NCBI RefSeq assembly: GCF_022828475.1
Contig: NZ_CP059557.1
Location: 1,736,001 to 1,800,000, forward strand
Direction of reading: 5' to 3'
Source: Saccharopolyspora gloriosae
GTDB lineage: Bacteria; Actinomycetota; Actinomycetes; Mycobacteriales; Pseudonocardiaceae
DNA length: 64,000 nt
Of the stretch, positions 1-64,000 are shown piece after piece; the first letter of the stretch is position 1; the number at the start of each line of letters is the position of its first letter. The translations under genes and the position numbers were made by a program. The notes under the pieces were generated by a model. The model was not told where the DNA came from. It saw only the letters and a program-made list of their open reading frames with translations, and searched no databases.

Positions 1-1
1 G

Positions 2-1474
2 CGACGCAGGCTGCTGCGCGCCGACGGCGAACAGGCGTGGACGTACCTGGCGGTGTCGCTGCTGCGCGGCGCCGACGGGGAACCGAAGCACATCGTCACG
101 ATGGTCGAGGACATCAGCGACCTCTACCTGCTGCAGGAACGCATCCAGTACCAGGCGCTGCACGATGCGATGACGGGGTTGGCGAACCGGCAGTACTTCC
201 GCACCCGCCTGGAGGCCGCGCAGGGGAACTTCCCGCCGGACGGCATGCTCACGCTCTACCACCTGGGGCTCGACGGGTTCGAGCTGATCAACGACGGTCT
301 CGGCTACGAGACCGGGGACAAGGTGATCCGGGCCGTCGCGCACCGGCTGGAGCAGCTGGTGGAGAACGAGGAAGCGCTCGTCGCCCGCTTCGGCGGCACC
401 GAATTCGCCATCCTCATCAGCGAATCCCCGCACACCCCGGCGATCCCGGAGTTCGCCGCGCTGATCAACGAAGAGCTGTCGGAGCCGATCTACATCGGCC
501 AGCACGGCATCGCGACCTCGGCGAGCATCGGCGTGGTGCGCCGCACCGTGTCCGAAGGCGACCCGACGAACATGATGTGGGCGGCCGACGTGGCACTGCG
601 CCGCGCGGAGATCGCCGGAGCCCGCCAGTGGGAGCTCTACGACCCGGACCTGGCCCCCGACGAGCGGACCGAGGCGCAACTGGCGGCGATCATGCCGGGC
701 GCTTTGGAACTCGGCGAGTTCGAAGTCTGCTACCGGCCGACGGTGAGCCTGGCCACCGGATCCCTGATCAGCGTCGAGGCGCAGCTGCGGTGGAGCCCGC
801 CAGGTCACGGAGCGCTCGGGCACAGCGAATGCCTGGAACTGGCCGAACGCTCCGGCGTGACGCTGGCGCTGCGGGACTGGATGCTGCGCGCGGCCTGGGA
901 ACAGGTCGCCACCTGGAACCGAGCCGGATACGGCACCTGCTTTCTGATGGAGCTCAGCGAAAACCAGGTCCGCGACCCCGATCTGGTGGCGCTGGTGCGA
1001 TCCGTCATCGAGGACGGTGATCTCGACGCGAAGTGGATGCACCTGGCGATGCCGACGAGGGCGGTGATGGACGCGTCCGAGGAAATGCTGGAGAACATCC
1101 GCCTGCTGCGGAACCTCGGCGTTCGTCCGCTGCTGCACAGCTTCTCCGGTTCCGCGCCGGAACTCCGGTCGTTGCGCCGCATTCCGGTGGAAGGGGCGCG
1201 GTTGGCCGAGGAGCTGGTCGACATGGTTCACGGTTGCGAAGACCAGGACGATCCGGCTGTGCGTGCGGTGTGGCAACTCATCCCGTTGATGCATGACAGT
1301 GGGGTGAAGATCTGTACCGGGGACATCTCGGACGAGAAGCAGCAGCGGCATTGGGTTGAGGCCGGGTGTGACTTCGCTGTGGGGTCGCTTTACGGGGCGC
1401 CGGCTACTGCGTGGGATGCGCAGGCTTTGCTGCGTGCTTTTGGGGTTGCGCAGCCGCCGCACTCGCACGATTGA
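2..1474 (+). CDS. PAS-GGDEF-EAL protein with degenerate active sites (5' end outside window)
   Basis: C-terminal 490 residues of a cyclic-di-GMP-type signalling protein whose start lies before the window. The first ~35 codons read as the end of a PAS/PAC sensor (VTMVEDIS stretch). A GGDEF domain follows at about residues 50-190 of the visible part, then an EAL domain to the end. Both output domains look catalytically dead. The A-site reads GGTEF, the EAL signature reads EAQ, and the LEITES and DDFGTG blocks of active phosphodiesterases read LAMPTR and HSFSGS. It ends in TGA at 1472. No membrane segment is visible in this part. From the family, a role as a nucleotide-sensing or protein-interaction module is more likely than an enzyme; that is inference. 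Confidence 0.88.
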   Translation, partial: RRRLLRADGEQAWTYLAVSLLRGADGEPKHIVTMVEDISDLYLLQERIQYQALHDAMTGLANRQYFRTRLEAAQGNFPPDGMLTLYHLGLDGFELINDGLGYETGDKVIRAVAHRLEQLVENEEALVARFGGTEFAILISESPHTPAIPEFAALINEELSEPIYIGQHGIATSASIGVVRRTVSEGDPTNMMWAADVALRRAEIAGARQWELYDPDLAPDERTEAQLAAIMPGALELGEFEVCYRPTVSLATGSLISVEAQLRWSPPGHGALGHSECLELAERSGVTLALRDWMLRAAWEQVATWNRAGYGTCFLMELSENQVRDPDLVALVRSVIEDGDLDAKWMHLAMPTRAVMDASEEMLENIRLLRNLGVRPLLHSFSGSAPELRSLRRIPVEGARLAEELVDMVHGCEDQDDPAVRAVWQLIPLMHDSGVKICTGDISDEKQQRHWVEAGCDFAVGSLYGAPATAWDAQALLRAFGVAQPPHSHD

Positions 1475-1512
1475 GTTCTCCTCAGACGTCGGCTCGTTTT
1501 GCGTTGGTGTCC

Positions 1513-1622
1513 GGGTAGCGGAACCTCAGCGGCCTTCTCGCTGCGGGATCGATTTCTCAAGTAGCCACCTACTCAGCGAAATCGCTGTCCTCGCGAGAAG
1601 GCCGCTGAGAACCCGCCGGTGG
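1513..1622. repeat. Nested palindromic repeat, copy A
   Basis: Two stacked stems. The outer arms at 1525-1541 and 1593-1609 form a perfect 17-bp pair, flanked by GCGGAACC on the left and GAACCCGCCGG on the right. An inner stem pairs 1550-1556 with 1578-1584 and 1560-1564 with 1569-1573. Copies with the same layout but different, still-paired arm sequences lie near 11.9, 19.7 and 38.7 kb. It stands 50 bases after the stop of the GGDEF-EAL gene, so it may also end that transcript. The trailing part of the element resumes at 2553, after the IS insertion. Confidence 0.8.
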
Positions 1623-1644
1623 TCGTTTTGGGTAGGTGGGCTAA

Positions 1645-2552
1645 GGGGTCCTTTCAGAATGCTGTGGCAAGGAGTTTGCGGGCGAGGATCATGCAGTGGG
1701 TGAGGTGGAGTAGGCCTTCGTGGATGTCGTCGCGGGTTTCCCAGCGGATGCGGAGTTTGCGGGGACCGTGGAGCCAGGCGAAGGCGGCTTCGACGACCCA
1801 GCGGAGTGTGCCGAGGCCGGATTCGTGCTGATCACCGCGACGTGCGATGCGGGGTGTGATGTTGCGGTCCCGTAGCTGGTGCCGGTATTTGTCGTGGTCA
1901 TAGCCGCGGTCGGCGTAGACGTGACGGGGTGTGCGGCGGGGTCGGCCTCGGACTCCGCGTACCGGTGGGACCGCCTCGATCAGCGGTATCAGCTGGGTGA
2001 CGTCGTTGCGGTTGCTGCCGGTCAGCAGCACTTGTAGCGGGGTTCCGCGGGCGTCGGTGATGATGTGGTGTTTCGAGCCCGGCCTGCCCCGATCAACCGG
2101 GCTCTTGCCCACTTTTGGGGAACCACGTCCTCGTTTGGCCTGGATCTGCGAGGAGTCCACCACTGCGCGGGAGAAATCCAGCTGATCGGCCGCACGCAGC
2201 TTGGCCAGCAGGACCTCCTCCAGCTGTTCCCAGACACCGGCCTGCTGCCACTCCGCCAACCGGCGCCAGCACGTCGAGCCCGAACCGAACCCGAGTTCCT
2301 GGGGCAGGAACTCCCACTGGATACCGGTGTAGAGCACGAACAACACACCCTGCAACGCCTTACGGTCATCGATCCGACACCGCCCCGGATGCCGAAACCT
2401 TCGTTCATGCCTGGGCAGCAACGGTGCGATCACCGCCCACAGCTCGTCACTGACCTCCCACGGCCTCGGGCGAGACATCCCACGCTCCAACCACAAACGC
2501 GATCAACACACACCCCCACCATGCCAAAACAAGATCATTCTGCAAGGACCCC
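1645..2552 (-). mobile_element. IS5-family insertion sequence (908 bp)
   Basis: The terminal inverted repeats begin GGGGTCCTT at 1645 and end AAGGACCCC at 2552; with one mismatch they continue as CAGAATG inward. The trinucleotide TAA flanks both sides (1642-1644 and 2553-2555), fitting the TNA-type target duplication of some IS5 subgroups. One intact transposase gene fills the element on the minus strand. Joining the flanks recreates sequence that aligns with the trailing part of repeat copy C near 19.75 kb, so the element entered a pre-existing palindromic repeat. Confidence 0.9.
1654..2478 (-). CDS. IS5-family DDE transposase
   Basis: A 274-residue transposase that cuts and rejoins the ends of its own IS. 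The N-terminal domain (WEVSDELWAVIAPLLP, DUF4096-like) is followed by the RNase H-like core. The likely catalytic residues are Asp in VVDSSQI, Asp in YADRGYD and Glu in VVEAAFAW. The ATG at 2478 is preferred over the upstream TTG because GGAG lies six bases before it. The gene is one unbroken frame, unlike many IS5/IS427 relatives that need frameshifting. It stops 9 bases inside the left end, as usual for compact ISs. It appears intact and potentially active. Confidence 0.9.
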   Translation of the reverse strand: MSRPRPWEVSDELWAVIAPLLPRHERRFRHPGRCRIDDRKALQGVLFVLYTGIQWEFLPQELGFGSGSTCWRRLAEWQQAGVWEQLEEVLLAKLRAADQLDFSRAVVDSSQIQAKRGRGSPKVGKSPVDRGRPGSKHHIITDARGTPLQVLLTGSNRNDVTQLIPLIEAVPPVRGVRGRPRRTPRHVYADRGYDHDKYRHQLRDRNITPRIARRGDQHESGLGTLRWVVEAAFAWLHGPRKLRIRWETRDDIHEGLLHLTHCMILARKLLATAF

Positions 2553-2590
2553 TAAGCGCTGCGCGCTTGAGGCACGGCCTTCGGCCGCGA

Positions 2591-2775
2591 GGCACGGCTT
2601 CGCCGCGAGGCAGGTGGGCTTTGCCGCCTAGGGCACGGCTTCGCCGCGAGGCAGGTGGGCTTTGCCGCCTAGGGCACGGCTTCGCCGCGAGGCAGGTGGG
2701 CTTTGCCGCCTAGGGCACGGCTTCGCCGTAAGGCAGGTGGGCTTTGCCGCCCACTGCACGGCTTTGCCGTCCGGT
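2591..2775. repeat. 41-bp tandem repeat of small UUCG-type hairpins
   Basis: The block GGCACGGCTTCGCCG recurs with a 41-base period at 2591, 2632, 2673 and 2714; the last unit is diverged and followed by a partial one. Each unit carries short self-complementary stems around TTCG or TTTG loops (CGGCTTCGCCG, GGCTTTGCC). Similar hairpin clusters trail repeat copies C (19755-19880) and D (38570-38690), but only here are they expanded in tandem. No open frame or promoter is evident across 2553-2800. Confidence 0.85.
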
Positions 2776-2806
2776 GTGGGTGTTGTTGTGGTGGTTCGGA
2801 CGTGAA

Positions 2807-2840
2807 TCGGCCCCGCTCGGCGGATGCTGAGCGGGGCCGA
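2807..2840 (-). terminator. Hairpin terminator of the LVIVD-repeat gene
   Basis: TCGGCCCCGCTC (2807-2818) pairs perfectly with 2829-2840 around a 10-base loop, 13 bases after the stop codon of the minus-strand gene. There is no T-tract, which is common for actinobacterial terminators. Confidence 0.7.
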
Positions 2841-2853
2841 CTCGGTGCTTGGT

Positions 2854-4302
<1,449 letters not shown>

Positions 4303-4466
4303 ACCATCACCCCATTTGTCCGGCCGGTTACCGGCCGTTGTGGAACAGCGGTTACCCCGACCGCATCTGATCAGTATCTTGTACCGAGATGGTCGAACCA
4401 ATAGGCCGAGTGGTTGTTTCAACATGTGAAATCGCTGCCGCGAGGCCGGGGAGAGTCGGGGACGAC

Positions 4467-5159
4467 ATGTTCGGACGCGCGACGACCGGTCTGGTCGCGG
4501 CGGGCTGGTGCGCGGTGGCGCTGCTGGCGACCGCGGGCTGCACGAGCGGCGAACCCGCTGCCGAGGAACCGGCAGGCCCTCCCGTGGTCCTGCCCGGTGC
4601 GCCCGGTGACGAACCGAGCGTCGTGCCGTCGCTGGACCGCGAACACCTCGCGAGCCCCGCACCGGTGGCGGCCGAAGCGGACTACGTGCGGATGATGATC
4701 GTCCACCACGAGCAGGCCGTGACCATGACGGACCTCGCCGAGACCCGAGCCGAGGACCCGCGGGTGCGGTCGCTCGCCGCGCGCATCGGCGGCGTGCAGC
4801 CGGTCGAGATCGGCGCCATGCGCGGCTGGCTCGGCACCCACGATCTGCCGGAGAACCCGGGAGGTTCAGCGCACGAGGGCCACTCGGGGCACGGGCATTC
4901 CGGTCACGGCGCCGAGTCCCAGCCGATGCCGGGCATGGCGACGCCCGAGCAGCTCGTGGAGCTCGAAAAGTCCGACGGCGCGGAGTTCGATCGCCTCTTC
5001 CTCCAGCTGATGACCGCGCACCACGAGGGCGCGGTCGCGATGGCCACCGACGTGCTCGCCACCGGCCGCGACGAGCAGCTGCACGAAATGGCGCAAGACG
5101 TCCTCGTCACGCAATCCGACGAGATCACCACGATGCGGAAACTCGCCGCCGGGGGCTGA
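4467..5159 (+). CDS. DUF305 lipoprotein with His-rich linker
   Basis: Lipoprotein of 230 residues. The signal peptide ends in the lipobox LATAGC with Cys25 as the lipidated residue. Two DUF305 halves carry matching motifs, MMIVHHEQAVTM and LMTAHHEGAVAM, which in this ferritin-like family are suspected metal sites. A Gly/His-rich linker (HEGHSGHGHSGHG) joins the halves and could bind copper or other metals. The ATG at 4467 is chosen because it gives the lipoprotein signal and follows a G-rich ribosome site. It is divergent from the LVIVD-repeat gene, so the two products may act together at the cell surface. A role in metal handling is inference. Confidence 0.85.
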   Translation: MFGRATTGLVAAGWCAVALLATAGCTSGEPAAEEPAGPPVVLPGAPGDEPSVVPSLDREHLASPAPVAAEADYVRMMIVHHEQAVTMTDLAETRAEDPRVRSLAARIGGVQPVEIGAMRGWLGTHDLPENPGGSAHEGHSGHGHSGHGAESQPMPGMATPEQLVELEKSDGAEFDRLFLQLMTAHHEGAVAMATDVLATGRDEQLHEMAQDVLVTQSDEITTMRKLAAGG

Positions 5160-5171
5160 GTTCCGCGCGGC

Positions 5172-5399
5172 TCAGGTGAGGTCGTCGAACTCCCCGGCCT
5201 TGACGCCCTGCACCCACGCGAACATCTCGGCCCGGGTGAACAACACGGCACCGTCCTCGGGGTGGTTGCTGTTGCGCACGGCTACCCGCCCGTCCGGCAA
5301 CGCGGCAGCCTCAACGCACTGACCACCGCCACCGTTGCTGCCGCCGGAGAAACTGCTTTTCCGCCAGGTCAGATCGGCGTACTCATCGAGTTTTGACAT
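5172..5399 (-). CDS. DUF397 protein
   Basis: Small protein of 75 residues with the DUF397 signature: WRKSSFSGGSNGG, then CVEAAALPDG and the AVRNSN and FAWVQGVKAGEFD blocks. DUF397 proteins are usually encoded next to an XRE regulator with a C-terminal DUF5753 domain, and the pairs (for example whiJ-type loci) act in actinomycete developmental control. Here the only neighbouring regulator is a decayed fragment (5691-6070), so this copy may be orphaned. A frameshifted near-duplicate lies directly upstream. Confidence 0.85.
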   Translation of the reverse strand: MSKLDEYADLTWRKSSFSGGSNGGGGQCVEAAALPDGRVAVRNSNHPEDGAVLFTRAEMFAWVQGVKAGEFDDLT

Positions 5400-5444
5400 G
5401 AGACTCCCTTCCGCCCGATCACCCGGGGACGGGTTCCGCGCGGT

Positions 5445-5670
5445 TCAGGTGAGGTCGTCGAACTCCCCGGCCTTGACGCCCTGCACCCACGCGAGCATCT
5501 CAGCACGGGTGAACAACACGGCACCCTCTTCTGGGAGCTTGCCATTGCGCCGCAATGCGGCCATCGGGTAACGCGGCAGCCTCCACACACTGACCGCCAC
5601 CATTGCTTCCCCCGCCAGAGAAGCTGCTCTTGCGCCAGTTCAGGCTGCCATTTCCGTCGAGCTGTGACAT
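5445..5670 (-). pseudogene. DUF397 gene disrupted by a frameshift
   Basis: Near-duplicate of the gene at 5172-5399; the flanking DNA is also duplicated. The start at 5670 gives MSQLDGNGSLNWRKSSFSGG, but relative to its sister it has lost two bases around 5550-5580. The frame therefore changes after ALPDG and meets a stop at 5500. The C-terminal half (FTRAEMLAWVQGVKAGEFD) is intact in another frame, down to a TGA at 5445. A sequencing error is possible, but the neighbouring gene is also decayed. Confidence 0.75.
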
Positions 5671-5690
5671 GGGGTTCCCCTTCCGCACGA

Positions 5691-6070
5691 TCACTCGAAG
5701 CTCTTCTTCGCTTTCATGATCGCATCTGCGGAGTCCGCGCGGGACAGGGAAATCTCTGTCAGCGCCCCAAATCGGAGCGTGCAAGCCCGGACCTGATCTC
5801 GATCCTCCGAATAGAGGCTTCCCGCAGGCCCTTCGGTGTAGCCGATGTCGGGGATGGGTTCTGGAAGGCTCAGGACTGCGAAGTCGCCCTCCAAACCGGG
5901 ACTGCCACCGCAGTCCTTCGGCAAGATCTGGATCGTGACATCCGACTGCTCGGCGACATCGAGCAATCGTTAAAGCTGATCACGCATGATCGACGGCTTG
6001 CCCACGACCCGCTCAAGGATCGTCTGATCCATGATGAAGTGTTGGCACGGTGGCGTTTCCCCGGCATGGA
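5691..6070 (-). pseudogene. Remnant of an XRE/DUF5753 regulator
   Basis: Only the C-terminal DUF5753 domain survives: FIMDQTILERVVGKPSIMRDQL, an in-frame TAA, then LLDVAEQSDVTIQILP and the typical acidic tail. The N-terminal helix-turn-helix is missing and another stop closes the frame near 6075. The domain would normally partner the downstream DUF397 genes. An intact relative lies at 47878-48735. The TAA and the missing DNA-binding half make a working product unlikely, although the 91-residue piece from 5966 could still be translated. Confidence 0.7.
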
Positions 6071-6110
6071 TCTAAACCGGACACGCTTCGCATGAATGCA
6101 GAGGGTGGCC

Positions 6111-6536
6111 ATGGCCGATAACCACGCAGTGAGCGGATCGACCGAGTCCGCAGGGCATCCGCTGGACGCCCTCGTCAACGACCCGACCGGCCTGCGGCCG
6201 CTGTGCGATGAGGAGATGTTCGCCGAGATCATGGCCGGGATCGTGGCCGACTCGGCGCCGCGCGTCTTCGCCATCGTCCAGGAGTACGGGCTGCGGGTGG
6301 ACGGTCGTGTCGCTGCGTGGGGGCTGGTGCTGCCGGATCGAGTCGAGGTCGTCTCGGTCGAGAAGGGCATCCGCTCCAGCGCCGCCACCGCCGAAGAGTC
6401 CATTGTGGAATTCAGCTGCGGCACGCACATCCGGCCCCGGCTGGTCTGGGTGGATCCGGCGAAGGCCACTCCGGATCTCGACGAGGACGAAGAAAACGGG
6501 ACCGAGATGAGCGGGCCGGGGACCGATGGCACATGA
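6111..6536 (+). CDS. Conserved actinobacterial protein of unknown function
   Basis: Protein of 141 residues that I cannot assign to a named family. It has no signal peptide or membrane segment and an acidic tail. The conserved core includes HPLDALVNDPTG, FAEIMAGIVAD, APRVFAIVQEYG, VDGRVAAWGL and GTHIRPRLVW. A paralogue at 59561-59959 shares all of these blocks, so they mark the family core. The ATG at 6111 is used because GAGGG lies six bases upstream. Its end overlaps the start of the APH-fold gene by 11 bases, so the two are probably translated from one mRNA. Confidence 0.75.
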   Translation: MADNHAVSGSTESAGHPLDALVNDPTGLRPLCDEEMFAEIMAGIVADSAPRVFAIVQEYGLRVDGRVAAWGLVLPDRVEVVSVEKGIRSSAATAEESIVEFSCGTHIRPRLVWVDPAKATPDLDEDEENGTEMSGPGTDGT

Positions 6537-7374
6537 TCGGGTGGTGGCACCGAACGAGATTCCGAACGACGAAGCCGACGAGATGTTCGCCGCGTGGATG
6601 CGGCAGAACCTGGACCGGGCCGCCGAGCACTTCGAAGTGCGCCTGGTGGGGGAGCCCGTGTTCGGCTGGCGGCTGCGGTCCATCGGCGCGGCCGTGCTCA
6701 GCTCCGACGGCCCGCGCTGGTTGCGCGTGGTGTCGGAGGAGATCCACTGGGCCGAAGGGGACTGGTGGACCGGCAACGCCGACTCCAACGCGATCACCGG
6801 CGTGCGCAAACCACGAGTCCTCGGCCTGGTGGAGTGGGAACTGTCCGAGACGCGGCGGCAACGCGGCGAGCTGATGACCTTCGTACCGGGGCAGCGCTGC
6901 TCGGACACCGACGTGCTGCGCGAAGAGCTCGACCTGTCCGACGAGTGGTGGGCGGAGCTGCGCGGCGCGCTCGACACGATCCGCGCGGTGCCGACCCTGC
7001 GGCTGCGCAACGACGAACCCGACATCCAGCGAGCAGTGCGGGACAAGCTCGGCCACGACCTCGACATCGAGCACTGGGACACGGTGCACGGCGATCTGCA
7101 CTGGGCGAACCTGGTACGTCCCCGGTTCGGCCTGCTCGACTGGGAGCTGTGGGGGCGCGGACCGGCGGGAACGGACGCGGCCTCGCTGTACTGCTACAGC
7201 CTGCTCGTCCCGCCGATCGCCGCGAAGGTCCGGGACACCTTCGCCGACGTCCTCGACACCGCAGACGGCACCACGGCCCTGCGCTACGTCGCGGCCCGCG
7301 CCCTGCACCGCGTCGACATGGGCGACCACCCGGACCTCGCCGACCCGCTCCGGGAGCTCGTCGCCCGGCTCTGA
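6526..7374 (+). CDS. APH-fold phosphotransferase-like protein
   Basis: Protein of 282 residues with the catalytic half of the aminoglycoside phosphotransferase / small-molecule kinase fold. HGDLHWAN at 188-195 is the catalytic Asp loop, and LLDWELWGRGP from 203 supplies the metal-binding Asp. The first half lacks an obvious Gly-rich loop, and the predicted ATP-anchoring Lys is not clear. The substrate cannot be read from the sequence; the family includes drug, choline and homoserine kinases. It overlaps the upstream hypothetical gene by 11 bases and is probably co-translated with it. Confidence 0.75.
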   Translation: MAHDRVVAPNEIPNDEADEMFAAWMRQNLDRAAEHFEVRLVGEPVFGWRLRSIGAAVLSSDGPRWLRVVSEEIHWAEGDWWTGNADSNAITGVRKPRVLGLVEWELSETRRQRGELMTFVPGQRCSDTDVLREELDLSDEWWAELRGALDTIRAVPTLRLRNDEPDIQRAVRDKLGHDLDIEHWDTVHGDLHWANLVRPRFGLLDWELWGRGPAGTDAASLYCYSLLVPPIAAKVRDTFADVLDTADGTTALRYVAARALHRVDMGDHPDLADPLRELVARL

Positions 7375-7396
7375 GCTCGCGTGTCCCGGATTTCGG

Positions 7397-7711
7397 TCAG
7401 TGGATGAGTTTGAGGCCGATGACGCCGCCGACGATCGCGGCGAGGAAGACGACCTTGAGCACGGACACCGGTTCGCCACCGGTGGCCATCGCGTACAGGA
7501 CGGTGAGCACCGCGCCGATGCCCACCCACACCGCGTAGGAGGTGCCGACGGGGAGCTCGCGCATCGCGTAGGCGAGGCCCGCCATGCTCGCGGCCAGGGC
7601 GGTGAAGAACACCACGGACGGGCCGAGCCTGCTGAGGCCATCGGACTTGCCCAGGGCCGTCGCCCACACGGCTTCGAGCACACCGGAAATGACCAGGACG
7701 ATCCACGACAT
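7397..7711 (-). CDS. gdx: Guanidinium exporter, SMR family (Gdx/SugE type)
   Basis: Small multidrug-resistance transporter of 104 residues with four membrane helices, working as an antiparallel dimer that trades guanidinium for protons. The coupling residue Glu13 lies in GVLEAVWATALG. The Gdx subtype is supported by GLSRLGPSVV, LPVGTSYAVWVGIG and the C-terminal GVIGLKL. The ATG at 7711 follows a GAGGGAG ribosome site, and the open frame upstream of it is the leader RNA. That leader holds a guanidine-III riboswitch, which independently supports guanidinium as substrate over a general QacE-type drug role. Confidence 0.92.
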   Translation of the reverse strand: MSWIVLVISGVLEAVWATALGKSDGLSRLGPSVVFFTALAASMAGLAYAMRELPVGTSYAVWVGIGAVLTVLYAMATGGEPVSVLKVVFLAAIVGGVIGLKLIH

Positions 7712-7725
7712 CACGGACTCCCTCT

Positions 7726-7768
7726 GGGCCGTCTTGTCGCACACCGGGTACGGCGCCCCTCGTCCGGG
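7726..7768 (-). promoter_or_regulatory. Guanidine-III riboswitch
   Basis: On the minus strand the leader reads CCCGGACGAGGGGCGCCGTA, then CCCGGTGTGC and GACAAGACGGCCC. It matches the known guanidine-III (ykkC-III) aptamer block by block: GGACGAGG, GCGCCGUACCCGG and GACAAGACGG, with the pseudoknot-forming GACGGC/GCCGU segments conserved. The 3' end lies next to the ribosome site of gdx (7718-7724), so ligand binding would most simply free that site and switch the exporter on. Confidence 0.93.
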
Positions 7769-7964
7769 AGCCACGTTGTCGGGCTCGATTCCAACGTCGC
7801 ACACCCGCTGCGGGGTGGCAACGAGTGCCGCCTCACCCGAGCGTCGTCGGCCGGGGTACCGCCGGATCGCGTCGAGCTGAGGGCGATCGGGGCGCTGTCG
7901 GAGTGCGGCAACTCGGGTGGGCGACGGCGTCGCTCAGGTGACCGCCGCGAGTCCCGGGGGCGCG

Positions 7965-8330
7965 TCAGCTCTGCGGCAACCCCAGCGCGGCGCGGACCAG
8001 CGACAGCGCTTCCTGCGGCGGGATGCCCAGATCATGGGTGGTGCGGGCGTAGTCGGCGGCCGCGTCGGCGGCGCGCTGGGCACTGCGGTTCCCGGCGGCG
8101 CTGACGAACGTGCCCGCGCGGCCGCGCGTCTCGATGAGACCGGCCTGCTCCAGCTCCCGGTACGCCTTCGCGGCGGTGTTCGCGGCGATGCCGAGGTCCG
8201 TCGCGAGCCCCCGCACCGTCGGCAGCTTCGCGCCCACCGGCAGCTCACCGGAGTTGATCCGCTCGGCGATCCCGGACCGCACCTGCTCGAACGGGCTCAC
8301 CCCGGAGTCGGGGTCCACGCTGAGATCCAT
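7965..8330 (-). CDS. GntR-family regulator (YtrA-like)
   Basis: Transcription factor of 121 residues. The winged helix-turn-helix spans about residues 8-75: FEQVRSGIAERINSGELPVG, KLPTVRGLA, then NTAAKAYRELEQAGLIETRG. A short C-terminal helical tail of some 40 residues replaces the large effector domains of FadR or HutC types, which points to the YtrA subfamily; these often control transporter genes. The ATG at 8330 matches where relatives start; a GTG at 8351 is possible. It lies 42 bases after the STAND ATPase gene, and the riboswitch-led gdx follows. Its target is unknown. Confidence 0.85.
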   Translation of the reverse strand: MDLSVDPDSGVSPFEQVRSGIAERINSGELPVGAKLPTVRGLATDLGIAANTAAKAYRELEQAGLIETRGRAGTFVSAAGNRSAQRAADAAADYARTTHDLGIPPQEALSLVRAALGLPQS

Positions 8331-8372
8331 GCCCGCATTGTCCGCCACCACGGCGGGCTCACGCCCCGGGCC

Positions 8373-10463
8373 TCACCCGGCGAGCTCGTGCGGGACGCCG
8401 AGCTCGTCGTAGAGCCGCGCGGCCGCCCGGCGCTGCTCGCGGGCCTGCTCGGGGCGGCCGGTGCTCTCGTAGAGGTCGGCGAGCCGCTCGCGATCCAGGG
8501 CCTCGCCGTAGCCGAACTCGGTTTCCTGGTGCAAAGCCAGCGCTTGTTCGAGGTGTTCGGCTGCTTCGTCGGTGCTGCCCATCGCGCCCAGCACCAGGCC
8601 GATCTCGCTCAGGCAGCCGGCCTCGTTCCGGCGGTCGCCGTGCGAGCGGCGGATCTCAATGGCCCGTTGCAGGTGCGGGATCGCTTCGCCGAACTGCCCG
8701 AGGCGGCACTCGGCCTTGGCCAGCGCGCTCAACGCGGTGGCCTCACCCCACTCGTCGCCCAGCGCGACGTGCATGGCGTAGGCGCGTTCCAACGTCTCGT
8801 CGGCCTCCGCGTCACGGCCCAGCCCGTAGTACACGCTGCCGAGGTCGCGCAGCGCCCACGCATGTGCCCACTCCGGGCCGACCCGCTCCCACAGCCATAC
8901 CGCCCGCTGCAACTCCACCAGCGCCTTCTGGTGTTCGTGCAACGTTCCTAACGCGATGGCGTCGCTGGTCAGCAGCCAAGCCTCGGCGAGCTCGTCGCCG
9001 AGCGCGCGGGCGGAAGCGAGCCCGATGCGGTGCGTCTCCAACCAATCGGCCACCGGGCGCCGGGAAAGCATGAAGGCGAACATCGCCACCGGCAGCTGCC
9101 AGCCGAAGAGGTGCTCCCCGAGCGAAGAAGCCTGCCGGACCACGGCTTTCAGGTTCTCCCGCTCCTCGTCGTAGAAGTGCAGCGCGGCCGGGCGATCGGC
9201 GAATTCCGGTATCGAACCGGGGGATTCCGGCGGCTCCATCGGGATCCGGCTGAAGCTCGGTGCCGCCTGCCACGAGGCGGCGATCGTGGCGTGCAGATAC
9301 CAGGACAGCAGTCTGCGCACGGCCGCGTCGCGTTCTTCGGCGCTCTCGTCGTGCCGCGCGCATTCGGCGGCGTAGAGGCCGAGCAGGTCGTGGAACCGGT
9401 AGCGCTGCGCCCGGTGCTCGTCGAGCAGGTGCGCGCCGACCAGGGAGTCGAGCAATCGGCGGGTCTTGGCGCGCGACAGCCCGGCCAGCGCGGCCACCGC
9501 GTCCAGGCTGAGGTCCGGGCTTTCGGCGAGCCCGAGCAGCCGGAACAGCCGCGCGACATCCGGCTGGAGCGAGCGGTAGGACCACGAGAAGACCGCGCGC
9601 ACCGTGGTGAACTCGTCCTCCTCGACGGTCAGTGCGTCCAGCCGTTCGCGTTCATCGGCGAGCTCTTCCACGAGCTCGGCGACCCGCAGGTGCGATCCGG
9701 CGACGAGTCGTTCGGCGGCGATGCGCAGCGCCAGCGGCAGGAATCCGCAATACCCGGCGAGTTCGACGGCGGCCTCAGGCTCGGCGTCGACTCGGTCGGC
9801 ACCGGCGGCTCTGCGGAGAAGTTCGATCGCGCGGTCCGGCGGCAGCACGTCCAGCGACATCCGGGTTGCTCCTTCCCTGGCCGTCAGGCTCGCCAACCGG
9901 TTGCGGCTGGTGACCACAACCCGGCAGGGCGCGGAACCTGGCAACAGCGGTCGGACCTGTTCGGCGGTGGCGGCGTTGTCGAGCACGATCAGCATATGGC
10001 GGCCGGTCAGCATGGTCCGGTACATCGAGGATTTCGCATCGGTGGCGACGGGCAGCCGGTCGTCGGGCACGCCCAGTGCGCGCAGCATTTCGTCGAGCGC
10101 CTCGTCCGCATCCCGCTTGCGATCGATGTGGTGGCCGCGCAGGTCCAGGTACAGGTCCCCGTCGGGGAACCGGTCCCGCACCCGGTGCGCCCAGAAAGCG
10201 GCGAGCGAGGTCTTCCCGACGCCCCCGGAACCGACGATCAACCAGGTCGGCGCGGCGGACTCGGCGGGCTCGGCCAGCCAGGAGTCCAGCGCGCTCAGGC
10301 TGGTCTCGCGGTCGGTGAAGTGCGAAACGCGCGCGGGCAGCTGTCGCGGCACCGGGGTCTCGGGCGCAGCCGGCTGGTGGAAGTGCACGCCCCCGTGGAC
10401 CTTCCCGACCTGCACGACGTTGCGCGCGGTTCCGGAGAAGACGTTCCGGATCTCATCGGCCAT
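8373..10463 (-). CDS. STAND/NB-ARC ATPase with TPR repeats and RHIM-like N-terminus
   Basis: NLR-like signalling ATPase of 696 residues. Residues 1-29 hold a short motif, NVVQVGKVHGGVHFH, with VQVG at 17-20, resembling the RHIM-like amyloid motifs of bacterial NLRs. The NB-ARC domain follows with Walker A GSGGVGKTS (78-86), Walker B LIVLDNAA, VVVTSRNR and GFLPLALRIA. A winged-helix part and a C-terminal half of tetratricopeptide repeats (VYYGLGRDAEADETLERA, LGQFGEAIPHLQRAI) complete it. It resembles AfsR without the SARP DNA-binding domain, so it is probably not a DNA-binding regulator. The GntR gene is 42 bases downstream. Confidence 0.88.
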   Translation of the reverse strand: MADEIRNVFSGTARNVVQVGKVHGGVHFHQPAAPETPVPRQLPARVSHFTDRETSLSALDSWLAEPAESAAPTWLIVGSGGVGKTSLAAFWAHRVRDRFPDGDLYLDLRGHHIDRKRDADEALDEMLRALGVPDDRLPVATDAKSSMYRTMLTGRHMLIVLDNAATAEQVRPLLPGSAPCRVVVTSRNRLASLTAREGATRMSLDVLPPDRAIELLRRAAGADRVDAEPEAAVELAGYCGFLPLALRIAAERLVAGSHLRVAELVEELADERERLDALTVEEDEFTTVRAVFSWSYRSLQPDVARLFRLLGLAESPDLSLDAVAALAGLSRAKTRRLLDSLVGAHLLDEHRAQRYRFHDLLGLYAAECARHDESAEERDAAVRRLLSWYLHATIAASWQAAPSFSRIPMEPPESPGSIPEFADRPAALHFYDEERENLKAVVRQASSLGEHLFGWQLPVAMFAFMLSRRPVADWLETHRIGLASARALGDELAEAWLLTSDAIALGTLHEHQKALVELQRAVWLWERVGPEWAHAWALRDLGSVYYGLGRDAEADETLERAYAMHVALGDEWGEATALSALAKAECRLGQFGEAIPHLQRAIEIRRSHGDRRNEAGCLSEIGLVLGAMGSTDEAAEHLEQALALHQETEFGYGEALDRERLADLYESTGRPEQAREQRRAAARLYDELGVPHELAG

Positions 10464-10790
10464 CCCGACCTCCCACCGAAACGAGTGCCCGAGAACGGTT
10501 TACCGCTCAGGGCGCCGCGGGATGGTCGAAATCTCCCGAAAGCACCGAAAATCAGGCCATCCGGAGCAGTCGTGTTGCCCGAATGCCCGGCCGTGGATCG
10601 TCTCTCCGCCAAGGAGAATCCGCTGCGCCGCACGTGTGCGCATCGGTTTCGGCGGTGCCGACCGGCTCGGCCTTGATGACCCATGTGGACATGCGGTCCA
10701 TCCTCTTCATCGCGCCGGTGGGTTCCAGCGTTCTCCCGGGAACACCACCGCGATGCGTCCTGGTCCGCCCCTCGCGCGAATGTGGGACGG
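10464..10790. other. Gap with one possible short ORF
   Basis: No clear gene lies between the STAND ATPase and meaB. One minus-strand frame at 10552-10692 could encode 46 residues beginning MSTWVIKAEPVGTAE, with AGAGG nine bases before the ATG. I recognise no family, and codon bias over so short a span is not decisive. The rest probably holds the promoter of the ATPase gene and the 3' end of the meaB transcript. Confidence 0.35.
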
Positions 10791-11777
10791 CTACCGCTCC
10801 CGGAAGGCGCGCAGCAGCCTCTCCGCCGCCAGGGATGCGGTGAGTTCGCCCGCGCGGACGTGGGATTCGACGTCCGCGACGATTTCGCGCACCTCGGGGT
10901 GGGCGACGAGTTCCGCCATCAGCTGATCGCGGACCAGCGCCCACGTCCACTCGACCTGCTGGCGGCTGCGCTTGTCGGCGAGTTCGCCGGTGTCGGTGAG
11001 CGTCGCGCGGTGCTGCTCGATCTGCTCCCACAGCGAGTCCAGGCCGTTGCCGGTGAGGCCGCTGCACGTCACCACCGGCGGCGTCCACGAGGCGCTGACG
11101 GGAGTGAGCAGCCGCAGTGCCCCGCGCAGTTCGCGGGCGGCCTTGCGCGCGTCCATCTCATGTGGACCGTCCGCCTTGTTGACGGCGACCAGATCGGCGA
11201 GTTCCAGCACGCCTTTTTTGATGCCCTGCAACTGATCCCCGGTCCGCGCGAGCGTCAGCAGCAGGAAGCAGTCGACCATCCCGGCCACCGTCACCTCGGA
11301 CTGGCCGACGCCGACGGTCTCCACCAGCACCACGTCGAACCCGGCGGCCTCCATCAGCACGATCGTCTCGCGGGTGGCGCGGGCGACGCCGCCGAGCGTG
11401 CCCGCCGACGGAGAGGGCCGCACGAACGCGGCCGGATCCGCCGACAGCGTCGCCATCCGCGTCTTGTCGCCGAGGATGCTGCCGCCGGTGCGAGTCGAGG
11501 ACGGGTCCACCGCCAGCACCGCCACCCGATGCCCGGCCGCGGTCAGCGTCGTGCCGAGCGACTCGATGAACGTGGACTTGCCGACGCCGGGCACGCCGGT
11601 GATGCCCACCCGGTGCGCCCCGCCGCTGTGCGGGAGCAGTTCGATCAGCAGCTCCTGGGCCTTGGCCCGGTGCGCCGGTTTGGTCGACTCGACCAGCGTG
11701 ATCGCCTGCGCCAACTTCGTGCGGGAACCCTCCAGCACGCCCTTGGCGTAGTCCTCTACGTTGATCTCGCGCGGCAT
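10791..11777 (-). CDS. meaB: Methylmalonyl-CoA mutase chaperone GTPase MeaB
   Basis: G-protein chaperone of 328 residues that loads and protects the adenosylcobalamin cofactor of methylmalonyl-CoA mutase. The P-loop GVPGVGKST, the switch region (VDPSSTRTGGSILGDKTRM) and the base-recognition NKAD are present, along with the ETVGVGQSE block typical of MeaB/ArgK. The C-terminal dimerisation arm is present too. The ATG at 11777 has AAGGA seven bases upstream. It is the last gene of the mutA-mutB-meaB set but is separated from mutB by 228 bases holding palindromic repeat copy B, which may lower its expression. Confidence 0.95.
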   Translation of the reverse strand: MPREINVEDYAKGVLEGSRTKLAQAITLVESTKPAHRAKAQELLIELLPHSGGAHRVGITGVPGVGKSTFIESLGTTLTAAGHRVAVLAVDPSSTRTGGSILGDKTRMATLSADPAAFVRPSPSAGTLGGVARATRETIVLMEAAGFDVVLVETVGVGQSEVTVAGMVDCFLLLTLARTGDQLQGIKKGVLELADLVAVNKADGPHEMDARKAARELRGALRLLTPVSASWTPPVVTCSGLTGNGLDSLWEQIEQHRATLTDTGELADKRSRQQVEWTWALVRDQLMAELVAHPEVREIVADVESHVRAGELTASLAAERLLRAFRER

Positions 11778-11814
11778 TGAGACGTCCTTGCGGAGTGAGC
11801 TGGCGTAGTGGGTC

Positions 11815-11942
11815 GGGTGGCGGAACCTCAGTGGCTTCCTCGCTGCCCCCTTGCCGGGTGTGGCCGCGATTTCTCAAGTAGCACCCTACTCAGCGAAATC
11901 GCCGTCCTCGCGAGGAAGCCGCGGAGAACCCGCCGGTGGTGG
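11815..11942. repeat. Nested palindromic repeat, copy B
   Basis: Same layout as copy A: GGCGGAACCTCAG on the left and GAGAACCCGCCGG on the right. The outer arms at 11827-11843 and 11910-11926 pair at 15 of 17 positions plus one G-U pair, with an inner GCGATTTC/GAAATCGC stem. It lies inside the mutB-meaB gap and is followed by a further hairpin, TCAGCGGC-TCC-GCCGCTGA, near 11967-11985. It could attenuate transcription between the two genes. Confidence 0.8.
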
Positions 11943-12005
11943 GCTTGCTTCGGTGGTCACTGCTCAGCGGCTCCGCCGCTGACAAGGCACCGATCAACGG
12001 ACTCA

Positions 12006-14215
<2,210 letters not shown>

Positions 14216-14216
<1 letters not shown>

Positions 14217-16141
14217 CACTCGACTCCCAACGTGCGGTGCGCGGCGCGCAGCACCTGGATCGCGTCGCAACCGGCGAACACGTGACCGTCCACATCGTCC
14301 GGTCGTTGACTCGGTTTTCCGGCCAGCAGCACGCGTTTCGCGCCCGCTTCCTTGAGCGCCTCGGCCGTTTCGGCGGCGCGTTCGGCGTAGACCTTGTCCG
14401 CCGAGCACAGGCAGACCACCGGAGTGGGGTGCTCGGCGTAGGCGGCGAGCACGTCCGAAGTGGACTCCGTCGGTCCTGCCTCGGTGGATTCCAGGCCACC
14501 GGCGGCGAACAGGTTCCGGGCGAACGACGCCCGCGCCGTGTAGGTCGCCAGCGGTCCCAGCGTGGCGAGGAAGACCTCCGGTCGCTGCTGCTGAGCGTCG
14601 GCGGCGTCGCGCAGCGCCTCGAACTCCTCGGCGTAGCGCACCCTCGGCAGCCCGCCCGAGGGCGGTTCCGGCGCGGGCTCGCGCCGCAGGGGCTGCTCGG
14701 TGAGGTTCGGGAACTCGCTCACCCCGGTGATCGGGTCGGAGCGGTCGGCGACCGCGGCCTTGCGCCGCTCCCAGGTAGCCGCGAGCCGCTCGGCGACCAC
14801 GCCGGAGCGCAAGGCGTCCGGAAGTCCGCTCGCGCCCTCGATCTCCTGGAACCACGCCCAGGCGGCGTTGGCGAGCTCGTCGGTCAGCGTCTCGACGTAC
14901 CAGGAGCCACCGGCCGGGTCGATCACCTGCGCCAGGTGCGATTCGTCGAGCAGCAGCGCCTGCGTGTTGCGGGCGACGCGCTGGGAGAACTCGTCCGGCG
15001 AGCCGATCGCCGCGTCGAACGGCTGCACCGTCACCGCCTGCGCACCGCCGACGCCGGCGGCGAACGTCGCGATCGTCGCGCGCAGCATGTTCACCCACGG
15101 ATCGCGCCGCGTCAGCATCGCCGAGGAGGTCACGGCGTGCTGGGGCTGCGCCCGCGCCGCAGGCGAGGCGCCGCAGCGGCGCGCGACCTGCTCCCACACG
15201 CGGCGCGCGGCGCGCAGCTTCGCGATGGTGAGGAACTGGTCGGCGGTCGCCGCGTAGCGGAACTCCAGCAGTCCGCACGCGGTGTCCACGTCCAGCCCGG
15301 CTTCGGTCAGCCACCGCAGGTAGGTGACTCCGGCGGCCAGCGAGGCGCCCAGCTCCTCGCCGTCCGAACCGCCCGCGTCGTGGTACGGCAAGGCGTCCAC
15401 GGTGATCGCCCGCAGGCCCGGGTGGCCGTCGGCGCAGCGTTTCGCCAGTTCCACGGCCTGCCCCGGGCCGATGTCCCGGCCGGTGCGGGCCTGCACGCCC
15501 AGCGGGTCGGCGCCGAGGTTGCCGCGCAGCGCGCTCGGCGCCACGTCCTGCTCGGCGGCGATGGCCAGCAGGGCGGCGGCCGCGCTCGGCGCCTGCTCGC
15601 CCGCGTCGAGCACCACGCCGATCATGTCCAAGTGCACGCCGTGCAACGCGTCGGCCAGCGAGTCCACGGCGAGCCCGCCTTCGCCGAGCCGCAGCAGCAG
15701 CGAGCCGACTCCGCCGTTGAGGTCCGCGAGGATCTGCCGGTTCGCGGTGGCCGCGTCCGGATTCCCGTGCGACTGGCGCACGTCCCAGCCCTCCGCGACC
15801 GAGCCCTGCGGCCTGCTGCCCCGCACGAACGGGGCGAATCCGGGCAGTCCCGAGGCGGACGCGTCTTCGGACGCCCTGTCTTCGGCCGCCCCATCCCCGG
15901 TCGCCTCATCTCTGGTGGCGCTGTACAGCGGCCGCACCGTGAGGTCGTCGTAGGTCCGCGTCGCCAGCAGCTCGGCCGGATCTTCGGGGGCCGGATCGCC
16001 TTCCGCGATGCGGCCGGTCCTGCGCAGGACCTTCTCCACCTGCTCCAGCCACTGCCGATGCGTGGGCTCGGGGAATTCGCCGCCCAGGCTGAGCCCGGGC
16101 CGGGGGCTGCTCGTCGTCGAGAGCCGGTCAGAGGGCGCCAT
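14216..16141 (-). CDS. mutA: Methylmalonyl-CoA mutase small subunit
   Basis: Non-catalytic partner of MutB, 641 residues. It keeps the barrel and Rossmann-like domains but lacks the DxHxxG cobalamin motif, as expected for this subunit. Recognisable blocks are [40 protein letters not shown] and [12 protein letters not shown]. The ATG at 16141 is the first plausible start after the low-complexity upstream DNA; its ribosome site is weak, so a slightly earlier GTG cannot be excluded. First gene of the mutase operon, coupled to mutB by a one-base overlap. Confidence 0.95.
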
Positions 16142-16244
16142 GGGGATCGATGGTAGGACTCGGAGTACCCGCGAAACGGCCGCTTCCTTGTGACCCACGT
16201 CCCACCTGGTAGGCAAGCCCGATTCCCAGGCTCTCGGGTGCCGC

Positions 16245-16484
16245 TCAGTGACCGCTGAAGTGGTACTCCCAGCCCGCTTCCGGGATGTAGTGCAGGCGGT
16301 AACTGGTCTCGATCTTGGGGCCGTCGTGCAGGTGGACGTGCCGAAGCAGGCGGCCGTGCACCGCCTCGGAATCGCGCAGCCCTTGTTCGCGCCCGTCCAG
16401 CGGTCCGCCGACGAACCGCACCTGTCGCTCCGGCATGCGGACAGTGTCGATGATCCGCACGGGGCCGATCCAGCCCCCGACCAC
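16245..16484 (-). CDS. Small conserved protein of unknown function
   Basis: Predicted protein of 79 residues from the GTG at 16484, or 63 from the ATG at 16436. The core reads VRFVGGPLDGREQ, followed by a YRLHYIPEAGWEYHFSG tail. This GGPLDG pattern recurs in short actinobacterial and phage hypothetical proteins, but no function is known to me. It has no signal peptide or membrane helix. It lies upstream of mutA on the same strand, 103 bases away, so co-transcription is possible but not shown. Confidence 0.6.
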   Translation of the reverse strand: MVGGWIGPVRIIDTVRMPERQVRFVGGPLDGREQGLRDSEAVHGRLLRHVHLHDGPKIETSYRLHYIPEAGWEYHFSGH

Positions 16485-16601
16485 CGTCCGTCACCCGATG
16501 GGATGAGATTCGGGGTTCGGTGAAGGCGAACCGATCCCCCGAATCGCGCAGCCGACCCCGCCTGAGGTGCGGACGAGCACGCCAGGGACGATTCAAGGGC
16601 C

Positions 16602-19103
16602 ATGAAGCTCACGGACCACCTCCCCAGCGCACCTGACCCCGACGTCCTGCTCGACGCCTTCACGACCTGGACGACGGAGCAGGGCATCGAGCTCTACCCG
16701 GCGCAGGAAGAGGCGCTGATGGAGGTGGTGACCGGAGCGAACGTCATCCTCAGCACCCCCACGGGTTCCGGCAAGAGCCTCGTCGCCACCGGCGCGCACT
16801 TCACCGCGTTGGCCGACGGCAAGCGCAGCTACTACACGGCGCCGATCAAGGCGCTGGTGTCGGAGAAGTTCTTCGCGCTGGTCGACGTGTTCGGCGCCGA
16901 CAACGTCGGCATGATGACCGGCGACAGCAGCGTGAACGCCGACGCGCCGATCGTCTGCTGCACCGCCGAGATCCTGGCGAACCTGGCGTTGCGCGACGGC
17001 GAGCAGGCCGACGTGGGCCAGGTCGTGATGGACGAGTTCCACTTCTACGCCGAGCCGGAGCGCGGCTGGGCGTGGCAGGTGCCGCTGCTGGAACTGCCGC
17101 AGGCGCAGTTCGTGCTGATGTCGGCGACGCTGGGCGACGTCACCCGGTTCGAGAAGGACCTCACGCAGCGCACCGGCCGGTCGACGGCCGTGGTCAGCTC
17201 CGCGGAGCGGCCGATCCCGCTGACGTACCGCTACGCGCTCACGCCGCTGCACGAGACGATCGAAGAGCTCCTCGGCGGCAACCAGGCGCCCGTCTACGTC
17301 GTGTACTTCAACCAGGCGTCCGCGATGGAGCAGGCGCAGGGCCTGATGAGCGTGAACGTCGCCTCCCGCGAGCAGCGCAACAAGATCGCCGAGGCGATCG
17401 GGAACTTCCGGTTCACCGCCGGATTCGGCAAGACCCTGTCGCGGCTGGTGCGCCACGGCATCGGCGTGCACCACGCCGGGATGCTGCCGAAGTACCGGCG
17501 GCTCGTGGAGCAGCTCGCCCAAGCGGGGCTGCTGAAGATCATCTGCGGCACGGACACGCTCGGCGTCGGCATCAACGTCCCGATCCGCACCGTGCTGCTG
17601 ACCGGGCTCACCAAGTACGACGGCGTGCGCACCCGGCACCTGAAGGCGCGCGAGTTCCACCAGATCGCCGGCCGCGCCGGCCGGGCGGGCTACGACACCG
17701 CGGGCTACGTCGTGGTGCAGGCCCCGGAGCACGTCATCGAGAACGAGAAGGCGCTGGCGAAGGCGGGGGAGGACCCGAAAAAGCGGCGCAAGGTGGTGCG
17801 CAAGCAGGCGCCCGAAGGGTTCGTGTCGTGGAGCGAGAAGACCTTCGACAAGCTCGTCGAGGCCGAACCGGAACCGCTGGTCTCCAGCTTCCAGGTCAGC
17901 CACTCCATGCTGCTCAACGTGATCAACCGTCCCGGTGACGCGTTCGCGGCGATGAAGCACCTGCTCACCGAGAACCACGAGGACCGCCCCGCGCAGCGCA
18001 GGCACATCCTGCGGGCCATCGCGATCTACCGGGCGCTGCTGGCCGCGGACGTGGTGGAGCAGCTCGACGAGCCCGACCCGCAGGGCCGCCGGGTGCGGCT
18101 GACCGTGGACCTGCAGTTCGACTTCGCGCTCAACCAGCCGTTGTCGCCGTTCGCGCTGGCCGCGATCGAACTGCTCGACGTCGACTCGCCGAGCTATCCG
18201 CTGGACGTGCTCTCGGTCATCGAGTCCACATTGGACAACCCGAGGCAGGTGCTGTCCGCGCAGCAGTTCAAGGCGCGCGGCGAAGCCGTGGCGCAGATGA
18301 AGGCCGACGGCATCGAATACGACGAGCGGATGGAACTGCTCGAGGACGTCACCTATCCGAAACCGCTGCAGGACATCCTCGAAGCGGCCTACGAGATGTA
18401 CCGAAAAGGACACCCGTGGGTCGCCGAGCACGAGCTGTCGCCGAAGTCGGTGGCCCGCGACATGTTCGAGCGGGCGATGAACTTCGTCGAGTTCGTCAAC
18501 CACTACGGCCTGGCCCGCTCCGAAGGCCTCGTGCTGCGCTACCTCGCCGACGTGTACAAGGCGCTGCGCCACACGGTGCCCGCCGACGCGAAGACCGAAG
18601 AACTCACCGACCTCATCGAATGGCTCGGTGAACTGGTGCGCCAAGTCGACTCCAGCCTGCTCGACGAGTGGGAGCGGCTGCGCAACCCCGCCGCCGAAGC
18701 CACCGCCGACACCGCCCCGGTAGACGAGGGGCCTGCTCGCGTCACGCAGAACAAGCGGGCGTTCCGGGTGCAGGTGCGCAACGCGATGTTCCGCCGCGTC
18801 GAACTCGCCGCCCGCCGATGGACCACACCGCTCGGCGAACTCGACCCCGAGTTCGGCGCCGAAGCGTGGGAAGAGGCCCTCGACGGCTACTTCGCCGAGT
18901 ACGACGAGATCGGCACCGACGCCGACGCGCGCGGCCCCGCGATGCTGATGATCACCGAGGAGTCGCGGCGCTGGCTGGTGCGGCAGATCTTCAGCGACCC
19001 CGCCGGGGATCACGACTGGGGGATCAGCGCCGAGGTCGACCTCGCGGAGTCCGATGAGGAAGGCGCCGCGGTGATCCGAGTGCAGGCCGTGGACCAGCAA
19101 TAA
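16602..19103 (+). CDS. Ski2-like DEAD/DEAH-box RNA helicase (DUF3516 C-terminus)
   Basis: ATP-dependent RNA helicase of 833 residues. Walker A is TPTGSGKS (52-59), motif II is DEFH (144-147), motif III is MSATL, and motif VI is QIAGRAGRAGYD. The TGLTKYDGVRTRHLKAREFHQ stretch is typical of the Ski2/Mtr4-like actinobacterial group. The C-terminal ~400 residues are a helical domain of the DUF3516 type. The role is probably RNA decay or remodelling, by analogy with Ski2-like enzymes. It is monocistronic, followed after 78 bases by a universal stress protein gene. Confidence 0.92.
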   Translation: MKLTDHLPSAPDPDVLLDAFTTWTTEQGIELYPAQEEALMEVVTGANVILSTPTGSGKSLVATGAHFTALADGKRSYYTAPIKALVSEKFFALVDVFGADNVGMMTGDSSVNADAPIVCCTAEILANLALRDGEQADVGQVVMDEFHFYAEPERGWAWQVPLLELPQAQFVLMSATLGDVTRFEKDLTQRTGRSTAVVSSAERPIPLTYRYALTPLHETIEELLGGNQAPVYVVYFNQASAMEQAQGLMSVNVASREQRNKIAEAIGNFRFTAGFGKTLSRLVRHGIGVHHAGMLPKYRRLVEQLAQAGLLKIICGTDTLGVGINVPIRTVLLTGLTKYDGVRTRHLKAREFHQIAGRAGRAGYDTAGYVVVQAPEHVIENEKALAKAGEDPKKRRKVVRKQAPEGFVSWSEKTFDKLVEAEPEPLVSSFQVSHSMLLNVINRPGDAFAAMKHLLTENHEDRPAQRRHILRAIAIYRALLAADVVEQLDEPDPQGRRVRLTVDLQFDFALNQPLSPFALAAIELLDVDSPSYPLDVLSVIESTLDNPRQVLSAQQFKARGEAVAQMKADGIEYDERMELLEDVTYPKPLQDILEAAYEMYRKGHPWVAEHELSPKSVARDMFERAMNFVEFVNHYGLARSEGLVLRYLADVYKALRHTVPADAKTEELTDLIEWLGELVRQVDSSLLDEWERLRNPAAEATADTAPVDEGPARVTQNKRAFRVQVRNAMFRRVELAARRWTTPLGELDPEFGAEAWEEALDGYFAEYDEIGTDADARGPAMLMITEESRRWLVRQIFSDPAGDHDWGISAEVDLAESDEEGAAVIRVQAVDQQ

Positions 19104-19181
19104 GGGCTCTCAGATGGTGGCCTCGCCCGCCTGGGTGCCATACGATCAAGGTTTCCGGTCGCGATCGAGAGGAACGGGATC

Positions 19182-19595
19182 ATGGCGCAGACCGTGGTAG
19201 CAGGCATCGACGGGTCCGAGGAGTCCAAGCGCGCGCTGCACTGGGCCGCCGAGTACGTCACGAAGGTGGGCGGACTGGTGCACGCCATCACGGTGTGGCA
19301 CCAGCCGGTGCAGTTCGGCTACCGCCTGCCGACCCCGGACACCGAACTCGAACAGCGCGCCCGCAAGCTCCTCGACGAGACGACCGAATCCGTGAAGGCG
19401 GAATTCCCGAAGGTGGACATCCGGCCCCGGCTCATCCGCGGGCACGTCATCGACGAACTGGTGGGGCTGTCCCCGCAGGCCGACATGATGGTCGTGGGCA
19501 ACAAGGGCCACGGCGCCTTCACCGGCATGATGGTCGGCTCAGTGGCCCTGAAACTAGTCCACCACGCGCGTTGTCCTGTGCTCGTCGTTCGGTGA
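19182..19595 (+). CDS. Universal stress protein, UspA family
   Basis: Single-domain universal stress protein of 137 residues. It starts with VVAGIDGSEESKRAL, the first strand and ATP-contact loop, and ends with the nucleotide-binding motif GNKGHGAFTGMMVGSVA, which fits the G-2x-G-9x-G-S/T consensus of ATP-binding Usps. Such proteins support survival under starvation or low oxygen; no specific partner can be inferred. A run of AGAGGAACGGG before the ATG is a reasonable ribosome site. Palindromic repeat copy C begins 30 bases after its stop. Confidence 0.93.
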   Translation: MAQTVVAGIDGSEESKRALHWAAEYVTKVGGLVHAITVWHQPVQFGYRLPTPDTELEQRARKLLDETTESVKAEFPKVDIRPRLIRGHVIDELVGLSPQADMMVVGNKGHGAFTGMMVGSVALKLVHHARCPVLVVR

Positions 19596-19625
19596 AGTCT
19601 TCGTCGGTCGGTTTGCTTTGGGGGG

Positions 19626-19880
19626 CGGGTGGCGGAACCTCAGTGAGCCTCTCGCTGCGGGATCTTTTTCCCTAGTGGCTCCGCCACGAGGGAAAAAGCT
19701 GTCCTCGCGAGAGGCTCACTGAGAACCCGCCGGTGGTCGGCTTCTTGACGTGGGCTATGTGCTTCGCACATACAGGCACGGCCTTCGGCCGCCAGGCAGG
19801 CGTGCTTCGCCGCCCTTCGCGGGCTTCGCCGCCAACTGCACGGCTTCGCCGTCAGGATTCGGCTTCGTCGGTAGGGAGCT
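19626..19880. repeat. Nested palindromic repeat, copy C, with trailing hairpin cluster
   Basis: Outer arms 19639-19655 and 19707-19723 form a perfect 17-bp stem. Inner arms 19664-19673 and 19689-19698 (CTTTTTCCCT/AGGGAAAAAG) form a second perfect stem, and GTGGC-TCC-GCCAC makes the tip. The trailing part holds TGTGC-TTC-GCACA and several GGCTTCGCC-type mini-hairpins up to about 19880. It fills the gap between the convergent usp and methyltransferase genes, together with the separate terminator at 19890. Confidence 0.85.
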
Positions 19881-19889
19881 TTGCGTGAA

Positions 19890-19925
19890 ATCGCCCGCCG
19901 GTCCTGAGTGGACTTGGCGGGCGAT
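19890..19925 (-). terminator. Hairpin terminator of the methyltransferase gene
   Basis: ATCGCCCGCC (19890-19899) pairs perfectly with GGCGGGCGAT (19916-19925), followed by TTGTTG on the plus strand. It lies 15 bases past the stop of the minus-strand methyltransferase gene and may also stop transcripts from the usp side. Confidence 0.75.
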
Positions 19926-19939
19926 GTTGTTGCGAGGGT

Positions 19940-20803
19940 TCAGGATTGCAGCTGTGCCGTGAGCATTTGGCTCTGCTCCTGGAACATCGCCTGGAAGTCG
20001 GCGAACTTGCGGCCGTAGCCTGCGGCGATCTCGATGCTGGGGTCGCGGCGCACGGTCCAGCCCTTGCCGGTCAGGACCTCGCCCGGGTCGGGGCGGTCCT
20101 CGATGCTGAACAGCGAGGGCAGGTCGATGCCCCACTGCTCGGACACCTGCTTGATCTCGTCGCCCATCATCTGGCCGCGGGTACCGGCGACGTGCTCGAT
20201 GGACAGGCGGCTGCCCGGCGCGGAGAACTCGTGGATCGTCTCCAGCAGCTGAGCCTCGGCGTCCGGGGGGAGGTAGGGCAGCAGGCCCTCGGCGAGCCAG
20301 GCCGTGGGCACCGAGGGGTCGAACCCGGCCTCCTTGAGCGCGCTCGCCCAGTCGTCGCGAAGGTCGGCGGAGACGGCGTGCCGTTCGGCGGTGGGCTTCG
20401 CGCCGAGCGAGTCGAGGGTCTGGTCCTTGAACTCCAGCACCTTCGCCTGGTCGATCTCGAAGACCCGGAACCCGCTCGGCCACTCCAGCCGGAACGCGCG
20501 GGTGTCCAGCCCGGACGCGAGGATCACCGCCTGGCCGACACCGCCCGCGGCGGCGCGCAGGAAGAACTCGTCGAAGAACCGGGTCCGCACGCCCATGTAG
20601 TCCGAGACCATGGTGCGCATCAGTTCTTGCGCCTCGGGGCTGCTCAGCTGGGGCGAGTCGGCGGCGTCCGCCAAGGCGCGGGCGTACGGGTCGTTGATCA
20701 GCCGGTCCTCGCGGGCCGATTCCGCGGCACGGCCTTCCGCTACCGCGAGGGCGGTGATTCCGACTCCGGAAACGATGTCCCACTGCTCGTGCGTGCTGGT
20801 CAC
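19940..20803 (-). CDS. SAM-dependent methyltransferase, TIGR00027/LCM family
   Basis: Class I methyltransferase of 287 residues from the leucine-carboxyl-methyltransferase-like group that is expanded in actinomycetes. Signature blocks are DPYARALADAA, RTRFFDEFF, the SAM site AVILASGLDTRAFRL, VFEIDQAKVLEFK, and WLAEGLLPYLPPDAEAQLL. Substrates of these bacterial members are mostly unknown, with small-molecule carboxyl or hydroxyl groups as candidates. A perfect dyad, GTCACACA-ACTA-TGTGTGAC, lies 56 bases upstream of the start and may be the binding site of its regulator. Confidence 0.9.
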   Translation of the reverse strand: MTSTHEQWDIVSGVGITALAVAEGRAAESAREDRLINDPYARALADAADSPQLSSPEAQELMRTMVSDYMGVRTRFFDEFFLRAAAGGVGQAVILASGLDTRAFRLEWPSGFRVFEIDQAKVLEFKDQTLDSLGAKPTAERHAVSADLRDDWASALKEAGFDPSVPTAWLAEGLLPYLPPDAEAQLLETIHEFSAPGSRLSIEHVAGTRGQMMGDEIKQVSEQWGIDLPSLFSIEDRPDPGEVLTGKGWTVRRDPSIEIAAGYGRKFADFQAMFQEQSQMLTAQLQS

Positions 20804-20858
20804 CTGGGCACCTTCCAGTTCGCTACGGGTTCCTTTGCGAGGCTAACTGGACAGTTGC

Positions 20859-20878
20859 GTCACACAACTATGTGTGAC
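20859..20878. promoter_or_regulatory. Perfect dyad upstream of the methyltransferase gene
   Basis: GTCACACA (20859-20866) and TGTGTGAC (20871-20878) are exact inverted repeats around ACTA, 56 bases upstream of the methyltransferase start. The size and spacing suit a dimeric regulator of the GntR, MarR or TetR kind. No regulator gene is adjacent. Confidence 0.55.
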
Positions 20879-20914
20879 CTATTCGTTGTCTGCGCATTTC
20901 GGGCGAATAGCCTA

Positions 20915-20955
20915 GCGCGCACGCCCGGCGGAGCGCGGCCGTCGGGCGTGCGCGC
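20915..20955. terminator. Strong 13-bp GC hairpin
   Basis: GCGCGCACGCCCG (20915-20927) pairs exactly with 20943-20955 around a 15-base loop. It lies in the 351-bp gap between the membrane protein gene (ending at 21155) and the methyltransferase gene, both on the minus strand, and most simply ends the upstream transcript. The rest of this gap (20956-21154) shows nothing I can name. Confidence 0.55.
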
Positions 20956-21154
20956 AGGTGGCGGCCTGTTTTGGCCTTGCTCTGAGCGGTGCGGATCGGC
21001 CCAGTCCGCAGACACCCGTTCAGCCCAGCAGGTGTTGGGCGTTCAGATGCCGCCCGATGTGGGAAACGGTGTGCACGAGAAGCGCGGAAAGTGCGTCGTA
21101 ACCTGATATTCGGCCATCGGAAAACCAGTGGTCATCAAATTGCGGAGCGACCGC

Positions 21155-22297
21155 TCATTCATTCTGGCTTTCGCGGCGACGCTGCTCCTCGCGGTAGCCG
21201 TAGGCGGCCTGGCGGACCGCCGCGTCCGATTCCAGGCTGGACCCCAGCGCCCCTGCGATTATGCCCATCGTCGTGAACCCCCAGGCCAGCGTCAGGTATC
21301 GGGTGAAGTCCGCCGCATGCCCCAACGTGCTCGCCAGCAGGTTCGGTGGGACCAGGAACAGCGCCACCAGCACGTTGATCACGAACAGCCCGGCGTACAT
21401 GACTCCCACGCCGATGATCAGCGTGAGCACCGTTGAAGTGTTGTAGAGCAGCGCCTGCTCCGGGTCCCGCATGCTGTTGTGCTTGCGCTTCTCCCACAGG
21501 CCGTGCGCCGCGATCAGCCAGCCCACCAGGATGATCACCGAGCCCAGCGCCGCGATCACCTGACGAGTGGCGCCGAGCTGATCACCGATCTGCCAGATGG
21601 TGCTCGAGGACAGGCCGAACGCGCTGGTGGCCACCGCCGCGGCCAGCGCGTTGCGCAGCCCGAACACCAGCCGCCACGGCTGGTTGCTGCGCACCATCCC
21701 GCTGAGCAGGCGCAACCGGCCACGGGTGCGGGTCGCCGTGTAGCGGATGTCGACGGCGTCGTCCTCGCTGTGCTGCGTGCTCTCCCGGCGGATCGGGGCG
21801 ATCACCTCGGTGAGCCCGCTGTCCAGCCCGTACCGGTGGTCGGCTCCGCCTTCCCGGCCGGTGAGCTCGTCGACCAGCTGCAGCACGACCTGCCGGGCTC
21901 GCCGGTACGGCTGGGTGCCGCCGAGGGCGGGCAGGGACACCACCCCGGTCCGCTCGCCGATGTTCGCGTCGGCCACCACCGGCTTGCCGTTCGCCCGCAC
22001 CGGCAGGTCGGTCAGCGTGATCGCGTAGTTCCAGTCGCGCTGTTCCAGTCGATCGCCGGTCGCGCGGATGATGTCGCGGGTGCCGTGCCTGCCCGCCGTC
22101 ATCGGGTCCACGTCCACTTCGATCGTCCACTCCCGCCGCTCGTCGTTGAGGTGCTCGGGAAGTTCGTCGACGAGGTACCGGGCCACCCGCTCGGGCATGT
22201 CCGGGTCGGTGATCAGGCCCAGCGTGACCTGTTCGGCCGGGGAGCCGGATTCCTGCTCCTCGGTTCGGTCGTTGCGGGCGTCGTCCTCGGCGCTCAC
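21155..22297 (-). CDS. Membrane protein of unknown function
   Basis: Protein of 380 residues that I do not recognise. The N-terminal ~190 residues form a soluble alpha/beta-looking domain (LGLITDPDMPERVARYLVDE, WTIEVDVDPMT, YAITLTDLPV). The C-terminal half has four likely membrane helices: ALAAAVATSAFGL, VIAALGSVIILVGWLIAA, LTLIIGVGVMYAGLFVINVL and YLTLAWGFTTMGIIAGALG. The GTG at 22297 is fixed by a strong GGAGGAAG ribosome site three bases away. It follows the metal ATPase gene after 164 bases on the same strand, but nothing else ties it to metal transport. Confidence 0.8.
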   Translation of the reverse strand: MSAEDDARNDRTEEQESGSPAEQVTLGLITDPDMPERVARYLVDELPEHLNDERREWTIEVDVDPMTAGRHGTRDIIRATGDRLEQRDWNYAITLTDLPVRANGKPVVADANIGERTGVVSLPALGGTQPYRRARQVVLQLVDELTGREGGADHRYGLDSGLTEVIAPIRRESTQHSEDDAVDIRYTATRTRGRLRLLSGMVRSNQPWRLVFGLRNALAAAVATSAFGLSSSTIWQIGDQLGATRQVIAALGSVIILVGWLIAAHGLWEKRKHNSMRDPEQALLYNTSTVLTLIIGVGVMYAGLFVINVLVALFLVPPNLLASTLGHAADFTRYLTLAWGFTTMGIIAGALGSSLESDAAVRQAAYGYREEQRRRESQNE

Positions 22298-22461
22298 GGT
22301 CTTCCTCCGATTCGGCTTGGTCGTGCACCGGCCCTGGGGTTTCCACCCGGGGCGATCGCAAACATCATCATCAACGATGCGGGCGCTGATCACGGCACCG
22401 ACGGGTGCAACGAGCCGGTGCGGCGGGACTATTCCTTGCCGCGCAACGGAATTGCCGGGTG

Positions 22462-24354
22462 TCAGCGCCACGCGCGGGAACGCAGCAACCGTAGCCCGTT
22501 GAGGCCGACCAGGACGGTGGAGCCCTCGTGCCCGGCGACACCCAGCGGCAGCGGCAGGTTCCCCACCAGGTCCCACACGACGAGGACCGCGATGAACGAA
22601 CCCGCGATGAGCAGGTTCTGCCGGACCAGGCGGCGTGCCCGGCGGGACAGGTCGACGAGCTTGCCGACGGCGGCGAGCTCGTCGCGCACGACCACCACGT
22701 CGGCGGTCTCCAAGGTGAGGTCGGCGCCCGCTCGCCCCATCGCGACACCGGTGTGCGCGGCGCCCAGCGCGGGCGCGTCGTTGACGCCGTCGCCGAGCAT
22801 CAGCGTGCGGTCGCCGAGTTCCCGCACTGCGGCGACCTTCTGCTCCGGCAGCAGCTTCGCCCGCACCTCGCTGATTCCGGCCTCGGCCGCGACCCGCCGG
22901 GCGGCGGGTTCGTTGTCGCCGGTGAGCAGCACCGGCTCGCTCCCGGTCAGCTCGCGCAGGCACCCGACGGCCGCAGCGGCGTCCGGCCGCATCCGGTCGG
23001 TGAGACCGAGCACGCCCGCGACGGCCCCGTCGGCGAGCACCACCACCGCGGTTCGACCGGCGGTCTCCACGGCGTCCACCCGCTCGGACCGTTGTCCGGG
23101 GCCGCGCACCTCGATCCGCCGTCCCGCGACGCGGGCGGTCACCCCGCGTCCCGGTTCGGCGTGGAAGTCGGCGGCCTCCGGAATCGGCAGGCCGCGTTGG
23201 TGAGCGGCGGCGAGCACGGCACGCCCCAGCGGATGTTCGCTGTAGCGCTCCGCGCCTGCCGCCAGCGCCAGCACCTCGTCGGCGCCGTGTCCCGATTCGG
23301 GGTGGATTTCGGCGAGCACCGGCACGCCTTCGGTGAGCGTGCCCGTCTTGTCCAGCGCCACCCGCTCGACGTCGGCGAGGCGTTCCAGTGCCACCGCCGA
23401 CTTCACCAGCACGCCGTGCCTGCCCGCGTTCGCGATCGCCGACAGCAGCGGCGGCATCGTCGCCAGCACCACCGCGCACGGTGAAGCCACGATCATGAAC
23501 GTCATGGCGCGCAGCAGCGCGTCCGGCACGGATTCCCCGAACAGCAGCGGAATTCCGAACACGGCGAGCGTCGCGAGCACGAGGCCCGCCGAATACCGCT
23601 GCTCGACCTTCTCGATGAACAGCTGTGTCGGCGCCTTCGCTTCGCTCGCCTCCGCCACCAGCGCCACGATGCGCGCGATCACCGATTCGGAGGCGTCCCG
23701 CGCGACCCGCACCCGCAGCGCGCCGGAGCCGTTGAGGGTGCCCGCGAACACGTCGTCGCCTGCGGTCTTCGCCACCGGCATCGGTTCGCCGGTGATCGTG
23801 GCCTCGTTGATCTCGCTGCCGCCGTCGATCACCTCGCCGTCCGCGCCGACGCGTTCACCGGGGCGCACCAGGATCTCGTCGCCGACGACCAGCTCGGTGG
23901 CGGGCACCGTCCGCTCCATGCCGTCGCGCACTCGCACGGCGGTGTCCGGCGCCAGGTCCAGCAGGCCGCGCACCGAGTCCTCGGTGCGCGCGGTGGCGTA
24001 GGCCTCCAGCGCACCGGAGGTCGCGAAGATGACGATGAGCAGCCCGCCGTCGCGCACCTGGCCGATGCTCGCCGCGCCGATCGCCGCGACGATCATCAGC
24101 AGATCCACGTCGAGCGTTCGTTCCCGCAGCGCCTGCACGCCGGCCCAGGCCGGTTCCCAGCCGCCGGTGGCGTAGCAGAGCAGGTAGAGCGCCCAGGCGG
24201 CCCAGGTCGGGCCGCCGCCGATGTCCACCGCGATCCCGAGCAGGAACGCGAGCAGCGCGGCCCCGGCCCACCGGCTCTCGGGCAGGGCGAGCAGACCGCG
24301 GCGGCGCGGAGCGGTCCGTTCGGCGGGTGCGGGGCGATCGGTGAGCGTGGTCAT
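22462..24354 (-). CDS. ctpJ: P1B4-type metal-exporting ATPase (CtpJ/NmtA-like)
   Basis: Heavy-metal P-type ATPase of 630 residues for efflux from the cytosol. The membrane metal motif is SPC (291-293) in place of CPC, and the last helix carries HEGST near residue 609. Both are hallmarks of the P1B4 group that exports Co2+, Fe2+ or Ni2+. The phosphorylation site DKTGTLTEG (Asp335), the TITGEP actuator motif (187-191) and GDGVNDAPAL are intact. There is no N-terminal metal-binding domain, as in other P1B4 pumps. It is divergent from an NmtR-type sensor with a matching operator between them; M. tuberculosis nmtR and its P1B4 pump gene are the close parallel. Confidence 0.88.
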   Translation of the reverse strand: MTTLTDRPAPAERTAPRRRGLLALPESRWAGAALLAFLLGIAVDIGGGPTWAAWALYLLCYATGGWEPAWAGVQALRERTLDVDLLMIVAAIGAASIGQVRDGGLLIVIFATSGALEAYATARTEDSVRGLLDLAPDTAVRVRDGMERTVPATELVVGDEILVRPGERVGADGEVIDGGSEINEATITGEPMPVAKTAGDDVFAGTLNGSGALRVRVARDASESVIARIVALVAEASEAKAPTQLFIEKVEQRYSAGLVLATLAVFGIPLLFGESVPDALLRAMTFMIVASPCAVVLATMPPLLSAIANAGRHGVLVKSAVALERLADVERVALDKTGTLTEGVPVLAEIHPESGHGADEVLALAAGAERYSEHPLGRAVLAAAHQRGLPIPEAADFHAEPGRGVTARVAGRRIEVRGPGQRSERVDAVETAGRTAVVVLADGAVAGVLGLTDRMRPDAAAAVGCLRELTGSEPVLLTGDNEPAARRVAAEAGISEVRAKLLPEQKVAAVRELGDRTLMLGDGVNDAPALGAAHTGVAMGRAGADLTLETADVVVVRDELAAVGKLVDLSRRARRLVRQNLLIAGSFIAVLVVWDLVGNLPLPLGVAGHEGSTVLVGLNGLRLLRSRAWR

Positions 24355-24397
24355 CGCGGTACCTCGGTAGCGGGGGCGGAACGCCGCACAAGATACA

Positions 24398-24411
24398 TGA
24401 ATGACTGTTCA
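24398..24411. promoter_or_regulatory. ArsR/SmtB-type operator between ctpJ and nmtR
   Basis: TGAATGACTGTTCA fits the TGAA-N6-TTCA core recognised by SmtB/CzrA/NmtR-like repressors. It lies 44 bases upstream of ctpJ and 43 upstream of nmtR, so one bound dimer could silence both. Further TTCA half-sites follow at about 24415 and 24424. Confidence 0.75.
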
Positions 24412-24453
24412 AATGTTCAGGTGTTCAGTTGGCGCCGTGGATACACTGCGCGT

Positions 24454-24798
24454 ATGGGTCATGGAGTCGAGAGCAGGGTCGCGCCGACCGCCAAGCTGGA
24501 CGCGACCTCGGCGACCTCGGTGGCCGAGACCCTGCAAGCCCTGGCCACGCCCTCCCGGCTGCTGATCCTGAGCGAACTGCGTCAAGGTGCGCGGCCCGTC
24601 GGTGAACTCGCCGAAGCCGTCGGCATGGAGGCGTCCGCGGTGTCCCATCAGCTGCGCCTGCTGCGCTCGCTGGGCCTGGTCAGCGGCAGCCGCAGTGGTC
24701 GCAGCGTGGTCTACAGCCTCTACGACGACCACGTCGCGCAACTGCTCGACGAAGCCGTCTACCACATCGAACACCTGCGGCTGGGCTTGTCCGGCTGA
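24454..24798 (+). CDS. nmtR: Ni/Co-sensing ArsR-family repressor (NmtR-like)
   Basis: Metal-responsive winged-helix repressor of 114 residues. The recognition helix is in SAVSHQLRLLRSLGLV. The alpha-5 metal site D91-x-H93-x10-H104-x2-H107 is complete, and the N-terminus MGHGVE matches M. tuberculosis NmtR, where the first residues and His3 also bind metal. The extra C-terminal His residues of NmtR are absent here: an Arg sits at the place of His109 and the tail is short. The ATG at 24454 is chosen by this match. Metal binding should release the operator at 24398 and derepress ctpJ. Confidence 0.9.
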   Translation: MGHGVESRVAPTAKLDATSATSVAETLQALATPSRLLILSELRQGARPVGELAEAVGMEASAVSHQLRLLRSLGLVSGSRSGRSVVYSLYDDHVAQLLDEAVYHIEHLRLGLSG

Positions 24799-24874
24799 GT
24801 TCGGCGCGGGAATCGCGGGTTCGAGGCGATCTCCGTCGGCTCGATCGCAGCGGCGGCCGCGATACCCTCGGCGC

Positions 24875-25192
24875 ATGGCTGACTACGTGCAGGTCGTGAC
24901 GACGACGGATTCCGAGCAGGCGGCGGCGGAGCTGGCGCGCGGCGTCGTCGAGGCGCGTGGCGGCGCCTGCGTGCAGGTGGTGCCGATCCGCAGCTTCTAC
25001 CGCTGGGACGGGGCGGTGCAGGACGATCCCGAGTGGCAGCTGCAGATCAAGACCCCGGCGGCCCGGCTCGACTCCTTGGTAGAGCACCTCAAGGCGCACC
25101 ACACCTACGACGTTCCCGAGATCATCGCCACGCCGATCGTCGGCGGGAACCCGGCCTACCTGTCCTGGTTGGACGAGGAGGCTCGGGGCTGA
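24875..25192 (+). CDS. cutA: CutA1 divalent-cation tolerance protein
   Basis: Trimeric ferredoxin-like protein of 105 residues. The CutA1 core is visible in VVTTTDSEQAAAELA, ACVQVVPIRSFYRWDG and the C-terminal HHTYDVPEIIATPI. The name comes from copper sensitivity in E. coli; the molecular role remains unsettled. It lies 76 bases downstream of nmtR on the same strand, after the ATPase/sensor pair, so it may share metal-linked expression. Confidence 0.92.
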   Translation: MADYVQVVTTTDSEQAAAELARGVVEARGGACVQVVPIRSFYRWDGAVQDDPEWQLQIKTPAARLDSLVEHLKAHHTYDVPEIIATPIVGGNPAYLSWLDEEARG

Positions 25193-25301
25193 CGTCCGTC
25201 GCCCGCGGTCCCGTTGCGGCCGCGCGATGCGGGGTCGGGCGACTCGCGACCGGCACTGGTTCATCCACTGTGGACTGGTGCCGGTCTCCGGCGGGTCCGG
25301 T

Positions 25302-25499
25302 TCAGCTCTCCCGCAGTGCGATGGCCGCCGCCGGGCAGAGGGTCGCGGCCTGTCGGGTGGCCTCGTGCTGTTCCGGGGCAGGGGAGTCGTCGAGCAGCAC
25401 CACCACGCCGTCCTCGTCGCGCTGGTCGAACACGTCGCCCGCGGTCAGCACGCACTGGCCTGCTCCGATGCAGCGGTCCTCGTCGATCTCGATCTTCAC
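25302..25499 (-). CDS. [3Fe-4S] ferredoxin
   Basis: Ferredoxin of 65 residues of the small actinobacterial type that feeds electrons to cytochromes P450. Cys10, Cys16 and Cys55 lie in the C-x5-C ... C-P pattern, and the missing fourth Cys indicates a 3Fe-4S cluster. No P450 gene is in the window, so its partner must be elsewhere. It is transcribed away from a TetR gene across a 129-bp region holding a strong dyad, which suggests TetR control. The start at 25499 follows GGAGGAGC. Confidence 0.9.
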   Translation of the reverse strand: MKIEIDEDRCIGAGQCVLTAGDVFDQRDEDGVVVLLDDSPAPEQHEATRQAATLCPAAAIALRES

Positions 25500-25561
25500 G
25501 GCTCCTCCTTCGGGGTGGGTTCGCCCGGTGGTTCCCGGGAGTCCGCCGCCCTGCTGGGCAG

Positions 25562-25601
25562 ACGTCCGACTTCAAGCTAGGCTAGCATTTAAGTCAGACG
25601 T
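25562..25601. promoter_or_regulatory. Operator-like inverted repeat between ferredoxin and TetR genes
   Basis: ACGTCCGACTT (25562-25572) and AAGTCAGACGT (25591-25601) pair at 10 of 11 positions around an 18-base spacer that itself contains GCTAG-G-CTAGC. The placement between the divergent genes fits a TetR operator controlling both. Confidence 0.65.
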
Positions 25602-25628
25602 GTTTCTTAATCAAGAGAACGAGAGGGC

Positions 25629-26285
25629 ATGGCCTTGATGCAGGCGGCCGACCGCGTTGGCTCCCGCCGGGAACAGGCCGACGCCACCCGCGCGCTGCTG
25701 CTGCGCACCGCGGAACGGCTGTTCGCCGAGCGCGGGATCTCCGAAGTGTCCAACCGGCAGATCGTCGAGGCCGCCGGGCAGGCCAACAACTCAGCGTTGG
25801 CCTACCACGTCGGCACCCGCGAGGACCTGCTGCGCGCCATCAGCGACACGCACAGCGAGCCGATCACCCGCCGCACTCGGGAACTGCTCGACTCGGTGGG
25901 CGGCTCCGAGGAGCCGCGCGACCACGTGGCCTGCCTGGTGCTGCCCTACGTGGAGCACTTGGCGAGCCTCGGAAATCCCAGCTGGTGTGCGCGCTTCACC
26001 GCGCAGCTGGCCACCGATCCGGTACTGCGCGACAACCCGATGCGGGCGCCGGAGATGGAACCGCTGCTGCGCGCGGCGAACGACGCGCTGGCCGAGCACA
26101 CGCCCGAGCTGCCGCCGAAGATCGCCGCCATCCGCCACGAAACGGCCCGGCTCGCGGTCCTGCACACCTGCGCCGAACAGGAGCGCGCCGCCGCCGAGAC
26201 CGGCGATGCCGCCGACTGGGACCTGGTCGGCGTCGCCCTGACCGACAGCCTCACCGGCCTGCTGCTCGCCCCCACCCGCCCCTGA
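25629..26285 (+). CDS. TetR-family regulator
   Basis: Repressor of 218 residues. The N-terminal helix-turn-helix reads LLRTAERLFAERGISEVSNRQIVEAAGQANNSALAYHVGTREDLL (about residues 24-68, abbreviated here for position only). A variable helical ligand domain follows. The ATG at 25629 has GAGAGGG just before it. It is divergent from the ferredoxin gene with a long inverted repeat between them, so its first targets are probably itself and the ferredoxin. The ligand is unknown. Confidence 0.88.
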   Translation: MALMQAADRVGSRREQADATRALLLRTAERLFAERGISEVSNRQIVEAAGQANNSALAYHVGTREDLLRAISDTHSEPITRRTRELLDSVGGSEEPRDHVACLVLPYVEHLASLGNPSWCARFTAQLATDPVLRDNPMRAPEMEPLLRAANDALAEHTPELPPKIAAIRHETARLAVLHTCAEQERAAAETGDAADWDLVGVALTDSLTGLLLAPTRP

Positions 26286-26307
26286 ACCTTCCCGGCGTTC
26301 GCCACGA

Positions 26308-26838
26308 TCAGCTCGGCGAGTGGCGGGCGGCCTCGGCGGCGTGGGCGTCGGCCGCATCGGCAGCGCCCAGGTCCGCGTCCGCGGCGATCAGGTTGATCCG
26401 CACCAGGATCGCGGCGCCGCGAGCTGCGGCCGCGGCCAATGCGGCGGCGGTGAGCGCGTCGCCGCGCAGCGCGGGCGTCGCGTCCGCCGCCACCTCGGCG
26501 GCGAGGACGGCGACCTGTTCGGCGAGCGCGGCCAGCGCGGCGGGCGGAGCCGCCGCCGCGCTCATCGCGTCCGCCAGCTCCGCGGCCCGGTCCGGATCGT
26601 CCGCGTCGCGGCGCTGGGCGGCCAGAACCGCTTGGTACGCATCGGAATCCGCGACCGCCAGCTCCGTCGCGCGCTGCCGCAGCGCCTCCGCCTGCGCCGC
26701 CCGCGTGGAGTCCCGGCGCAGCCGGGCCGTCATCGCGGTCAGTCCGGCCGCGGCCGCGACGGTGACCGCGCCGACGACGCCGCCGGTGGCGGACGGGGTC
26801 GGCGCGGCCACCTCGTCGAGGTAGTCCCGCACGCTCAT
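26308..26838 (-). CDS. fchA: Cyclodeaminase/methenyl-THF cyclohydrolase family protein (FchA/FTCD-C)
   Basis: All-helical protein of 176 residues related to the cyclodeaminase half of FTCD and to clostridial FchA. The N-terminal YLDEVAAPTPSATGGVVGAV loop is the folate-binding signature (P-x-P-x-GG-x-V). By family it interconverts 5,10-methenyl- and 10-formyl-tetrahydrofolate. The ATG at 26838 comes 11 bases after the fhs stop. Last gene of a five-gene one-carbon operon. The Ala-rich C-terminal half is less conserved, so cyclohydrolase is preferred over deaminase on the basis of context. Confidence 0.85.
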   Translation of the reverse strand: MSVRDYLDEVAAPTPSATGGVVGAVTVAAAAGLTAMTARLRRDSTRAAQAEALRQRATELAVADSDAYQAVLAAQRRDADDPDRAAELADAMSAAAAPPAALAALAEQVAVLAAEVAADATPALRGDALTAAALAAAAARGAAILVRINLIAADADLGAADAADAHAAEAARHSPS

Positions 26839-26849
26839 GCCGAGGTCGG

Positions 26850-28547
26850 TCAACTCAGTCCCACGACCTGCCCGTGCTCGTCGATGTCGATGCGTTCCGC
26901 CGCGGGCCGCGACCCCAAGCCCGGCATGGTGCGCATGTCGCCGCAGATCGGGTACACGAACCCGGCGCCGACCGAGGCGCGCACCTCCCGCACCGGCAAG
27001 GTCCAGCCCGTCGGAGCGCCCAGCAGCGTCGGATCCGAACTCAGCGACAGGTGCGTTTTCGCGATGCACACCGGCAATGTGCCGAACCCGTTCGCCTCGT
27101 AGTCCCGCAGCGAGCGGGCGGCCGCCGGGGTGTAGGACACGCCGTCGGCGCCGTACACCCGCCGAGCCACCGTGTCGATCTTGGTGCGCAGGTCCGCCGA
27201 ATCCGGGTACAGCAGCTGGAAGCCGCTCGGCTCCGACGCGGCCTCGACCACGGCCTCCGCCAGATCCTTCGCGCCCTTGCCGCCGTCGAGGAAGTGGCTG
27301 CTCACCGCGACCCGAGCCCCGGCGGCCTCGGCGACCCGGCGGATCGCCTCGTGCTCGGACGGGTGGTCGGTGGGGAACGCGTTGACCGCCACCACCGGCG
27401 ACACCCCGTGCAGCCGGATGTTCTCGATCTGCTTGCGCAGGTTGTCCGCACCGGCCAGCACATCGTCGGGGTTCTCCGCCAGCAGTTCCGGCGGCAACGG
27501 CCGTCCCGCCACGATCCGGTGGTTGCCGGAGTGCGCCTTCAACGCCCGCACCGTCGCCACCAGCACCGCCGCGTCCGGGCGCTGGCCCGAACTGCGGCAC
27601 TTGATGTTGAAGAACCGTTCCGCGCCCATGTCCGCGCCGAACCCGGCCTCCGTCACCATGTAGTCCGAGCAGCGCCCCGCGATCCGGTCCGCCACCACCG
27701 AGGAGTTGCCGTGCGCGATGTTGCCGAACGGGCCGGCGTGCACGAAAACCGGAGTGTTCTCCGTGGTCTGCATCAGGTTCGGCTTGATCGCCTCCCGCAG
27801 CAGCACCGTCATCGCACCCGCCGCCCGCAGCTGCTCCGCGCTGACCGGGGAGCCGTCGCGAGCGTAGCCGACGACGATGCGGCCCAGCCTGCGGCGCATG
27901 TCGTGCAGCGAATTCGACAGCGCCAGCACCGCCATCACCTCGCTGGCGGCGGTGATGTCGAACCCGGTCTGGCGCGGCGTGCCGTCGGCGGCCCCGCCCA
28001 GCCCGGTCACGATGGAGCGCAGGTCCCGGTCGTTGACGTCGAGCACTCGCCGCCACGTGATCCGCTGCGGGTCGAGGTCGAGCTCGTTTCCCTTGTGCAG
28101 GTGGTTGTCCAGCATCGCCGAGAGCAGGTTGTGCGCGGCGGTCACCGCGTGCATGTCCCCGGTCAGGTGCAGGTTCAGCGCCTCCATCGGCACCACCTGG
28201 CTGTAGCCGCCACCGGCGGCGCCGCCCTTGATGCCGAACGTCGGCCCCATCGACGGCTGCCGGATCGCCACCGCCGAGCGGTGCCCCAGCAGCCGCAGCG
28301 CCTGCCCGAGCCCGACCGTGGTGGTCGTCTTTCCTTCTCCCAGCGGGGTGGGCGTCACCGCGGACACGAGGATGTACTTGGCCGCCGGGCGGTCGGCGAA
28401 TTCCTCGATCGCGTCGAGGGACACCTTCGCCACCTGCCTGCCGTACGGTTCCAGCAGGTGCGGGCCGATGTCGAGCTGCGCGGCGATCTCGTCGATCGGG
28501 CGAATCGTCGTGGCTCGGGAGATGTCCAGGTCGGACGGGATGGTCAT
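26850..28547 (-). CDS. fhs: Formate-tetrahydrofolate ligase
   Basis: Enzyme of 565 residues joining formate and THF at the cost of ATP, reversible in the catabolic direction to give formate and ATP. The P-loop-like TPLGEGKTTTT, the RQPSMGPTFGIKGGAAGGG block and LVATVRALKAHSG are all canonical, and the length is normal. Its start overlaps the metF stop by four bases (ATGA). In this operon, fed by demethylation reactions, it most likely runs from 10-formyl-THF to formate, recovering energy and free THF. Confidence 0.96.
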   Translation of the reverse strand: MTIPSDLDISRATTIRPIDEIAAQLDIGPHLLEPYGRQVAKVSLDAIEEFADRPAAKYILVSAVTPTPLGEGKTTTTVGLGQALRLLGHRSAVAIRQPSMGPTFGIKGGAAGGGYSQVVPMEALNLHLTGDMHAVTAAHNLLSAMLDNHLHKGNELDLDPQRITWRRVLDVNDRDLRSIVTGLGGAADGTPRQTGFDITAASEVMAVLALSNSLHDMRRRLGRIVVGYARDGSPVSAEQLRAAGAMTVLLREAIKPNLMQTTENTPVFVHAGPFGNIAHGNSSVVADRIAGRCSDYMVTEAGFGADMGAERFFNIKCRSSGQRPDAAVLVATVRALKAHSGNHRIVAGRPLPPELLAENPDDVLAGADNLRKQIENIRLHGVSPVVAVNAFPTDHPSEHEAIRRVAEAAGARVAVSSHFLDGGKGAKDLAEAVVEAASEPSGFQLLYPDSADLRTKIDTVARRVYGADGVSYTPAAARSLRDYEANGFGTLPVCIAKTHLSLSSDPTLLGAPTGWTLPVREVRASVGAGFVYPICGDMRTMPGLGSRPAAERIDIDEHGQVVGLS

Positions 28548-29386
28548 GCGGGAACCTCCTGGATCCGGGCGAGGGCGTCAGCGCGCCATTGGACGGTCCG
28601 GTCGAGCTCGTTGAACGTGAACAGGTGCCACCCCGCGATGCCCGGCGCGGGCTCGTCCAGGTGCGGCCAGAGCCCGTCGACCACGGCGTCCGGCGTGTAC
28701 GGCGCGAGCAGCTTGGTGACCAGGCCGTGCTGCTTGCGCAGGAACCTCAGCGACTCGCCGAGGCCGATCTTCATCGACACCCGCAGCAGTTTCGTCACGT
28801 CCACCGCGCCGGGCAGGCCGACGTGCACCGGCAGCAGCACGCCACGGGCGCGGACCTCGCCGAGCCAGGCGGCGATGCGCCGCGGGTCGTAGCAGATCTG
28901 CGACACCACGTAGTCCGCGTACTGCGCTTTGTCGGTCATGGCCCGGATCGTGGCGGCGTCGGACAGGAACGCGTGCCGCTCCGGGTAGCCGGTGATGCCG
29001 ACTTTCCCCGGCCTGCGGCCCGATTCCGCCATCTCCCGCAGCAACGCGAGCGCGTCCGGGAACTCCCCGGCCGGCGTGGGGGAATCGCCCGCGACGACGA
29101 AGATCTCATCGCTGCCCAGCGCCGCCGCCCGGTCGAGCAGCTCGGCGAGCTGAGCCCGATCCGAGATGGACCGCGCCGCCAGGTGCGGCACCACGTGGAA
29201 CCCGCCCGCCGCCAGCCGGGCCGCGACGTCCAGCGTCGCGCCCGGCCCCTTCGCGGCGGAGGCGGTGACGGTGACGGTGCTGCCCGCGGGCAGCACCGCC
29301 GCCCGCTCCGCCGCTCCGCGCACCGGCAGCACCTCGAATCTGCTGCGGCTCAACATTTCCTGCAGCCGCTGAGTGCTGGTGTCCAT
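28544..29386 (-). CDS. metF: Methylenetetrahydrofolate reductase family protein
   Basis: TIM-barrel flavoprotein of 280 residues from the MTHFR superfamily. Matching blocks are HVVPHLAARSISDRAQL, IFVVAGDSPTPAGEF, VGITGYPERHAF and ADYVVSQICYDPRRI. It is shorter and more diverged than biosynthetic MetF, as seen in catabolic one-carbon clusters. It interconverts 5-methyl- and 5,10-methylene-THF. Coming directly after a DmdA-like methyltransferase that would make 5-methyl-THF, it probably works in the oxidative direction. It is 19 bases from the upstream gene and overlaps fhs by four. Confidence 0.85.
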   Translation of the reverse strand: MDTSTQRLQEMLSRSRFEVLPVRGAAERAAVLPAGSTVTVTASAAKGPGATLDVAARLAAGGFHVVPHLAARSISDRAQLAELLDRAAALGSDEIFVVAGDSPTPAGEFPDALALLREMAESGRRPGKVGITGYPERHAFLSDAATIRAMTDKAQYADYVVSQICYDPRRIAAWLGEVRARGVLLPVHVGLPGAVDVTKLLRVSMKIGLGESLRFLRKQHGLVTKLLAPYTPDAVVDGLWPHLDEPAPGIAGWHLFTFNELDRTVQWRADALARIQEVPA

Positions 29387-29405
29387 CAGCTCGACCCCCG
29401 CTCGC

Positions 29406-30605
29406 CTACGCCGTGGCCGTGCGTTCGAGGTGTTTCGGGATGTCCTTGTTGGGGTCGTGGAAGGGCTTCTCGACGACGATCGCGTCCTGCGGGCCGTGCT
29501 GGGTGTGCACCACCAGTTCGGTGCCGGGTTCCTGGTAGGCCACCGGGACCATGGCGAAGCCGATGTTGCTGTCCAGCCGGGGGGAGTGGCAGGCGGAGGT
29601 GACCTCGCCGATGCGCAGGCCGTGCGGGTCGTGCACGTCGAACGGTTCGATCATGGCGCCGTCGTTGAACGAGCCGACTCCCGGCCCGCCCATGCGCACC
29701 CCGACGAGCTTGCGCGCCACGCCTTCGGACTTGATCCGGGCCAGCGCCTCCTTCCCGATGAAGTCGGCGTCCTGCTCCAGATCCACCATCCACGTTTTCT
29801 CGAAGCCGTAACCCGCCTCGAACGGGTTCGTCTCGTAGGTGATGTCGCAACCCCAGGACAGGATTCCGGCTTCGATGCGGCGGATGTGACACGGCCCGAT
29901 GACCTGCATTCCGTGCGGGCGGCCCGCCTCCCAGATCGTCTCCCACAACTTCACGCCGTCGCGGACGGCGTTGTGCAGGTAGATCTCATAGCCCAGTTCG
30001 GCGGTGTAGCCGGTGCGCGAGACGACCACCTGCATCCCGTTGAGCTCGCGATCCACCGCGTAGTAGTAAGGAACGTCCAAGATGGACTCGCCGAACAGGT
30101 CGACCATCACGTCCCGCGATTTCGGCCCCTGCACCTGCACCGGCCCCACATCGGGCTCGTGGATGCGCACGTCCATGCCGAGGCTGTGGGCCAGTCCCTT
30201 CGCCCACAGCAGCACGTCGCTGTCGGCGAGCGAGAGCCAGAAGTGGTTCTCCCCCAAGCGAAGCAGCACCGGGTCGTTGATGATGCCGCCGTCCTCGGCG
30301 GTGACGAACACGTACTTGCACTGCCCGACCTTGCACTTGGTGAGATCGCGCGGCACCAGCATGTTGGTGAACTCGAACGCGTCCGGGCCGGTGATCTCCA
30401 CCTGCCGTTCCACTCCGACGTCCCAGAGCGTCACCCCCTCCAGCAGCGCCCAGTACTCCGCGAGCGGGTCGCCGTAGTGCCTCGGGTGGTAGGTGTGGTT
30501 GTACACGCTGTAGAGGCTCACGCCGTGCTGCCGGGAAGCGTGGAAGAACGGCGATTTGCGCAGCCTGGAGTACTGCAGAATCCCAGGGTTCGGGTTCACT
30601 GCCAT
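29406..30605 (-). CDS. DmdA-like GcvT-family, THF-dependent demethylase
   Basis: Protein of 399 residues with the GcvT aminomethyltransferase fold. Many stretches resemble the DMSP demethylase DmdA more than glycine-cleavage T protein: WDVGVERQVEITG, PRDLTKCKVGQC, NDPVLLRLGENHFWLSLADS and VQVQGPKSRDVM. DmdA moves a methyl group from an onium substrate to THF. The DmdA clade also contains relatives that do not use DMSP, so the substrate cannot be fixed. Its operon (dimethylglycine oxidase, metF, fhs, fchA) makes glycine betaine or a related methylated compound plausible. The ATG at 30605 has GGAG seven bases upstream. Confidence 0.8.
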   Translation of the reverse strand: MAVNPNPGILQYSRLRKSPFFHASRQHGVSLYSVYNHTYHPRHYGDPLAEYWALLEGVTLWDVGVERQVEITGPDAFEFTNMLVPRDLTKCKVGQCKYVFVTAEDGGIINDPVLLRLGENHFWLSLADSDVLLWAKGLAHSLGMDVRIHEPDVGPVQVQGPKSRDVMVDLFGESILDVPYYYAVDRELNGMQVVVSRTGYTAELGYEIYLHNAVRDGVKLWETIWEAGRPHGMQVIGPCHIRRIEAGILSWGCDITYETNPFEAGYGFEKTWMVDLEQDADFIGKEALARIKSEGVARKLVGVRMGGPGVGSFNDGAMIEPFDVHDPHGLRIGEVTSACHSPRLDSNIGFAMVPVAYQEPGTELVVHTQHGPQDAIVVEKPFHDPNKDIPKHLERTATA

Positions 30606-30720
30606 GAGGGGTGCTCCTTTGCGGTGTGTCCGGCCCTGCCGGGATGCGCGGTGGCGCACCTCGGCGGCGGGCCGGGCGGCGTGTGAACTTCGGGTACCGC
30701 GATGCGGGTGAGCGGGATGC

Positions 30721-33207
30721 TCAGCTGCGCATGCGAGCCATGTCGGGGTCGAACACCGGGTCGGCGACGACCGCGGCGGGATGCCGCCGGTCGAAGTAGG
30801 ACACCCGTAGCGAGGTGCCCGCATCGGCCAGTTCGGCGGGCAGCCACGCGTACGCGAGGCTCATGCCCGCGCTGTGGCCGTATCCCGCGCTGGTGGTGAA
30901 GCCGACCGCGTCGCGGCCGGTTTCGGTGAACACCGGCTCGGCGCCCATCAGCACCGTGCCGTCGGTGACGTGCAGGCAGCACAACCGCCGCCGCACCGGT
31001 CGTTCGCGGCGCCGCAGCAGGGCGTCGCGGCCGACGAACTCGCCCTTGCCGGGTTTGACGGCGAACGCGAGCCCCGCCTCGTCGGGGTCGTGTTCGCTGT
31101 TCATGTCCGCGCCCCACGCGCGGTATCCCTTCTCCAGCCGCATCCCGTTGAACGCGCCGCGGCCGGCGGGGAAGATCCCGTGCTCGGCGCCTTGGGCGGC
31201 CAGCAGGTCCCAGAGCCGCCCGCCGAACTCGGCGGAGGTGTAGAGCTCCCAGCCCAGCTCGCCCACGTAGGACAGCCGCAGCGCGGTCACCGGCACCTCG
31301 CCGACGAACAGGCGTTTCGCGCGGAAGAACCGGAACGCTTCGTGCGACACGTCGATGTCGGCCAGCGGCGCGAGCACCGCGCGGGCGCGCGGACCCCAGA
31401 GACCGATGCAGCAGGTGCCACCGGTGATGTCGCGGACCGAGGTGGTGTCATCGGCGTGCGCCCGCAGCCAGGCGATATCGCGCGGCCCGTTGCAGCCGAC
31501 CTGGAACTCCGTCTCGGACAACCGGGCCACGGTGATGTCGCCGCGGATGCAGCCGGTGTGCTCCAACATCAGCGTGTAGGTCACGTAGCCCGGTGCCCGG
31601 TCGAGCTTGCTCGTGGTGAGCCGCTGCAACAGGTCCAGCGCGCCGCGCCCGCTCACTTCGGCACGCGCCAGCGAGGTCATGTCGAACATCGCCACGCCTT
31701 CGCGGGCGGCCTGGTGTTCGGCGGCGACGATCGGGGAGAAGTAGCGCCCGGCCCACTCGCCGGGGACGACGATTTCCCGTCCGGTGACCAAGGATTCGTT
31801 GGACGCGTACCAGTGCGGCCGTTCCCAGCCGTTCGCCTCCAGGAACACCGCGCCGAGCCGTTCCTCCCGCTCGTGGAACGGCGTGGTGCGCAGCGGCCGC
31901 GGACGCAGCGGTGGCTGCTGCGGGTGCACCACGTCGTATACCTCGCGGAAGCTCTGGGCGCTGCGCTCGCCCACGTAGGCGGGGCTGTGCGCGAAGTCTT
32001 CGAAACGGCGCAGGTCGGCGGCGCGCAGGTCGATGCCGGGGGAGCCGTCGGCCATCCACTCGGCCATCGCCCGGCCCACCCCGGCCGAGTGGGTGATCCA
32101 CACGGCTTCCGCGACCCAGAACCCGGCGACCTCCCGCGACGGCCCGAGCACCGGCATTCCGTCGGAGGTGAACAGGAACAGCCCGTTCATGCCTTCGCGG
32201 ATCTCGGCCTGTTCCAGCACGGGCAGCAGCTCGCACGCGTCGTCCCACGGCTGCTTGAAGTCCTGCGGGGTGAACGGGTGCACGGAGGCCATGCCCGCCC
32301 AGCCGCCGCCCCCGGACGGCGCCTCCGCCCCGTCGCCCGCCGCGGTCGGTGCCAGCTCATCGGCGCGCACCGGGATCACTCGGTGCTGGTAGGAGCCGAT
32401 GCCGTAGCGGTCGTGGATCTGCCGGAAGTACACCGAGGCGTCCTGATGCCGCAGCAGCGGTTGCGCGACCTCCGCGCCGCCGTGCTCCTTCGCCGCGCCG
32501 AGCCCGGCGATCGGCCCGGTCACCGCGTACTGGTGCGCCAGCGGCTGTACCGGGATGGACACTCCGGCGAGCGCGCCGATCTTCGGCCCCCAGATGCCCG
32601 CGCAGCACAGCACCGACTCCACTTCCACCGGGCCGCGGCTGGTGTGCACCGCACGAACTCTGCCGCCGGTCACGTCGAAGCCGGTCACCTCGGTGTTGCC
32701 GAGGAACCGCACGCCGAGCCGGGTGGCCTCCCGCGCCATGGCCTCCGCGGCGCGAACCGGTTTGGCGATGCCGTCGCTCGCGACGTGCAGCCCGCCGAAG
32801 ATCCGGGAGGACTCGACTTGCGGGATGCGGTCGGCGACCTCGTGCGGGCCGATCAGTTCGGCGGGCACGCCCCAGGCGGCGGCCAGGCCGCGCTTGCGCT
32901 TGAGGTCCTCCCACCGCTGCGGCGTGGTGGCGACCTCGATGCCGCCGACCTGGTGGAAGCACGGCTTGCCGTCGATCGTGTCGGAGGTGAACCGCTCCAC
33001 GGTGTAGGACGCCAGGCGGGTCAGCAGCTCGGAGTTGTTGGTCTGGAACACCAATCCCGGTGCGTGCGAGGAAGATCCGCCGGTCGCGAACAGCGGCCCT
33101 TGGTCCACGACGAGCACGTCGGTGATCCCGGCGCGCGCGAGGTGGTACGCCGTGGAGCTGCCGACGATGCCCGCCCCCACGATCAGGATTCGTGCCCTGT
33201 CGTCCAT
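30721..33207 (-). CDS. dmg: Dimethylglycine oxidase
   Basis: Two-domain enzyme of 828 residues, the length of Arthrobacter globiformis dimethylglycine oxidase. The N-terminal FAD domain (LIVGAGIVGSSTAYHLARAG; GGSSSHAPGLVFQTN; GGLHVASDG, where the His carries covalent FAD in the Arthrobacter enzyme) oxidises dimethylglycine. The C-terminal GcvT-like domain (YVTYTLMLEHTGCIRGDITVA; TGGTCCIGLWGPRAR; LSYVGELGWELYTSAE) captures the carbon as 5,10-methylene-THF, leaving sarcosine. First gene of the one-carbon operon and divergent from soxBDAG, whose product uses sarcosine. Confidence 0.95.
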   Translation of the reverse strand: MDDRARILIVGAGIVGSSTAYHLARAGITDVLVVDQGPLFATGGSSSHAPGLVFQTNNSELLTRLASYTVERFTSDTIDGKPCFHQVGGIEVATTPQRWEDLKRKRGLAAAWGVPAELIGPHEVADRIPQVESSRIFGGLHVASDGIAKPVRAAEAMAREATRLGVRFLGNTEVTGFDVTGGRVRAVHTSRGPVEVESVLCCAGIWGPKIGALAGVSIPVQPLAHQYAVTGPIAGLGAAKEHGGAEVAQPLLRHQDASVYFRQIHDRYGIGSYQHRVIPVRADELAPTAAGDGAEAPSGGGGWAGMASVHPFTPQDFKQPWDDACELLPVLEQAEIREGMNGLFLFTSDGMPVLGPSREVAGFWVAEAVWITHSAGVGRAMAEWMADGSPGIDLRAADLRRFEDFAHSPAYVGERSAQSFREVYDVVHPQQPPLRPRPLRTTPFHEREERLGAVFLEANGWERPHWYASNESLVTGREIVVPGEWAGRYFSPIVAAEHQAAREGVAMFDMTSLARAEVSGRGALDLLQRLTTSKLDRAPGYVTYTLMLEHTGCIRGDITVARLSETEFQVGCNGPRDIAWLRAHADDTTSVRDITGGTCCIGLWGPRARAVLAPLADIDVSHEAFRFFRAKRLFVGEVPVTALRLSYVGELGWELYTSAEFGGRLWDLLAAQGAEHGIFPAGRGAFNGMRLEKGYRAWGADMNSEHDPDEAGLAFAVKPGKGEFVGRDALLRRRERPVRRRLCCLHVTDGTVLMGAEPVFTETGRDAVGFTTSAGYGHSAGMSLAYAWLPAELADAGTSLRVSYFDRRHPAAVVADPVFDPDMARMRS

Positions 33208-33347
33208 GTGCCGCCCCCTGGCTCACGACGCTGATTTCGGGTCTTGCGAGGCCCGGAAACCGGAGAATTCGGCTTGGTTGACGCAGATTCGTCCTCCGCA
33301 CCCGGTCGGAGCGCCGGCGGCGGCTCCCCCGAAGCCCCTTCGGAGGT

Positions 33348-33385
33348 GTTGCGCTGGTCACAACTGGCTGCGTTAGACGCAACAG
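33348..33385. promoter_or_regulatory. Putative IclR operator between dmg and soxB
   Basis: The 361-bp divergent control region contains nested dyads: GTTG/CAAC (33348-33364), TGCGT-TAG-ACGCA (33369-33381), and outer GTTGCG/CGCAAC (33348 and 33378-33383). Read on the minus strand, 33377-33385 gives CTGTTGCGT. The same CTGTTGCG opens the dyad in front of the iclR gene at 38833, so both may bind the IclR protein. The rest of the region shows no gene. Confidence 0.55.
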
Positions 33386-33568
33386 TGCGCCTGGGCGGTG
33401 CGGCGCGTCAAGCACACGAGAGGGCTAATTTTCGTTGAAATGATCGGATTTTTGATCTGTTCGGGTGTCGGCGTGATCCACTCCGGCGACCCGGCTTGTT
33501 GGCGTGACCGAGCGTGGTTAACCTCGCCGCATCAGGACTTCTGGCGTTCTCGCCTAGTGGGTGATCAG

Positions 33569-34819
33569 ATGCGATCCCGCCCTTCCCGCAGCATCGCGCC
33601 GAAAGCCGAACGGCTCCCGGACCCGCCGGCCCGGCTCTGGCGCTCGGCGGATCCGAAGCGCACCTACGACGTGGTGATCGTCGGCGCGGGCGGGCACGGG
33701 CTGGCGACCGCGTACTACTTGGCCGCAGAGCACGGAATCCGGGACATCGCGGTGCTGGAACGGGGGTGGCTCGCGGGCGGGAACATGGCCCGCAACACCA
33801 CGATCATCCGCTCCAACTACCTGCTCGACGAGAGCGCCGCGCTCTACGGTCACGCGTTGGACCTGTGGGAGCGGTGGCCCGGCGAATTGGACTACGACTT
33901 CCTGCTCAGCCAGCGCGGCGTGCTCAACCTGGTGCACACCGAGCAGGAGGTGCGCGACGCGCGACGCCGCGCCTTCGCCAACGGGCTCAACGGGATCGAC
34001 GCGGAATTCGTCGGCCCGGACGAGATCGCCGAACTGTGCCCGATCCTCGACGTGTCCCCGGACCGGCGTTATCCGGTGCTGGGCGCGACTTGGCAGGCGC
34101 GGGCGGGGATCGCGAAGCACGACCACGTGGCGTGGGCACTGGCGACCCGAGCGAGCGAGTTCGGCGTGGACTTGATCGAACAGTGCGAGGTCACCGGATT
34201 CGTCACCGATGGTGACCGGGTGGTCGGGGTGCGGACCTCGCGCGGGGACATCGCCGCGGGCCGGGTCGGGCTGGCCGCGGCGGGGCGCACCAGCGAGCTC
34301 ACCGAGACGCTCGGGTTGCGGATTCCGTTGCAGAGCCACCCGTTGCAGGCGCTGGTGTCCGAGTTGCTGGAGCAGGTGCATCCGTGCGTGGTGATGTCGA
34401 ACCACGTGCACGTCTACTGCAGCCAGGCGCACAAGGGGGAGCTCGTGCTGGGCGCGGGCATCGACTCCTACAACGGCTACGGGCAGCGCGGCTCGGTGCA
34501 GGTGATCGAGCGGCAGATGGCGGCGGCGCTGGAACTGTTCCCGATCTTCGCGCGGGCGCACGTGATCCGGACGTGGGCGGGCGTCGTGGACGTCACCCCG
34601 GACGCCTCGCCGATCATCGGGCCGACGCCGTTCGAAGGGCTGTTCGTCAATTGCGGTTGGGGCACCGGGGGATTCAAGGCCACGCCCGCGGTGGGACGGG
34701 TGTTCGCGCACACCGTGGCGACCGGATCACCGCACCCGCTCAACGAGCCGTACGGCCTGGAGCGGTTCCGCACCGGCGCCCTCATCGACGAACACGGCGC
34801 CGCCGCCGTCGCCCACTGA
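33569..34819 (+). CDS. soxB: Sarcosine oxidase beta subunit
   Basis: Flavoprotein subunit of 416 residues of heterotetrameric sarcosine oxidase, where sarcosine is oxidised and FMN is covalently attached. Visible are the Rossmann start [21 protein letters not shown], the [10 protein letters not shown] loop and AKHDHVAW, in which the second His is the known FMN-linking residue. [12 protein letters not shown] closes the FAD site. The ATG at 33569 puts the start where relatives begin; a GTG at 33557 is an alternative, as the ribosome site is weak. First gene of soxBDAG. Confidence 0.94.
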
Positions 34820-34904
34820 GGAGGTCGGAATGGTCCGCGTAGGGGGCGCTCAAGGCACCGGACGAAGTATCTTTCTGCGCTTCCGGGCTCGAAGGAGGGA
34901 CGTG

Positions 34905-35147
34905 ATGTTGCAGATTCCTTGCCCTTGGTGCGGGAATCGGGACGAGGTCGAGTTCCGCTACGGCGGGCAGGCCCAGGTCGCGTACCCGGAGGATCCGGTC
35001 GCGCTCAGCGACGCCGAGTGGGCGGAGTACCTGTTCGTGCGGGCGAATCCGCGCGGCAGGCACGCCGAGCGCTGGGTGCATTCCGACGGCTGCCGCCGCT
35101 GGTTCGACGTCGTCCGGGACACCGCCACGAACGAGTTCGCCTCATGA
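34905..35147 (+). CDS. soxD: Sarcosine oxidase delta subunit (zinc-binding)
   Basis: Small structural subunit of 80 residues. Cys6, Cys9, His59 and Cys63 are exactly the zinc ligands of the Corynebacterium enzyme, and PCPWCGNRDEVEF and HSDGCRRWF are diagnostic. The ATG at 34905 follows GAAGGAGGGACGTG. It ends in ATGA overlapping the start of soxA, so the two are translationally coupled. Confidence 0.95.
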   Translation: MLQIPCPWCGNRDEVEFRYGGQAQVAYPEDPVALSDAEWAEYLFVRANPRGRHAERWVHSDGCRRWFDVVRDTATNEFAS

Positions 35148-37945
35148 CCCGGCTGCCCTCCGGCGGGCGCATCGATCGCAGCCGGACCATCGAGTGCACG
35201 GTGGACGGGGTGCCGCTGCGCGGGCATCCCGGCGACACGCTGGCCTCCGCGCTGCTGGCCGCCGGGCGTCTTGAGGTGGCGCCCTCGACGTACCTGGGGC
35301 GGCCGCGAGGCATCGTCACGGCCGACTCGGGTGAGCCGAACGCGCTGGTCCAAGTGCTCGACGCCCCGGAACCGATGGTCCCCGCGACGGAGGTGGAACT
35401 GCGGGACGGCCTCGCCGCGCTGAGCCTTTCCGGTGTCGGCCGGGCCGATCCCGGCGGTGAGCAGCGCTGCGAGAAGCGGTATCGGCACGCGGACGTCGTG
35501 GTGATCGGCGCCGGACCGGCGGGCTTGGCGGCCGCGTTGGCGGCTGGGCGGGGCGGTGCTCGGGTGTTCCTGGTGGAACGTCACCGTGAGCTCGGCGGCG
35601 CGTTGCTGGACGGCGACGAGCGGATCGACGGGGCGCCGGGTGTGGAGTGGGTGGCGCGCGCGGCCAGCGAGCTCGCCGCGCTGCCGGAGACCCGCGTGCT
35701 GACCCGGGCGACGGTCGCCGGACACTACGATCACGGATACCTGCTGGTCGCCGAGCACTCCGCGCCGGAGCAGCGGCCCGCGTGGCAGCGGCTGTGGCAC
35801 CTGCGCGCGCAGCGGGTGGTGTTGGCGACGGGTGCGCGTGAGCGGCCCATCGCGTTCCCCGGCAACGACCGGCCCGGCGTCATGCTCGCCGGAGCGGTCC
35901 GCCGCTACCTGCGCCGGTTCGGGGTGCGGGCCGGTGAGCGCGTCGTCGTGTGCACGACCGGGGACAGCGCTTATGCGACGGCGTTCGACCTGGTGGCGGC
36001 CGGTGCGTCCGTTCCACTGCTGGTCGATGCCCGGTCTGAGCCGCCCCCGGCGCTGCAGGCTCGGGCGCGGGACGTGGGAATCCGGGTCCGAACCGGTGCG
36101 TCGGTCGTCGGTACTTCCGGGGCGCACCGGGTTTCCGAGGTTCGGGTCGCCGACATCAACGACCCCGGCCGGGCGGAGGTGGTGGAGTGCGATCTGGTGG
36201 CGGTCGGCGGCGGGTGGAATCCGGCGGTGGAACTGGCTCGAGGCCCGCTCACCTGGGACCCCGAGGTGTCGGCGTTCGTGCCGGAGCAGGACGCGGCGGT
36301 GGGTGCGGCGCGCGGAGCGTTCGGCCTGGCGGACTGCCTGGCTCAGGGGTTCGCGGCCGGGGCCGCCGCGTCCACCGCGACCGGGTTCGGGGCCTCGGCT
36401 CCGCAAGCCCCGGTCGTCGAGGGCGATCCCGCGCAGTCCCGGGATCATCCATTGTGGAGTGTTGTGGGCGATGAGGTGGAGAGTTTCGTCGACCTGCAGC
36501 GGGATGTGACCGTCGCCGACGTTCGCCGTGCCGTTGACGCCGGACTGCGCTCACCGGAACACGTCAAGCGGTACACGACACTCGGTACCGGCAGTGATCA
36601 AGGTGCCACGTCGAACGTGCTCGGGCTGGGCGTGCTCGCCGCCCTGCTCGGCCTGGACTCGCCGGGTGCGTCGGGCGCCACGACGGCACGGCCTCCGGCG
36701 CGGCCGCTGCGCTTCGAGCTGCTGGCCGGGCGGGACCGCGGCGCGCTGCACGACCCGGTGCGCACCACTCCGATGCACGACTGGCACGTGCGGGCGGGCG
36801 CCGTGTTCGAGAACGTCGGGCAGTGGAAACGCCCGCGCCACTACCCGAAACCGGGTGAGGACATGGCGGCGGCGGTGCTGCGGGAGTGCGCCGCCGCGCG
36901 CACCGGGGTCGCGATGATGGACGCGACCACCCTCGGCAAGATCGACGTGGTCGGTCCGGATGCGGGGGAGTTCCTGAATCGCGTCTACACCAACGGTTTC
37001 GCGAAGCTGGCCGTCGGCAAGGCGCGCTACGGCATGATGTGCACCGCCGACGGCATGGTCTTCGACGACGGCGTCACCATGCGCCTGGCGCCCGACCACT
37101 ACCTGATGAGCACCACCACCGGCAACGCGGCGGCGGTCTTGGACTGGCTGGAGGAGTGGTTGCAGACCGAGTGGCCGGAGCTGTCGGTGCACTGCACTTC
37201 GGTGACCGAACAGTGGGCCACGATCGCCGTGGCCGGGCCGGATTCCCGCGCGGTGCTGGCGCGGGTCGCGCCGGAACTGGACGTCTCGGCGGCGGGGTTC
37301 GGCTTCATGGAGTTCCGGAACACGTTGCTGCGCAACGGGATTCCCGCCCGAATCAGCCGGATCTCGTTCTCCGGAGAGCTCGCCTTCGAGATCAACGTGG
37401 CGTCCTGGTACGGCCAGGCGGCTTGGGACGCGGTGTTCGCCGATGGCGCTGACTTCGGCATCACGCCGTACGGCACCGAGACGATGCACGTGCTGCGCGC
37501 CGAGAAGGGATTTGTGATCGTCGGCCAGGACACCGACGGCACGGTGACTCCGCTGGACCTGGGCATGGACTGGGTGATCTCCAAGCGGAAGGACTTCATC
37601 GGCAAGCGCTCCTTCGCCCGTCCCGACACGGCCCGCGCCGGTCGCAAGCAGCTGGTCGGGCTGCTGCCGGTGGATCGGGACGTGTTGTTGCCGGAAGGCG
37701 CTCAGCTCGTTGAACCCGCCGCGTCCCGGACGCCGCCGGTGCCGATGCAGGGGCACGTGACCTCCAGCTATCGCAGCGCGGCGCTGGGCCGGACGTTCGC
37801 GTTGGCGCTGATCCGCGACGGCAGGCGCCGCGTCGGCGAGGTGCTGCACGCGCCGCTCGGGGACCGGGAACTCGCCGTCGAGGTCACCGATCCCGTCTTC
37901 TACGACCCGGAAGGAGCCCGCCGTGACGGTCACCAGCCCGGCTGA
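35144..37945 (+). CDS. soxA: Sarcosine oxidase alpha subunit
   Basis: Large subunit of 933 residues. It begins with the 2Fe-2S-ferredoxin-like fold seen in this family (VDGVPLRGHPGDTLASALLAAG), then the FAD/NAD domain (ADVVVIGAGPAGLAAALAAG; LATGARERPIAFPGNDRPGV). The C-terminal THF-binding GcvT-like half includes GVAMMDATTLGKIDVVGPDA, TADGMVFDDGV and the ETMHVLRAEKGFVIVGQDTDG stretch. It transfers the oxidised methyl carbon to THF, giving 5,10-methylene-THF and glycine with H2O2. It overlaps soxD by four bases and soxG by 23. Confidence 0.95.
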   Translation: MTRLPSGGRIDRSRTIECTVDGVPLRGHPGDTLASALLAAGRLEVAPSTYLGRPRGIVTADSGEPNALVQVLDAPEPMVPATEVELRDGLAALSLSGVGRADPGGEQRCEKRYRHADVVVIGAGPAGLAAALAAGRGGARVFLVERHRELGGALLDGDERIDGAPGVEWVARAASELAALPETRVLTRATVAGHYDHGYLLVAEHSAPEQRPAWQRLWHLRAQRVVLATGARERPIAFPGNDRPGVMLAGAVRRYLRRFGVRAGERVVVCTTGDSAYATAFDLVAAGASVPLLVDARSEPPPALQARARDVGIRVRTGASVVGTSGAHRVSEVRVADINDPGRAEVVECDLVAVGGGWNPAVELARGPLTWDPEVSAFVPEQDAAVGAARGAFGLADCLAQGFAAGAAASTATGFGASAPQAPVVEGDPAQSRDHPLWSVVGDEVESFVDLQRDVTVADVRRAVDAGLRSPEHVKRYTTLGTGSDQGATSNVLGLGVLAALLGLDSPGASGATTARPPARPLRFELLAGRDRGALHDPVRTTPMHDWHVRAGAVFENVGQWKRPRHYPKPGEDMAAAVLRECAAARTGVAMMDATTLGKIDVVGPDAGEFLNRVYTNGFAKLAVGKARYGMMCTADGMVFDDGVTMRLAPDHYLMSTTTGNAAAVLDWLEEWLQTEWPELSVHCTSVTEQWATIAVAGPDSRAVLARVAPELDVSAAGFGFMEFRNTLLRNGIPARISRISFSGELAFEINVASWYGQAAWDAVFADGADFGITPYGTETMHVLRAEKGFVIVGQDTDGTVTPLDLGMDWVISKRKDFIGKRSFARPDTARAGRKQLVGLLPVDRDVLLPEGAQLVEPAASRTPPVPMQGHVTSSYRSAALGRTFALALIRDGRRRVGEVLHAPLGDRELAVEVTDPVFYDPEGARRDGHQPG

Positions 37946-38525
37946 ACCGGGAACCACCGGCCCGGCCACCGCGGATCTGCGCCGCAGTCCGCTGGCCGCT
38001 CGCCACGCCGAACTCGCCGAGCACAGCGCCCGCAGCGGCGTGCTGCTCGCGGAGGAGTCGTTCTTGGCGCAGGTGAACCTGCGCGCCACACCGGACGCGC
38101 TCGACCGGGTCGGCCGAACGACCGGAATTCCGTTGCCGCGCAACGTGAACGAGGTGCACGGCACTCCGGAACGCGCCGTGCTGGGGCTGGCCCCCGACGA
38201 GTGGCTGATCATCGCCCCCGACGGCACGGCGGACGGCATCGTCGCCGAACTCGCCGCAGCCGGAGCCGGTTCGGCAGTGGACGTGTCGGCCAACCGCACG
38301 ACGCTGCGCCTCGCCGGCCCCCGAGCCAGGGACGTGCTGGAACAGATCTGCTCGCTGGACCTGCACCCACGGGCGTTCACCACCGGAAGCTGCGCCCAAA
38401 CCCTCGTCGGCCGAACCCAGGCCATCCTCTGGCAACTCACCGAGGAACCCGCCTACCGCCTCCTGGTACGCGGCTCCTTCGCCACCTACCTCGCAGACCT
38501 CCTGATCGACGCCCTACCGCGCTGA
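37923..38525 (+). CDS. soxG: Sarcosine oxidase gamma subunit
   Basis: Subunit of 200 residues with the GcvT-like fold that completes the heterotetramer. Marker blocks are ESFLAQVNLRATPDAL, LGLAPDEWLIIAP, VDVSANRTTLRLAGPRARDVL and the LVRGSFATYLADLLIDA end. The GTG start at 37923 has GGAAGGAG six bases upstream and overlaps soxA by 23 bases. Last gene of the operon; repeat copy D follows. Confidence 0.92.
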   Translation: MTVTSPAEPGTTGPATADLRRSPLAARHAELAEHSARSGVLLAEESFLAQVNLRATPDALDRVGRTTGIPLPRNVNEVHGTPERAVLGLAPDEWLIIAPDGTADGIVAELAAAGAGSAVDVSANRTTLRLAGPRARDVLEQICSLDLHPRAFTTGSCAQTLVGRTQAILWQLTEEPAYRLLVRGSFATYLADLLIDALPR

Positions 38526-38567
38526 CCCACCACCGACCAGAGCCCGCAGCCCACAACCGAACCCGCC

Positions 38568-38808
38568 AACGGCCGTGCCGTTGGCGGCGAAGCCCGCGAA
38601 GGGCGGCGAAGCCCGCCTGCCTCGCGGCCGAAGGCCGTGCTTTGCGGCGAAGCCGTGCCTGGATGTGCGAAGCACATAGCCCACGTCAAGAAGGTGACCA
38701 CCGGCGGGTTCTCAGTGAGCCTCTCGCGAGGACAGCTTTTTCCCTCGTGGCGGAGCCACTCGGGAAAAAGATCCCGCAGCGAGAGGCTCACTGAGGTTCC
38801 GCTACCCG
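38568..38808. repeat. Nested palindromic repeat, copy D (inverted orientation)
   Basis: Outer arms 38711-38727 and 38779-38795 form a perfect 17-bp stem; inner arms CTTTTTCCC/GGGAAAAAG and a GTGGC/GCCAC tip complete the structure. It is nearly the reverse complement of copy C, including the TGTGC-GAA-GCACA hairpin near 38660 and the GGCGAAGCC mini-hairpins from about 38570. It lies directly after soxG and could end the sox operon before iclR. Confidence 0.85.
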
Positions 38809-38832
38809 ATCACCCAAGCAAAACAAGCCCAT

Positions 38833-38853
38833 CTGTTGCGCAATCAGCAACAG
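38833..38853. promoter_or_regulatory. Dyad in front of iclR
   Basis: CTGTTGC (38833-38839) and GCAACAG (38847-38853) are perfect inverted repeats seven bases apart, 45 bases before the iclR start. CTGTTGCG is shared with the dmg/sox control region, consistent with autoregulation by the IclR protein. Confidence 0.6.
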
Positions 38854-38898
38854 GTGTAGGTTTCGGGGGCTGATACCCGCAACGGATACGGTTGAACC

Positions 38899-39693
38899 GT
38901 GGTCAACGCAGGACGATCTTCCAACGGTGAACGGTCCGGCGCACTCGTGCAGTCGGTGGACCGGGCGGTGACCGTGCTGGAATTGCTCGCACGGCACGGC
39001 GAAGCGGGGATCACCGAGATCGCCGGCGAGCTCGGTGTGCACAAGTCCACCGCTTCCCGCCTGGTCAGCGTGCTGGTGTCGCGCGGTCTGGTCGAGCAGC
39101 TCGGGGAGCGCGGCAAGTACGTGATCGGGTTCGGCGTGGTCCGGCTCGCCGGAGCCGCCACCGACCGGATGGACCTGTCCAGGCTGGGTCGCCCGTTCTG
39201 CGAGTCGCTCGCCGAAGATCTCGGCGAGACGGTGAACATCGCGGTCCGCGACGACGACGTGGCCATCAACATCAGCCAGGCTCGCGGCACCGCGTCGGTG
39301 ACCGCGCACAACTGGGTCGGTCAGCGCACCCCGTTGCACGCGACCTCCAGTGGCAAGGTGCTGTTGGCGCACGCGCCGGTCGACGATCAGGACGTGCTGC
39401 TGGGCGGGGATCTCGTGCAGTACACCCCGCGCACCGTCATCGAACCGGACGAGCTGCGCGGCGGGTTCGAGCTCATCGTGCGGGACGGGTACGCGACCAG
39501 TTACGAGGAGCTCGAACTGGGTTTGAACGCGGCTGCGGTCGCGGTGCGCCGCCACGACGGGGAGGTGGTGGCCGCGCTGAGCGCTTCCGGCCCGTCGTAC
39601 CGCTTCTCCCGCAAGCGGATGCGCGAGGTCGTCGGTGCGATGAAGGTCGCGGCGAAGGAACTCTCCGGCCAGCTCGGCTTCCTGGAGGAGTGA
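38899..39693 (+). CDS. IclR-family regulator of the sox/dmg region
   Basis: Regulator of 264 residues. The N-terminal winged helix reads QSVDRAVTVLELLARHG and ITEIAGELGVHKSTASRLVS. The C-terminal effector domain carries the usual ETVNIAVRDDDVAINISQ, PLHATSSGKVLLAH and SYEELELGLNAAAVAVRR blocks. The GTG at 38899 is the first plausible start after the dyad. Location beside soxBDAG and the shared CTGTTGCG motif make betaine/sarcosine catabolism the likely target; the ligand is unknown. Confidence 0.9.
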   Translation: MVNAGRSSNGERSGALVQSVDRAVTVLELLARHGEAGITEIAGELGVHKSTASRLVSVLVSRGLVEQLGERGKYVIGFGVVRLAGAATDRMDLSRLGRPFCESLAEDLGETVNIAVRDDDVAINISQARGTASVTAHNWVGQRTPLHATSSGKVLLAHAPVDDQDVLLGGDLVQYTPRTVIEPDELRGGFELIVRDGYATSYEELELGLNAAAVAVRRHDGEVVAALSASGPSYRFSRKRMREVVGAMKVAAKELSGQLGFLEE

Positions 39694-39701
39694 CCCGTTC
39701 C

Positions 39702-39805
39702 AGGTGAATGCCTCCGTCGCCCGTTCAGGCCGGTCGAACGGCGCTTTCACCTCAATGGCAACAGCCTCCGTTGACCGGTGGGAGCGGGGAAGGCGACGTT
39801 CACCT
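39702..39805. terminator. AGGTGAA-type palindromic terminator region
   Basis: AGGTGAATGC (39702-39711) pairs at 9 of 10 positions with GCTTTCACCT (39743-39752), enclosing CGTTC/GAACG. A second TTCACCT arm occurs at 39799-39805. The region separates the convergent iclR and antiporter genes and resembles the AGGTGAGTGCCTCC palindrome at 58022, so it probably belongs to a terminator repeat family. Confidence 0.5.
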
Positions 39806-39813
39806 CGCCGAGG

Positions 39814-41385
39814 TCACTCGCGTTGGAGCATGACGTCTTCGAGGTCGAGTTCGTGCAGTACCCGGCGGAGGACTTCGTCGTCGATGCGGCCTTCGTCGCG
39901 GAAGCGGACGAACACGTCGCGTTCCGCGGCGAGCATTTCCGCGCGCAACCGCCGGTAGGCGGCGCTGGGGCTTTCGCCCACTTCCGCGTCGGAGCGGCCG
40001 AGTCGTTCCCACGCCCTGTTGCTGCGGCGTTCCGCTGCCCGGCGCAGGTGGTCGGTGACCTCTTCCGGTGGTGTTTCGTTCTCCGAGAGTTCTTCCAGCC
40101 TTCGTCGTGCGGCGAGCGCCGCGTTGTGCGCGGCCTCCGCTTCGGCGAGCGCGTCGGTGTAGTTCTCCTGGCCGCGGACCCCGAGTGCCCTGATCATCCA
40201 CGGCAGCGTGGCGCCGTGCAGCAGCAGCGTCCCCAGCGTCACGAAGAACGCGAGGAACAGCACCTGCGGCCGCTGCGGGAACAGCGCGCCGGTCGAGGTG
40301 AAATGCGGGATCGCCGCCGCCGCGGCCAGTGACACCACGCCGCGCATCCCGGCCCAGGACACGACGGCGCCGTAGCGCCACGGCGTGGGCTCGCCGCGCC
40401 GGAACAGCAGCTCCGGCAGCTGCATCGTGGTGAACACCCACAGCGCCCGCACCAGCACCACCGTCGCCGTCAGCGCGAGCCCGACCAGGACCAGCGGCCC
40501 CAGCTGCCCGGCCACCCCTTCGGTGACGCCGCGCAGCTGGAGCCCGATCAGCGCGAACACCAGCGCCTCCAGCAGGGTGTCCGCCGACAGCCACACCGCC
40601 CGGTCCTGCAGCCGCACCGAGGCGCTGCCGGTCGGTGCGCGCTGCCCCAGGTAGAGGCCCGCGACGACCACGGCGAGCACTCCGGACGCGTTGATCTCCT
40701 CCGCCAGCAGGTAGGCCGCGAACGGCACGAGCAGGCCGGCCGCGCTCTCCAGCAGCCCGTCCGTCAACGCCCGCCGCAGCCGGTGCACCACCCAGCCCAC
40801 CGCGAAACCCACGGCGAGCCCGCCGACGGCGGCGAGCAGGAACGAGCCCACGCCCGCCGCCGGCGAGTACCCGGTGCCGACCACGGTCGCCACGGCCACC
40901 CGGTAGGCGGTGAGCGCCGTGGCGTCGTTGACGAGGCTTTCGCCGCTGAGCACCGTCATCACCTTGCGCGGCAACCCGAGCCTGCGGCCGATGGACGCCG
41001 CCGCCACCGCATCCGGCGGCGCCACCACCGCGCCGAGCACCAGTGCCGCGCCCAGCGGCATCGCGGGCACCAGCCACCACGCCACCAGCCCGGTGACGAG
41101 CGTGGTGACCAGGACCGCGCCCAGCGCCAGCGAGCCGATCGGCCGGGCGTTGGCGCGGAATCCGAGCGTGGAGCTGGTCAGCGCCGCCGAGTACAGCAGC
41201 GGCGGCAGCACCAGGACGAGGATCAGTTCCGGGTTGATCGAGTAGTCCGGGACGCCGGGCACGAACGACAGCACGAGCCCTGCGAGGACCAGCACCAGCG
41301 GTTCGGACAGTCCCCACCGGCGGGCGAACGCCGTGATCGCCAATGCGACCGCCAGCAGCACCATCAGCTGCGGAAACTGGTGCAT
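39814..41385 (-). CDS. Na+/H+ antiporter, CPA1 family
   Basis: Cation/proton antiporter of 523 residues with about 12 membrane helices followed by a cytosolic helical tail from roughly residue 400. The transport-site motifs are present: VVAPPDAVAAASIGRR, with the Asp of the unwound helix, and SGESLVNDATAL with the ND pair. MRGVVSLAAAAAIP matches the conserved arginine-bearing helix. The role is probably pH and sodium homeostasis, possibly potassium. The tail (EAEAAHNAALAARRRLEEL) looks coiled-coil. It is not obviously in an operon with the upstream peptidase, which lies 74 bases away. Confidence 0.92.
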   Translation of the reverse strand: MHQFPQLMVLLAVALAITAFARRWGLSEPLVLVLAGLVLSFVPGVPDYSINPELILVLVLPPLLYSAALTSSTLGFRANARPIGSLALGAVLVTTLVTGLVAWWLVPAMPLGAALVLGAVVAPPDAVAAASIGRRLGLPRKVMTVLSGESLVNDATALTAYRVAVATVVGTGYSPAAGVGSFLLAAVGGLAVGFAVGWVVHRLRRALTDGLLESAAGLLVPFAAYLLAEEINASGVLAVVVAGLYLGQRAPTGSASVRLQDRAVWLSADTLLEALVFALIGLQLRGVTEGVAGQLGPLVLVGLALTATVVLVRALWVFTTMQLPELLFRRGEPTPWRYGAVVSWAGMRGVVSLAAAAAIPHFTSTGALFPQRPQVLFLAFFVTLGTLLLHGATLPWMIRALGVRGQENYTDALAEAEAAHNAALAARRRLEELSENETPPEEVTDHLRRAAERRSNRAWERLGRSDAEVGESPSAAYRRLRAEMLAAERDVFVRFRDEGRIDDEVLRRVLHELDLEDVMLQRE

Positions 41386-41459
41386 GCCAGCTCGTCTCCG
41401 TCCGTCCTGGCGGGTGCCTTCCGACGGGAAGTGTAGGGACGTGCGGCTGGTACTGCGCC

Positions 41460-43409
41460 TTACCGGAGGCCGTCGAGGTTCCGCTGCCCGGACACTTCAG
41501 ACGAACGACCTCCGAGGTGCTCGGCAAAGTGCTTCTCGACAGAGCGGTAGAGCCGTACTTGGTTCTCGTGGTTCGCGAAGCCGTGGCCTTCGTCCTCGGC
41601 GACCAGGTATTCGACGGGAATTCCCCGGCCCCGCAGCGACTCGACGATGTTGTCGGATTCCTCCTGGACCACGCGGGCGTCGTTGGCGCCTTGGGCGATC
41701 AGCAGCGGCGTGCGGATCCGGTCGACCATCGTGATGGGGGAGCGGGCCAGCATGTCGGCCTCCTGCGCGGGGTCCGCGGGGTCGCCGACGTAGCGGTACC
41801 AGCTGTTGGTCATGTGCGGCCGGACGAACGGCGGCAGGGTGCGCATGAAGTTCGCCAGGTTCGAAATGCCCACGTAGTCCACCGCGGCGGCGAAGCGCAG
41901 CGGAGTGACGGTGACACCGACCAGCGCCGCGTAGCCGCCGTAGGAGCCGCCGTAGATGCCGACGCGGTCGGGGTCGGCGTAGCCCTGCTCCACCGCCCAG
42001 TCGACGGCGTCGATCAGGTCGTCGTGCATCTTCCCGGCGAGTTCGCCGATCGCGCCGGTGATGTGCCGCTTCCCGTATCCGGTGGAGCCGCGGAAGTTGA
42101 CCTGCAGCACCGCGTAGCCGCGGTTGGCCAGGAACTGCACGGCCTCGTCGTAACTCCACGTGTCGTGCGCCCACGGGCCGCCGTGCACGATCAGCACCAG
42201 CGGCAGCCGTTCCGGTTCGACGCCGACCGGCAGCGTCAGGAACGCGTGCAGCGGCAGCCCGTCGCGGGCCGGGAAGCGGACGGAGGTCATGGGGGCGAGT
42301 TCCGCCGGGTCCAGCTGCGGGTACGGCCGGAACAGCAGTCGGCTCTCCCCGGTTTTGTGGTCGTAGAACCAGGTCGTCCCGGGCTCGCGGTCGTGGATGA
42401 AGCTGACGACCCAGAGCCGTTCCGACTCGTCGGAGGACACCGAGTGCAGCACGCCGTCGGAGAGTTCGGACAGCGCGGCGTGCACCTCGGCGAAGTGCGG
42501 ATCGACCGGCTTGATGATCGGCCGGTCGCCGACGAAGCGGGCCGCGATGACCTCCCCGGTCCGCCTGCTGGTGAGCACGGGCTGCGGCAGGACGCTCGCC
42601 AGCGATCCCAGGGTGCACAGGCTGTGCCCGTCCAGGGCCGCGACCACGGTCTGTTCACCGTTGGTCCGGTCGATGCGGACGAGCCGCAGGTCGTCGGAGT
42701 CCTGGTAGGCGCCGACCAGCAGCCCCTGCCCGTCGGGAGTCACCCGCTGCACCGGCACGCCCAGCGGGTGCTCCGGGCCGCCTTGGCGGCGCAGGAGGCG
42801 CTTGTGCCCGGTGTCGGGATCGACGGCGTGGAACTCGTAGTTCCCGTCGTCGGCGAGCACCGAGTAGAAGGCCGCCCGGCCGTCGCGGTCGACGAGGTGA
42901 GCGCCCGCCGGATCGTCCTCCTCCACGTGAACCGTGGTCTCGCCGGTGGCGACGTCGATGCGGAACAGGTCGAAGTACAGCGGCCGCCGGTTCATCGTGA
43001 CGAGCACGCTGCCGGGAATCGACTTCAGCGGCTGGACGCCGACCACTCGTGATCCCGGCGGCAGCGGGGTCAGGTCGAGCGCCGGTTCGCCGGGCGCGTC
43101 GAGGTCGACCCGGTAGAGGTGCCAGTCCTCGTTGCCGTCGGTGTCCTGCTCGTAGAGCAGCCAGCGCGGGTCGTCGGTCCAGTGGTAGGTGTGGATGCCG
43201 CGCCGGGTGTCGTGCGTGACGCACACCGCGTCCTGGTGCTCCTCGTCGAGCCCCCGGATCCAGACGTTGGTCCGCCCGTTCTCCGGCGCGAGGTAGGCGA
43301 TCCGCGTGCCGTCCGGGGAGATCGACGCCCCGGAGAACTCCGGATCCGCGAAGAACTCCTCGACGTCGATCGATTTGGGACGGCCAAGGCGGGTCGGGTT
43401 CGCGGTCAT
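41460..43409 (-). CDS. S9-family prolyl oligopeptidase-like serine peptidase
   Basis: Cytosolic peptidase of 649 residues with an N-terminal seven-bladed propeller ([37 protein letters not shown]) and a C-terminal alpha/beta-hydrolase. The catalytic Ser is in [13 protein letters not shown], the Asp in QGANDARV and the His in [19 protein letters not shown] forms the oxyanion region. No signal peptide is seen. The ATG at 43409 is the start matching family length; the open frame extends much further upstream but there is shadow sequence. It degrades short peptides; no specific substrate is evident. Confidence 0.93.
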
Positions 43410-43647
43410 GCGTGCTCCAATCGGTCGGCCCGCCGGGCTTCGCGTGCGGTGTTCCCGGTGGGGCGGTGGTCGCGTCAACCCCGACGAAACACCTGGCCGT
43501 TGCGGCATGCTCAAGGCCTTGGCGGAGTGTTCCGCGTCATATCCGGCCGCCGAATTCCGCGAAGCCCCGGGGAGCGAGTTCGCCGCCGGAAGGTTCGGGG
43601 CGGGACAATTCCCGCATCGGTTCCGGCATGAACGCGGGGGTGGCCCG

Positions 43648-43914
43648 ATGGCGGCGTGCGAGCACTTGGGGGAAGCGGCGGTCCGGGATCCGGAGCCGGG
43701 TTCCCGGACCGAATGCGAGGACTGCGCGAAGCTGGGCCTGAACGTGTGGGCGCATCTGCGGTTGTGCACCGAATGCGGGCACGTCGGCTGCTGCGACTCC
43801 AGCCCGCGGCGGCACGCGACGGCGCACTTCCACGACGTGGGCCATCCGGTGGTCCGCTCCTTCGAACCCGGCGAGTCGTGGACCTGGTGCTACGTCGACG
43901 AATGCCTCGGTTGA
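43648..43914 (+). CDS. UBP-type zinc-finger protein
   Basis: Small protein of 88 residues that is essentially a single ZnF-UBP domain. Ligands are apparent as Cys4/His6, Cys23/Cys26, Cys40/Cys43, Cys48 and His56/His60/His66, with WAHLRLCTECGHVGCCD as the core. Eukaryotic relatives bind ubiquitin tails. The actinobacterial ones are uncharacterised, although Pup-like or other C-terminal tails have been suggested as ligands; that is speculation. Its last 25 bases overlap the 3' end of the convergent membrane protein gene. Confidence 0.88.
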   Translation: MAACEHLGEAAVRDPEPGSRTECEDCAKLGLNVWAHLRLCTECGHVGCCDSSPRRHATAHFHDVGHPVVRSFEPGESWTWCYVDECLG

Positions 43915-45044
43915 GGTGAGATCGGGGCGTCGTCGTTGAAGCGGCGCCGGATGGCGTCGGCGAAGTCCCGTTGGCCCGCGCCGTCGAACAGGGCGGCCAG
44001 GCGGCCGGCCAGCTGGGTGCGGTCGGTGTCGCCGGTTTCCGGGCCGAGCTTGTCGATCAGCCCGTGCACGTGGTCGATGGCGGTGTGCTCGGCGCCCTCG
44101 GGCAGACCGTCGGTGACGGACCCCGCTGCCAGCTGCCCGTAGGAGAAGAACTGGCCGGACTCCAGCGTTCCGCTCAACGACAGGGAATCACGCTGGAACG
44201 GCAGCCCGTCCCGGAACGGTGCCTGCCGGGACGAGGGCACCAGGTGGCGGAACTGCTCGGCGATCTCGGTGCCGTTGGCCGCCGCCGACAACTGGGCGAG
44301 GGTGCCGATGAGTTCGGCGGCGCGTTCCACGTCGTCCTCGTTGCGCGCCAGCCACCACACGACGGCGCTGCCGGTGTCGCGCAGCACCTCGTCGCCCAGG
44401 TATTCGCGTTTGCTGCGTTCGTGGTCGCGTTCGCGGTGCCAGAGCTGTTCGTCCTTGCGGACCTCCGCGAGCCGCCGGAGCCGGTCGGCGTCCTGCTCGG
44501 GCAGCGTCAGCGTCACCTCCGCGGCCCACGTCTCCACGTGGCCGTGCTGATCGCGCTGCACCGCGCCGAGCGCGCCCGCCAGCTTGTGCGCCACCACGTC
44601 GGCCCCGCCGGGATGCTCGGCCGAAGTGATCTCGCGGGCACGGGTGAGCAGGGTGTCGACGGCCAGCCCGGCCGGGTTCTCGTGCGCCACCCCGACCGCG
44701 TCGGCCGGGCGCCGCCACCACACCGTCGCGCCGAACACGAACCGGTAGTCGGGTTCGGAGCTGGGCAGCGCGACGTCGCGCACCAGCCGCTGTTCGGGTG
44801 GTGCCGGTTCGGGTTCGGCGGGCGCGGCGGGACGCTGCTGCTGCACCACCAGCGCCTCCCGCAGCTCCTGCTGCCGGTGCAGCTGGACCAGCCGCCGCGC
44901 GTAGCCGCCGACGCAGGCGAGCAGTCCGGCGGCGATCAGCAGCCAGGACCACAGCGGCCAGCGCAGCGCCAACACGAGCACGGCGGGCACCAGCACGGCA
45001 CCGGCGGCGAGCGCGGCCAGCAGGATTTTGTTGTCGCGGCTCAT
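43890..45044 (-). CDS. Two-helix membrane protein of unknown function
   Basis: Protein of 384 residues not recognised by family. Two membrane helices come first (ILLAALAAGAVLVPAVLVLA and WSWLLIAAGLLACVGGYARRL), then a large cytosolic part containing a coiled-coil-like stretch (LRRLAEVRKDEQLWHRERDHERSKREYLGDE; read here from about residue 200). This layout resembles stomatin/SPFH-like or scaffold proteins, but I see no decisive motif. The ATG at 45044 is chosen because it begins just before the first helix. The gene overlaps the convergent zinc-finger gene by 25 bases. Confidence 0.75.
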   Translation of the reverse strand: MSRDNKILLAALAAGAVLVPAVLVLALRWPLWSWLLIAAGLLACVGGYARRLVQLHRQQELREALVVQQQRPAAPAEPEPAPPEQRLVRDVALPSSEPDYRFVFGATVWWRRPADAVGVAHENPAGLAVDTLLTRAREITSAEHPGGADVVAHKLAGALGAVQRDQHGHVETWAAEVTLTLPEQDADRLRRLAEVRKDEQLWHRERDHERSKREYLGDEVLRDTGSAVVWWLARNEDDVERAAELIGTLAQLSAAANGTEIAEQFRHLVPSSRQAPFRDGLPFQRDSLSLSGTLESGQFFSYGQLAAGSVTDGLPEGAEHTAIDHVHGLIDKLGPETGDTDRTQLAGRLAALFDGAGQRDFADAIRRRFNDDAPISPQPRHSST

Positions 45045-45204
45045 TTCCGGCCACTCCGCATCGATCGCTATCACGGCGCCGACCACTGTATGGCGGGTGA
45101 TCATCGCGGCGGTACCCGGCGTCCGGGCGACTCGCGCGGCCCGGTGTAACCGGTTCGGACCGTGGGTAGCCGCAGAGCGTGACCACGGGTTCCGGGGGTG
45201 GGTG

Positions 45205-45864
45205 ATGAGACGAGGGCGAACGGTTCAATCGCATCCGGTGCACACGGTTCACCGGATCGGCGCGGTGCTGCTGGGGTTGGGGTTGTGGGTGTTCGCGATC
45301 CTCGGGTTGGCCCGCGGGCTGGAGTTCTTCTCCACCAGGGGGCAATCGGTGCTGGGGCTGTCCAGCAACGGCCTGCTGTCGGTGATCTCTCTGGTGGCGG
45401 GCGCGGTGCTGATCGGCTGTGCGGCGTGGGGAGGTAAGCAGGCGTCGACGGTCACCACGTTGGCCGGTGCGGTGTTCCTGCTGTCCGGGCTGGTGCACTT
45501 GGCGATCCTGAACACGCCGCTGAACTTGCTGGCGTTCCGGCTGCCGAACGTGTTCTTCAGCCTCGTAGCCGGCCTGATCTTGCTGTTCACCGGCTTGTAC
45601 GGGCGGTTGTCGGGCGGGTTGCCGCCGGACAACCCGTATCGGCGGGAGCACCCCATGCGCACCCGCCGCCCCGGACCCGAACAGCAGCTCGAGGACGAGG
45701 AGCGCCCGGTGGACGCCGAGGAGCAGCGGTACCGGGAAGCGGAGATGGCGATGGGCGAAGGCCACCCCACTCCGGAGCAGACCCAGATCGTCATGCGCGA
45801 TCAGGCGAGACGCCGCGCGGTGGAGCGAGCCCGCACCCGCCGTCGCACCGAGGGCCACGCGTGA
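45205..45864 (+). CDS. DUF4383 membrane protein
   Basis: Protein of 219 residues with four membrane helices in the first ~150 residues (IGAVLLGLGLWVFAILGLA, LLSVISLVAGAVLIGCAAWGG, GAVFLLSGLVHLAIL, VFFSLVAGLILLFTGLYG), followed by a charged cytosolic tail. The pattern of NxPxNLLAFRLPNVFF and the helix spacing match DUF4383. The function is unknown. The ATG at 45205 is used; a GTG one codon earlier is equally possible. Its stop overlaps the next gene start (GTGA), so it leads a three-gene unit with two DUF1990 genes. Confidence 0.82.
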   Translation: MRRGRTVQSHPVHTVHRIGAVLLGLGLWVFAILGLARGLEFFSTRGQSVLGLSSNGLLSVISLVAGAVLIGCAAWGGKQASTVTTLAGAVFLLSGLVHLAILNTPLNLLAFRLPNVFFSLVAGLILLFTGLYGRLSGGLPPDNPYRREHPMRTRRPGPEQQLEDEERPVDAEEQRYREAEMAMGEGHPTPEQTQIVMRDQARRRAVERARTRRRTEGHA

Positions 45865-46535
45865 TCCTGCCGTGGTTGTGGCGCTGGCCGCCCGGCCTGG
45901 TGCTGGCCGTGCTGCGCGAGGTCACCAGCGACGTGCCGGTGCACCGGGTGGAGCGCGTCGAGTCGGTCCGCCCACCGCCGCCGCCGAGTCCGGCGCCGGA
46001 CCTGCAACTGCCGGAGGACGGGGTCGGCCCGTTGTTCCACCGCCGCTACTCGGTGGACATCGACCTGCACCTGGGCTGCGCGGAGGAGGTGATGGGCCTG
46101 TTCATCGCCGCACCGGATCGGATGGTGCCGGGGGAGGTGGCGAGCTTCGACGCCGAGGGCGACCACGTGGACCTGCGTCCGGGCGACGACCTGGTGGTGC
46201 GGATGCCCGGCCCGTGGAACGGCCCGGTGCGGGTGCTGGAGGTGACGCCGACGTCGTTCCGGCTCGTCACCCGGCGGGGGCATCTGGAGGCCGGGCAGAT
46301 CGAGTTCCGCGCCGCCGACCACGGGATGCGGCTGCTGTTCGAGATCGAGTCCTGGGCGCGCAGCAGCGGTTGGGCGGCTGACCTGCTCTACGACCGGCTG
46401 CGGTTGTCGCGGCAGTTCCAGGCGTACCTGTGGGTGCAGTGCTGCGCGCGGATCTGTGCCGTGTCCGGCGGCCGGATGCGCAACGGAGTGGAGATCTACA
46501 CCGGCCGGGACGTGCTGGCGGGAGAGTGGAGGTGA
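45861..46535 (+). CDS. DUF1990 protein
   Basis: Protein of 224 residues. After a proline-rich linker, the DUF1990 fold shows in FHRRYSVDIDLHLGCAEEVMGLF, VRMPGPWNGPVRVLEV, TRRGHLEAGQIEFRA and FEIESWARSSGWAADLLYDRL. DUF1990 proteins are bacterial and plant proteins of unknown activity with a possible hydrophobic ligand pocket. It overlaps the genes on both sides by four bases (GTGA), so translation is coupled. A second, diverged DUF1990 gene follows directly. Confidence 0.82.
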   Translation: MILPWLWRWPPGLVLAVLREVTSDVPVHRVERVESVRPPPPPSPAPDLQLPEDGVGPLFHRRYSVDIDLHLGCAEEVMGLFIAAPDRMVPGEVASFDAEGDHVDLRPGDDLVVRMPGPWNGPVRVLEVTPTSFRLVTRRGHLEAGQIEFRAADHGMRLLFEIESWARSSGWAADLLYDRLRLSRQFQAYLWVQCCARICAVSGGRMRNGVEIYTGRDVLAGEWR

Positions 46536-47182
46536 ACGTGGCCGGGTCGCGGTGCGCCGACGATCCGCGTCTGAGCCGGGAGTTGGAGCGGTTGCGGACG
46601 TTGCCGGTCAACTTCGACGTGCACGCCGTCGATCCGGAACGGCCCGGTCCGGAGTGGACGGTGGACGACTTCCGGCAACCGCTGCCCGCGGAACCGCCGG
46701 GGCCACCGCTGTCCGGAGGTCCGTGGGAACGGGCGTGCGCCTTGGTGCTGGACTACAAGTTCGCCGATCCGACCGTGGTGCGGCGATCCTGCCGCTCTTC
46801 GGATTCCCTCGCGGACTCGGAATTGCTGCTGGAGACGAATTTCTACGGTCTCACCTTCACGTTGCCGTGCCGGGTCGGTTCGGTCACCGACACCACCCGC
46901 GACGGTGCGCGGGTGTGGGGCTGGAATTACCGCACGCTGCAAGGCCATCTGGAGCAGGGGCAGATGGATTTCCTCGTGTCCAAGGACGTGGCCGGCGGCG
47001 AGGTCGAGTTCCGCGTCCACGCTTTCTCCCGCGCCGCGCCGATACCGAATCCGGTGGTGCGGCTGGGTTTCCAGCTGTTCGGCAGGAGCACGCAGCTGCG
47101 GTTCATTCGGAGCGCGTGTCGTCGGATGGTCGATTTGACGGAGCCAGTAGCGCGGCCAGCCGGTCGCAGTCGGCCACGGTGA
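46532..47182 (+). CDS. DUF1990 protein, second copy
   Basis: Protein of 216 residues from the GTG at 46532. It shares with the upstream protein the LVLDYKFADP-type core and VWGWNYRTLQGHLEQGQMDF, the equivalent of GHLEAGQIEF, and ends with LGFQLFGRSTQLRFIRSACRRM, close to other DUF1990 members. The two adjacent copies are probably old duplicates, as similarity is limited to motifs. Its last 80 bases overlap the 3' end of a convergent gene on the other strand, an unusually long overlap. Confidence 0.8.
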   Translation: MNVAGSRCADDPRLSRELERLRTLPVNFDVHAVDPERPGPEWTVDDFRQPLPAEPPGPPLSGGPWERACALVLDYKFADPTVVRRSCRSSDSLADSELLLETNFYGLTFTLPCRVGSVTDTTRDGARVWGWNYRTLQGHLEQGQMDFLVSKDVAGGEVEFRVHAFSRAAPIPNPVVRLGFQLFGRSTQLRFIRSACRRMVDLTEPVARPAGRSRPR

Positions 47183-47531
47183 CCGTCACCGCCGGATGCC
47201 GCACCAGCCCCAGCCAGTCGATCCCGGGCATCGGTTCGGCGAACCGGACGCACAACCCGCGATCCGCGTTGGTCGCGCAGGTGAGCCCGCCGTCGGTGAC
47301 CGACAGCCGCGCCGGTCCGGCAGTCGTCAGCAGCCAGTAAGGCCCGGTGACGCTGGTGCCGGTGATGTTCGAGCGCTCGGTGCGCAGGCACCACGGACCG
47401 AACCGCACGGTGAACTCGCTGTTGCTGACCCGGACCCACGTGGTGGGCGGGGTGATGCCGAACGGCAGCCCGAGCAGCCGGTGCGCGCGGCTGAACCGGA
47501 ACGGGAAGATCTCCACGACATCCGAATCCAT
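47103..47531 (-). CDS. Conserved hypothetical protein
   Basis: Predicted protein of 142 residues beginning MDSDVVEIFPFRFSRAHRLLGLPFG, with a mainly beta pattern (VRVSNSEFTVRFGPWCLRTE; YWLLTTAGPARLSV; HPAVTVTVADCD). No named family comes to mind, but the codon pattern and ordered hydrophobic strands support a real gene. It converges on the second DUF1990 gene with an 80-base overlap, which may cause antisense interference. A short tail follows DRLAALLAP. Confidence 0.65.
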   Translation of the reverse strand: MDSDVVEIFPFRFSRAHRLLGLPFGITPPTTWVRVSNSEFTVRFGPWCLRTERSNITGTSVTGPYWLLTTAGPARLSVTDGGLTCATNADRGLCVRFAEPMPGIDWLGLVRHPAVTVTVADCDRLAALLAPSNRPSDDTRSE

Positions 47532-47692
47532 GCCTCCGGATACCCCGCCGAGTCACCGGTCGCACCTGTTCATCTACAGGTTCACCGCCGATGATGACGA
47601 CGCCGTGGCGGCGGCGGTCAGCGGGCCGAGGCGCCTCGTTGGCGACCAGGCCCGAGGAGGTGCCGGGCGATCTCGTTCGCCCGGCTCTGAGA

Positions 47693-47881
47693 TCAACGGC
47701 AGGCTCGGACCGTCCGCAGGAAACGGGACCACTGCTGGGAGGTGGTGGTGAGGTGTCCGGCGGCTCGGTTCTTGCTGTCGCGCACCGCGGCGCCGCCATC
47801 GGGCAGGCGGCCGACTTCGACGCAGTTCGTTTCCTGGCTGCTGTGCGAGGACTTGCGCCAGCCTCGTGGCGCGACGCTCAT
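47693..47881 (-). CDS. DUF397 protein
   Basis: Small protein of 62 residues with the DUF397 pattern WRKSSHSSQETNCVEVG, LPDGGAAVRDSKN, and a TTTSQQWSRFLRTVR end. Its ATG overlaps the stop of the XRE/DUF5753 gene (ATGA), so this is an intact, coupled pair of the whiJ type. DUF397 partners are thought to modulate the DNA-binding protein. Its complete state contrasts with the decayed pair at 5.2-6.1 kb. Confidence 0.85.
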   Translation of the reverse strand: MSVAPRGWRKSSHSSQETNCVEVGRLPDGGAAVRDSKNRAAGHLTTTSQQWSRFLRTVRACR

Positions 47882-48735
47882 GCCGGGACCTGTTCGCGGG
47901 CGGAGATCTCCGCGATGAGCTTGCGGGAGTCCTCCCGGCTCAGCGCGATTCGCTCCAGTTCGTCGCGGGCGGAGCGGAACGCGTCGACGGCGTCCTCGTC
48001 TTGGAGGAACGCCGAGGAACGGTGGTGTTCGAGGTGCACCACCGGGTCCGCTTTGGCGAACTCCAGCAGGACGAAGGGGCCGGCGTGCGCGGGCGTCCAC
48101 CCCGCGGCGGCGGGGATGATCCGGAGCTCGACGTTGTCCCGTTCGGCGATCTCGTCGAGGAACCGCAGCTGGTCCTGCTGTGCGCCGGGGACGCCGATGG
48201 GCTGGTGCAGCACGGATTCCAGGATCAGCGCGGTGTACTTCGCCGGTGCCCGCTTGCGGGTGATGATGTCGCGGCGGCCTTGGCGCATCGCGACCCGCTT
48301 GTTCGCCTCCCGTTCGGGGATGCCCGCCGTCATGATCGCCCGCGTGTACTCGGTGGCCTGCAGCAGACCGGGGATGAGCAGCGGCGCGACGTCGGTGATC
48401 TTCGTTGCGGTGCGCTCGAATTCCAGCAGGGTCGCGAGCTGGTCCACGCCGCCGGGCGAGCTCATGCTCAGCGTCGGCGCCGGTTCGACGGCGGCCTCGC
48501 GCGCGAGCTTGAGCATGCGGGTCTGGGCGGTGCTGCTGACCCCGAGCACCGCGCTCACGGTGGAAACGGACTCGGCGGACGGCACTCGATCGCCGTGTTC
48601 CCAGCGCACCAGCACGGAGTGCGACACGTCCAGTATCGAGGCGAGCCCGCGCAACGTGAGCCCTTTCTTGCGGCGCGCATCGCGTAGTTCCGCGCCGAGC
48701 ACATAGGCTCGCGGCCGTGGTGGGGTTGCGGTCAT
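47878..48735 (-). CDS. XRE-family regulator with DUF5753 domain
   Basis: Regulator of 285 residues. The N-terminal helix-turn-helix reads LGAELRDARRKKGLTLRGLA and VSHSVLVRWEHGDRVPS. The rest is DUF5753: LLIPGLLQATEYTRAI, RQGRRDIITRKRAPAKY, LHQPIGVPGAQQDQLRFL and the C-terminal VVHLEHHRSSAFLQDEDAV. Relatives such as WhiJ influence sporulation and antibiotic production in streptomycetes. It is four-base coupled to the DUF397 gene. The ATG at 48735 is the first before the helix-turn-helix. Confidence 0.88.
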   Translation of the reverse strand: MTATPPRPRAYVLGAELRDARRKKGLTLRGLASILDVSHSVLVRWEHGDRVPSAESVSTVSAVLGVSSTAQTRMLKLAREAAVEPAPTLSMSSPGGVDQLATLLEFERTATKITDVAPLLIPGLLQATEYTRAIMTAGIPEREANKRVAMRQGRRDIITRKRAPAKYTALILESVLHQPIGVPGAQQDQLRFLDEIAERDNVELRIIPAAAGWTPAHAGPFVLLEFAKADPVVHLEHHRSSAFLQDEDAVDAFRSARDELERIALSREDSRKLIAEISAREQVPA

Positions 48736-49158
48736 GTCGCCGAATGATAATCCATTGTCGGCGAGATCGGCGATCATCCGAAGGAGTCATTGCCCGAAGG
48801 TCTCGCAACCTGGCAATCTTCTTTCCTTTTGATGCGGGTCGTTGCGCGGCTCGAATTGCGAAGCCGGGGTGGTCGAGTCCGGCTCGATGCGTCGCGAGCA
48901 ACTACGAAATGATCTTCACATTACTGCGTTGCGATCGGCGAATCGTCGGGTCCGCCGGTGGCGGGACGGCCTGGGGTGATCGCGTTCCGGCGGGGGTGCT
49001 CAGGGCGCTCCAGGTCCGGAACTTCATCGCGAGTCCGCATTCGCGGGCCGATGCGAGTCGGCATGGCTGCGCGGGCGTTGCGGTGTGATCCGGAGGGTGC
49101 GGGTCGCGGCTTCGCGCTGAATCGGCCCCGCGATAATGCGTTCCAGCGTAGTGCAAGT
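48736..49158. other. Intergenic region without a convincing gene
   Basis: About 420 bases upstream of the XRE gene show only short frames without family matches. An AT-richer patch at 48735-48760 (GAATGATAATCCATTG) may hold the XRE promoter. Composition is somewhat lower in GC than the neighbouring genes. Confidence 0.4.
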
Positions 49159-49200
49159 GTTTCCACTGAATTCCGCACCGATGCGGAATTCAGTGGAAAC
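49159..49200 (-). terminator. 19-bp perfect hairpin after the heme oxygenase gene
   Basis: The arms at 49159-49177 (GTTTCCACTGAATTCCGCA) and 49182-49200 are exact inverted repeats with the loop CCGA. With a small bulge the pairing continues as TGCAA/TTGCA. It lies 37 bases past the heme oxygenase stop and is the most perfect stem in the window; a terminator is likely, although an operator is possible. Confidence 0.65.
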
Positions 49201-49236
49201 GTTGCATTGACGTGTTCCGGCTAACCCGTCGAGTGT

Positions 49237-49923
49237 TCAGCGGCGGGGGAGCGGAATTCGCGGCGGCAGCCGCTCGCCGAGATCGGCGAAGACCTCCTTG
49301 TTGAGGTGGTACGCGAGCCGCACCTCGGCGATGATGCGCCGCTGTTCGAGCTCGTCCCACCCGGCGGTGTCCAGCAGCAACCGGTAGGCGTTGCGCACGC
49401 CCGCGCTGCTGGGCACGTCGTCGAAGGTGGGGAAGGCGAACCCCTGCCCGTCCGGTGGGTTCAGGCTGCGTCGCATGGCGGCGCGGATCAGCTTGCCGCC
49501 GGAGAGGTCGGCCAGGCAGCGCGTGTAGTGGTGCGCGACGAAACCGCCGGGCCAGTTGAAGCACACCTCGTGCAGTCGCTCCCGGTAGCGTTCGGTGGCG
49601 GCGCTCGGCTTGATCACTTCGCGCCAGTCGGGGCCGAGGTAGTAGTGCAGGTCGGTCTCCAGATGCGCCTTCCTGCGCAGCCGGTCGCTGACGAACGGGC
49701 CTGCGATGACGTCGCTGCGCATCGCCTCCGCCGCCTGTTCGAGCACCTCGTAGACGAAGTAGTGCTGGCCGAGCATCACGGCGTAGGCGTCGGCTTCGAG
49801 CTCACCCGCCAGGAGGGTCCGCAGGAACGGCAGGGACTGGACGTGTTCGTGATCGGCGCGGGTGTCGGACCTGAGGCGGGCGGCGAAGTCGCTGCGAACC
49901 GGTTGCTGCGCGGGCGAGGACAC
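49237..49923 (-). CDS. hmuO: Heme oxygenase (biliverdin-producing)
   Basis: Heme-degrading enzyme of 228 residues, releasing iron, CO and biliverdin. The likely proximal His is in RADHEHVQ (His25 or His27), and the distal helix motif LADLSGGKLI is intact. FLRTLLAGELEADAYAVMLGQHYFVYEVLE matches the HmuO/HO-1 fold (cited in part by position 33-60). Electrons would come from a reductase not encoded here. An IdeR-type iron box lies 16 bases upstream of the start, so it should be expressed in low iron, as for corynebacterial hmuO. Confidence 0.93.
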   Translation of the reverse strand: MSSPAQQPVRSDFAARLRSDTRADHEHVQSLPFLRTLLAGELEADAYAVMLGQHYFVYEVLEQAAEAMRSDVIAGPFVSDRLRRKAHLETDLHYYLGPDWREVIKPSAATERYRERLHEVCFNWPGGFVAHHYTRCLADLSGGKLIRAAMRRSLNPPDGQGFAFPTFDDVPSSAGVRNAYRLLLDTAGWDELEQRRIIAEVRLAYHLNKEVFADLGERLPPRIPLPRR

Positions 49924-49938
49924 TCGAACCTCCGACAG

Positions 49939-49957
49939 TTAGGTTAGCCTTACTTAA
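49939..49957 (-). promoter_or_regulatory. IdeR/DtxR iron box upstream of hmuO
   Basis: TTAGGTTAGCCTTACTTAA matches the 19-bp consensus TTAGGTTAGSCTAACCTAA at 17 of 19 positions, 16 bases before the heme oxygenase start. Iron-loaded IdeR should repress here. Confidence 0.85.
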
Positions 49958-50117
49958 TTCCAGAGGATCGTGACACGCGGAGGGCACGGCTGCCAAGAGG
50001 TGTCCAGCGGCACCGTCGAGACATCCCCCGCAGGCCGGTTTCTTGGTCGTTTCTTCGATGCCGAGGGCTCCGCGGCTGCTCGGGCACCACTGCGGATCAG
50101 CCGCCCGAGCCCGCTGA

Positions 50118-51041
50118 TCAGCTGTGGCCGTCGCGCCAATAACCCATGAAGGCGACCGAGGCGCGCGGCACGCTGTGCTCCTGCACCAGGAGCCGCCGGA
50201 GCCGCTTGATCACCGCCGCCTCGCCCGCCAGCCATCCGTAGAGGTCTCCGCCCATCGAGCCGGCTTCCGGGACCTCCCACAAGGTGTCCGCGTCGACGTC
50301 CACGTCGTCCAGGCTCGCCTGGTCGGCGCGCGGCCCGAGCTCGCCGAGCGCCCCGGTCACCGACGCCTCCAGCAGTGCCCCGTGCGGGAGCGGGCCGTCC
50401 GGTCGTTGCCGCACGAGCCAGCGGATCTCCACTCCGCGCGGCGCGCGCCAGTCCTGGACGTCCTCGGCCGTCGGCACCTCGGCGCAGACGACGCCGCGCG
50501 AGTCGGCGGGCAGCGATTCCACGATCGCCGCCATGGCGGGCACCGCCGTCTCGTCCCCGGCGAGCACGAGCCGCCGCGCGGTCTGCGGCGGAGACCACTC
50601 GCAGCCCCACATCCGGCCGGTGCCGGGACGATCCGGGCCGAGCAGCGCCACCTCGTCGCCCGGTGCGGCCGCGGCGGCCCAGGTGGAGGCGGGGCCGCCG
50701 TGTCCGGAGTCGACTCCGTGCAGCACGAAGTCGATGTCCAGTTCGGCGGGCTCTTCGCGGTGCGCGCGCACCGTGTAGGTGCGCAGCGTGGGACGGGTCT
50801 CGTCGGGCATGGCCTGCCAGCGGGTGTACCAGCCGTCGCCGCCCGGCATGTCGGCGAGCGTCCGGCCGGGCAGCGGCAGGATCAGCTTGACCCGCTGGTC
50901 GGCGCCGCCGATGCCGAACCGGTGCAGCTCGTCGCCGGTGAACGTGATCCGCACGAAGCTGGGGCCGAGCCGTTCGGTGCGCGCCACCCGCACCTGGAAC
51001 ATCACGTACTGGGGACGGAGCGCACCGGTCCGCTCGACCAT
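50118..51041 (-). CDS. Siderophore-interacting protein (ferric-siderophore reductase)
   Basis: FAD-dependent NAD(P)H reductase of 307 residues of the ViuB/SIP group, which frees iron from internalised siderophores. Typical blocks are RLGPSFVRITFTGDELHRFG, LRTYTVRAHR (the FAD-binding R-x-Y-T/S motif), GPASTWAAAAAPGDEVALLGP and LVLAGDETAVPAM. The C-terminal WLAGEAAVIKRLRRLL and GYWRDGH end are diagnostic. The ATG at 51041 is preferred, since AGAGG lies seven bases upstream. Divergent from a siderophore-binding lipoprotein across an iron box. Confidence 0.93.
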   Translation of the reverse strand: MVERTGALRPQYVMFQVRVARTERLGPSFVRITFTGDELHRFGIGGADQRVKLILPLPGRTLADMPGGDGWYTRWQAMPDETRPTLRTYTVRAHREEPAELDIDFVLHGVDSGHGGPASTWAAAAAPGDEVALLGPDRPGTGRMWGCEWSPPQTARRLVLAGDETAVPAMAAIVESLPADSRGVVCAEVPTAEDVQDWRAPRGVEIRWLVRQRPDGPLPHGALLEASVTGALGELGPRADQASLDDVDVDADTLWEVPEAGSMGGDLYGWLAGEAAVIKRLRRLLVQEHSVPRASVAFMGYWRDGHS

Positions 51042-51077
51042 CGTCACACCTCTTCACCGCATCGAATCCGCCGCTTC

Positions 51078-51096
51078 GTAGGCTAGCCTAACCTCA
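51078..51096. promoter_or_regulatory. IdeR/DtxR iron box between SIP and lipoprotein genes
   Basis: GTAGGCTAGCCTAACCTCA matches the consensus at 16 of 19 positions. It lies 36 bases before the SIP start and 19 before the lipoprotein start, so one site should make both respond to iron. Confidence 0.82.
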
Positions 51097-51115
51097 TCAA
51101 TGGGGAGGGTGGACG

Positions 51116-52123
51116 ATGGTGAGCACTACACGCTTGGCGGGATTGGCGTTGGCGTTGGCGGCGTTGGCGGCGTTGGCGGGCTGTTCCGCGCCCGCGCCGC
51201 AGGACTCGGGGGCAGGCTGGACCTACGTCGACGACCGAGGTGTCGAGGTGCGGCGGGAGGAGATGCCGCACCGGATCATCGCGCAGGTCTCGGCGGCGGG
51301 CGCGCTCAACGACTTCGGGGTCCCGATCACCGCCACGTTCGGTCCGCTGGTCCGCGACGACGGCAGCACCGAGCCGGAGGCGGGCAGCGTGGACCCGGCG
51401 AAGGTGACCGATGTGACCGGCCCCGGCTACGGCGAGCTGAACATGGAGCGTGCGGCGTCGTTGCGGCCGGATCTGCTGGTCAGCGGCAAGTACGCCGAGT
51501 TCGACGGGCTCTGGCACCTCACCGTGGAGCAGGAGGACCGGGTGCGGGAGTTCGTGCCGACCGCCGGTGTCGAGCAGTCCGGCCGCTCGCTGCCGGAGAC
51601 CATCGCGGCTTACAAGGAACTCGCCCGCTCCCTCGGGTCCGATGTGGACTCGGAACGCATTCGCGCGGACCAGGACCGCTTCGACGCCGCGTCGGAACGG
51701 TTGCGCGGCATCGGCGCCCGGATGCGCGCGGAGGGGCGCAACATCCTCGCGATCGGTGGCACGAAACAGGAATTCTTCGTCGTCGTCCCCGCCCGCAACC
51801 CGGACCTGGACCACTACGTGCGGGAACTGGGCCTGCCGATCCAGACCCCGGCGAATCCCGACACCGCGGGCGGCGGCTATTTCGAGCGTCTGGCCTGGGA
51901 GAACGCCGGTGCCTACACCGGCGACGTCCTGATGTGGGACACCCGGCAGGCCTCGCTGCCGCCGGAGCAGATGAAGCTGAACCCGGTCTTCGCCGCCCAG
52001 GATTCCGCGGCGCACGACAGGTTCGTCGAGTGGGACGCCGTCGCCCCGTTCAGCTATGCGAGCTACGCCGAGATCATGACGAAGCTCGCCGACCAGCTGG
52101 AGCGGCGGCTGGCCTCGGCATGA
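51116..52123 (+). CDS. Siderophore-binding lipoprotein of an ABC transporter
   Basis: Periplasmic-binding-protein-type lipoprotein of 335 residues (FecB/FhuD class). The lipobox LAGC places the lipidated Cys at residue 23. PHRIIAQVSAAGALNDFGV, RPDLLVSGKYAEF and the long connecting helix match class III binding proteins for Fe-siderophores. No permease or ATPase gene is adjacent, so it must share transporter parts encoded elsewhere. The ATG at 51116 follows GGAGGGTGG. Iron control is predicted from the box at 51078. Confidence 0.92.
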   Translation: MVSTTRLAGLALALAALAALAGCSAPAPQDSGAGWTYVDDRGVEVRREEMPHRIIAQVSAAGALNDFGVPITATFGPLVRDDGSTEPEAGSVDPAKVTDVTGPGYGELNMERAASLRPDLLVSGKYAEFDGLWHLTVEQEDRVREFVPTAGVEQSGRSLPETIAAYKELARSLGSDVDSERIRADQDRFDAASERLRGIGARMRAEGRNILAIGGTKQEFFVVVPARNPDLDHYVRELGLPIQTPANPDTAGGGYFERLAWENAGAYTGDVLMWDTRQASLPPEQMKLNPVFAAQDSAAHDRFVEWDAVAPFSYASYAEIMTKLADQLERRLASA

Positions 52124-52182
52124 TGCCGCCGGACGGACGCCGCGACTGGTTCGGCCGGACCAGCGGGCCGCTCGTCCCGTGA

Positions 52183-52329
52183 GCGAGTGGTGCGGTTTCG
52201 CCGGATGAGCGGCAGACCGGGCAGGAGTCGTTGCGGTACAACGTGATCGTGCTGCATGAGTTCGGGTTGCTGAGGTCGAGGAGGCGGTCGGCGATGCCCG
52301 GCAAGGACGCGGCGGGGGTGCTGCGGTGA
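52183..52329 (+). other. Possible remnant frame before the flavoprotein gene
   Basis: An open frame without a good start reads ESLRYNVIVLHEFGLL near its middle. Its TGA overlaps the GTG of the flavoprotein gene (GTGA), as in coupled gene pairs. It may be the broken end of an upstream partner gene or chance. No family is recognised. Confidence 0.25.
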
Positions 52330-52856
52330 GCGGGCGCGTGCTGTACCTGGTCGCCACGGCGGCACCGCCGGTCCGGCAATTGCCCGAGCTGGCAGGACTG
52401 CTGCGCTCCGCCGGTTGGACGGTGTGCCCGGTGCTGTCCGAGGCCGCGGCCGACCGGCTCGATCCGGCGGAGCTGGCACGTGTGACGGGCCAGTCGCCAC
52501 GGATCGTCCCGCGCAGGCCGGGGGAACTGGAGTCGTTCCCCGCCGCCGACGCGGTTCTGGTGGCACCGTTGACCTTCAACACGCTGAACCTGTGGGCGGT
52601 CGGCGTCAACGACACGGCGGCGCTGGGCGTGCTCAACGAACTGCTCTGCGAGGGTGTGCCGATCGTGGCGGCGACCTGCGTCAAATCGGTGCTGCGACGC
52701 CATCCGTCCTACCTCGCCCACCGGGCCATGCTGGCGGAGGCCGGCGTGCGGTTCCTCCCGCAGGACGACGTTGTGCTCCGCGCCCCGGACGGCGCCGTGA
52801 TGTTCGACCTGAACGCGCTGACCGCGGAACTGCCTCGCCGGGTCCTCTCGGAGTGA
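52326..52856 (+). CDS. Flavoprotein of the HFCD family
   Basis: Protein of 176 residues with the homo-oligomeric flavin-containing Cys-decarboxylase fold (PF02441), related to phosphopantothenoylcysteine decarboxylase and EpiD. The N-terminal VLYLVATAAPP strand-loop, DAVLVAPLTFNTLNLWAVGVND (the FMN-contact PxTxNT motif; cited in part) and VAATCVKSVL are present. Actinomycete single-domain members are uncharacterised and often lie beside regulators. The GTG at 52326 overlaps the preceding stop. Substrate unknown. Confidence 0.85.
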   Translation: MSGRVLYLVATAAPPVRQLPELAGLLRSAGWTVCPVLSEAAADRLDPAELARVTGQSPRIVPRRPGELESFPAADAVLVAPLTFNTLNLWAVGVNDTAALGVLNELLCEGVPIVAATCVKSVLRRHPSYLAHRAMLAEAGVRFLPQDDVVLRAPDGAVMFDLNALTAELPRRVLSE

Positions 52857-53019
52857 GCCGAGCGGCCGCCCGTCCGGCGGTGGGGCGAAGGCGGAGTAGC
52901 AGCCGGAACCAGGGTGATTCCCAGTCCGTGGGCTCGAATTCCCGGTTCTTGACCACCGCTGATCGGGCGACGTAGCGTCCGAATAAAGTATTCAGCGAGG
53001 CGACGACGAGAGGAACCCG

Positions 53020-53127
53020 ATGCACGACACCGCTCGGATTCCTCGTCGCGCTCCCGTTTCTCCGAGCCTCGTCTCGCGCCGCCACATCGACCTGCTGTTG
53101 GTGAACGGCTCGCACTGTTGCCGCTGA
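53020..53127 (+). CDS. Cysteine-containing leader peptide of the sulfur operon
   Basis: Short peptide of 35 residues ending SRRHIDLLLVNGSHCCR. The RRHxDLL ... CxR pattern matches actinobacterial sulfur-operon leader peptides, in which ribosomes stalling at Cys codons during cysteine shortage raise expression of the genes behind. Here two Cys codons (TGT TGC) lie second and third from the end. AGAGG precedes the ATG by six bases. A GAATA-AAG-TATTC dyad at 52981-52993 may be part of the promoter. The first enzyme gene begins 180 bases later. Confidence 0.82.
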   Translation: MHDTARIPRRAPVSPSLVSRRHIDLLLVNGSHCCR

Positions 53128-53306
53128 CGCGGCACCCCTCCCACGTGACGTTCTGACACCGCCGCCGCCCTCGCGGGCCAGTGCGCGCGGGCGTCCCACT
53201 CCGTTCACGACACCGCGCGTCCGCGGTGATCTCCGCACGCACCGGGCCGGCCCGGCTCCGGTGCGACCGAACGCGCCCGAAACTCCCTCCCGATCCGAGG
53301 AGACGC

Positions 53307-54515
53307 ATGAGCAGCCCCACCGCACCCGACCGCATCTCGACCACCGAGATCGATGACGCGCTGGCCCGCATCGCGGCCGGCGCGGTGCAGCGCGAACGCG
53401 ACGGCACCCGCCCCTTCGAGCAGATCGACCTCGTTCGGAAGTCCGGTCTGGGTGCGCTGCGGGTACCGTCGGAGTTCGGTGGTCGCGGTGATGACCTGCG
53501 CGGATTCTTCGACGTGCTCATCTCGTTGGGACGCGCCGACCCGGACGTCGCGCAGATCCTGCGGGCGCACTTCGGCTTCGGCGAAGTCGTGCGGTTCCTG
53601 CCGGACGCGGACGCGCGCCGTCGCTGGTTCGAACTGTTCACCTCGGGGTCGATCGTCGGCAACGCGGTCACCGAGCGCGGTCCCGTGCAGGCCGGGGATT
53701 TCGTCGGCCTGGCAACGACTTTCACCCCCGACGGTGCGGATCACGTGATCGATGGCGTGAAGTACTACAGCACCGGGACGCTCTACGCCGACCACGTCTG
53801 GGTCTGGGGCGCCACCCCGGATCCGCTACCGATCAGCGCCGTCGTGCCGGTGTCTCGGGTGGGTGTGACGGTCACCGACGATTGGGACGGTTTCGGGCAG
53901 CGCGCCACGGGTTCGGGCACCACCCGCTTCGACGGGGTGCGCGCCGCCGCCGACGAGGTCTTCGCGTCCTCGCCGGACGATCCGCCCGCGCCCCGGCTCA
54001 CCACGGGCGCGTTCCTGCAGCTCTACCTGACCGCGATCGTCGCGGGCATCGCGCAGGCGGTCTCCGATGACGCCGTGACGTTGCTGCGCGGCCGCACCCG
54101 GAACTTCACCCACGGCAACGCGGAACTCCCGCGTGAAGACCCCGTGCTGCTCCAGGTCGCCGGTGAGCTGTCCGCGAGCGCGCACGCCGCCCGGTCGACG
54201 GTGCTCGCCGCCGCCGACGCGCTGGATCGGGCCGAGCGGGACCTGCTGGCGGGCCGCTTCGACACGGGTGCCGCACAAGACGCCTCGCTCGCCGCGGCGC
54301 ACGCGAAGACGGTCGTCGACGAACTGACCCTCAACGCCGCCACCAGGCTGTTCGACGTCGGCGGGGCCTCGGCGACGTCGCGCACGGCCGACCTCGATCG
54401 GCACTGGCGCAGCGCCCGCACCCTCGCCTCGCACAACTCCGGGCCGCTCAAGCGCGGCGTCGTCGGCGACCACCTGCTGCACGGCACCGAGCTGCCGGAC
54501 AACACCTACTTCTGA
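53307..54515 (+). CDS. DszC/SfnB-like flavin-dependent monooxygenase
   Basis: Protein of 402 residues with the acyl-CoA-dehydrogenase fold used by DszC and SfnB, which take reduced flavin from a separate reductase to oxidise organosulfur compounds. The flavin-site signature is VKYYSTGTLYADHVWVW; DDWDGFGQRATGSGTTRFD and the LPDNTYF end are shared with the paralogue at 55443. The ATG at 53307 follows CGAGGAGACGC. First enzyme gene after the Cys leader peptide. The substrate cannot be read from sequence; an alkyl sulfone or sulfonate is plausible. Confidence 0.85.
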   Translation: MSSPTAPDRISTTEIDDALARIAAGAVQRERDGTRPFEQIDLVRKSGLGALRVPSEFGGRGDDLRGFFDVLISLGRADPDVAQILRAHFGFGEVVRFLPDADARRRWFELFTSGSIVGNAVTERGPVQAGDFVGLATTFTPDGADHVIDGVKYYSTGTLYADHVWVWGATPDPLPISAVVPVSRVGVTVTDDWDGFGQRATGSGTTRFDGVRAAADEVFASSPDDPPAPRLTTGAFLQLYLTAIVAGIAQAVSDDAVTLLRGRTRNFTHGNAELPREDPVLLQVAGELSASAHAARSTVLAAADALDRAERDLLAGRFDTGAAQDASLAAAHAKTVVDELTLNAATRLFDVGGASATSRTADLDRHWRSARTLASHNSGPLKRGVVGDHLLHGTELPDNTYF

Positions 54516-54536
54516 TCCGCACGGAGGACACTCGGC

Positions 54537-55418
54537 ATGACTCACCCCCACCAGGACTTCGGTCCGTCCGCGACCGGCCACGACACCCCGGTGCTCGACT
54601 CCACGATCCACCACGTCGAAGCAGGCGGCGGCGACCCGATCGTGTTCTTGCACGGCAATCCGACGAGTTCGTTCCTGTGGCGGCACGTGTTCCGCCGCCT
54701 CGACGGGCAGGGCAGGTTGCTGGCCGCCGACCTGATCGGGTTCGGCGACTCCGGCAAGCCCGGCATCGACTACGACCTCGACGACCACCAGCGCTACCTC
54801 GACGCCTGGTTCGACGCCCTCGAGCTGACGAACGTGACGCTGGTGCTGCAGGACTTCGGTGCCGCTTTCGGCTTGAACTGGGCGGCCCGGCATCCGGATC
54901 GGGTGCGCGCGGTGCTGCTGGCCGAACCGGTGCTGCGGCCGATCGAGTCGGAGAGCCTGCCGGAGCAGTTCGTCGCCACCCGCTCCCTGGTCCGAACTCC
55001 GGGCGACGGCGAGAAGTTCGTGCTCGACGACGACCGGTTCCTGACCGAGCTGTTCCCCGCGACGTTCCTGGAACCGCTGGACGCCGACGTGCTCGCCGAG
55101 TACCGCAGGCCGTTCCCCACGCCGGAATCGCGCAAGCCCGTCCTGTACTTCCCGCGAAACCTGCCGGTCGACGCCGAACCGAAGTCCACTGTGGACTTCT
55201 TGGACGGTTTCGTCGAATGGTTGCGCACCAGCGAAACCCCGAAGGCGCTGCTGACCTTCGAACCCGGTTTCCTGCTCACCCCCGCGATCCGGGACTGGGC
55301 CGAGAAAACCGTGCGCAACTTGGAGATCACCCCGGCGGGCGCGGGCGTGCACTTCGTGCAGGAGGAACAGCCCGCCGCCATCGCCGAGGCCGTGACCTCG
55401 CTGCTCGCCCGCAGCTGA
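54537..55418 (+). CDS. Haloalkane-dehalogenase-like alpha/beta hydrolase
   Basis: Hydrolase of 293 residues that aligns position by position with DhaA. It has Asn41 in HGNPTSSFLW, nucleophile Asp106 in LVLQDFGAA, acid Glu130 in LLAEPVLRP and base His272 in GVHFVQEE. The halide-stabilising Trp107 of true dehalogenases is Phe107 here, which casts doubt on dehalogenase activity. Lying between two sulfur monooxygenase genes, it may instead cleave a product of their reactions. It is 21 bases from the upstream gene and 24 from the next. Confidence 0.85.
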   Translation: MTHPHQDFGPSATGHDTPVLDSTIHHVEAGGGDPIVFLHGNPTSSFLWRHVFRRLDGQGRLLAADLIGFGDSGKPGIDYDLDDHQRYLDAWFDALELTNVTLVLQDFGAAFGLNWAARHPDRVRAVLLAEPVLRPIESESLPEQFVATRSLVRTPGDGEKFVLDDDRFLTELFPATFLEPLDADVLAEYRRPFPTPESRKPVLYFPRNLPVDAEPKSTVDFLDGFVEWLRTSETPKALLTFEPGFLLTPAIRDWAEKTVRNLEITPAGAGVHFVQEEQPAAIAEAVTSLLARS

Positions 55419-55442
55419 ACCGGCCAGGAACGGAGAACGACC

Positions 55443-56645
55443 ATGACCGTGGACTCGGCCCGGACCGGCACCGTCCGCTACGGAAGTCCCGAACTGGACG
55501 CCCTCATCGAGCGCATCCGGGACGGCGCGTTCGAGCGCGAACGCGACGGAATCGCCCCGCACGAGCAGATCTCCTGGATCAAGCAGTCCGGGCTCGGCGC
55601 CCTGCGCGTGCCCGCCGAGGAGGGCGGTGGCGGTGCGACGACCCGCGAGCTCTCCGAGGTGATCGTGCGGCTCTCGCACGCCGACTCCAACATCGGGCAC
55701 TTGCTGCGCGCCCACTTCGGCACCGTCGAGGACCTCGTCGCCGCGCCGGACTCGCCCGGCCGCAGTCGCTGGATCGAGCGGATCGTCGGCGGCGGATTGT
55801 TCGGCAACGGCAACAACGAACTCGGTGCCCTGCACGCAGGGGACTTCGTCAAGAACACGACGTTCACCCCGGACGGCGAGGGTTTTCGGCTCAACGGCAC
55901 GAAGTACTACTCCACCGGCACCTTGTACGCCGACTACTCGTTCGTCACCGGTGTCACCGCGGACGGTCTTCCGGCGACGGCGCTGATCCCGGTGGACCGG
56001 GACGGCGTGGAGCTGCTCGACGACTGGGACGGGTTCGGGCAGCGGCTCACCGCCACCGGCACGACGCGGCTGGCGAACGTGCGGGTCGAGGGCGACGAGA
56101 TCACGTTGCCCCCGGCGGACCTCTCGACGGTGCCGCGCTGGCGGCTCGGGCCGTACTACCAGCATCACCTGAACCTCGTCGTCGCGGGCAACGTCCACGC
56201 GGTGCGCGACGACGCGATCGCCTTGATCGGCGGCCGCCGCCGCAGCTTCACGCACGGCTCGGCGGACCTGCCGCGGGAGGACCCGGTGTTGCAGGAGGTC
56301 ATCGGCGAGATCGCCGCGCTGGCCTTCGCGGCCGAGACGACGGTGCTGGAGACCGCCGACGTGCTCGACCGGATCGGCACCGGACCGGACGTCGACGCCG
56401 ACGTGCACGAGGCGTCGCTGCGCGCCTCGCAGGCCCAGGTGACGGTGGACTCGTTCGGGTTGCGCGCCGCGGACCTGCTGTTCGAGGTCGGCGGGGCGTC
56501 GGCGACGAGGCAGCCCGCGAACCTCGACCGGCATTGGCGCAACATCCGGACGGTCGCCTCGCACAACCCGGTCCGCTTCAAGAACCGGGCCATCGGCGAG
56601 TTGCTGGTCAACGGCACGGCCCTGCCGGACAACACCTACTTCTGA
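55443..56645 (+). CDS. DszC/SfnB-like monooxygenase, second paralogue
   Basis: Protein of 400 residues related to the first enzyme of the operon: GAFERERDGIAPHEQISWIK, TKYYSTGTLYADYSFVTGV, DDWDGFGQRLTATGTTRLANV and the shared LPDNTYF end. It has the acyl-CoA-dehydrogenase fold with flavin-dependent oxygenation chemistry. Two such paralogues in one operon suggest successive oxidations or a wider substrate range. The ATG at 55443 follows GAACGACC, a weak ribosome site, but the family match supports it. Confidence 0.85.
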   Translation: MTVDSARTGTVRYGSPELDALIERIRDGAFERERDGIAPHEQISWIKQSGLGALRVPAEEGGGGATTRELSEVIVRLSHADSNIGHLLRAHFGTVEDLVAAPDSPGRSRWIERIVGGGLFGNGNNELGALHAGDFVKNTTFTPDGEGFRLNGTKYYSTGTLYADYSFVTGVTADGLPATALIPVDRDGVELLDDWDGFGQRLTATGTTRLANVRVEGDEITLPPADLSTVPRWRLGPYYQHHLNLVVAGNVHAVRDDAIALIGGRRRSFTHGSADLPREDPVLQEVIGEIAALAFAAETTVLETADVLDRIGTGPDVDADVHEASLRASQAQVTVDSFGLRAADLLFEVGGASATRQPANLDRHWRNIRTVASHNPVRFKNRAIGELLVNGTALPDNTYF

Positions 56646-56656
56646 GAGCGAGCACC

Positions 56657-57991
56657 ATGCCTTCGGACCAGCGCCGACTGCACCTCAACGCGTTCATCCT
56701 GTCCTCCGGCCACCACGAGGCTTCGTGGCGTTACCCGCATTCGACGCCGGAGCGGATGTTCGACGCGGCGTTCTACCAGTCGTTGGCCCGCACGGCGGAG
56801 GCGGCGGCGTTCGACGCGGTGTTCCTCGCCGACATCCCGAAGCTCGACGACAACATCGAGTTCAACGCCGCCGGTCGGCTCGACCCGCTGCTGGTGCTGG
56901 CGACCATCGCCGCCGCCACCGAACGCATCGGGCTGATCGCGACCGCCTCCACCAGCTACACCTACCCGTGGAGCCTGGCGCGGTCGCTGGCCACCCTGGA
57001 CCACCTGTCCGCGGGGCGGGCGGCCTGGAACATCGTCACCACCGCCCCGCCGGCGGCGGCCCGCAACCACGGCCTCGACGACAGCCCCGAGCCCGCGCTG
57101 CGCTACGAGCGGGCCGATTCGCACGTGGACGCGGTGCTGAAGTTGTGGGACAGCTGGGAGGACGACGCGATCCGGCTCGACCGGGCGGCGGGCCGCTACG
57201 CGGACCCGGCGAAGATCCACCCGCCGCGAGTGCACGACGAGCACATCCGCGTCGAAGGACCGCTGACCAGTCCACGTCCGCCGCAGGGCTACCCGGTGCT
57301 GGTGCAGGCGGGCGCCTCCAACCCAGGGCGCGCGTTCGCGGCCCGCTACGCGGAGGCGATCTTCGCCGCGCAGCAGCGGCTGGAGGACGCCCAGGTGTAC
57401 TACCAGGACGTGAAGAAGCGCACCGCCGACGCGGGCCGCAACCCGGAGCACGTGAAGATCCTGCCCGGCATCAGCCCGTTCATCGGCGGCACCGAGGAAG
57501 AGGCGAAGCGGCTGGAGCAGGAGTTCAACGAGCTCACCGTCGTCGAGTACGGCCTGATCCAGCTGGAGGATTTCGCCGGGGCGAAGGCGGATCTGGCGGA
57601 TCTGGACAAGCCCGTGTCCTCGGACCTGTTCCAGGGCGCCGGGGACGTCAACGACAACAACTGGAGCCGCCGCCAGCTCGTCGCGGGCATCGTCGAACGG
57701 GAGCGCCCCACCCTGCGGCAACTGCTGCACCGGCTCGCCGGGGCGCGCGGCCACCGCGTCGTCACCGGCACGCCCGAGCAGGTCGCCGACGCGATGCAGG
57801 AGTGGTTCACCTCCGGCGCCGCCGACGGCTTCAACGTGATGCCGCCCTACCTGCCCGGCGGCCTGGAGACGTTCACCGAAACCGTCGTGCCCATCCTCCG
57901 CGAACGCGGCCTGTTCCGAGAGGGCTACGAGGGCAGGACTTTCCGCGACCACCTCGGCCTGCCCCGCCCGGAGAACCAGCACGTGACCTGA
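56657..57991 (+). CDS. NtaA/SnaA/DszA-type FMNH2-dependent monooxygenase
   Basis: Bacterial-luciferase-fold enzyme of 444 residues of the group that includes DszA (sulfone), SnaA and NtaA. Family blocks are LNAFILSSGHHEASWRYP, AFDAVFLADIPKLDDN, TASTSYTYPWSLARSLATLD, GRAAWNIVTTA and VQAGASNPGRAFAARYAEAIF. It uses FMNH2 from an unlinked reductase to break C-S or C-N bonds. Last gene of the sulfur operon, followed after 30 bases by the operon's palindrome, now split by an IS. Confidence 0.9.
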   Translation: MPSDQRRLHLNAFILSSGHHEASWRYPHSTPERMFDAAFYQSLARTAEAAAFDAVFLADIPKLDDNIEFNAAGRLDPLLVLATIAAATERIGLIATASTSYTYPWSLARSLATLDHLSAGRAAWNIVTTAPPAAARNHGLDDSPEPALRYERADSHVDAVLKLWDSWEDDAIRLDRAAGRYADPAKIHPPRVHDEHIRVEGPLTSPRPPQGYPVLVQAGASNPGRAFAARYAEAIFAAQQRLEDAQVYYQDVKKRTADAGRNPEHVKILPGISPFIGGTEEEAKRLEQEFNELTVVEYGLIQLEDFAGAKADLADLDKPVSSDLFQGAGDVNDNNWSRRQLVAGIVERERPTLRQLLHRLAGARGHRVVTGTPEQVADAMQEWFTSGAADGFNVMPPYLPGGLETFTETVVPILRERGLFREGYEGRTFRDHLGLPRPENQHVT

Positions 57992-58080
57992 CGAGCATCC
58001 CGCCTCGACCGAGCCGCCTCAGGTGAGTGCCTCCTTCGCCAGTGAAGTGGTCCCTGTTTGTTGGACTGGGTGAGTGAAGG

Positions 58081-58965
58081 CTAGGTGGTGAGGGCCTGGG
58101 CTCGGTATTCGGTGGGGGTGAGGTTCTTCAGTGTGGTGGAGATGCGGGTGGTGTTGTACCAGTCGAGGTAGTTCTCGAGGGCGGTGGTGAACTCGTCGGG
58201 GGTGTTGTAGTTGTGGTGGTGGAAGAGTTCTTCTTTGAGGTGGCTGAAGAAGTTTTCGGCGACGGCGTTGTCGAGGCAGGTCGCTTTCCGGGACATGGAG
58301 GGTGTCAGGTTTGCCTCGTGTAGCAGTTGGCGCCAGGAGGTGTGTCGGTAGTGGAAGCCTTGGTCGGTGTGCACGAGTGGGGTGTGGCCGGTGTTGAGGG
58401 TGGCGATGGCTTTGGTCAGTGATGAGTTGGTCAGGTGGGTGTCGGGTCGGGTGCTCCAGGAGTAGGACACGACGGAGCGGTCGAACAGGTCGATGATCGG
58501 TGAGAGATAGATTTTGCTTGTGCCGACACGGAATTCGGTGATGTCGGTGACCCATTTGGTGTTCGGTGCCGGGGCGGTGAAGTCGCGGTCCAGGACGTTG
58601 CCGGCGGTGGTGCCGGCCTCGCCCTTCCAGGATGAGTAGCGGCGTCGGCGGCGGACTGTGCAGGCCAGGCCGAGGGTGCGCATGATGTGCAGGACGGTCT
58701 TTTTCGCCGGTCTCAGGCCGTGGCGGTGCAGCATGGCGTGGACGCGGCGGTGCCCGTAACGGCCGTGGGCCTGCTGGAACACGTCGGTCACGGCCTGTTT
58801 CAGCCGGGCGTGCGGGTCCGGCCGGTCGAGCCGGGCCTGGTGATAGAAGAACGTCGACCGGGCCAGGCCCGCGACCTCCAGCAGTACCGCAAGCGGATAG
58901 TGCGCCTTGAGGGTGACGATGACCTGGGTTTTTACCCTCGCCCCTGTTCCTTCAAGGCCCGCAGT
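58081..58965 (-). CDS. IS3-family transposase OrfB (integrase core), made by -1 frameshift
   Basis: rve-type DDE recombinase. The HTH_21 region (GRYGHRRVHAML) is followed by the catalytic Asp residues in KWVTDITEF and VHTDQGFHY and the Glu in NAVAENFFSHLKEE. It is most likely expressed as an OrfAB fusion: the ribosome slips back one base on AAAAAAA at 58965-58971, leading into TAGLEGTGARVKTQVIV. A separate start at the ATG 58791 is possible but would lose the linker. The frame is intact, so the element could still be active. Confidence 0.9.
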   Translation of the reverse strand, partial: TAGLEGTGARVKTQVIVTLKAHYPLAVLLEVAGLARSTFFYHQARLDRPDPHARLKQAVTDVFQQAHGRYGHRRVHAMLHRHGLRPAKKTVLHIMRTLGLACTVRRRRRYSSWKGEAGTTAGNVLDRDFTAPAPNTKWVTDITEFRVGTSKIYLSPIIDLFDRSVVSYSWSTRPDTHLTNSSLTKAIATLNTGHTPLVHTDQGFHYRHTSWRQLLHEANLTPSMSRKATCLDNAVAENFFSHLKEELFHHHNYNTPDEFTTALENYLDWYNTTRISTTLKNLTPTEYRAQALTT

Positions 58966-59426
58966 TTTTTTAGGTAGGCGTTCTCCGCGGACAACCGCAG
59001 ATTCTCCGTCCGCAACCGTTCCAGTTCGGCCGTCTCGCCGTCCGGTGGTGGTTGTGGTTCGCGGGGTGGGCGGCCTTCCCGCTTGGGGCGCAACGCATCC
59101 TCGCCGTCACGCCGATATTGGCGCGCCCAATTTTTCACCTGCTTCGGTGACGACAGGTCATGCTCGGCGGCCAGCTCGGCCGCCGTGGCCTGCCCGGCCA
59201 CGAACCGCAGCACCACGTCGAGTTTGAACTCGAACGAGTAGGACCGTTTGGTCGGTTTCATGATCAACGCTCCCGGGCCGCGCAACAACCATCGATCCCG
59301 CAACGTTCTCACCGCCGAAGCCGACACCCCCAACCGGGCCGCAGCCGACACCGCCCCATGACCAGCCCCGAACAACACCACAGCGGCCTCACGCTGCTCC
59401 CGCGACAACGAACTATGCGGATACAC
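58932..59426 (-). CDS. IS3-family transposase OrfA
   Basis: DNA-binding subunit of 164 residues. An N-terminal extra helix-turn-helix (REQREAAVVLFGAGHGAVSA) precedes the usual one (SYSFEFKLDVVLRFVAGQAT, AAEHDLSSPKQVKNWARQYR). A C-terminal leucine zipper follows (AELERLRTENLRLSAENAYLKKL). The GTG at 59426 is supported by GGGGAG six bases upstream. The end of this frame contains the slippery A-run that yields OrfAB. Confidence 0.88.
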   Translation of the reverse strand: MYPHSSLSREQREAAVVLFGAGHGAVSAAARLGVSASAVRTLRDRWLLRGPGALIMKPTKRSYSFEFKLDVVLRFVAGQATAAELAAEHDLSSPKQVKNWARQYRRDGEDALRPKREGRPPREPQPPPDGETAELERLRTENLRLSAENAYLKKLRALKEQGRG

Positions 59427-59560
59427 GAACCACTCCCCGGTAGCTGGAACTGACTTTCCAGTCCAACCACCGGGGACCAGTTCACAGTCCCACTGGCCGA
59501 AGGAGGCACTCACCCCAGAGCGGCCGGAGCTCCGTTCGGGCGTGGTTCCGGGAGTACTGC

Positions 59561-59959
59561 TCAGTCCCCGGTGAGAGGTGAGCCCGACTCATCGTCGACT
59601 TCGGGCGTGGCGTTCGCCGGGTCGTACCAAACGATCCGGGGCCGGATGTGCGTGCCGAACCGGTACTGCCGGAGGACGTGCCCAGCGGTGGGCGCGGTCG
59701 TGAATCCGCGGCGGTCGACGGGGACGACCACCGCCCGATCGTCGAGCGCGAGGCCCCACGCGGCGACGCGCCCGTCGACGCGATCCCCGTACTCCTGCAC
59801 CACGGCGAACACCCTCGGCGCCGTATCGGCCACGATCCCCGCCATGATCTCCGAGAACAGCCGCTCGTCCCCGAGCGGCGGCCTTCCGGTCGGATCGTTC
59901 ACGAACGCGTCCAACGGATGCGGCGATTCGCGGTGCCGTGCGGTCACATCGGTCGACAT
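59561..59959 (-). CDS. Paralogue of the conserved protein at 6.1 kb
   Basis: Protein of 132 residues sharing HPLDAFVNDPTG, FSEIMAGIVADTAPRVFAVVQEYG (cited in part), VDGRVAAWGL and GTHIRPRIVWYDPANATP with the protein encoded at 6111. No known domain and no membrane segment. The ATG at 59959 has GGGAG five bases upstream; a GTG two codons earlier is possible. Unlike its paralogue it has no APH-fold gene beside it. The gene lies 46 bases beyond the split terminator palindrome. Confidence 0.75.
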   Translation of the reverse strand: MSTDVTARHRESPHPLDAFVNDPTGRPPLGDERLFSEIMAGIVADTAPRVFAVVQEYGDRVDGRVAAWGLALDDRAVVVPVDRRGFTTAPTAGHVLRQYRFGTHIRPRIVWYDPANATPEVDDESGSPLTGD

Positions 59960-60048
59960 CTTCACTCCCTGCTCTTCGTACTTCTGGGATGACAGGGGTC
60001 CACTGTCGGCGCGTAGCGGACACCTATCGATACGGATCGCGGGTCATC

Positions 60049-60074
60049 GCGGGTCAGATTGCTATCTGACCCGC
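60049..60074. promoter_or_regulatory. Perfect dyad upstream of the XRE-TPR gene
   Basis: GCGGGTCAGAT (60049-60059) and ATCTGACCCGC (60064-60074) are exact inverted repeats around TGCT. An additional direct half-site, GCGGGTCAT, lies at about 60039. The dyad is 46 bases upstream of the GTG start and probably binds the regulator encoded there. Confidence 0.7.
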
Positions 60075-60120
60075 AGAGGACGTGGTTACACTCGGTGTCT
60101 GATCGGAAGAGGGGGCTGCC

Positions 60121-61527
60121 GTGGCCGCACCGAATTCGTTGCTGCGAAACGCTCGTGAAGCGACCGAGTCACGGCGGGTTCCTGGTGAGTGCATGGCGCG
60201 GTCCGAGCTTGCCGACGAGGTCAATCGGTACCTGTTCTCGGTCGTGCACAAGCATTACGACCTCGACCGGCACCAGATCGCCCGGTACGAGCGTGGTGAA
60301 GTTCGTTGGCCGGGTGCTGCCTATCGCGCTGGGCTGCGCGCAGTGCTCGGCGCCGAAACCGATGCCGATCTCGGCTTCACTCCGCGTAAGCGGGCAGTCG
60401 TGCGGACGGTTTTCACCGGCGTTGGTGAAGTGCCACCGGGATGGCATCCTGCGGATGTCCTGGCCACTGCCGACGAGATGACGGGTGAGGATGTGGCACT
60501 TTCTCGGCGTCAAGCGCTCGGTGCCGCATCGGCCACCACCGGAGCGGCCGTCACGGAACCACTCCAACGCTGGCTTGCACCTGCGCACAGCAGCTTTCCT
60601 GGTGCGTCGGCGATCAGTGACGTTGAGCTCGTCGGCTGGCAGCAGATCGCCCGCCAATTCCACGACTGGAACAAGACTCCGACGGGCGGCCTCGCACGCA
60701 AGGCGGTGATCGCCCAGCTCAACGAGCTCAGCGACCGGCTCAAGGAAGTGTCGGAGGCTCCGACCACTCGCCCCGCATTCCTAGTGGGGGCGAACCTCGC
60801 CGAGATCGCCGCGTCGATGTCCTGGGACGCCGGACTTCACCGCGCCGCCCAGCGGTACTACTCGCTATCGGTCAAGTTCGCCAAGGTAGCCGGTGATGAC
60901 ACCTTCGCGGCACTCACGCTCGCGTCGTTCGCCCGCCAGTGTTTCGACATCCGGCAACCCGGCGATGGCCTTGAACTCGTGCAGCTCGCGCAGTACGGCA
61001 CCCGCAGGTCTGCTGGGCCGAGACTTCGTTCTCTCTTGGCGACGCGAGAGGCGTGGTCGTATGCGCAAACCGGTGCGGTCCAACCGTTTCGCCGGGCGGC
61101 CGGGCTCGCTGAGGACCACTTCGCCGAGGAGCCGAGCGGCACGGGCGGGCCGGTGGGCGGACTCGACCAAGCTGAACTCTTCGGTGTGCTCGGCGCACGT
61201 TGGCGAGACCTCGCCGTTGCCAGTGAGCAAGCGAAGCAGGCACGTCACGCACAGGAGTACATCGGACGCGCGCTCGCGCTCCGAGAACCAGGCAGTGTGC
61301 GAAATCGGGCATTCGACTTGATCGGCCTCGCTCGCACGCACCTCATCACCGCAGAACCGGACTACGCGTGCGACCTGATCGAGACCGCGCTTCCCATCGC
61401 GGCCGACTGGGTCTCCGGCCGTGTCGGGGAGAAGCTGCGGGACTTTCACAAGGAATCGCAACGGTTCGGCGACGCACCTCGGGTGCGTGCCACGCGCGAC
61501 GCCGTTCGCGATGTCATCACCACTTGA
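60121..61527 (+). CDS. XRE-family regulator with TPR-like C-terminus
   Basis: Protein of 468 residues. The N-terminal DNA-binding region (LLRNAREATESRRVPGECMAR, YDLDRHQIARYERGEVRWPG) is an XRE helix-turn-helix of the type often paired with TPR domains in actinomycetes. LSRRQALGAASATTGAA then looks like a hydrophobic linker. The C-terminal ~300 residues are helical repeats (RYYSLSVKFAKVAGDDTFAALTLA; HAQEYIGRALALREPG), which in relatives bind small molecules or peptides. The GTG at 60121 fits the position of the upstream dyad. A SLOG-like gene follows after 25 bases. Confidence 0.82.
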   Translation: MAAPNSLLRNAREATESRRVPGECMARSELADEVNRYLFSVVHKHYDLDRHQIARYERGEVRWPGAAYRAGLRAVLGAETDADLGFTPRKRAVVRTVFTGVGEVPPGWHPADVLATADEMTGEDVALSRRQALGAASATTGAAVTEPLQRWLAPAHSSFPGASAISDVELVGWQQIARQFHDWNKTPTGGLARKAVIAQLNELSDRLKEVSEAPTTRPAFLVGANLAEIAASMSWDAGLHRAAQRYYSLSVKFAKVAGDDTFAALTLASFARQCFDIRQPGDGLELVQLAQYGTRRSAGPRLRSLLATREAWSYAQTGAVQPFRRAAGLAEDHFAEEPSGTGGPVGGLDQAELFGVLGARWRDLAVASEQAKQARHAQEYIGRALALREPGSVRNRAFDLIGLARTHLITAEPDYACDLIETALPIAADWVSGRVGEKLRDFHKESQRFGDAPRVRATRDAVRDVITT

Positions 61528-61552
61528 GCACGACGGAATGGAAGGGGAACAG

Positions 61553-62026
61553 GTGCGCATCGGAATCACCGGGCACACGAACCTGACCACGGCGACGAGT
61601 CGCCTGGTGAGCGAGGCGCTGGAAACCGAGCTCGCCCGGCACCCGGATGTGGTCGGCTTGAGCTGCCTCGCGCGAGGCGCCGATCAGCTCTTCGCCCGCG
61701 TCGTGCTCAACGGCGGCGGGGCGCTGGAGGTCGTGCTGCCCGCGGCCGACTACCGCGAACGCAAGGTGAAGCCGGACAACGCCGCCACGTTCGACGAGCT
61801 CGTCGCCGACGCGACCACCGTGCACACCATGCCGTTCACCGAGTCGAACCCCGACGCCTACATGGCAGCCGGCGAGCACATCCTCGATTCCGCCGACGCG
61901 CTCTACGCCGTGTGGGACGGGCAACCGGCCGGCGGACTCGGCGGCACCGGCGACGTCGTGCGAGCGGCCCGGGAACGCGGACTCCCGGTCACCGTCGTCT
62001 GGCCGGAAGGCGCCGAACGCGACTGA
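61553..62026 (+). CDS. SLOG/Rossmann-like protein, possible nucleotide-ligand sensor
   Basis: Protein of 157 residues with a Rossmann-like layout: RIGITGHTNL, LSCLARGADQLFA, EVVLPAADYRERK and ADALYAVWDGQPAGGLGGTGD. The glycine-rich turns and VWDGQPAGGxGGTxD match the SLOG/DprA-LOG or deoxyribosyltransferase-like superfamily, whose members bind or cleave nucleotide derivatives. The GTG at 61553 is preferred, with AAGGGG six bases upstream. It lies 25 bases after the XRE-TPR gene, suggesting a two-gene module that senses a nucleotide signal. The function is inferred from fold only. Confidence 0.7.
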   Translation: MRIGITGHTNLTTATSRLVSEALETELARHPDVVGLSCLARGADQLFARVVLNGGGALEVVLPAADYRERKVKPDNAATFDELVADATTVHTMPFTESNPDAYMAAGEHILDSADALYAVWDGQPAGGLGGTGDVVRAARERGLPVTVVWPEGAERD

Positions 62027-62095
62027 CGCGCAGCATCACCGCGATGTTCGACGGGGCAGCACTGCGGACCGCGCTCCCGCGATTCGAAAAGCGGC

Positions 62096-62133
62096 GGGCC
62101 GCCCACCGGGGAGAGAGATCCGGTGGGCGGCCC
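62096..62133 (-). terminator. Terminator of the nrdAB operon
   Basis: GGGCCGCCCACCGG (62096-62109) pairs perfectly with 62120-62133 around a 10-base loop, 17 bases past the nrdB stop on the minus strand. Confidence 0.8.
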
Positions 62134-62150
62134 GTGCCGTGGTCGTTCGC

Positions 62151-63224
62151 TCAGTCCCAGGTGAGCGACGAGCCCGACTGGTACTCCGTCACGCGGGTTT
62201 CGAAGAAGTTCTTCTCCTTCTTCAGGTCCATGGCCTCGGACATCCACGGGAACGGGTTCTCCGCTTCCGCGAACACCGGGGTCAGGCCCAGCTGGGCGCA
62301 GCGGCGGTTGGTGATGAAGTGCATGTACTGCTCGCACAGTTCGGCGTTGATGCCGAGGATGCCGCGCGGCATGGTGTCGCGGCCGTAGGCGACCTCCAGG
62401 CGGCACGCGTCGGCGAGCATTCCGCGCACCTCGGCTTGGAACTCCTCGCCCCACAGGTGCGGGTTCTCCAGCTTGATCTGGTTGATGCAGTCGATGCCGA
62501 AGTTCAAGTGGATCGACTCGTCGCGCAGGATGTACTGGTACTGCTCGGCGATGCCGACCATCTTGTTCCGCCTGCCCAGCGACAGGATCTGCGCGAAACC
62601 GGTGTAGAACCACATGCCTTCGAAGATCACGTAGAAGGCGATGAGGTCCCGCAGGAACGCCTGGTCGCGTTCCGGGCCGCCGGTGGCGAACTCGGGGTCC
62701 TCCAGGTTCTGGGTGTGGCGCAGCGCCCACTCATCCTTCTCCGAGATCGACGGGATCTCCCGGTAGGCGTTGAACAGCTCCCCCTCGTCGAGGCCGAGGC
62801 TCTCGCAGATGTACTGGAAGGTGTGCGTGTGCACGGCCTCCTCGAAGGCCTGGCGCAGCAGGTACTGGCGGCACTCCGGGTTCGTGATGTGCCGGTAGAC
62901 CGCGAGCACGATGTTGTTGGCCACCAAGGACTCCGCCGTCGCGAAGAAACCCAGGTTGCGCTTGAGCATCAGCCGCTCGTCTTCGGTGAGCCCGTCGCGG
63001 GAACGCCACAGCGCGATGTCGGCGTGCATGGACACCTCGGTGGGCATCCAGTGGTTGTTGCAGCCCGCGAGGTACTTCTCCCAGGCCCAGCCGTACTTCA
63101 GCGGCAGCAGCTGGTTCACGTCGGCCTGCGCGTTGATCATCGCCTTGTCGGCGACGTTGATCCGGCCCGCGCCGCGGTCGATCTCGCCGAGGCCGGTGGC
63201 GTCGGAGGTGTGCAGGGAGGTCAT
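62151..63224 (-). CDS. nrdB: Ribonucleotide reductase R2 subunit, class Ic type
   Basis: Radical-generating subunit of 357 residues for dNTP synthesis. Metal ligands are placed as in other R2 proteins: Glu98 at the site of E. coli Asp84, Glu129 and His132 in [13 protein letters not shown], later IFEGMWF and [10 protein letters not shown]. The residue four after His132, where class Ia proteins carry the radical Tyr, is Phe136. Glu at the first ligand and Phe at the radical site are the two signatures of the class Ic (Mn/Fe, Chlamydia-type) subunit. It is 31 bases downstream of nrdA. Confidence 0.92.
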
Positions 63225-63255
63225 CGGATCTCCAATGTCGTGGTGGTCGGGCCGG

Positions 63256-64000
63256 TCACTGGCAGGCTTCGCAGTCGGGGTCGTCGATCGCGCAGGCCTG
63301 CGGCTGTGCCGACGGTGCGGGGGAAGCCGGTGCGGCGGGGGAGACGGCGTTGAGCTTGCCGTCGGTCCCGCGCAACGTGGACTTCTCCACGTGCGTCGCG
63401 CTGCTGGACCGCAGGTAGTACGTCGTCTTGAGGCCCTTGCGCCACGCCAGCCGGTACAGCTCGTCGAGCTTGCGGCCGCTGGGCGCGGCCATGTACAGGT
63501 TCAGCGACTGCGCCTGGTCGATCCACTTCTGGCGCCGCGACGCCGCCTCCACCAGCCACTGCGGCTCGATCTCGAACGCCGTCGCGTACAGCGCCTTGAG
63601 CTCGGCGGGCACCCGGTCGATGGGGCCGAGGTCGCCGTCGAAGTACTTCAGGTCCTGCACCATCGCCTCGTCCCACACCTCGGCGGCCTTCAAGTCCCGC
63701 ACCAGGTCGGCGTTGAGCACGGTGAAGTCACCGGACATGTTCGACTTCACGTACAGGTTCCGGTACAGCGGTTCGATGGACTGGCCGACGCCGCAGATGT
63801 TGGAGATCGTCGCCGTCGGCGCGATGGCCAGCACGTTCGAGTTGCGCATCCCGTTGGAGCGAACCTGCTCCCGCAGCCCGTCCCAGTCCAAAGTGGACGA
63901 GTGGTCCAGTTCGACGCCGGTCTCGCGGGCCTGCTCCAGCAGTCGCAGCGAGTCGATCGGCAGCACACCCCGGCTCCACAGCGAACCCTCGAAGGACTCG
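63256..64000 (-). CDS. nrdA: Ribonucleotide reductase R1 subunit, C-terminal part (runs off the window)
   Basis: The last ~248 residues of the catalytic subunit. Present are [58 protein letters not shown] and [19 protein letters not shown]. An Ala/Pro-rich flexible arm then ends in CEACQ, the shuttle CxxC that re-reduces the active site. The start, with any allosteric ATP cone, lies beyond 64000. It forms an operon with nrdB; any NrdR boxes would be outside the window. Confidence 0.95.

Follow-up and report, generated by a model that had tools for sequence, protein, structure and literature searches.

The four copies of a nested palindrome in the DNA stretch studied here (64,000 nucleotides of the Saccharopolyspora gloriosae genome, called the window) raise the question of what kind of element they represent and what keeps their arms complementary. 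All four were located within a few bases of the places given in the first-pass annotation. The bulged palindrome of copy A occupies positions 1512 to 1624 of the forward strand (strict ends 1518 to 1616), and its left 17-base arm (1525 to 1541) is perfectly complementary to its right arm (1593 to 1609). The palindrome of copy C is found at 19626 to 19738 on the forward strand (strict ends 19632 to 19730; arms 19639 to 19655 and 19707 to 19723), and that of copy D at 38696 to 38808 on the reverse strand (strict ends 38704 to 38802; arms 38779 to 38795 and 38711 to 38727). Copy B is a longer variant at 11815 to 11940 on the forward strand (strict ends 11820 to 11933, 114 nt). The span from GCGGAACCTCAG to GAGAACCCGC inclusive comprises 99 bases in copies A, C, and D and 114 in copy B. 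In agreement with the earlier description, copies A, C, and D have perfect 17-base arms, the arms of A and of C/D differ at positions 6, 8, 9, and 11 with each change matched on the opposite side, and the inner stems of C and D are replaced as a pair relative to those of A and B. In copy B, 2 of the 17 arm pairs are broken.

The unit was found to be longer than previously described, as it also includes a left flank of about 20 to 30 nt and a hairpin tail. The left flank of copy C (19605 to 19625, forward strand) recurs in other copies. The tail consists of one hairpin in copy B (CTCAGCGGC-TCC-GCCGCTGA, 11963 to 11982, forward strand) and of several mini-hairpins, termed an array tail, in A, C, and D. 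The array tail of copy C extends from 19739 to 19851 on the forward strand, approximately where the homology with many copies stops, and that of copy D, delimited by eye, from 38568 to 38695 on the reverse strand. An IS5-family insertion sequence (1645 to 2552, reverse strand; transposase ORF 1654 to 2496, reverse strand) with the ends GGGGTCCTTTCAGAATG and CATTCTGCAAGGACCCC and TAA on either side is lodged in the tail of copy A.

All four copies lie at gene 3' ends, as had been claimed, with the qualification that they do so in two orientations. Copy A is in sense orientation 3' of a GGDEF-EAL gene (53 to 1474), and copy C is in sense orientation 3' of a universal-stress gene (19182 to 19595), its left flank starting 10 nt past the stop codon. 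Copy B sits between mutB (12006 to 14219, reverse strand) and meaB (10791 to 11777, reverse strand), the gene pair within which one copy had been placed, and is antisense to both. Copy D lies between a soxG-like gene (37923 to 38525) and an IclR-type gene (38947 to 39693), both on the forward strand, and is likewise antisense to both.

The copies in the window proved to be members of a large family. A strict two-ended pattern gave 202 exact matches (98 + 104) in the 6.88-Mb genome to which the window belongs (G000), and the reversed control of the pattern gave none. Strict copies numbered 29, 28, 300, 106, and 102 in five congeners (G001 to G005, respectively), so that all six Saccharopolyspora genomes examined carry the family. 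An absence of further copies, which the first-pass annotation had named as a refuting outcome, was not observed. A structure-free pattern fixing both outer ends returned at least 120 stretches from named genomes, a set that is no census, with matches in many Saccharopolyspora species; among the matches listed there were also records of Amycolatopsis bartoniae, A. rhizosphaerae, Halopolyspora algeriensis, Sciscionella, Saccharomonospora, and Pseudonocardia. The longest alignment of any of these listed stretches to a 0.4-Mb tile of G000 was that of Saccharopolyspora sp. NFXS83 (88.9% identity over 7.7 kb). A covariance model of the antisense strand had matches in 31 of 120 genomes of the taxonomic family, representing 12 of 46 genera, and in 18 of 249 genomes of the order (a set that includes family members), all 18 belonging to the same family. 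The best 34 candidates per genome were scored in the family search and the best 16 in the order search, so the copy numbers are floors. The repeat is thus patchy within one taxonomic family, and the pattern and model matches identify it as a family of short, predicted DNA hairpins that, in some soil actinobacteria, reach hundreds of copies in a genome.

The earlier remark that no named element has this layout was upheld. No Rfam 15 family matched the palindromes at gathering score in a search of the window, and the matches at copy C lay far below gathering and were mostly to microRNA models; a known structured RNA family was therefore rejected. The sole Rfam match at gathering in the window was a guanidine-III riboswitch located elsewhere. 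The 247-bp copy C unit gave no match at an E value of ≤1e-5 in phage and plasmid collections, and carriage by either was rejected on this basis. A literature search covering titles and abstract openings, with most subscription journals lying outside it, returned no description of such a family, and the relevant parts of an RNA-seq paper on S. erythraea (PMC3610266) do not describe such a repeat. The family is apparently undescribed so far.

The anatomy and placement of the repeat were examined in 154 copies collected by profile search, namely, 74 from G000, 76 from the sister genome G003, and the 4 of the window; the two genomes were represented by tiles of 1.2 Mb each rather than by their entire sequences. 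About 20 nt upstream of the palindrome are partly conserved (GGTCGTTTTGCTTGGGTGGTC-like), and GTAG or GTGG usually precedes the palindrome. Among the 139 copies scoring at least 70 bits, 81 have a tail that starts like GACGTGGGCTATGTGCTTCGCACATACAGGCACGG and continues as mini-hairpins, and 54 have a single-hairpin tail like GCTCAGCGGCTTCGCCGCTGA, with 6 counted under both types. Seven of 67 tail matches had no recorded palindrome; 5 of these 7 look like remnants or misassignments, and the idea that solo tails are the ancestral target was rejected. The interior was in the normal orientation in 144 of 154 copies, one with an apical flip, and was unclear in 10. There were no clear inversions among the 154, so interior inversion is rare and was rejected as a regular feature. 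In pattern-match listings, two interior-inverted copies were seen in G003 and one apical flip in G000.

All 154 copies lie outside called genes. Copies between divergent genes were found in 3 of 74 cases in G000 and 0 of 76 in G003, where divergent pairs make up 146 of 581 and 142 of 551 spacers of at least 120 nt, respectively. A sense stop codon lies within 120 nt upstream of 105 of the 154 copies, at a distance of 5 to 42 nt in 101 of these, and only 16% of intergenic bases lie 5 to 60 nt past a stop. Genes were called by a codon-score script, and the stop-codon positions behind these distances are approximate in places. Between tandem genes, 58 of 81 copies are sense and 23 antisense; between convergent genes, the stop on the 5' side of the element is the nearer one in 59 of 66 cases. 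These counts show that, relative to the predicted genes, the copies lie preferentially just behind stop codons and are more often in sense orientation.

This location past stop codons, together with the avoidance of divergent promoters, is what would be expected of a host-useful 3'-UTR element, whose hairpin ends transcription or shields mRNA from 3' exonucleases, whose pairing is kept by host selection, and whose spread is incidental. The predicted folds are compatible with such a role: copies A and D fold as RNA better than 200 of 200 shuffles on both strands (z scores of −6.2 to −8.8), and folding was very stable on both strands in all five copies folded, A and D among them. Conversely, reading of the sequence after the hairpin in copies A, C, and D revealed no T-run directly adjacent in these three. 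We consider the 3'-UTR reading unlikely, for this reason and others given below.

Pairing was tallied in 56 diverse copies that had been preselected to have no more than 6 arm mismatches. Standard pairs fill 96.3% of their pair cells compared with 79.7% in shuffles, and sliding the partner lowers pairing to 41 to 49%. Double-change cells number 264 in these copies and 83 in shuffles. The palindrome is thus shown, as far as predicted pairs can tell, to be kept by paired changes. Unpaired arm changes, which the first-pass annotation had regarded as evidence against such covariation, do occur, in copy B and in 21 of 66 strict G000-set copies with at least one, but not as a rule.

The mismatches that are tolerated differ between the strands. 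Among the matches listed from the named genomes, 92 distinct arm pairs contain 113 A.C and 20 G.U combinations when read on the gene-sense strand, or 58 and 18 when position 9 is omitted; at arm position 14 of the same listed matches, the asymmetry is reversed (1 versus 7). The asymmetry is small in G003 (4 versus 1) and in the congeners (12 versus 5), and the G000 set is even (21 versus 19). The predicted RNA fold of the antisense strand is the more stable one in 117 of 126 distinct named copies that show a difference (again among the matches listed), in 42 of 56 G003 copies, in 34 of 46 G000-set copies, and in 23 of 25 congener copies. In addition, the conserved ends GCGGGUUCUCAG and CUGAGGUUCCGC of the antisense strand pair via G.U plus one U.U. 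An A.C seen on one strand reads as G.U (or G.T) on its complement, so the antisense strand is the one whose structure is kept. These comparisons show that G.U (or G.T) is accepted in the predicted pairing mainly on one strand, the one antisense to the preceding gene. This gene does not transcribe that strand, which argues against the 3'-UTR element.

The same bias is compatible with a mobile antisense RNA gene, in which the strand opposite the host gene would carry its own promoter and encode a structured RNA of about 100 nt acting in trans. The near-invariant internal-loop residues would also suit such an RNA. Its arms, however, vary freely, and therefore it would have no fixed target; we regard this reading, drawn from sequence comparison, as quite improbable.

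Next, the relation of the copies to their sites was considered by comparing the two tiles, which are inverted-collinear at approximately 90% identity (checked on 0.4 Mb of each). When the 74 G000 copies were mapped to G003, 31 had an orthologous copy, 29 an empty site, and 14 were unmappable. The sister genome thus has empty sites at 29 of 60 mappable positions, a proportion that also speaks against the 3'-UTR element. Among 20 alignable empty sites from both directions, 8 had good identity on either side (by eye); in 7 of these 8, the insert starts within about a dozen bases of a stop codon (by eye), and no clear target-site duplication was seen by eye at the 8 junctions. At the locus of copy C, G005 has a decayed copy, G003 a fragment, and G004 a tail-like hairpin alone, and nothing recognizable is present in G001 and G002. 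The empty orthologous sites show that the copies, as far as alignment can reveal, are inserted.

Six of the 154 copies bear IS5-like ends at both sides (at most 6 mismatches of 18), with total lengths of 221 to 230 and, in some, TAA/TAC and CTA/TCA-like junctions. All six have single-hairpin tails, and their ends resemble the ends of the IS5-family element located in the copy A tail. Among random control stretches, 1 of 83 or 1 of 71 passes this threshold at one end. It is conceivable that the repeat is an ordinary MITE of the IS5-family element in the window, with the palindrome as a passenger and the stop preference reflecting a TNA-like target presumed for the transposase; some deletion derivatives bear the same ends as well (by eye). 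However, the other 148 copies do not show the two ends together, and the 83 array-tailed copies match the left end in 4 cases and the right end in 1 case at the same threshold, against 1 and 1 in controls. The transposase, encoded by four identical genes in G000, was not found in the draft genomes G001 and G005, which carry 29 and 102 copies. Moreover, a passenger would not be maintained by paired changes, and a symmetric target yields no orientation bias. An ordinary MITE is accordingly improbable as an account of the family.

Other mobilizing enzymes were sought by profile. The Y1 transposase domain PF01797 (E value of ≤0.001) had no match in G000, G003, G004, or G005, one in G001, and two in G002, and a RAYT was rejected as the present mobilizer in the rich genomes since G000 and G003 gave no match. 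The reverse transcriptase domain PF00078 (RVT_1) was absent from G000 and G003 and present in one of the six genomes (G005); a derivative of a retroelement (group II intron or retron) thus lacks the expected enzyme in G000 and G003. Searching the two tiles and the window for half-sites yielded 22 left and 14 right matches outside known copies, many of them weak. These include deletion derivatives, and by eye no pair of halves in the tiles and window surrounds a gene, so a longer autonomous element with the same ends was set aside.

The sites shared by the two high-copy genomes reveal how the arms change. The 31 shared sites comprise 527 arm pair positions, of which 403 are unchanged, 100 differ on both sides, and 24 differ on one side; 96 of the 100 two-sided changes are Watson-Crick in both species. 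Because 7 of the 31 sites differ in orientation between the two genomes, some "shared" sites are probably independent insertions. At the 24 sites of the same orientation, no pair has identical arms at positions 6 to 12. The haplotype at such a site recurs within its own tile in 19 and 20 of these cases; the G003 tile lacks the G000 haplotype at 12 of the 24, and the G000 tile lacks the G003 haplotype at 19 of the 24. Haplotypes are thus largely, not strictly, species-specific. For 22 of these 24 pairs (two with fewer than 30 aligned flank columns were left out, and there was no selection on flank identity), the flank 21 to 80 nt upstream, mostly a gene end, is 83% identical, and arm positions 6 to 12 are only 49% identical, with 79 two-sided and 10 one-sided changes. 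Site-by-site comparison thereby shows that the arms at a given site are replaced by other matched subtypes in high-copy genomes, which points to exchange among copies or to re-insertion.

Subtypes that have spread are mostly intact. Of the haplotypes present at two sites or more, all 7 in the G000 tile and 12 of 15 in the G003 tile are perfect, and the other 3 of 15 spread with a mismatch. Of those at a single site, 2 of 34 and 8 of 20, respectively, are perfect; this imperfection is in part a consequence of the classification, as decay turns a copy into a singleton. The pattern looks like sweeps of intact subtypes via insertion and exchange rather than slow drift. The view of the first-pass annotation that structure is kept while sequence drifts is therefore correct as to the pairing, and drift is an incomplete account of the change, given the arms swapped for matched subtypes. 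The antisense fit, the stop-codon preference, and the insertion are three points that go beyond that annotation.

Replacement of arms at shared sites could also mean that the covariation is a copying artefact only, produced by template switching between arms or gene conversion among copies without selection on structure. Such copying leaves the excess of A.C over G.U unexplained, and we consider it very improbable, in part owing to genomes that have few copies from which to copy.

In a second genus, each of seven genomes examined has 1 to 4 detected copies. The copy behind gatB is present in five of the seven genomes and, in three, is the sole copy at an E value of ≤0.01; since the best 150 of some thousands of first-look candidates were scored, "single copy" means a single detected copy. 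The identity of gatB was confirmed by profile in two of these three genomes. Across the gatB copies of the three one-copy species, all 36 predicted pairs remain intact on the antisense strand and none are broken, although the structure was predicted from the same three sequences, which favors unbroken pairs. Double changes preserve 7 of the 36 pairs, and switches to or from G.U on that strand preserve another 3. Over 13 loci of this genus, A.C outnumbers G.U by 9 to 3, in loci found with the antisense-strand model, which could favor G.U on that strand slightly.

Because no donor copy was detected in the three genomes, exchange within the genome does not readily explain the paired changes there, and the unbroken pairs weigh against the copying artefact unless donors came from outside. 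Exchange with outside DNA could account for the paired changes in one-copy genomes. Several species of one genus have retained the gatB copy with paired changes, which favors the 3'-UTR element. Conservation even as a single copy, with at least one match in each of the seven genomes, is also in line with a mobile antisense RNA; decay of some low-copy copies is not, as in G338, where one of two copies, that behind gatB, is decayed. In general, conservation in genomes with 1 to 4 copies is no less compatible with a host function than with a selfish one, and the host-serving 3'-UTR element and the mobile antisense RNA are both live rivals.

Altogether, our preferred reading, to which we give about even confidence, is that the family is a non-autonomous mobile palindromic repeat of a Saccharopolyspora-like lineage, whose antisense hairpin is needed for its own propagation or maintenance, with an IS5-type route for some copies. 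The unit would comprise the left flank of about 20 to 30 nt, the bulged double palindrome of about 99 bp, and the hairpin tail. Perfect pairing in nearly every haplotype found at several sites leads us to infer that the hairpin of the antisense strand, folded as single-stranded DNA or RNA, is required for propagation or maintenance. New arm sequences would spread by insertion and by copy-into-copy exchange, that is, gene conversion, perhaps initiated when the extruded hairpin is cleaved. Some single-hairpin-tailed copies, at the least, may owe their movement to an IS5-family transposase, as its miniature elements. Any effect on host genes would be the one that a strong hairpin past the stop codon exerts, namely, mRNA stabilization or transcription ending. 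A bolder version, which we think unlikely, holds that the mobile unit is the hairpin of one defined strand, antisense to the gene that precedes the copy. An enzyme from outside the Y1 transposases and reverse transcriptases would read this strand in its folded state, as RNA or single-stranded DNA, with targeting to the first bases past stops. The arms would then be free to vary because only shape is read, and would act as heritable, sweeping "barcodes." If the hairpin is what an enzyme reads, this would be a mobilizing activity outside the RAYT and reverse-transcriptase routes.

The repeat adds an abundant family to an actinobacterial group for which the literature search found none. This group includes antibiotic producers, and in strains used for production, copies past stop codons may influence both the expression of genes and recombination. 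Furthermore, the family provides an unusually clean natural experiment on structure-keeping change, with matched arms swapped at many sites and with sister and low-copy genomes as controls.

Finally, we compared the family with known systems. It resembles intrinsic terminators in placing a stable hairpin past stop codons, and differs from them in the missing adjacent T-run (copies A, C, and D), the length of 99 bp, the mobility, and the better folding of the antisense strand. Its resemblance to IS5-family MITEs lies in the IS5-like terminal repeats at both ends of six copies of 221 to 230 bp, but the other 148 copies do not show the two ends together, and the interior structure is conserved. 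Among enterobacterial repeats, we take RU-1 to be the same element as ERIC. In the relevant parts of the published accounts, RU-1 is a 127-bp element (PMC2759123), and ERIC (127 bp, enterobacteria) and YPAL are, like our family, intergenic and of similar length with one long imperfect hairpin (PMC2267715). They belong to a different phylum, however, and the relevant parts of their description mention neither matched-subtype arm turnover nor strand asymmetry (PMC2267715); the distinction is drawn from the published descriptions. REP palindromes are given as 20 to 40 bp long, with a GTAG class accompanying Y1 transposases, in the pertinent sections of PMC3733652. According to the same sections, the REP/RAYT system, like the present family, has many intergenic palindromes per genome, subfamilies, and a GTRG tetranucleotide just outside the palindrome (PMC3733652). 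In contrast to REP/RAYT, the palindrome of the present family is double and about 99 bp long, no PF01797 match exists in the two richest genomes, and the copies show a sense bias past stop codons.

An IS5-family insertion sequence (window 1645-2552) is lodged within the mini-hairpin tail of copy A, one of the copies of the bulged double-palindrome repeat, and is flanked by TAA on each side. Four identical transposase genes of this element were found in G000, the genome of the window. Another of these four genes lies at G000:C1:1232176, with a repeat copy nearby at 1233254.

The copy C locus, behind the universal-stress gene, was compared across congeners. G003 (L181/L185) carries approximately 4 kb of extra DNA between this gene and its neighbor, which contains internal repeats as judged by eye and is adjoined by a palindrome remnant. 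In G002 (L183) and G001 (L184), the same universal-stress stop codon is followed immediately by short tandem repeats of another kind, GTGCGGTAGCACCGAAATYTG.

The copies G003:C1:53281, G003:C1:564416, and G000:C1:3714279 keep the conserved ends in their usual orientation with respect to each other but have the interior between them, or just its apical loop, flipped. Two copies in the low-copy genus, L340 and L342, share a similar additional segment of approximately 55 bp near the hairpin apex, and both lie behind the same orthologous gene. In the window, a guanidine-III riboswitch on the minus strand (7723-7789) scores above the Rfam gathering cutoff.

A long tandem array of tiny G+C hairpins, with the unit GGCACGGCTTCGCCGC and variants, occupies window positions 2556-2790, and the tails of array-tailed copies are likewise long tandem arrays of such hairpins (GGCACGGCTTCGCCGC and variants). 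Read on the antisense strand, opposite to the preceding gene, many of these hairpins carry triloops of the GCGAAGC type, a stable DNA motif.
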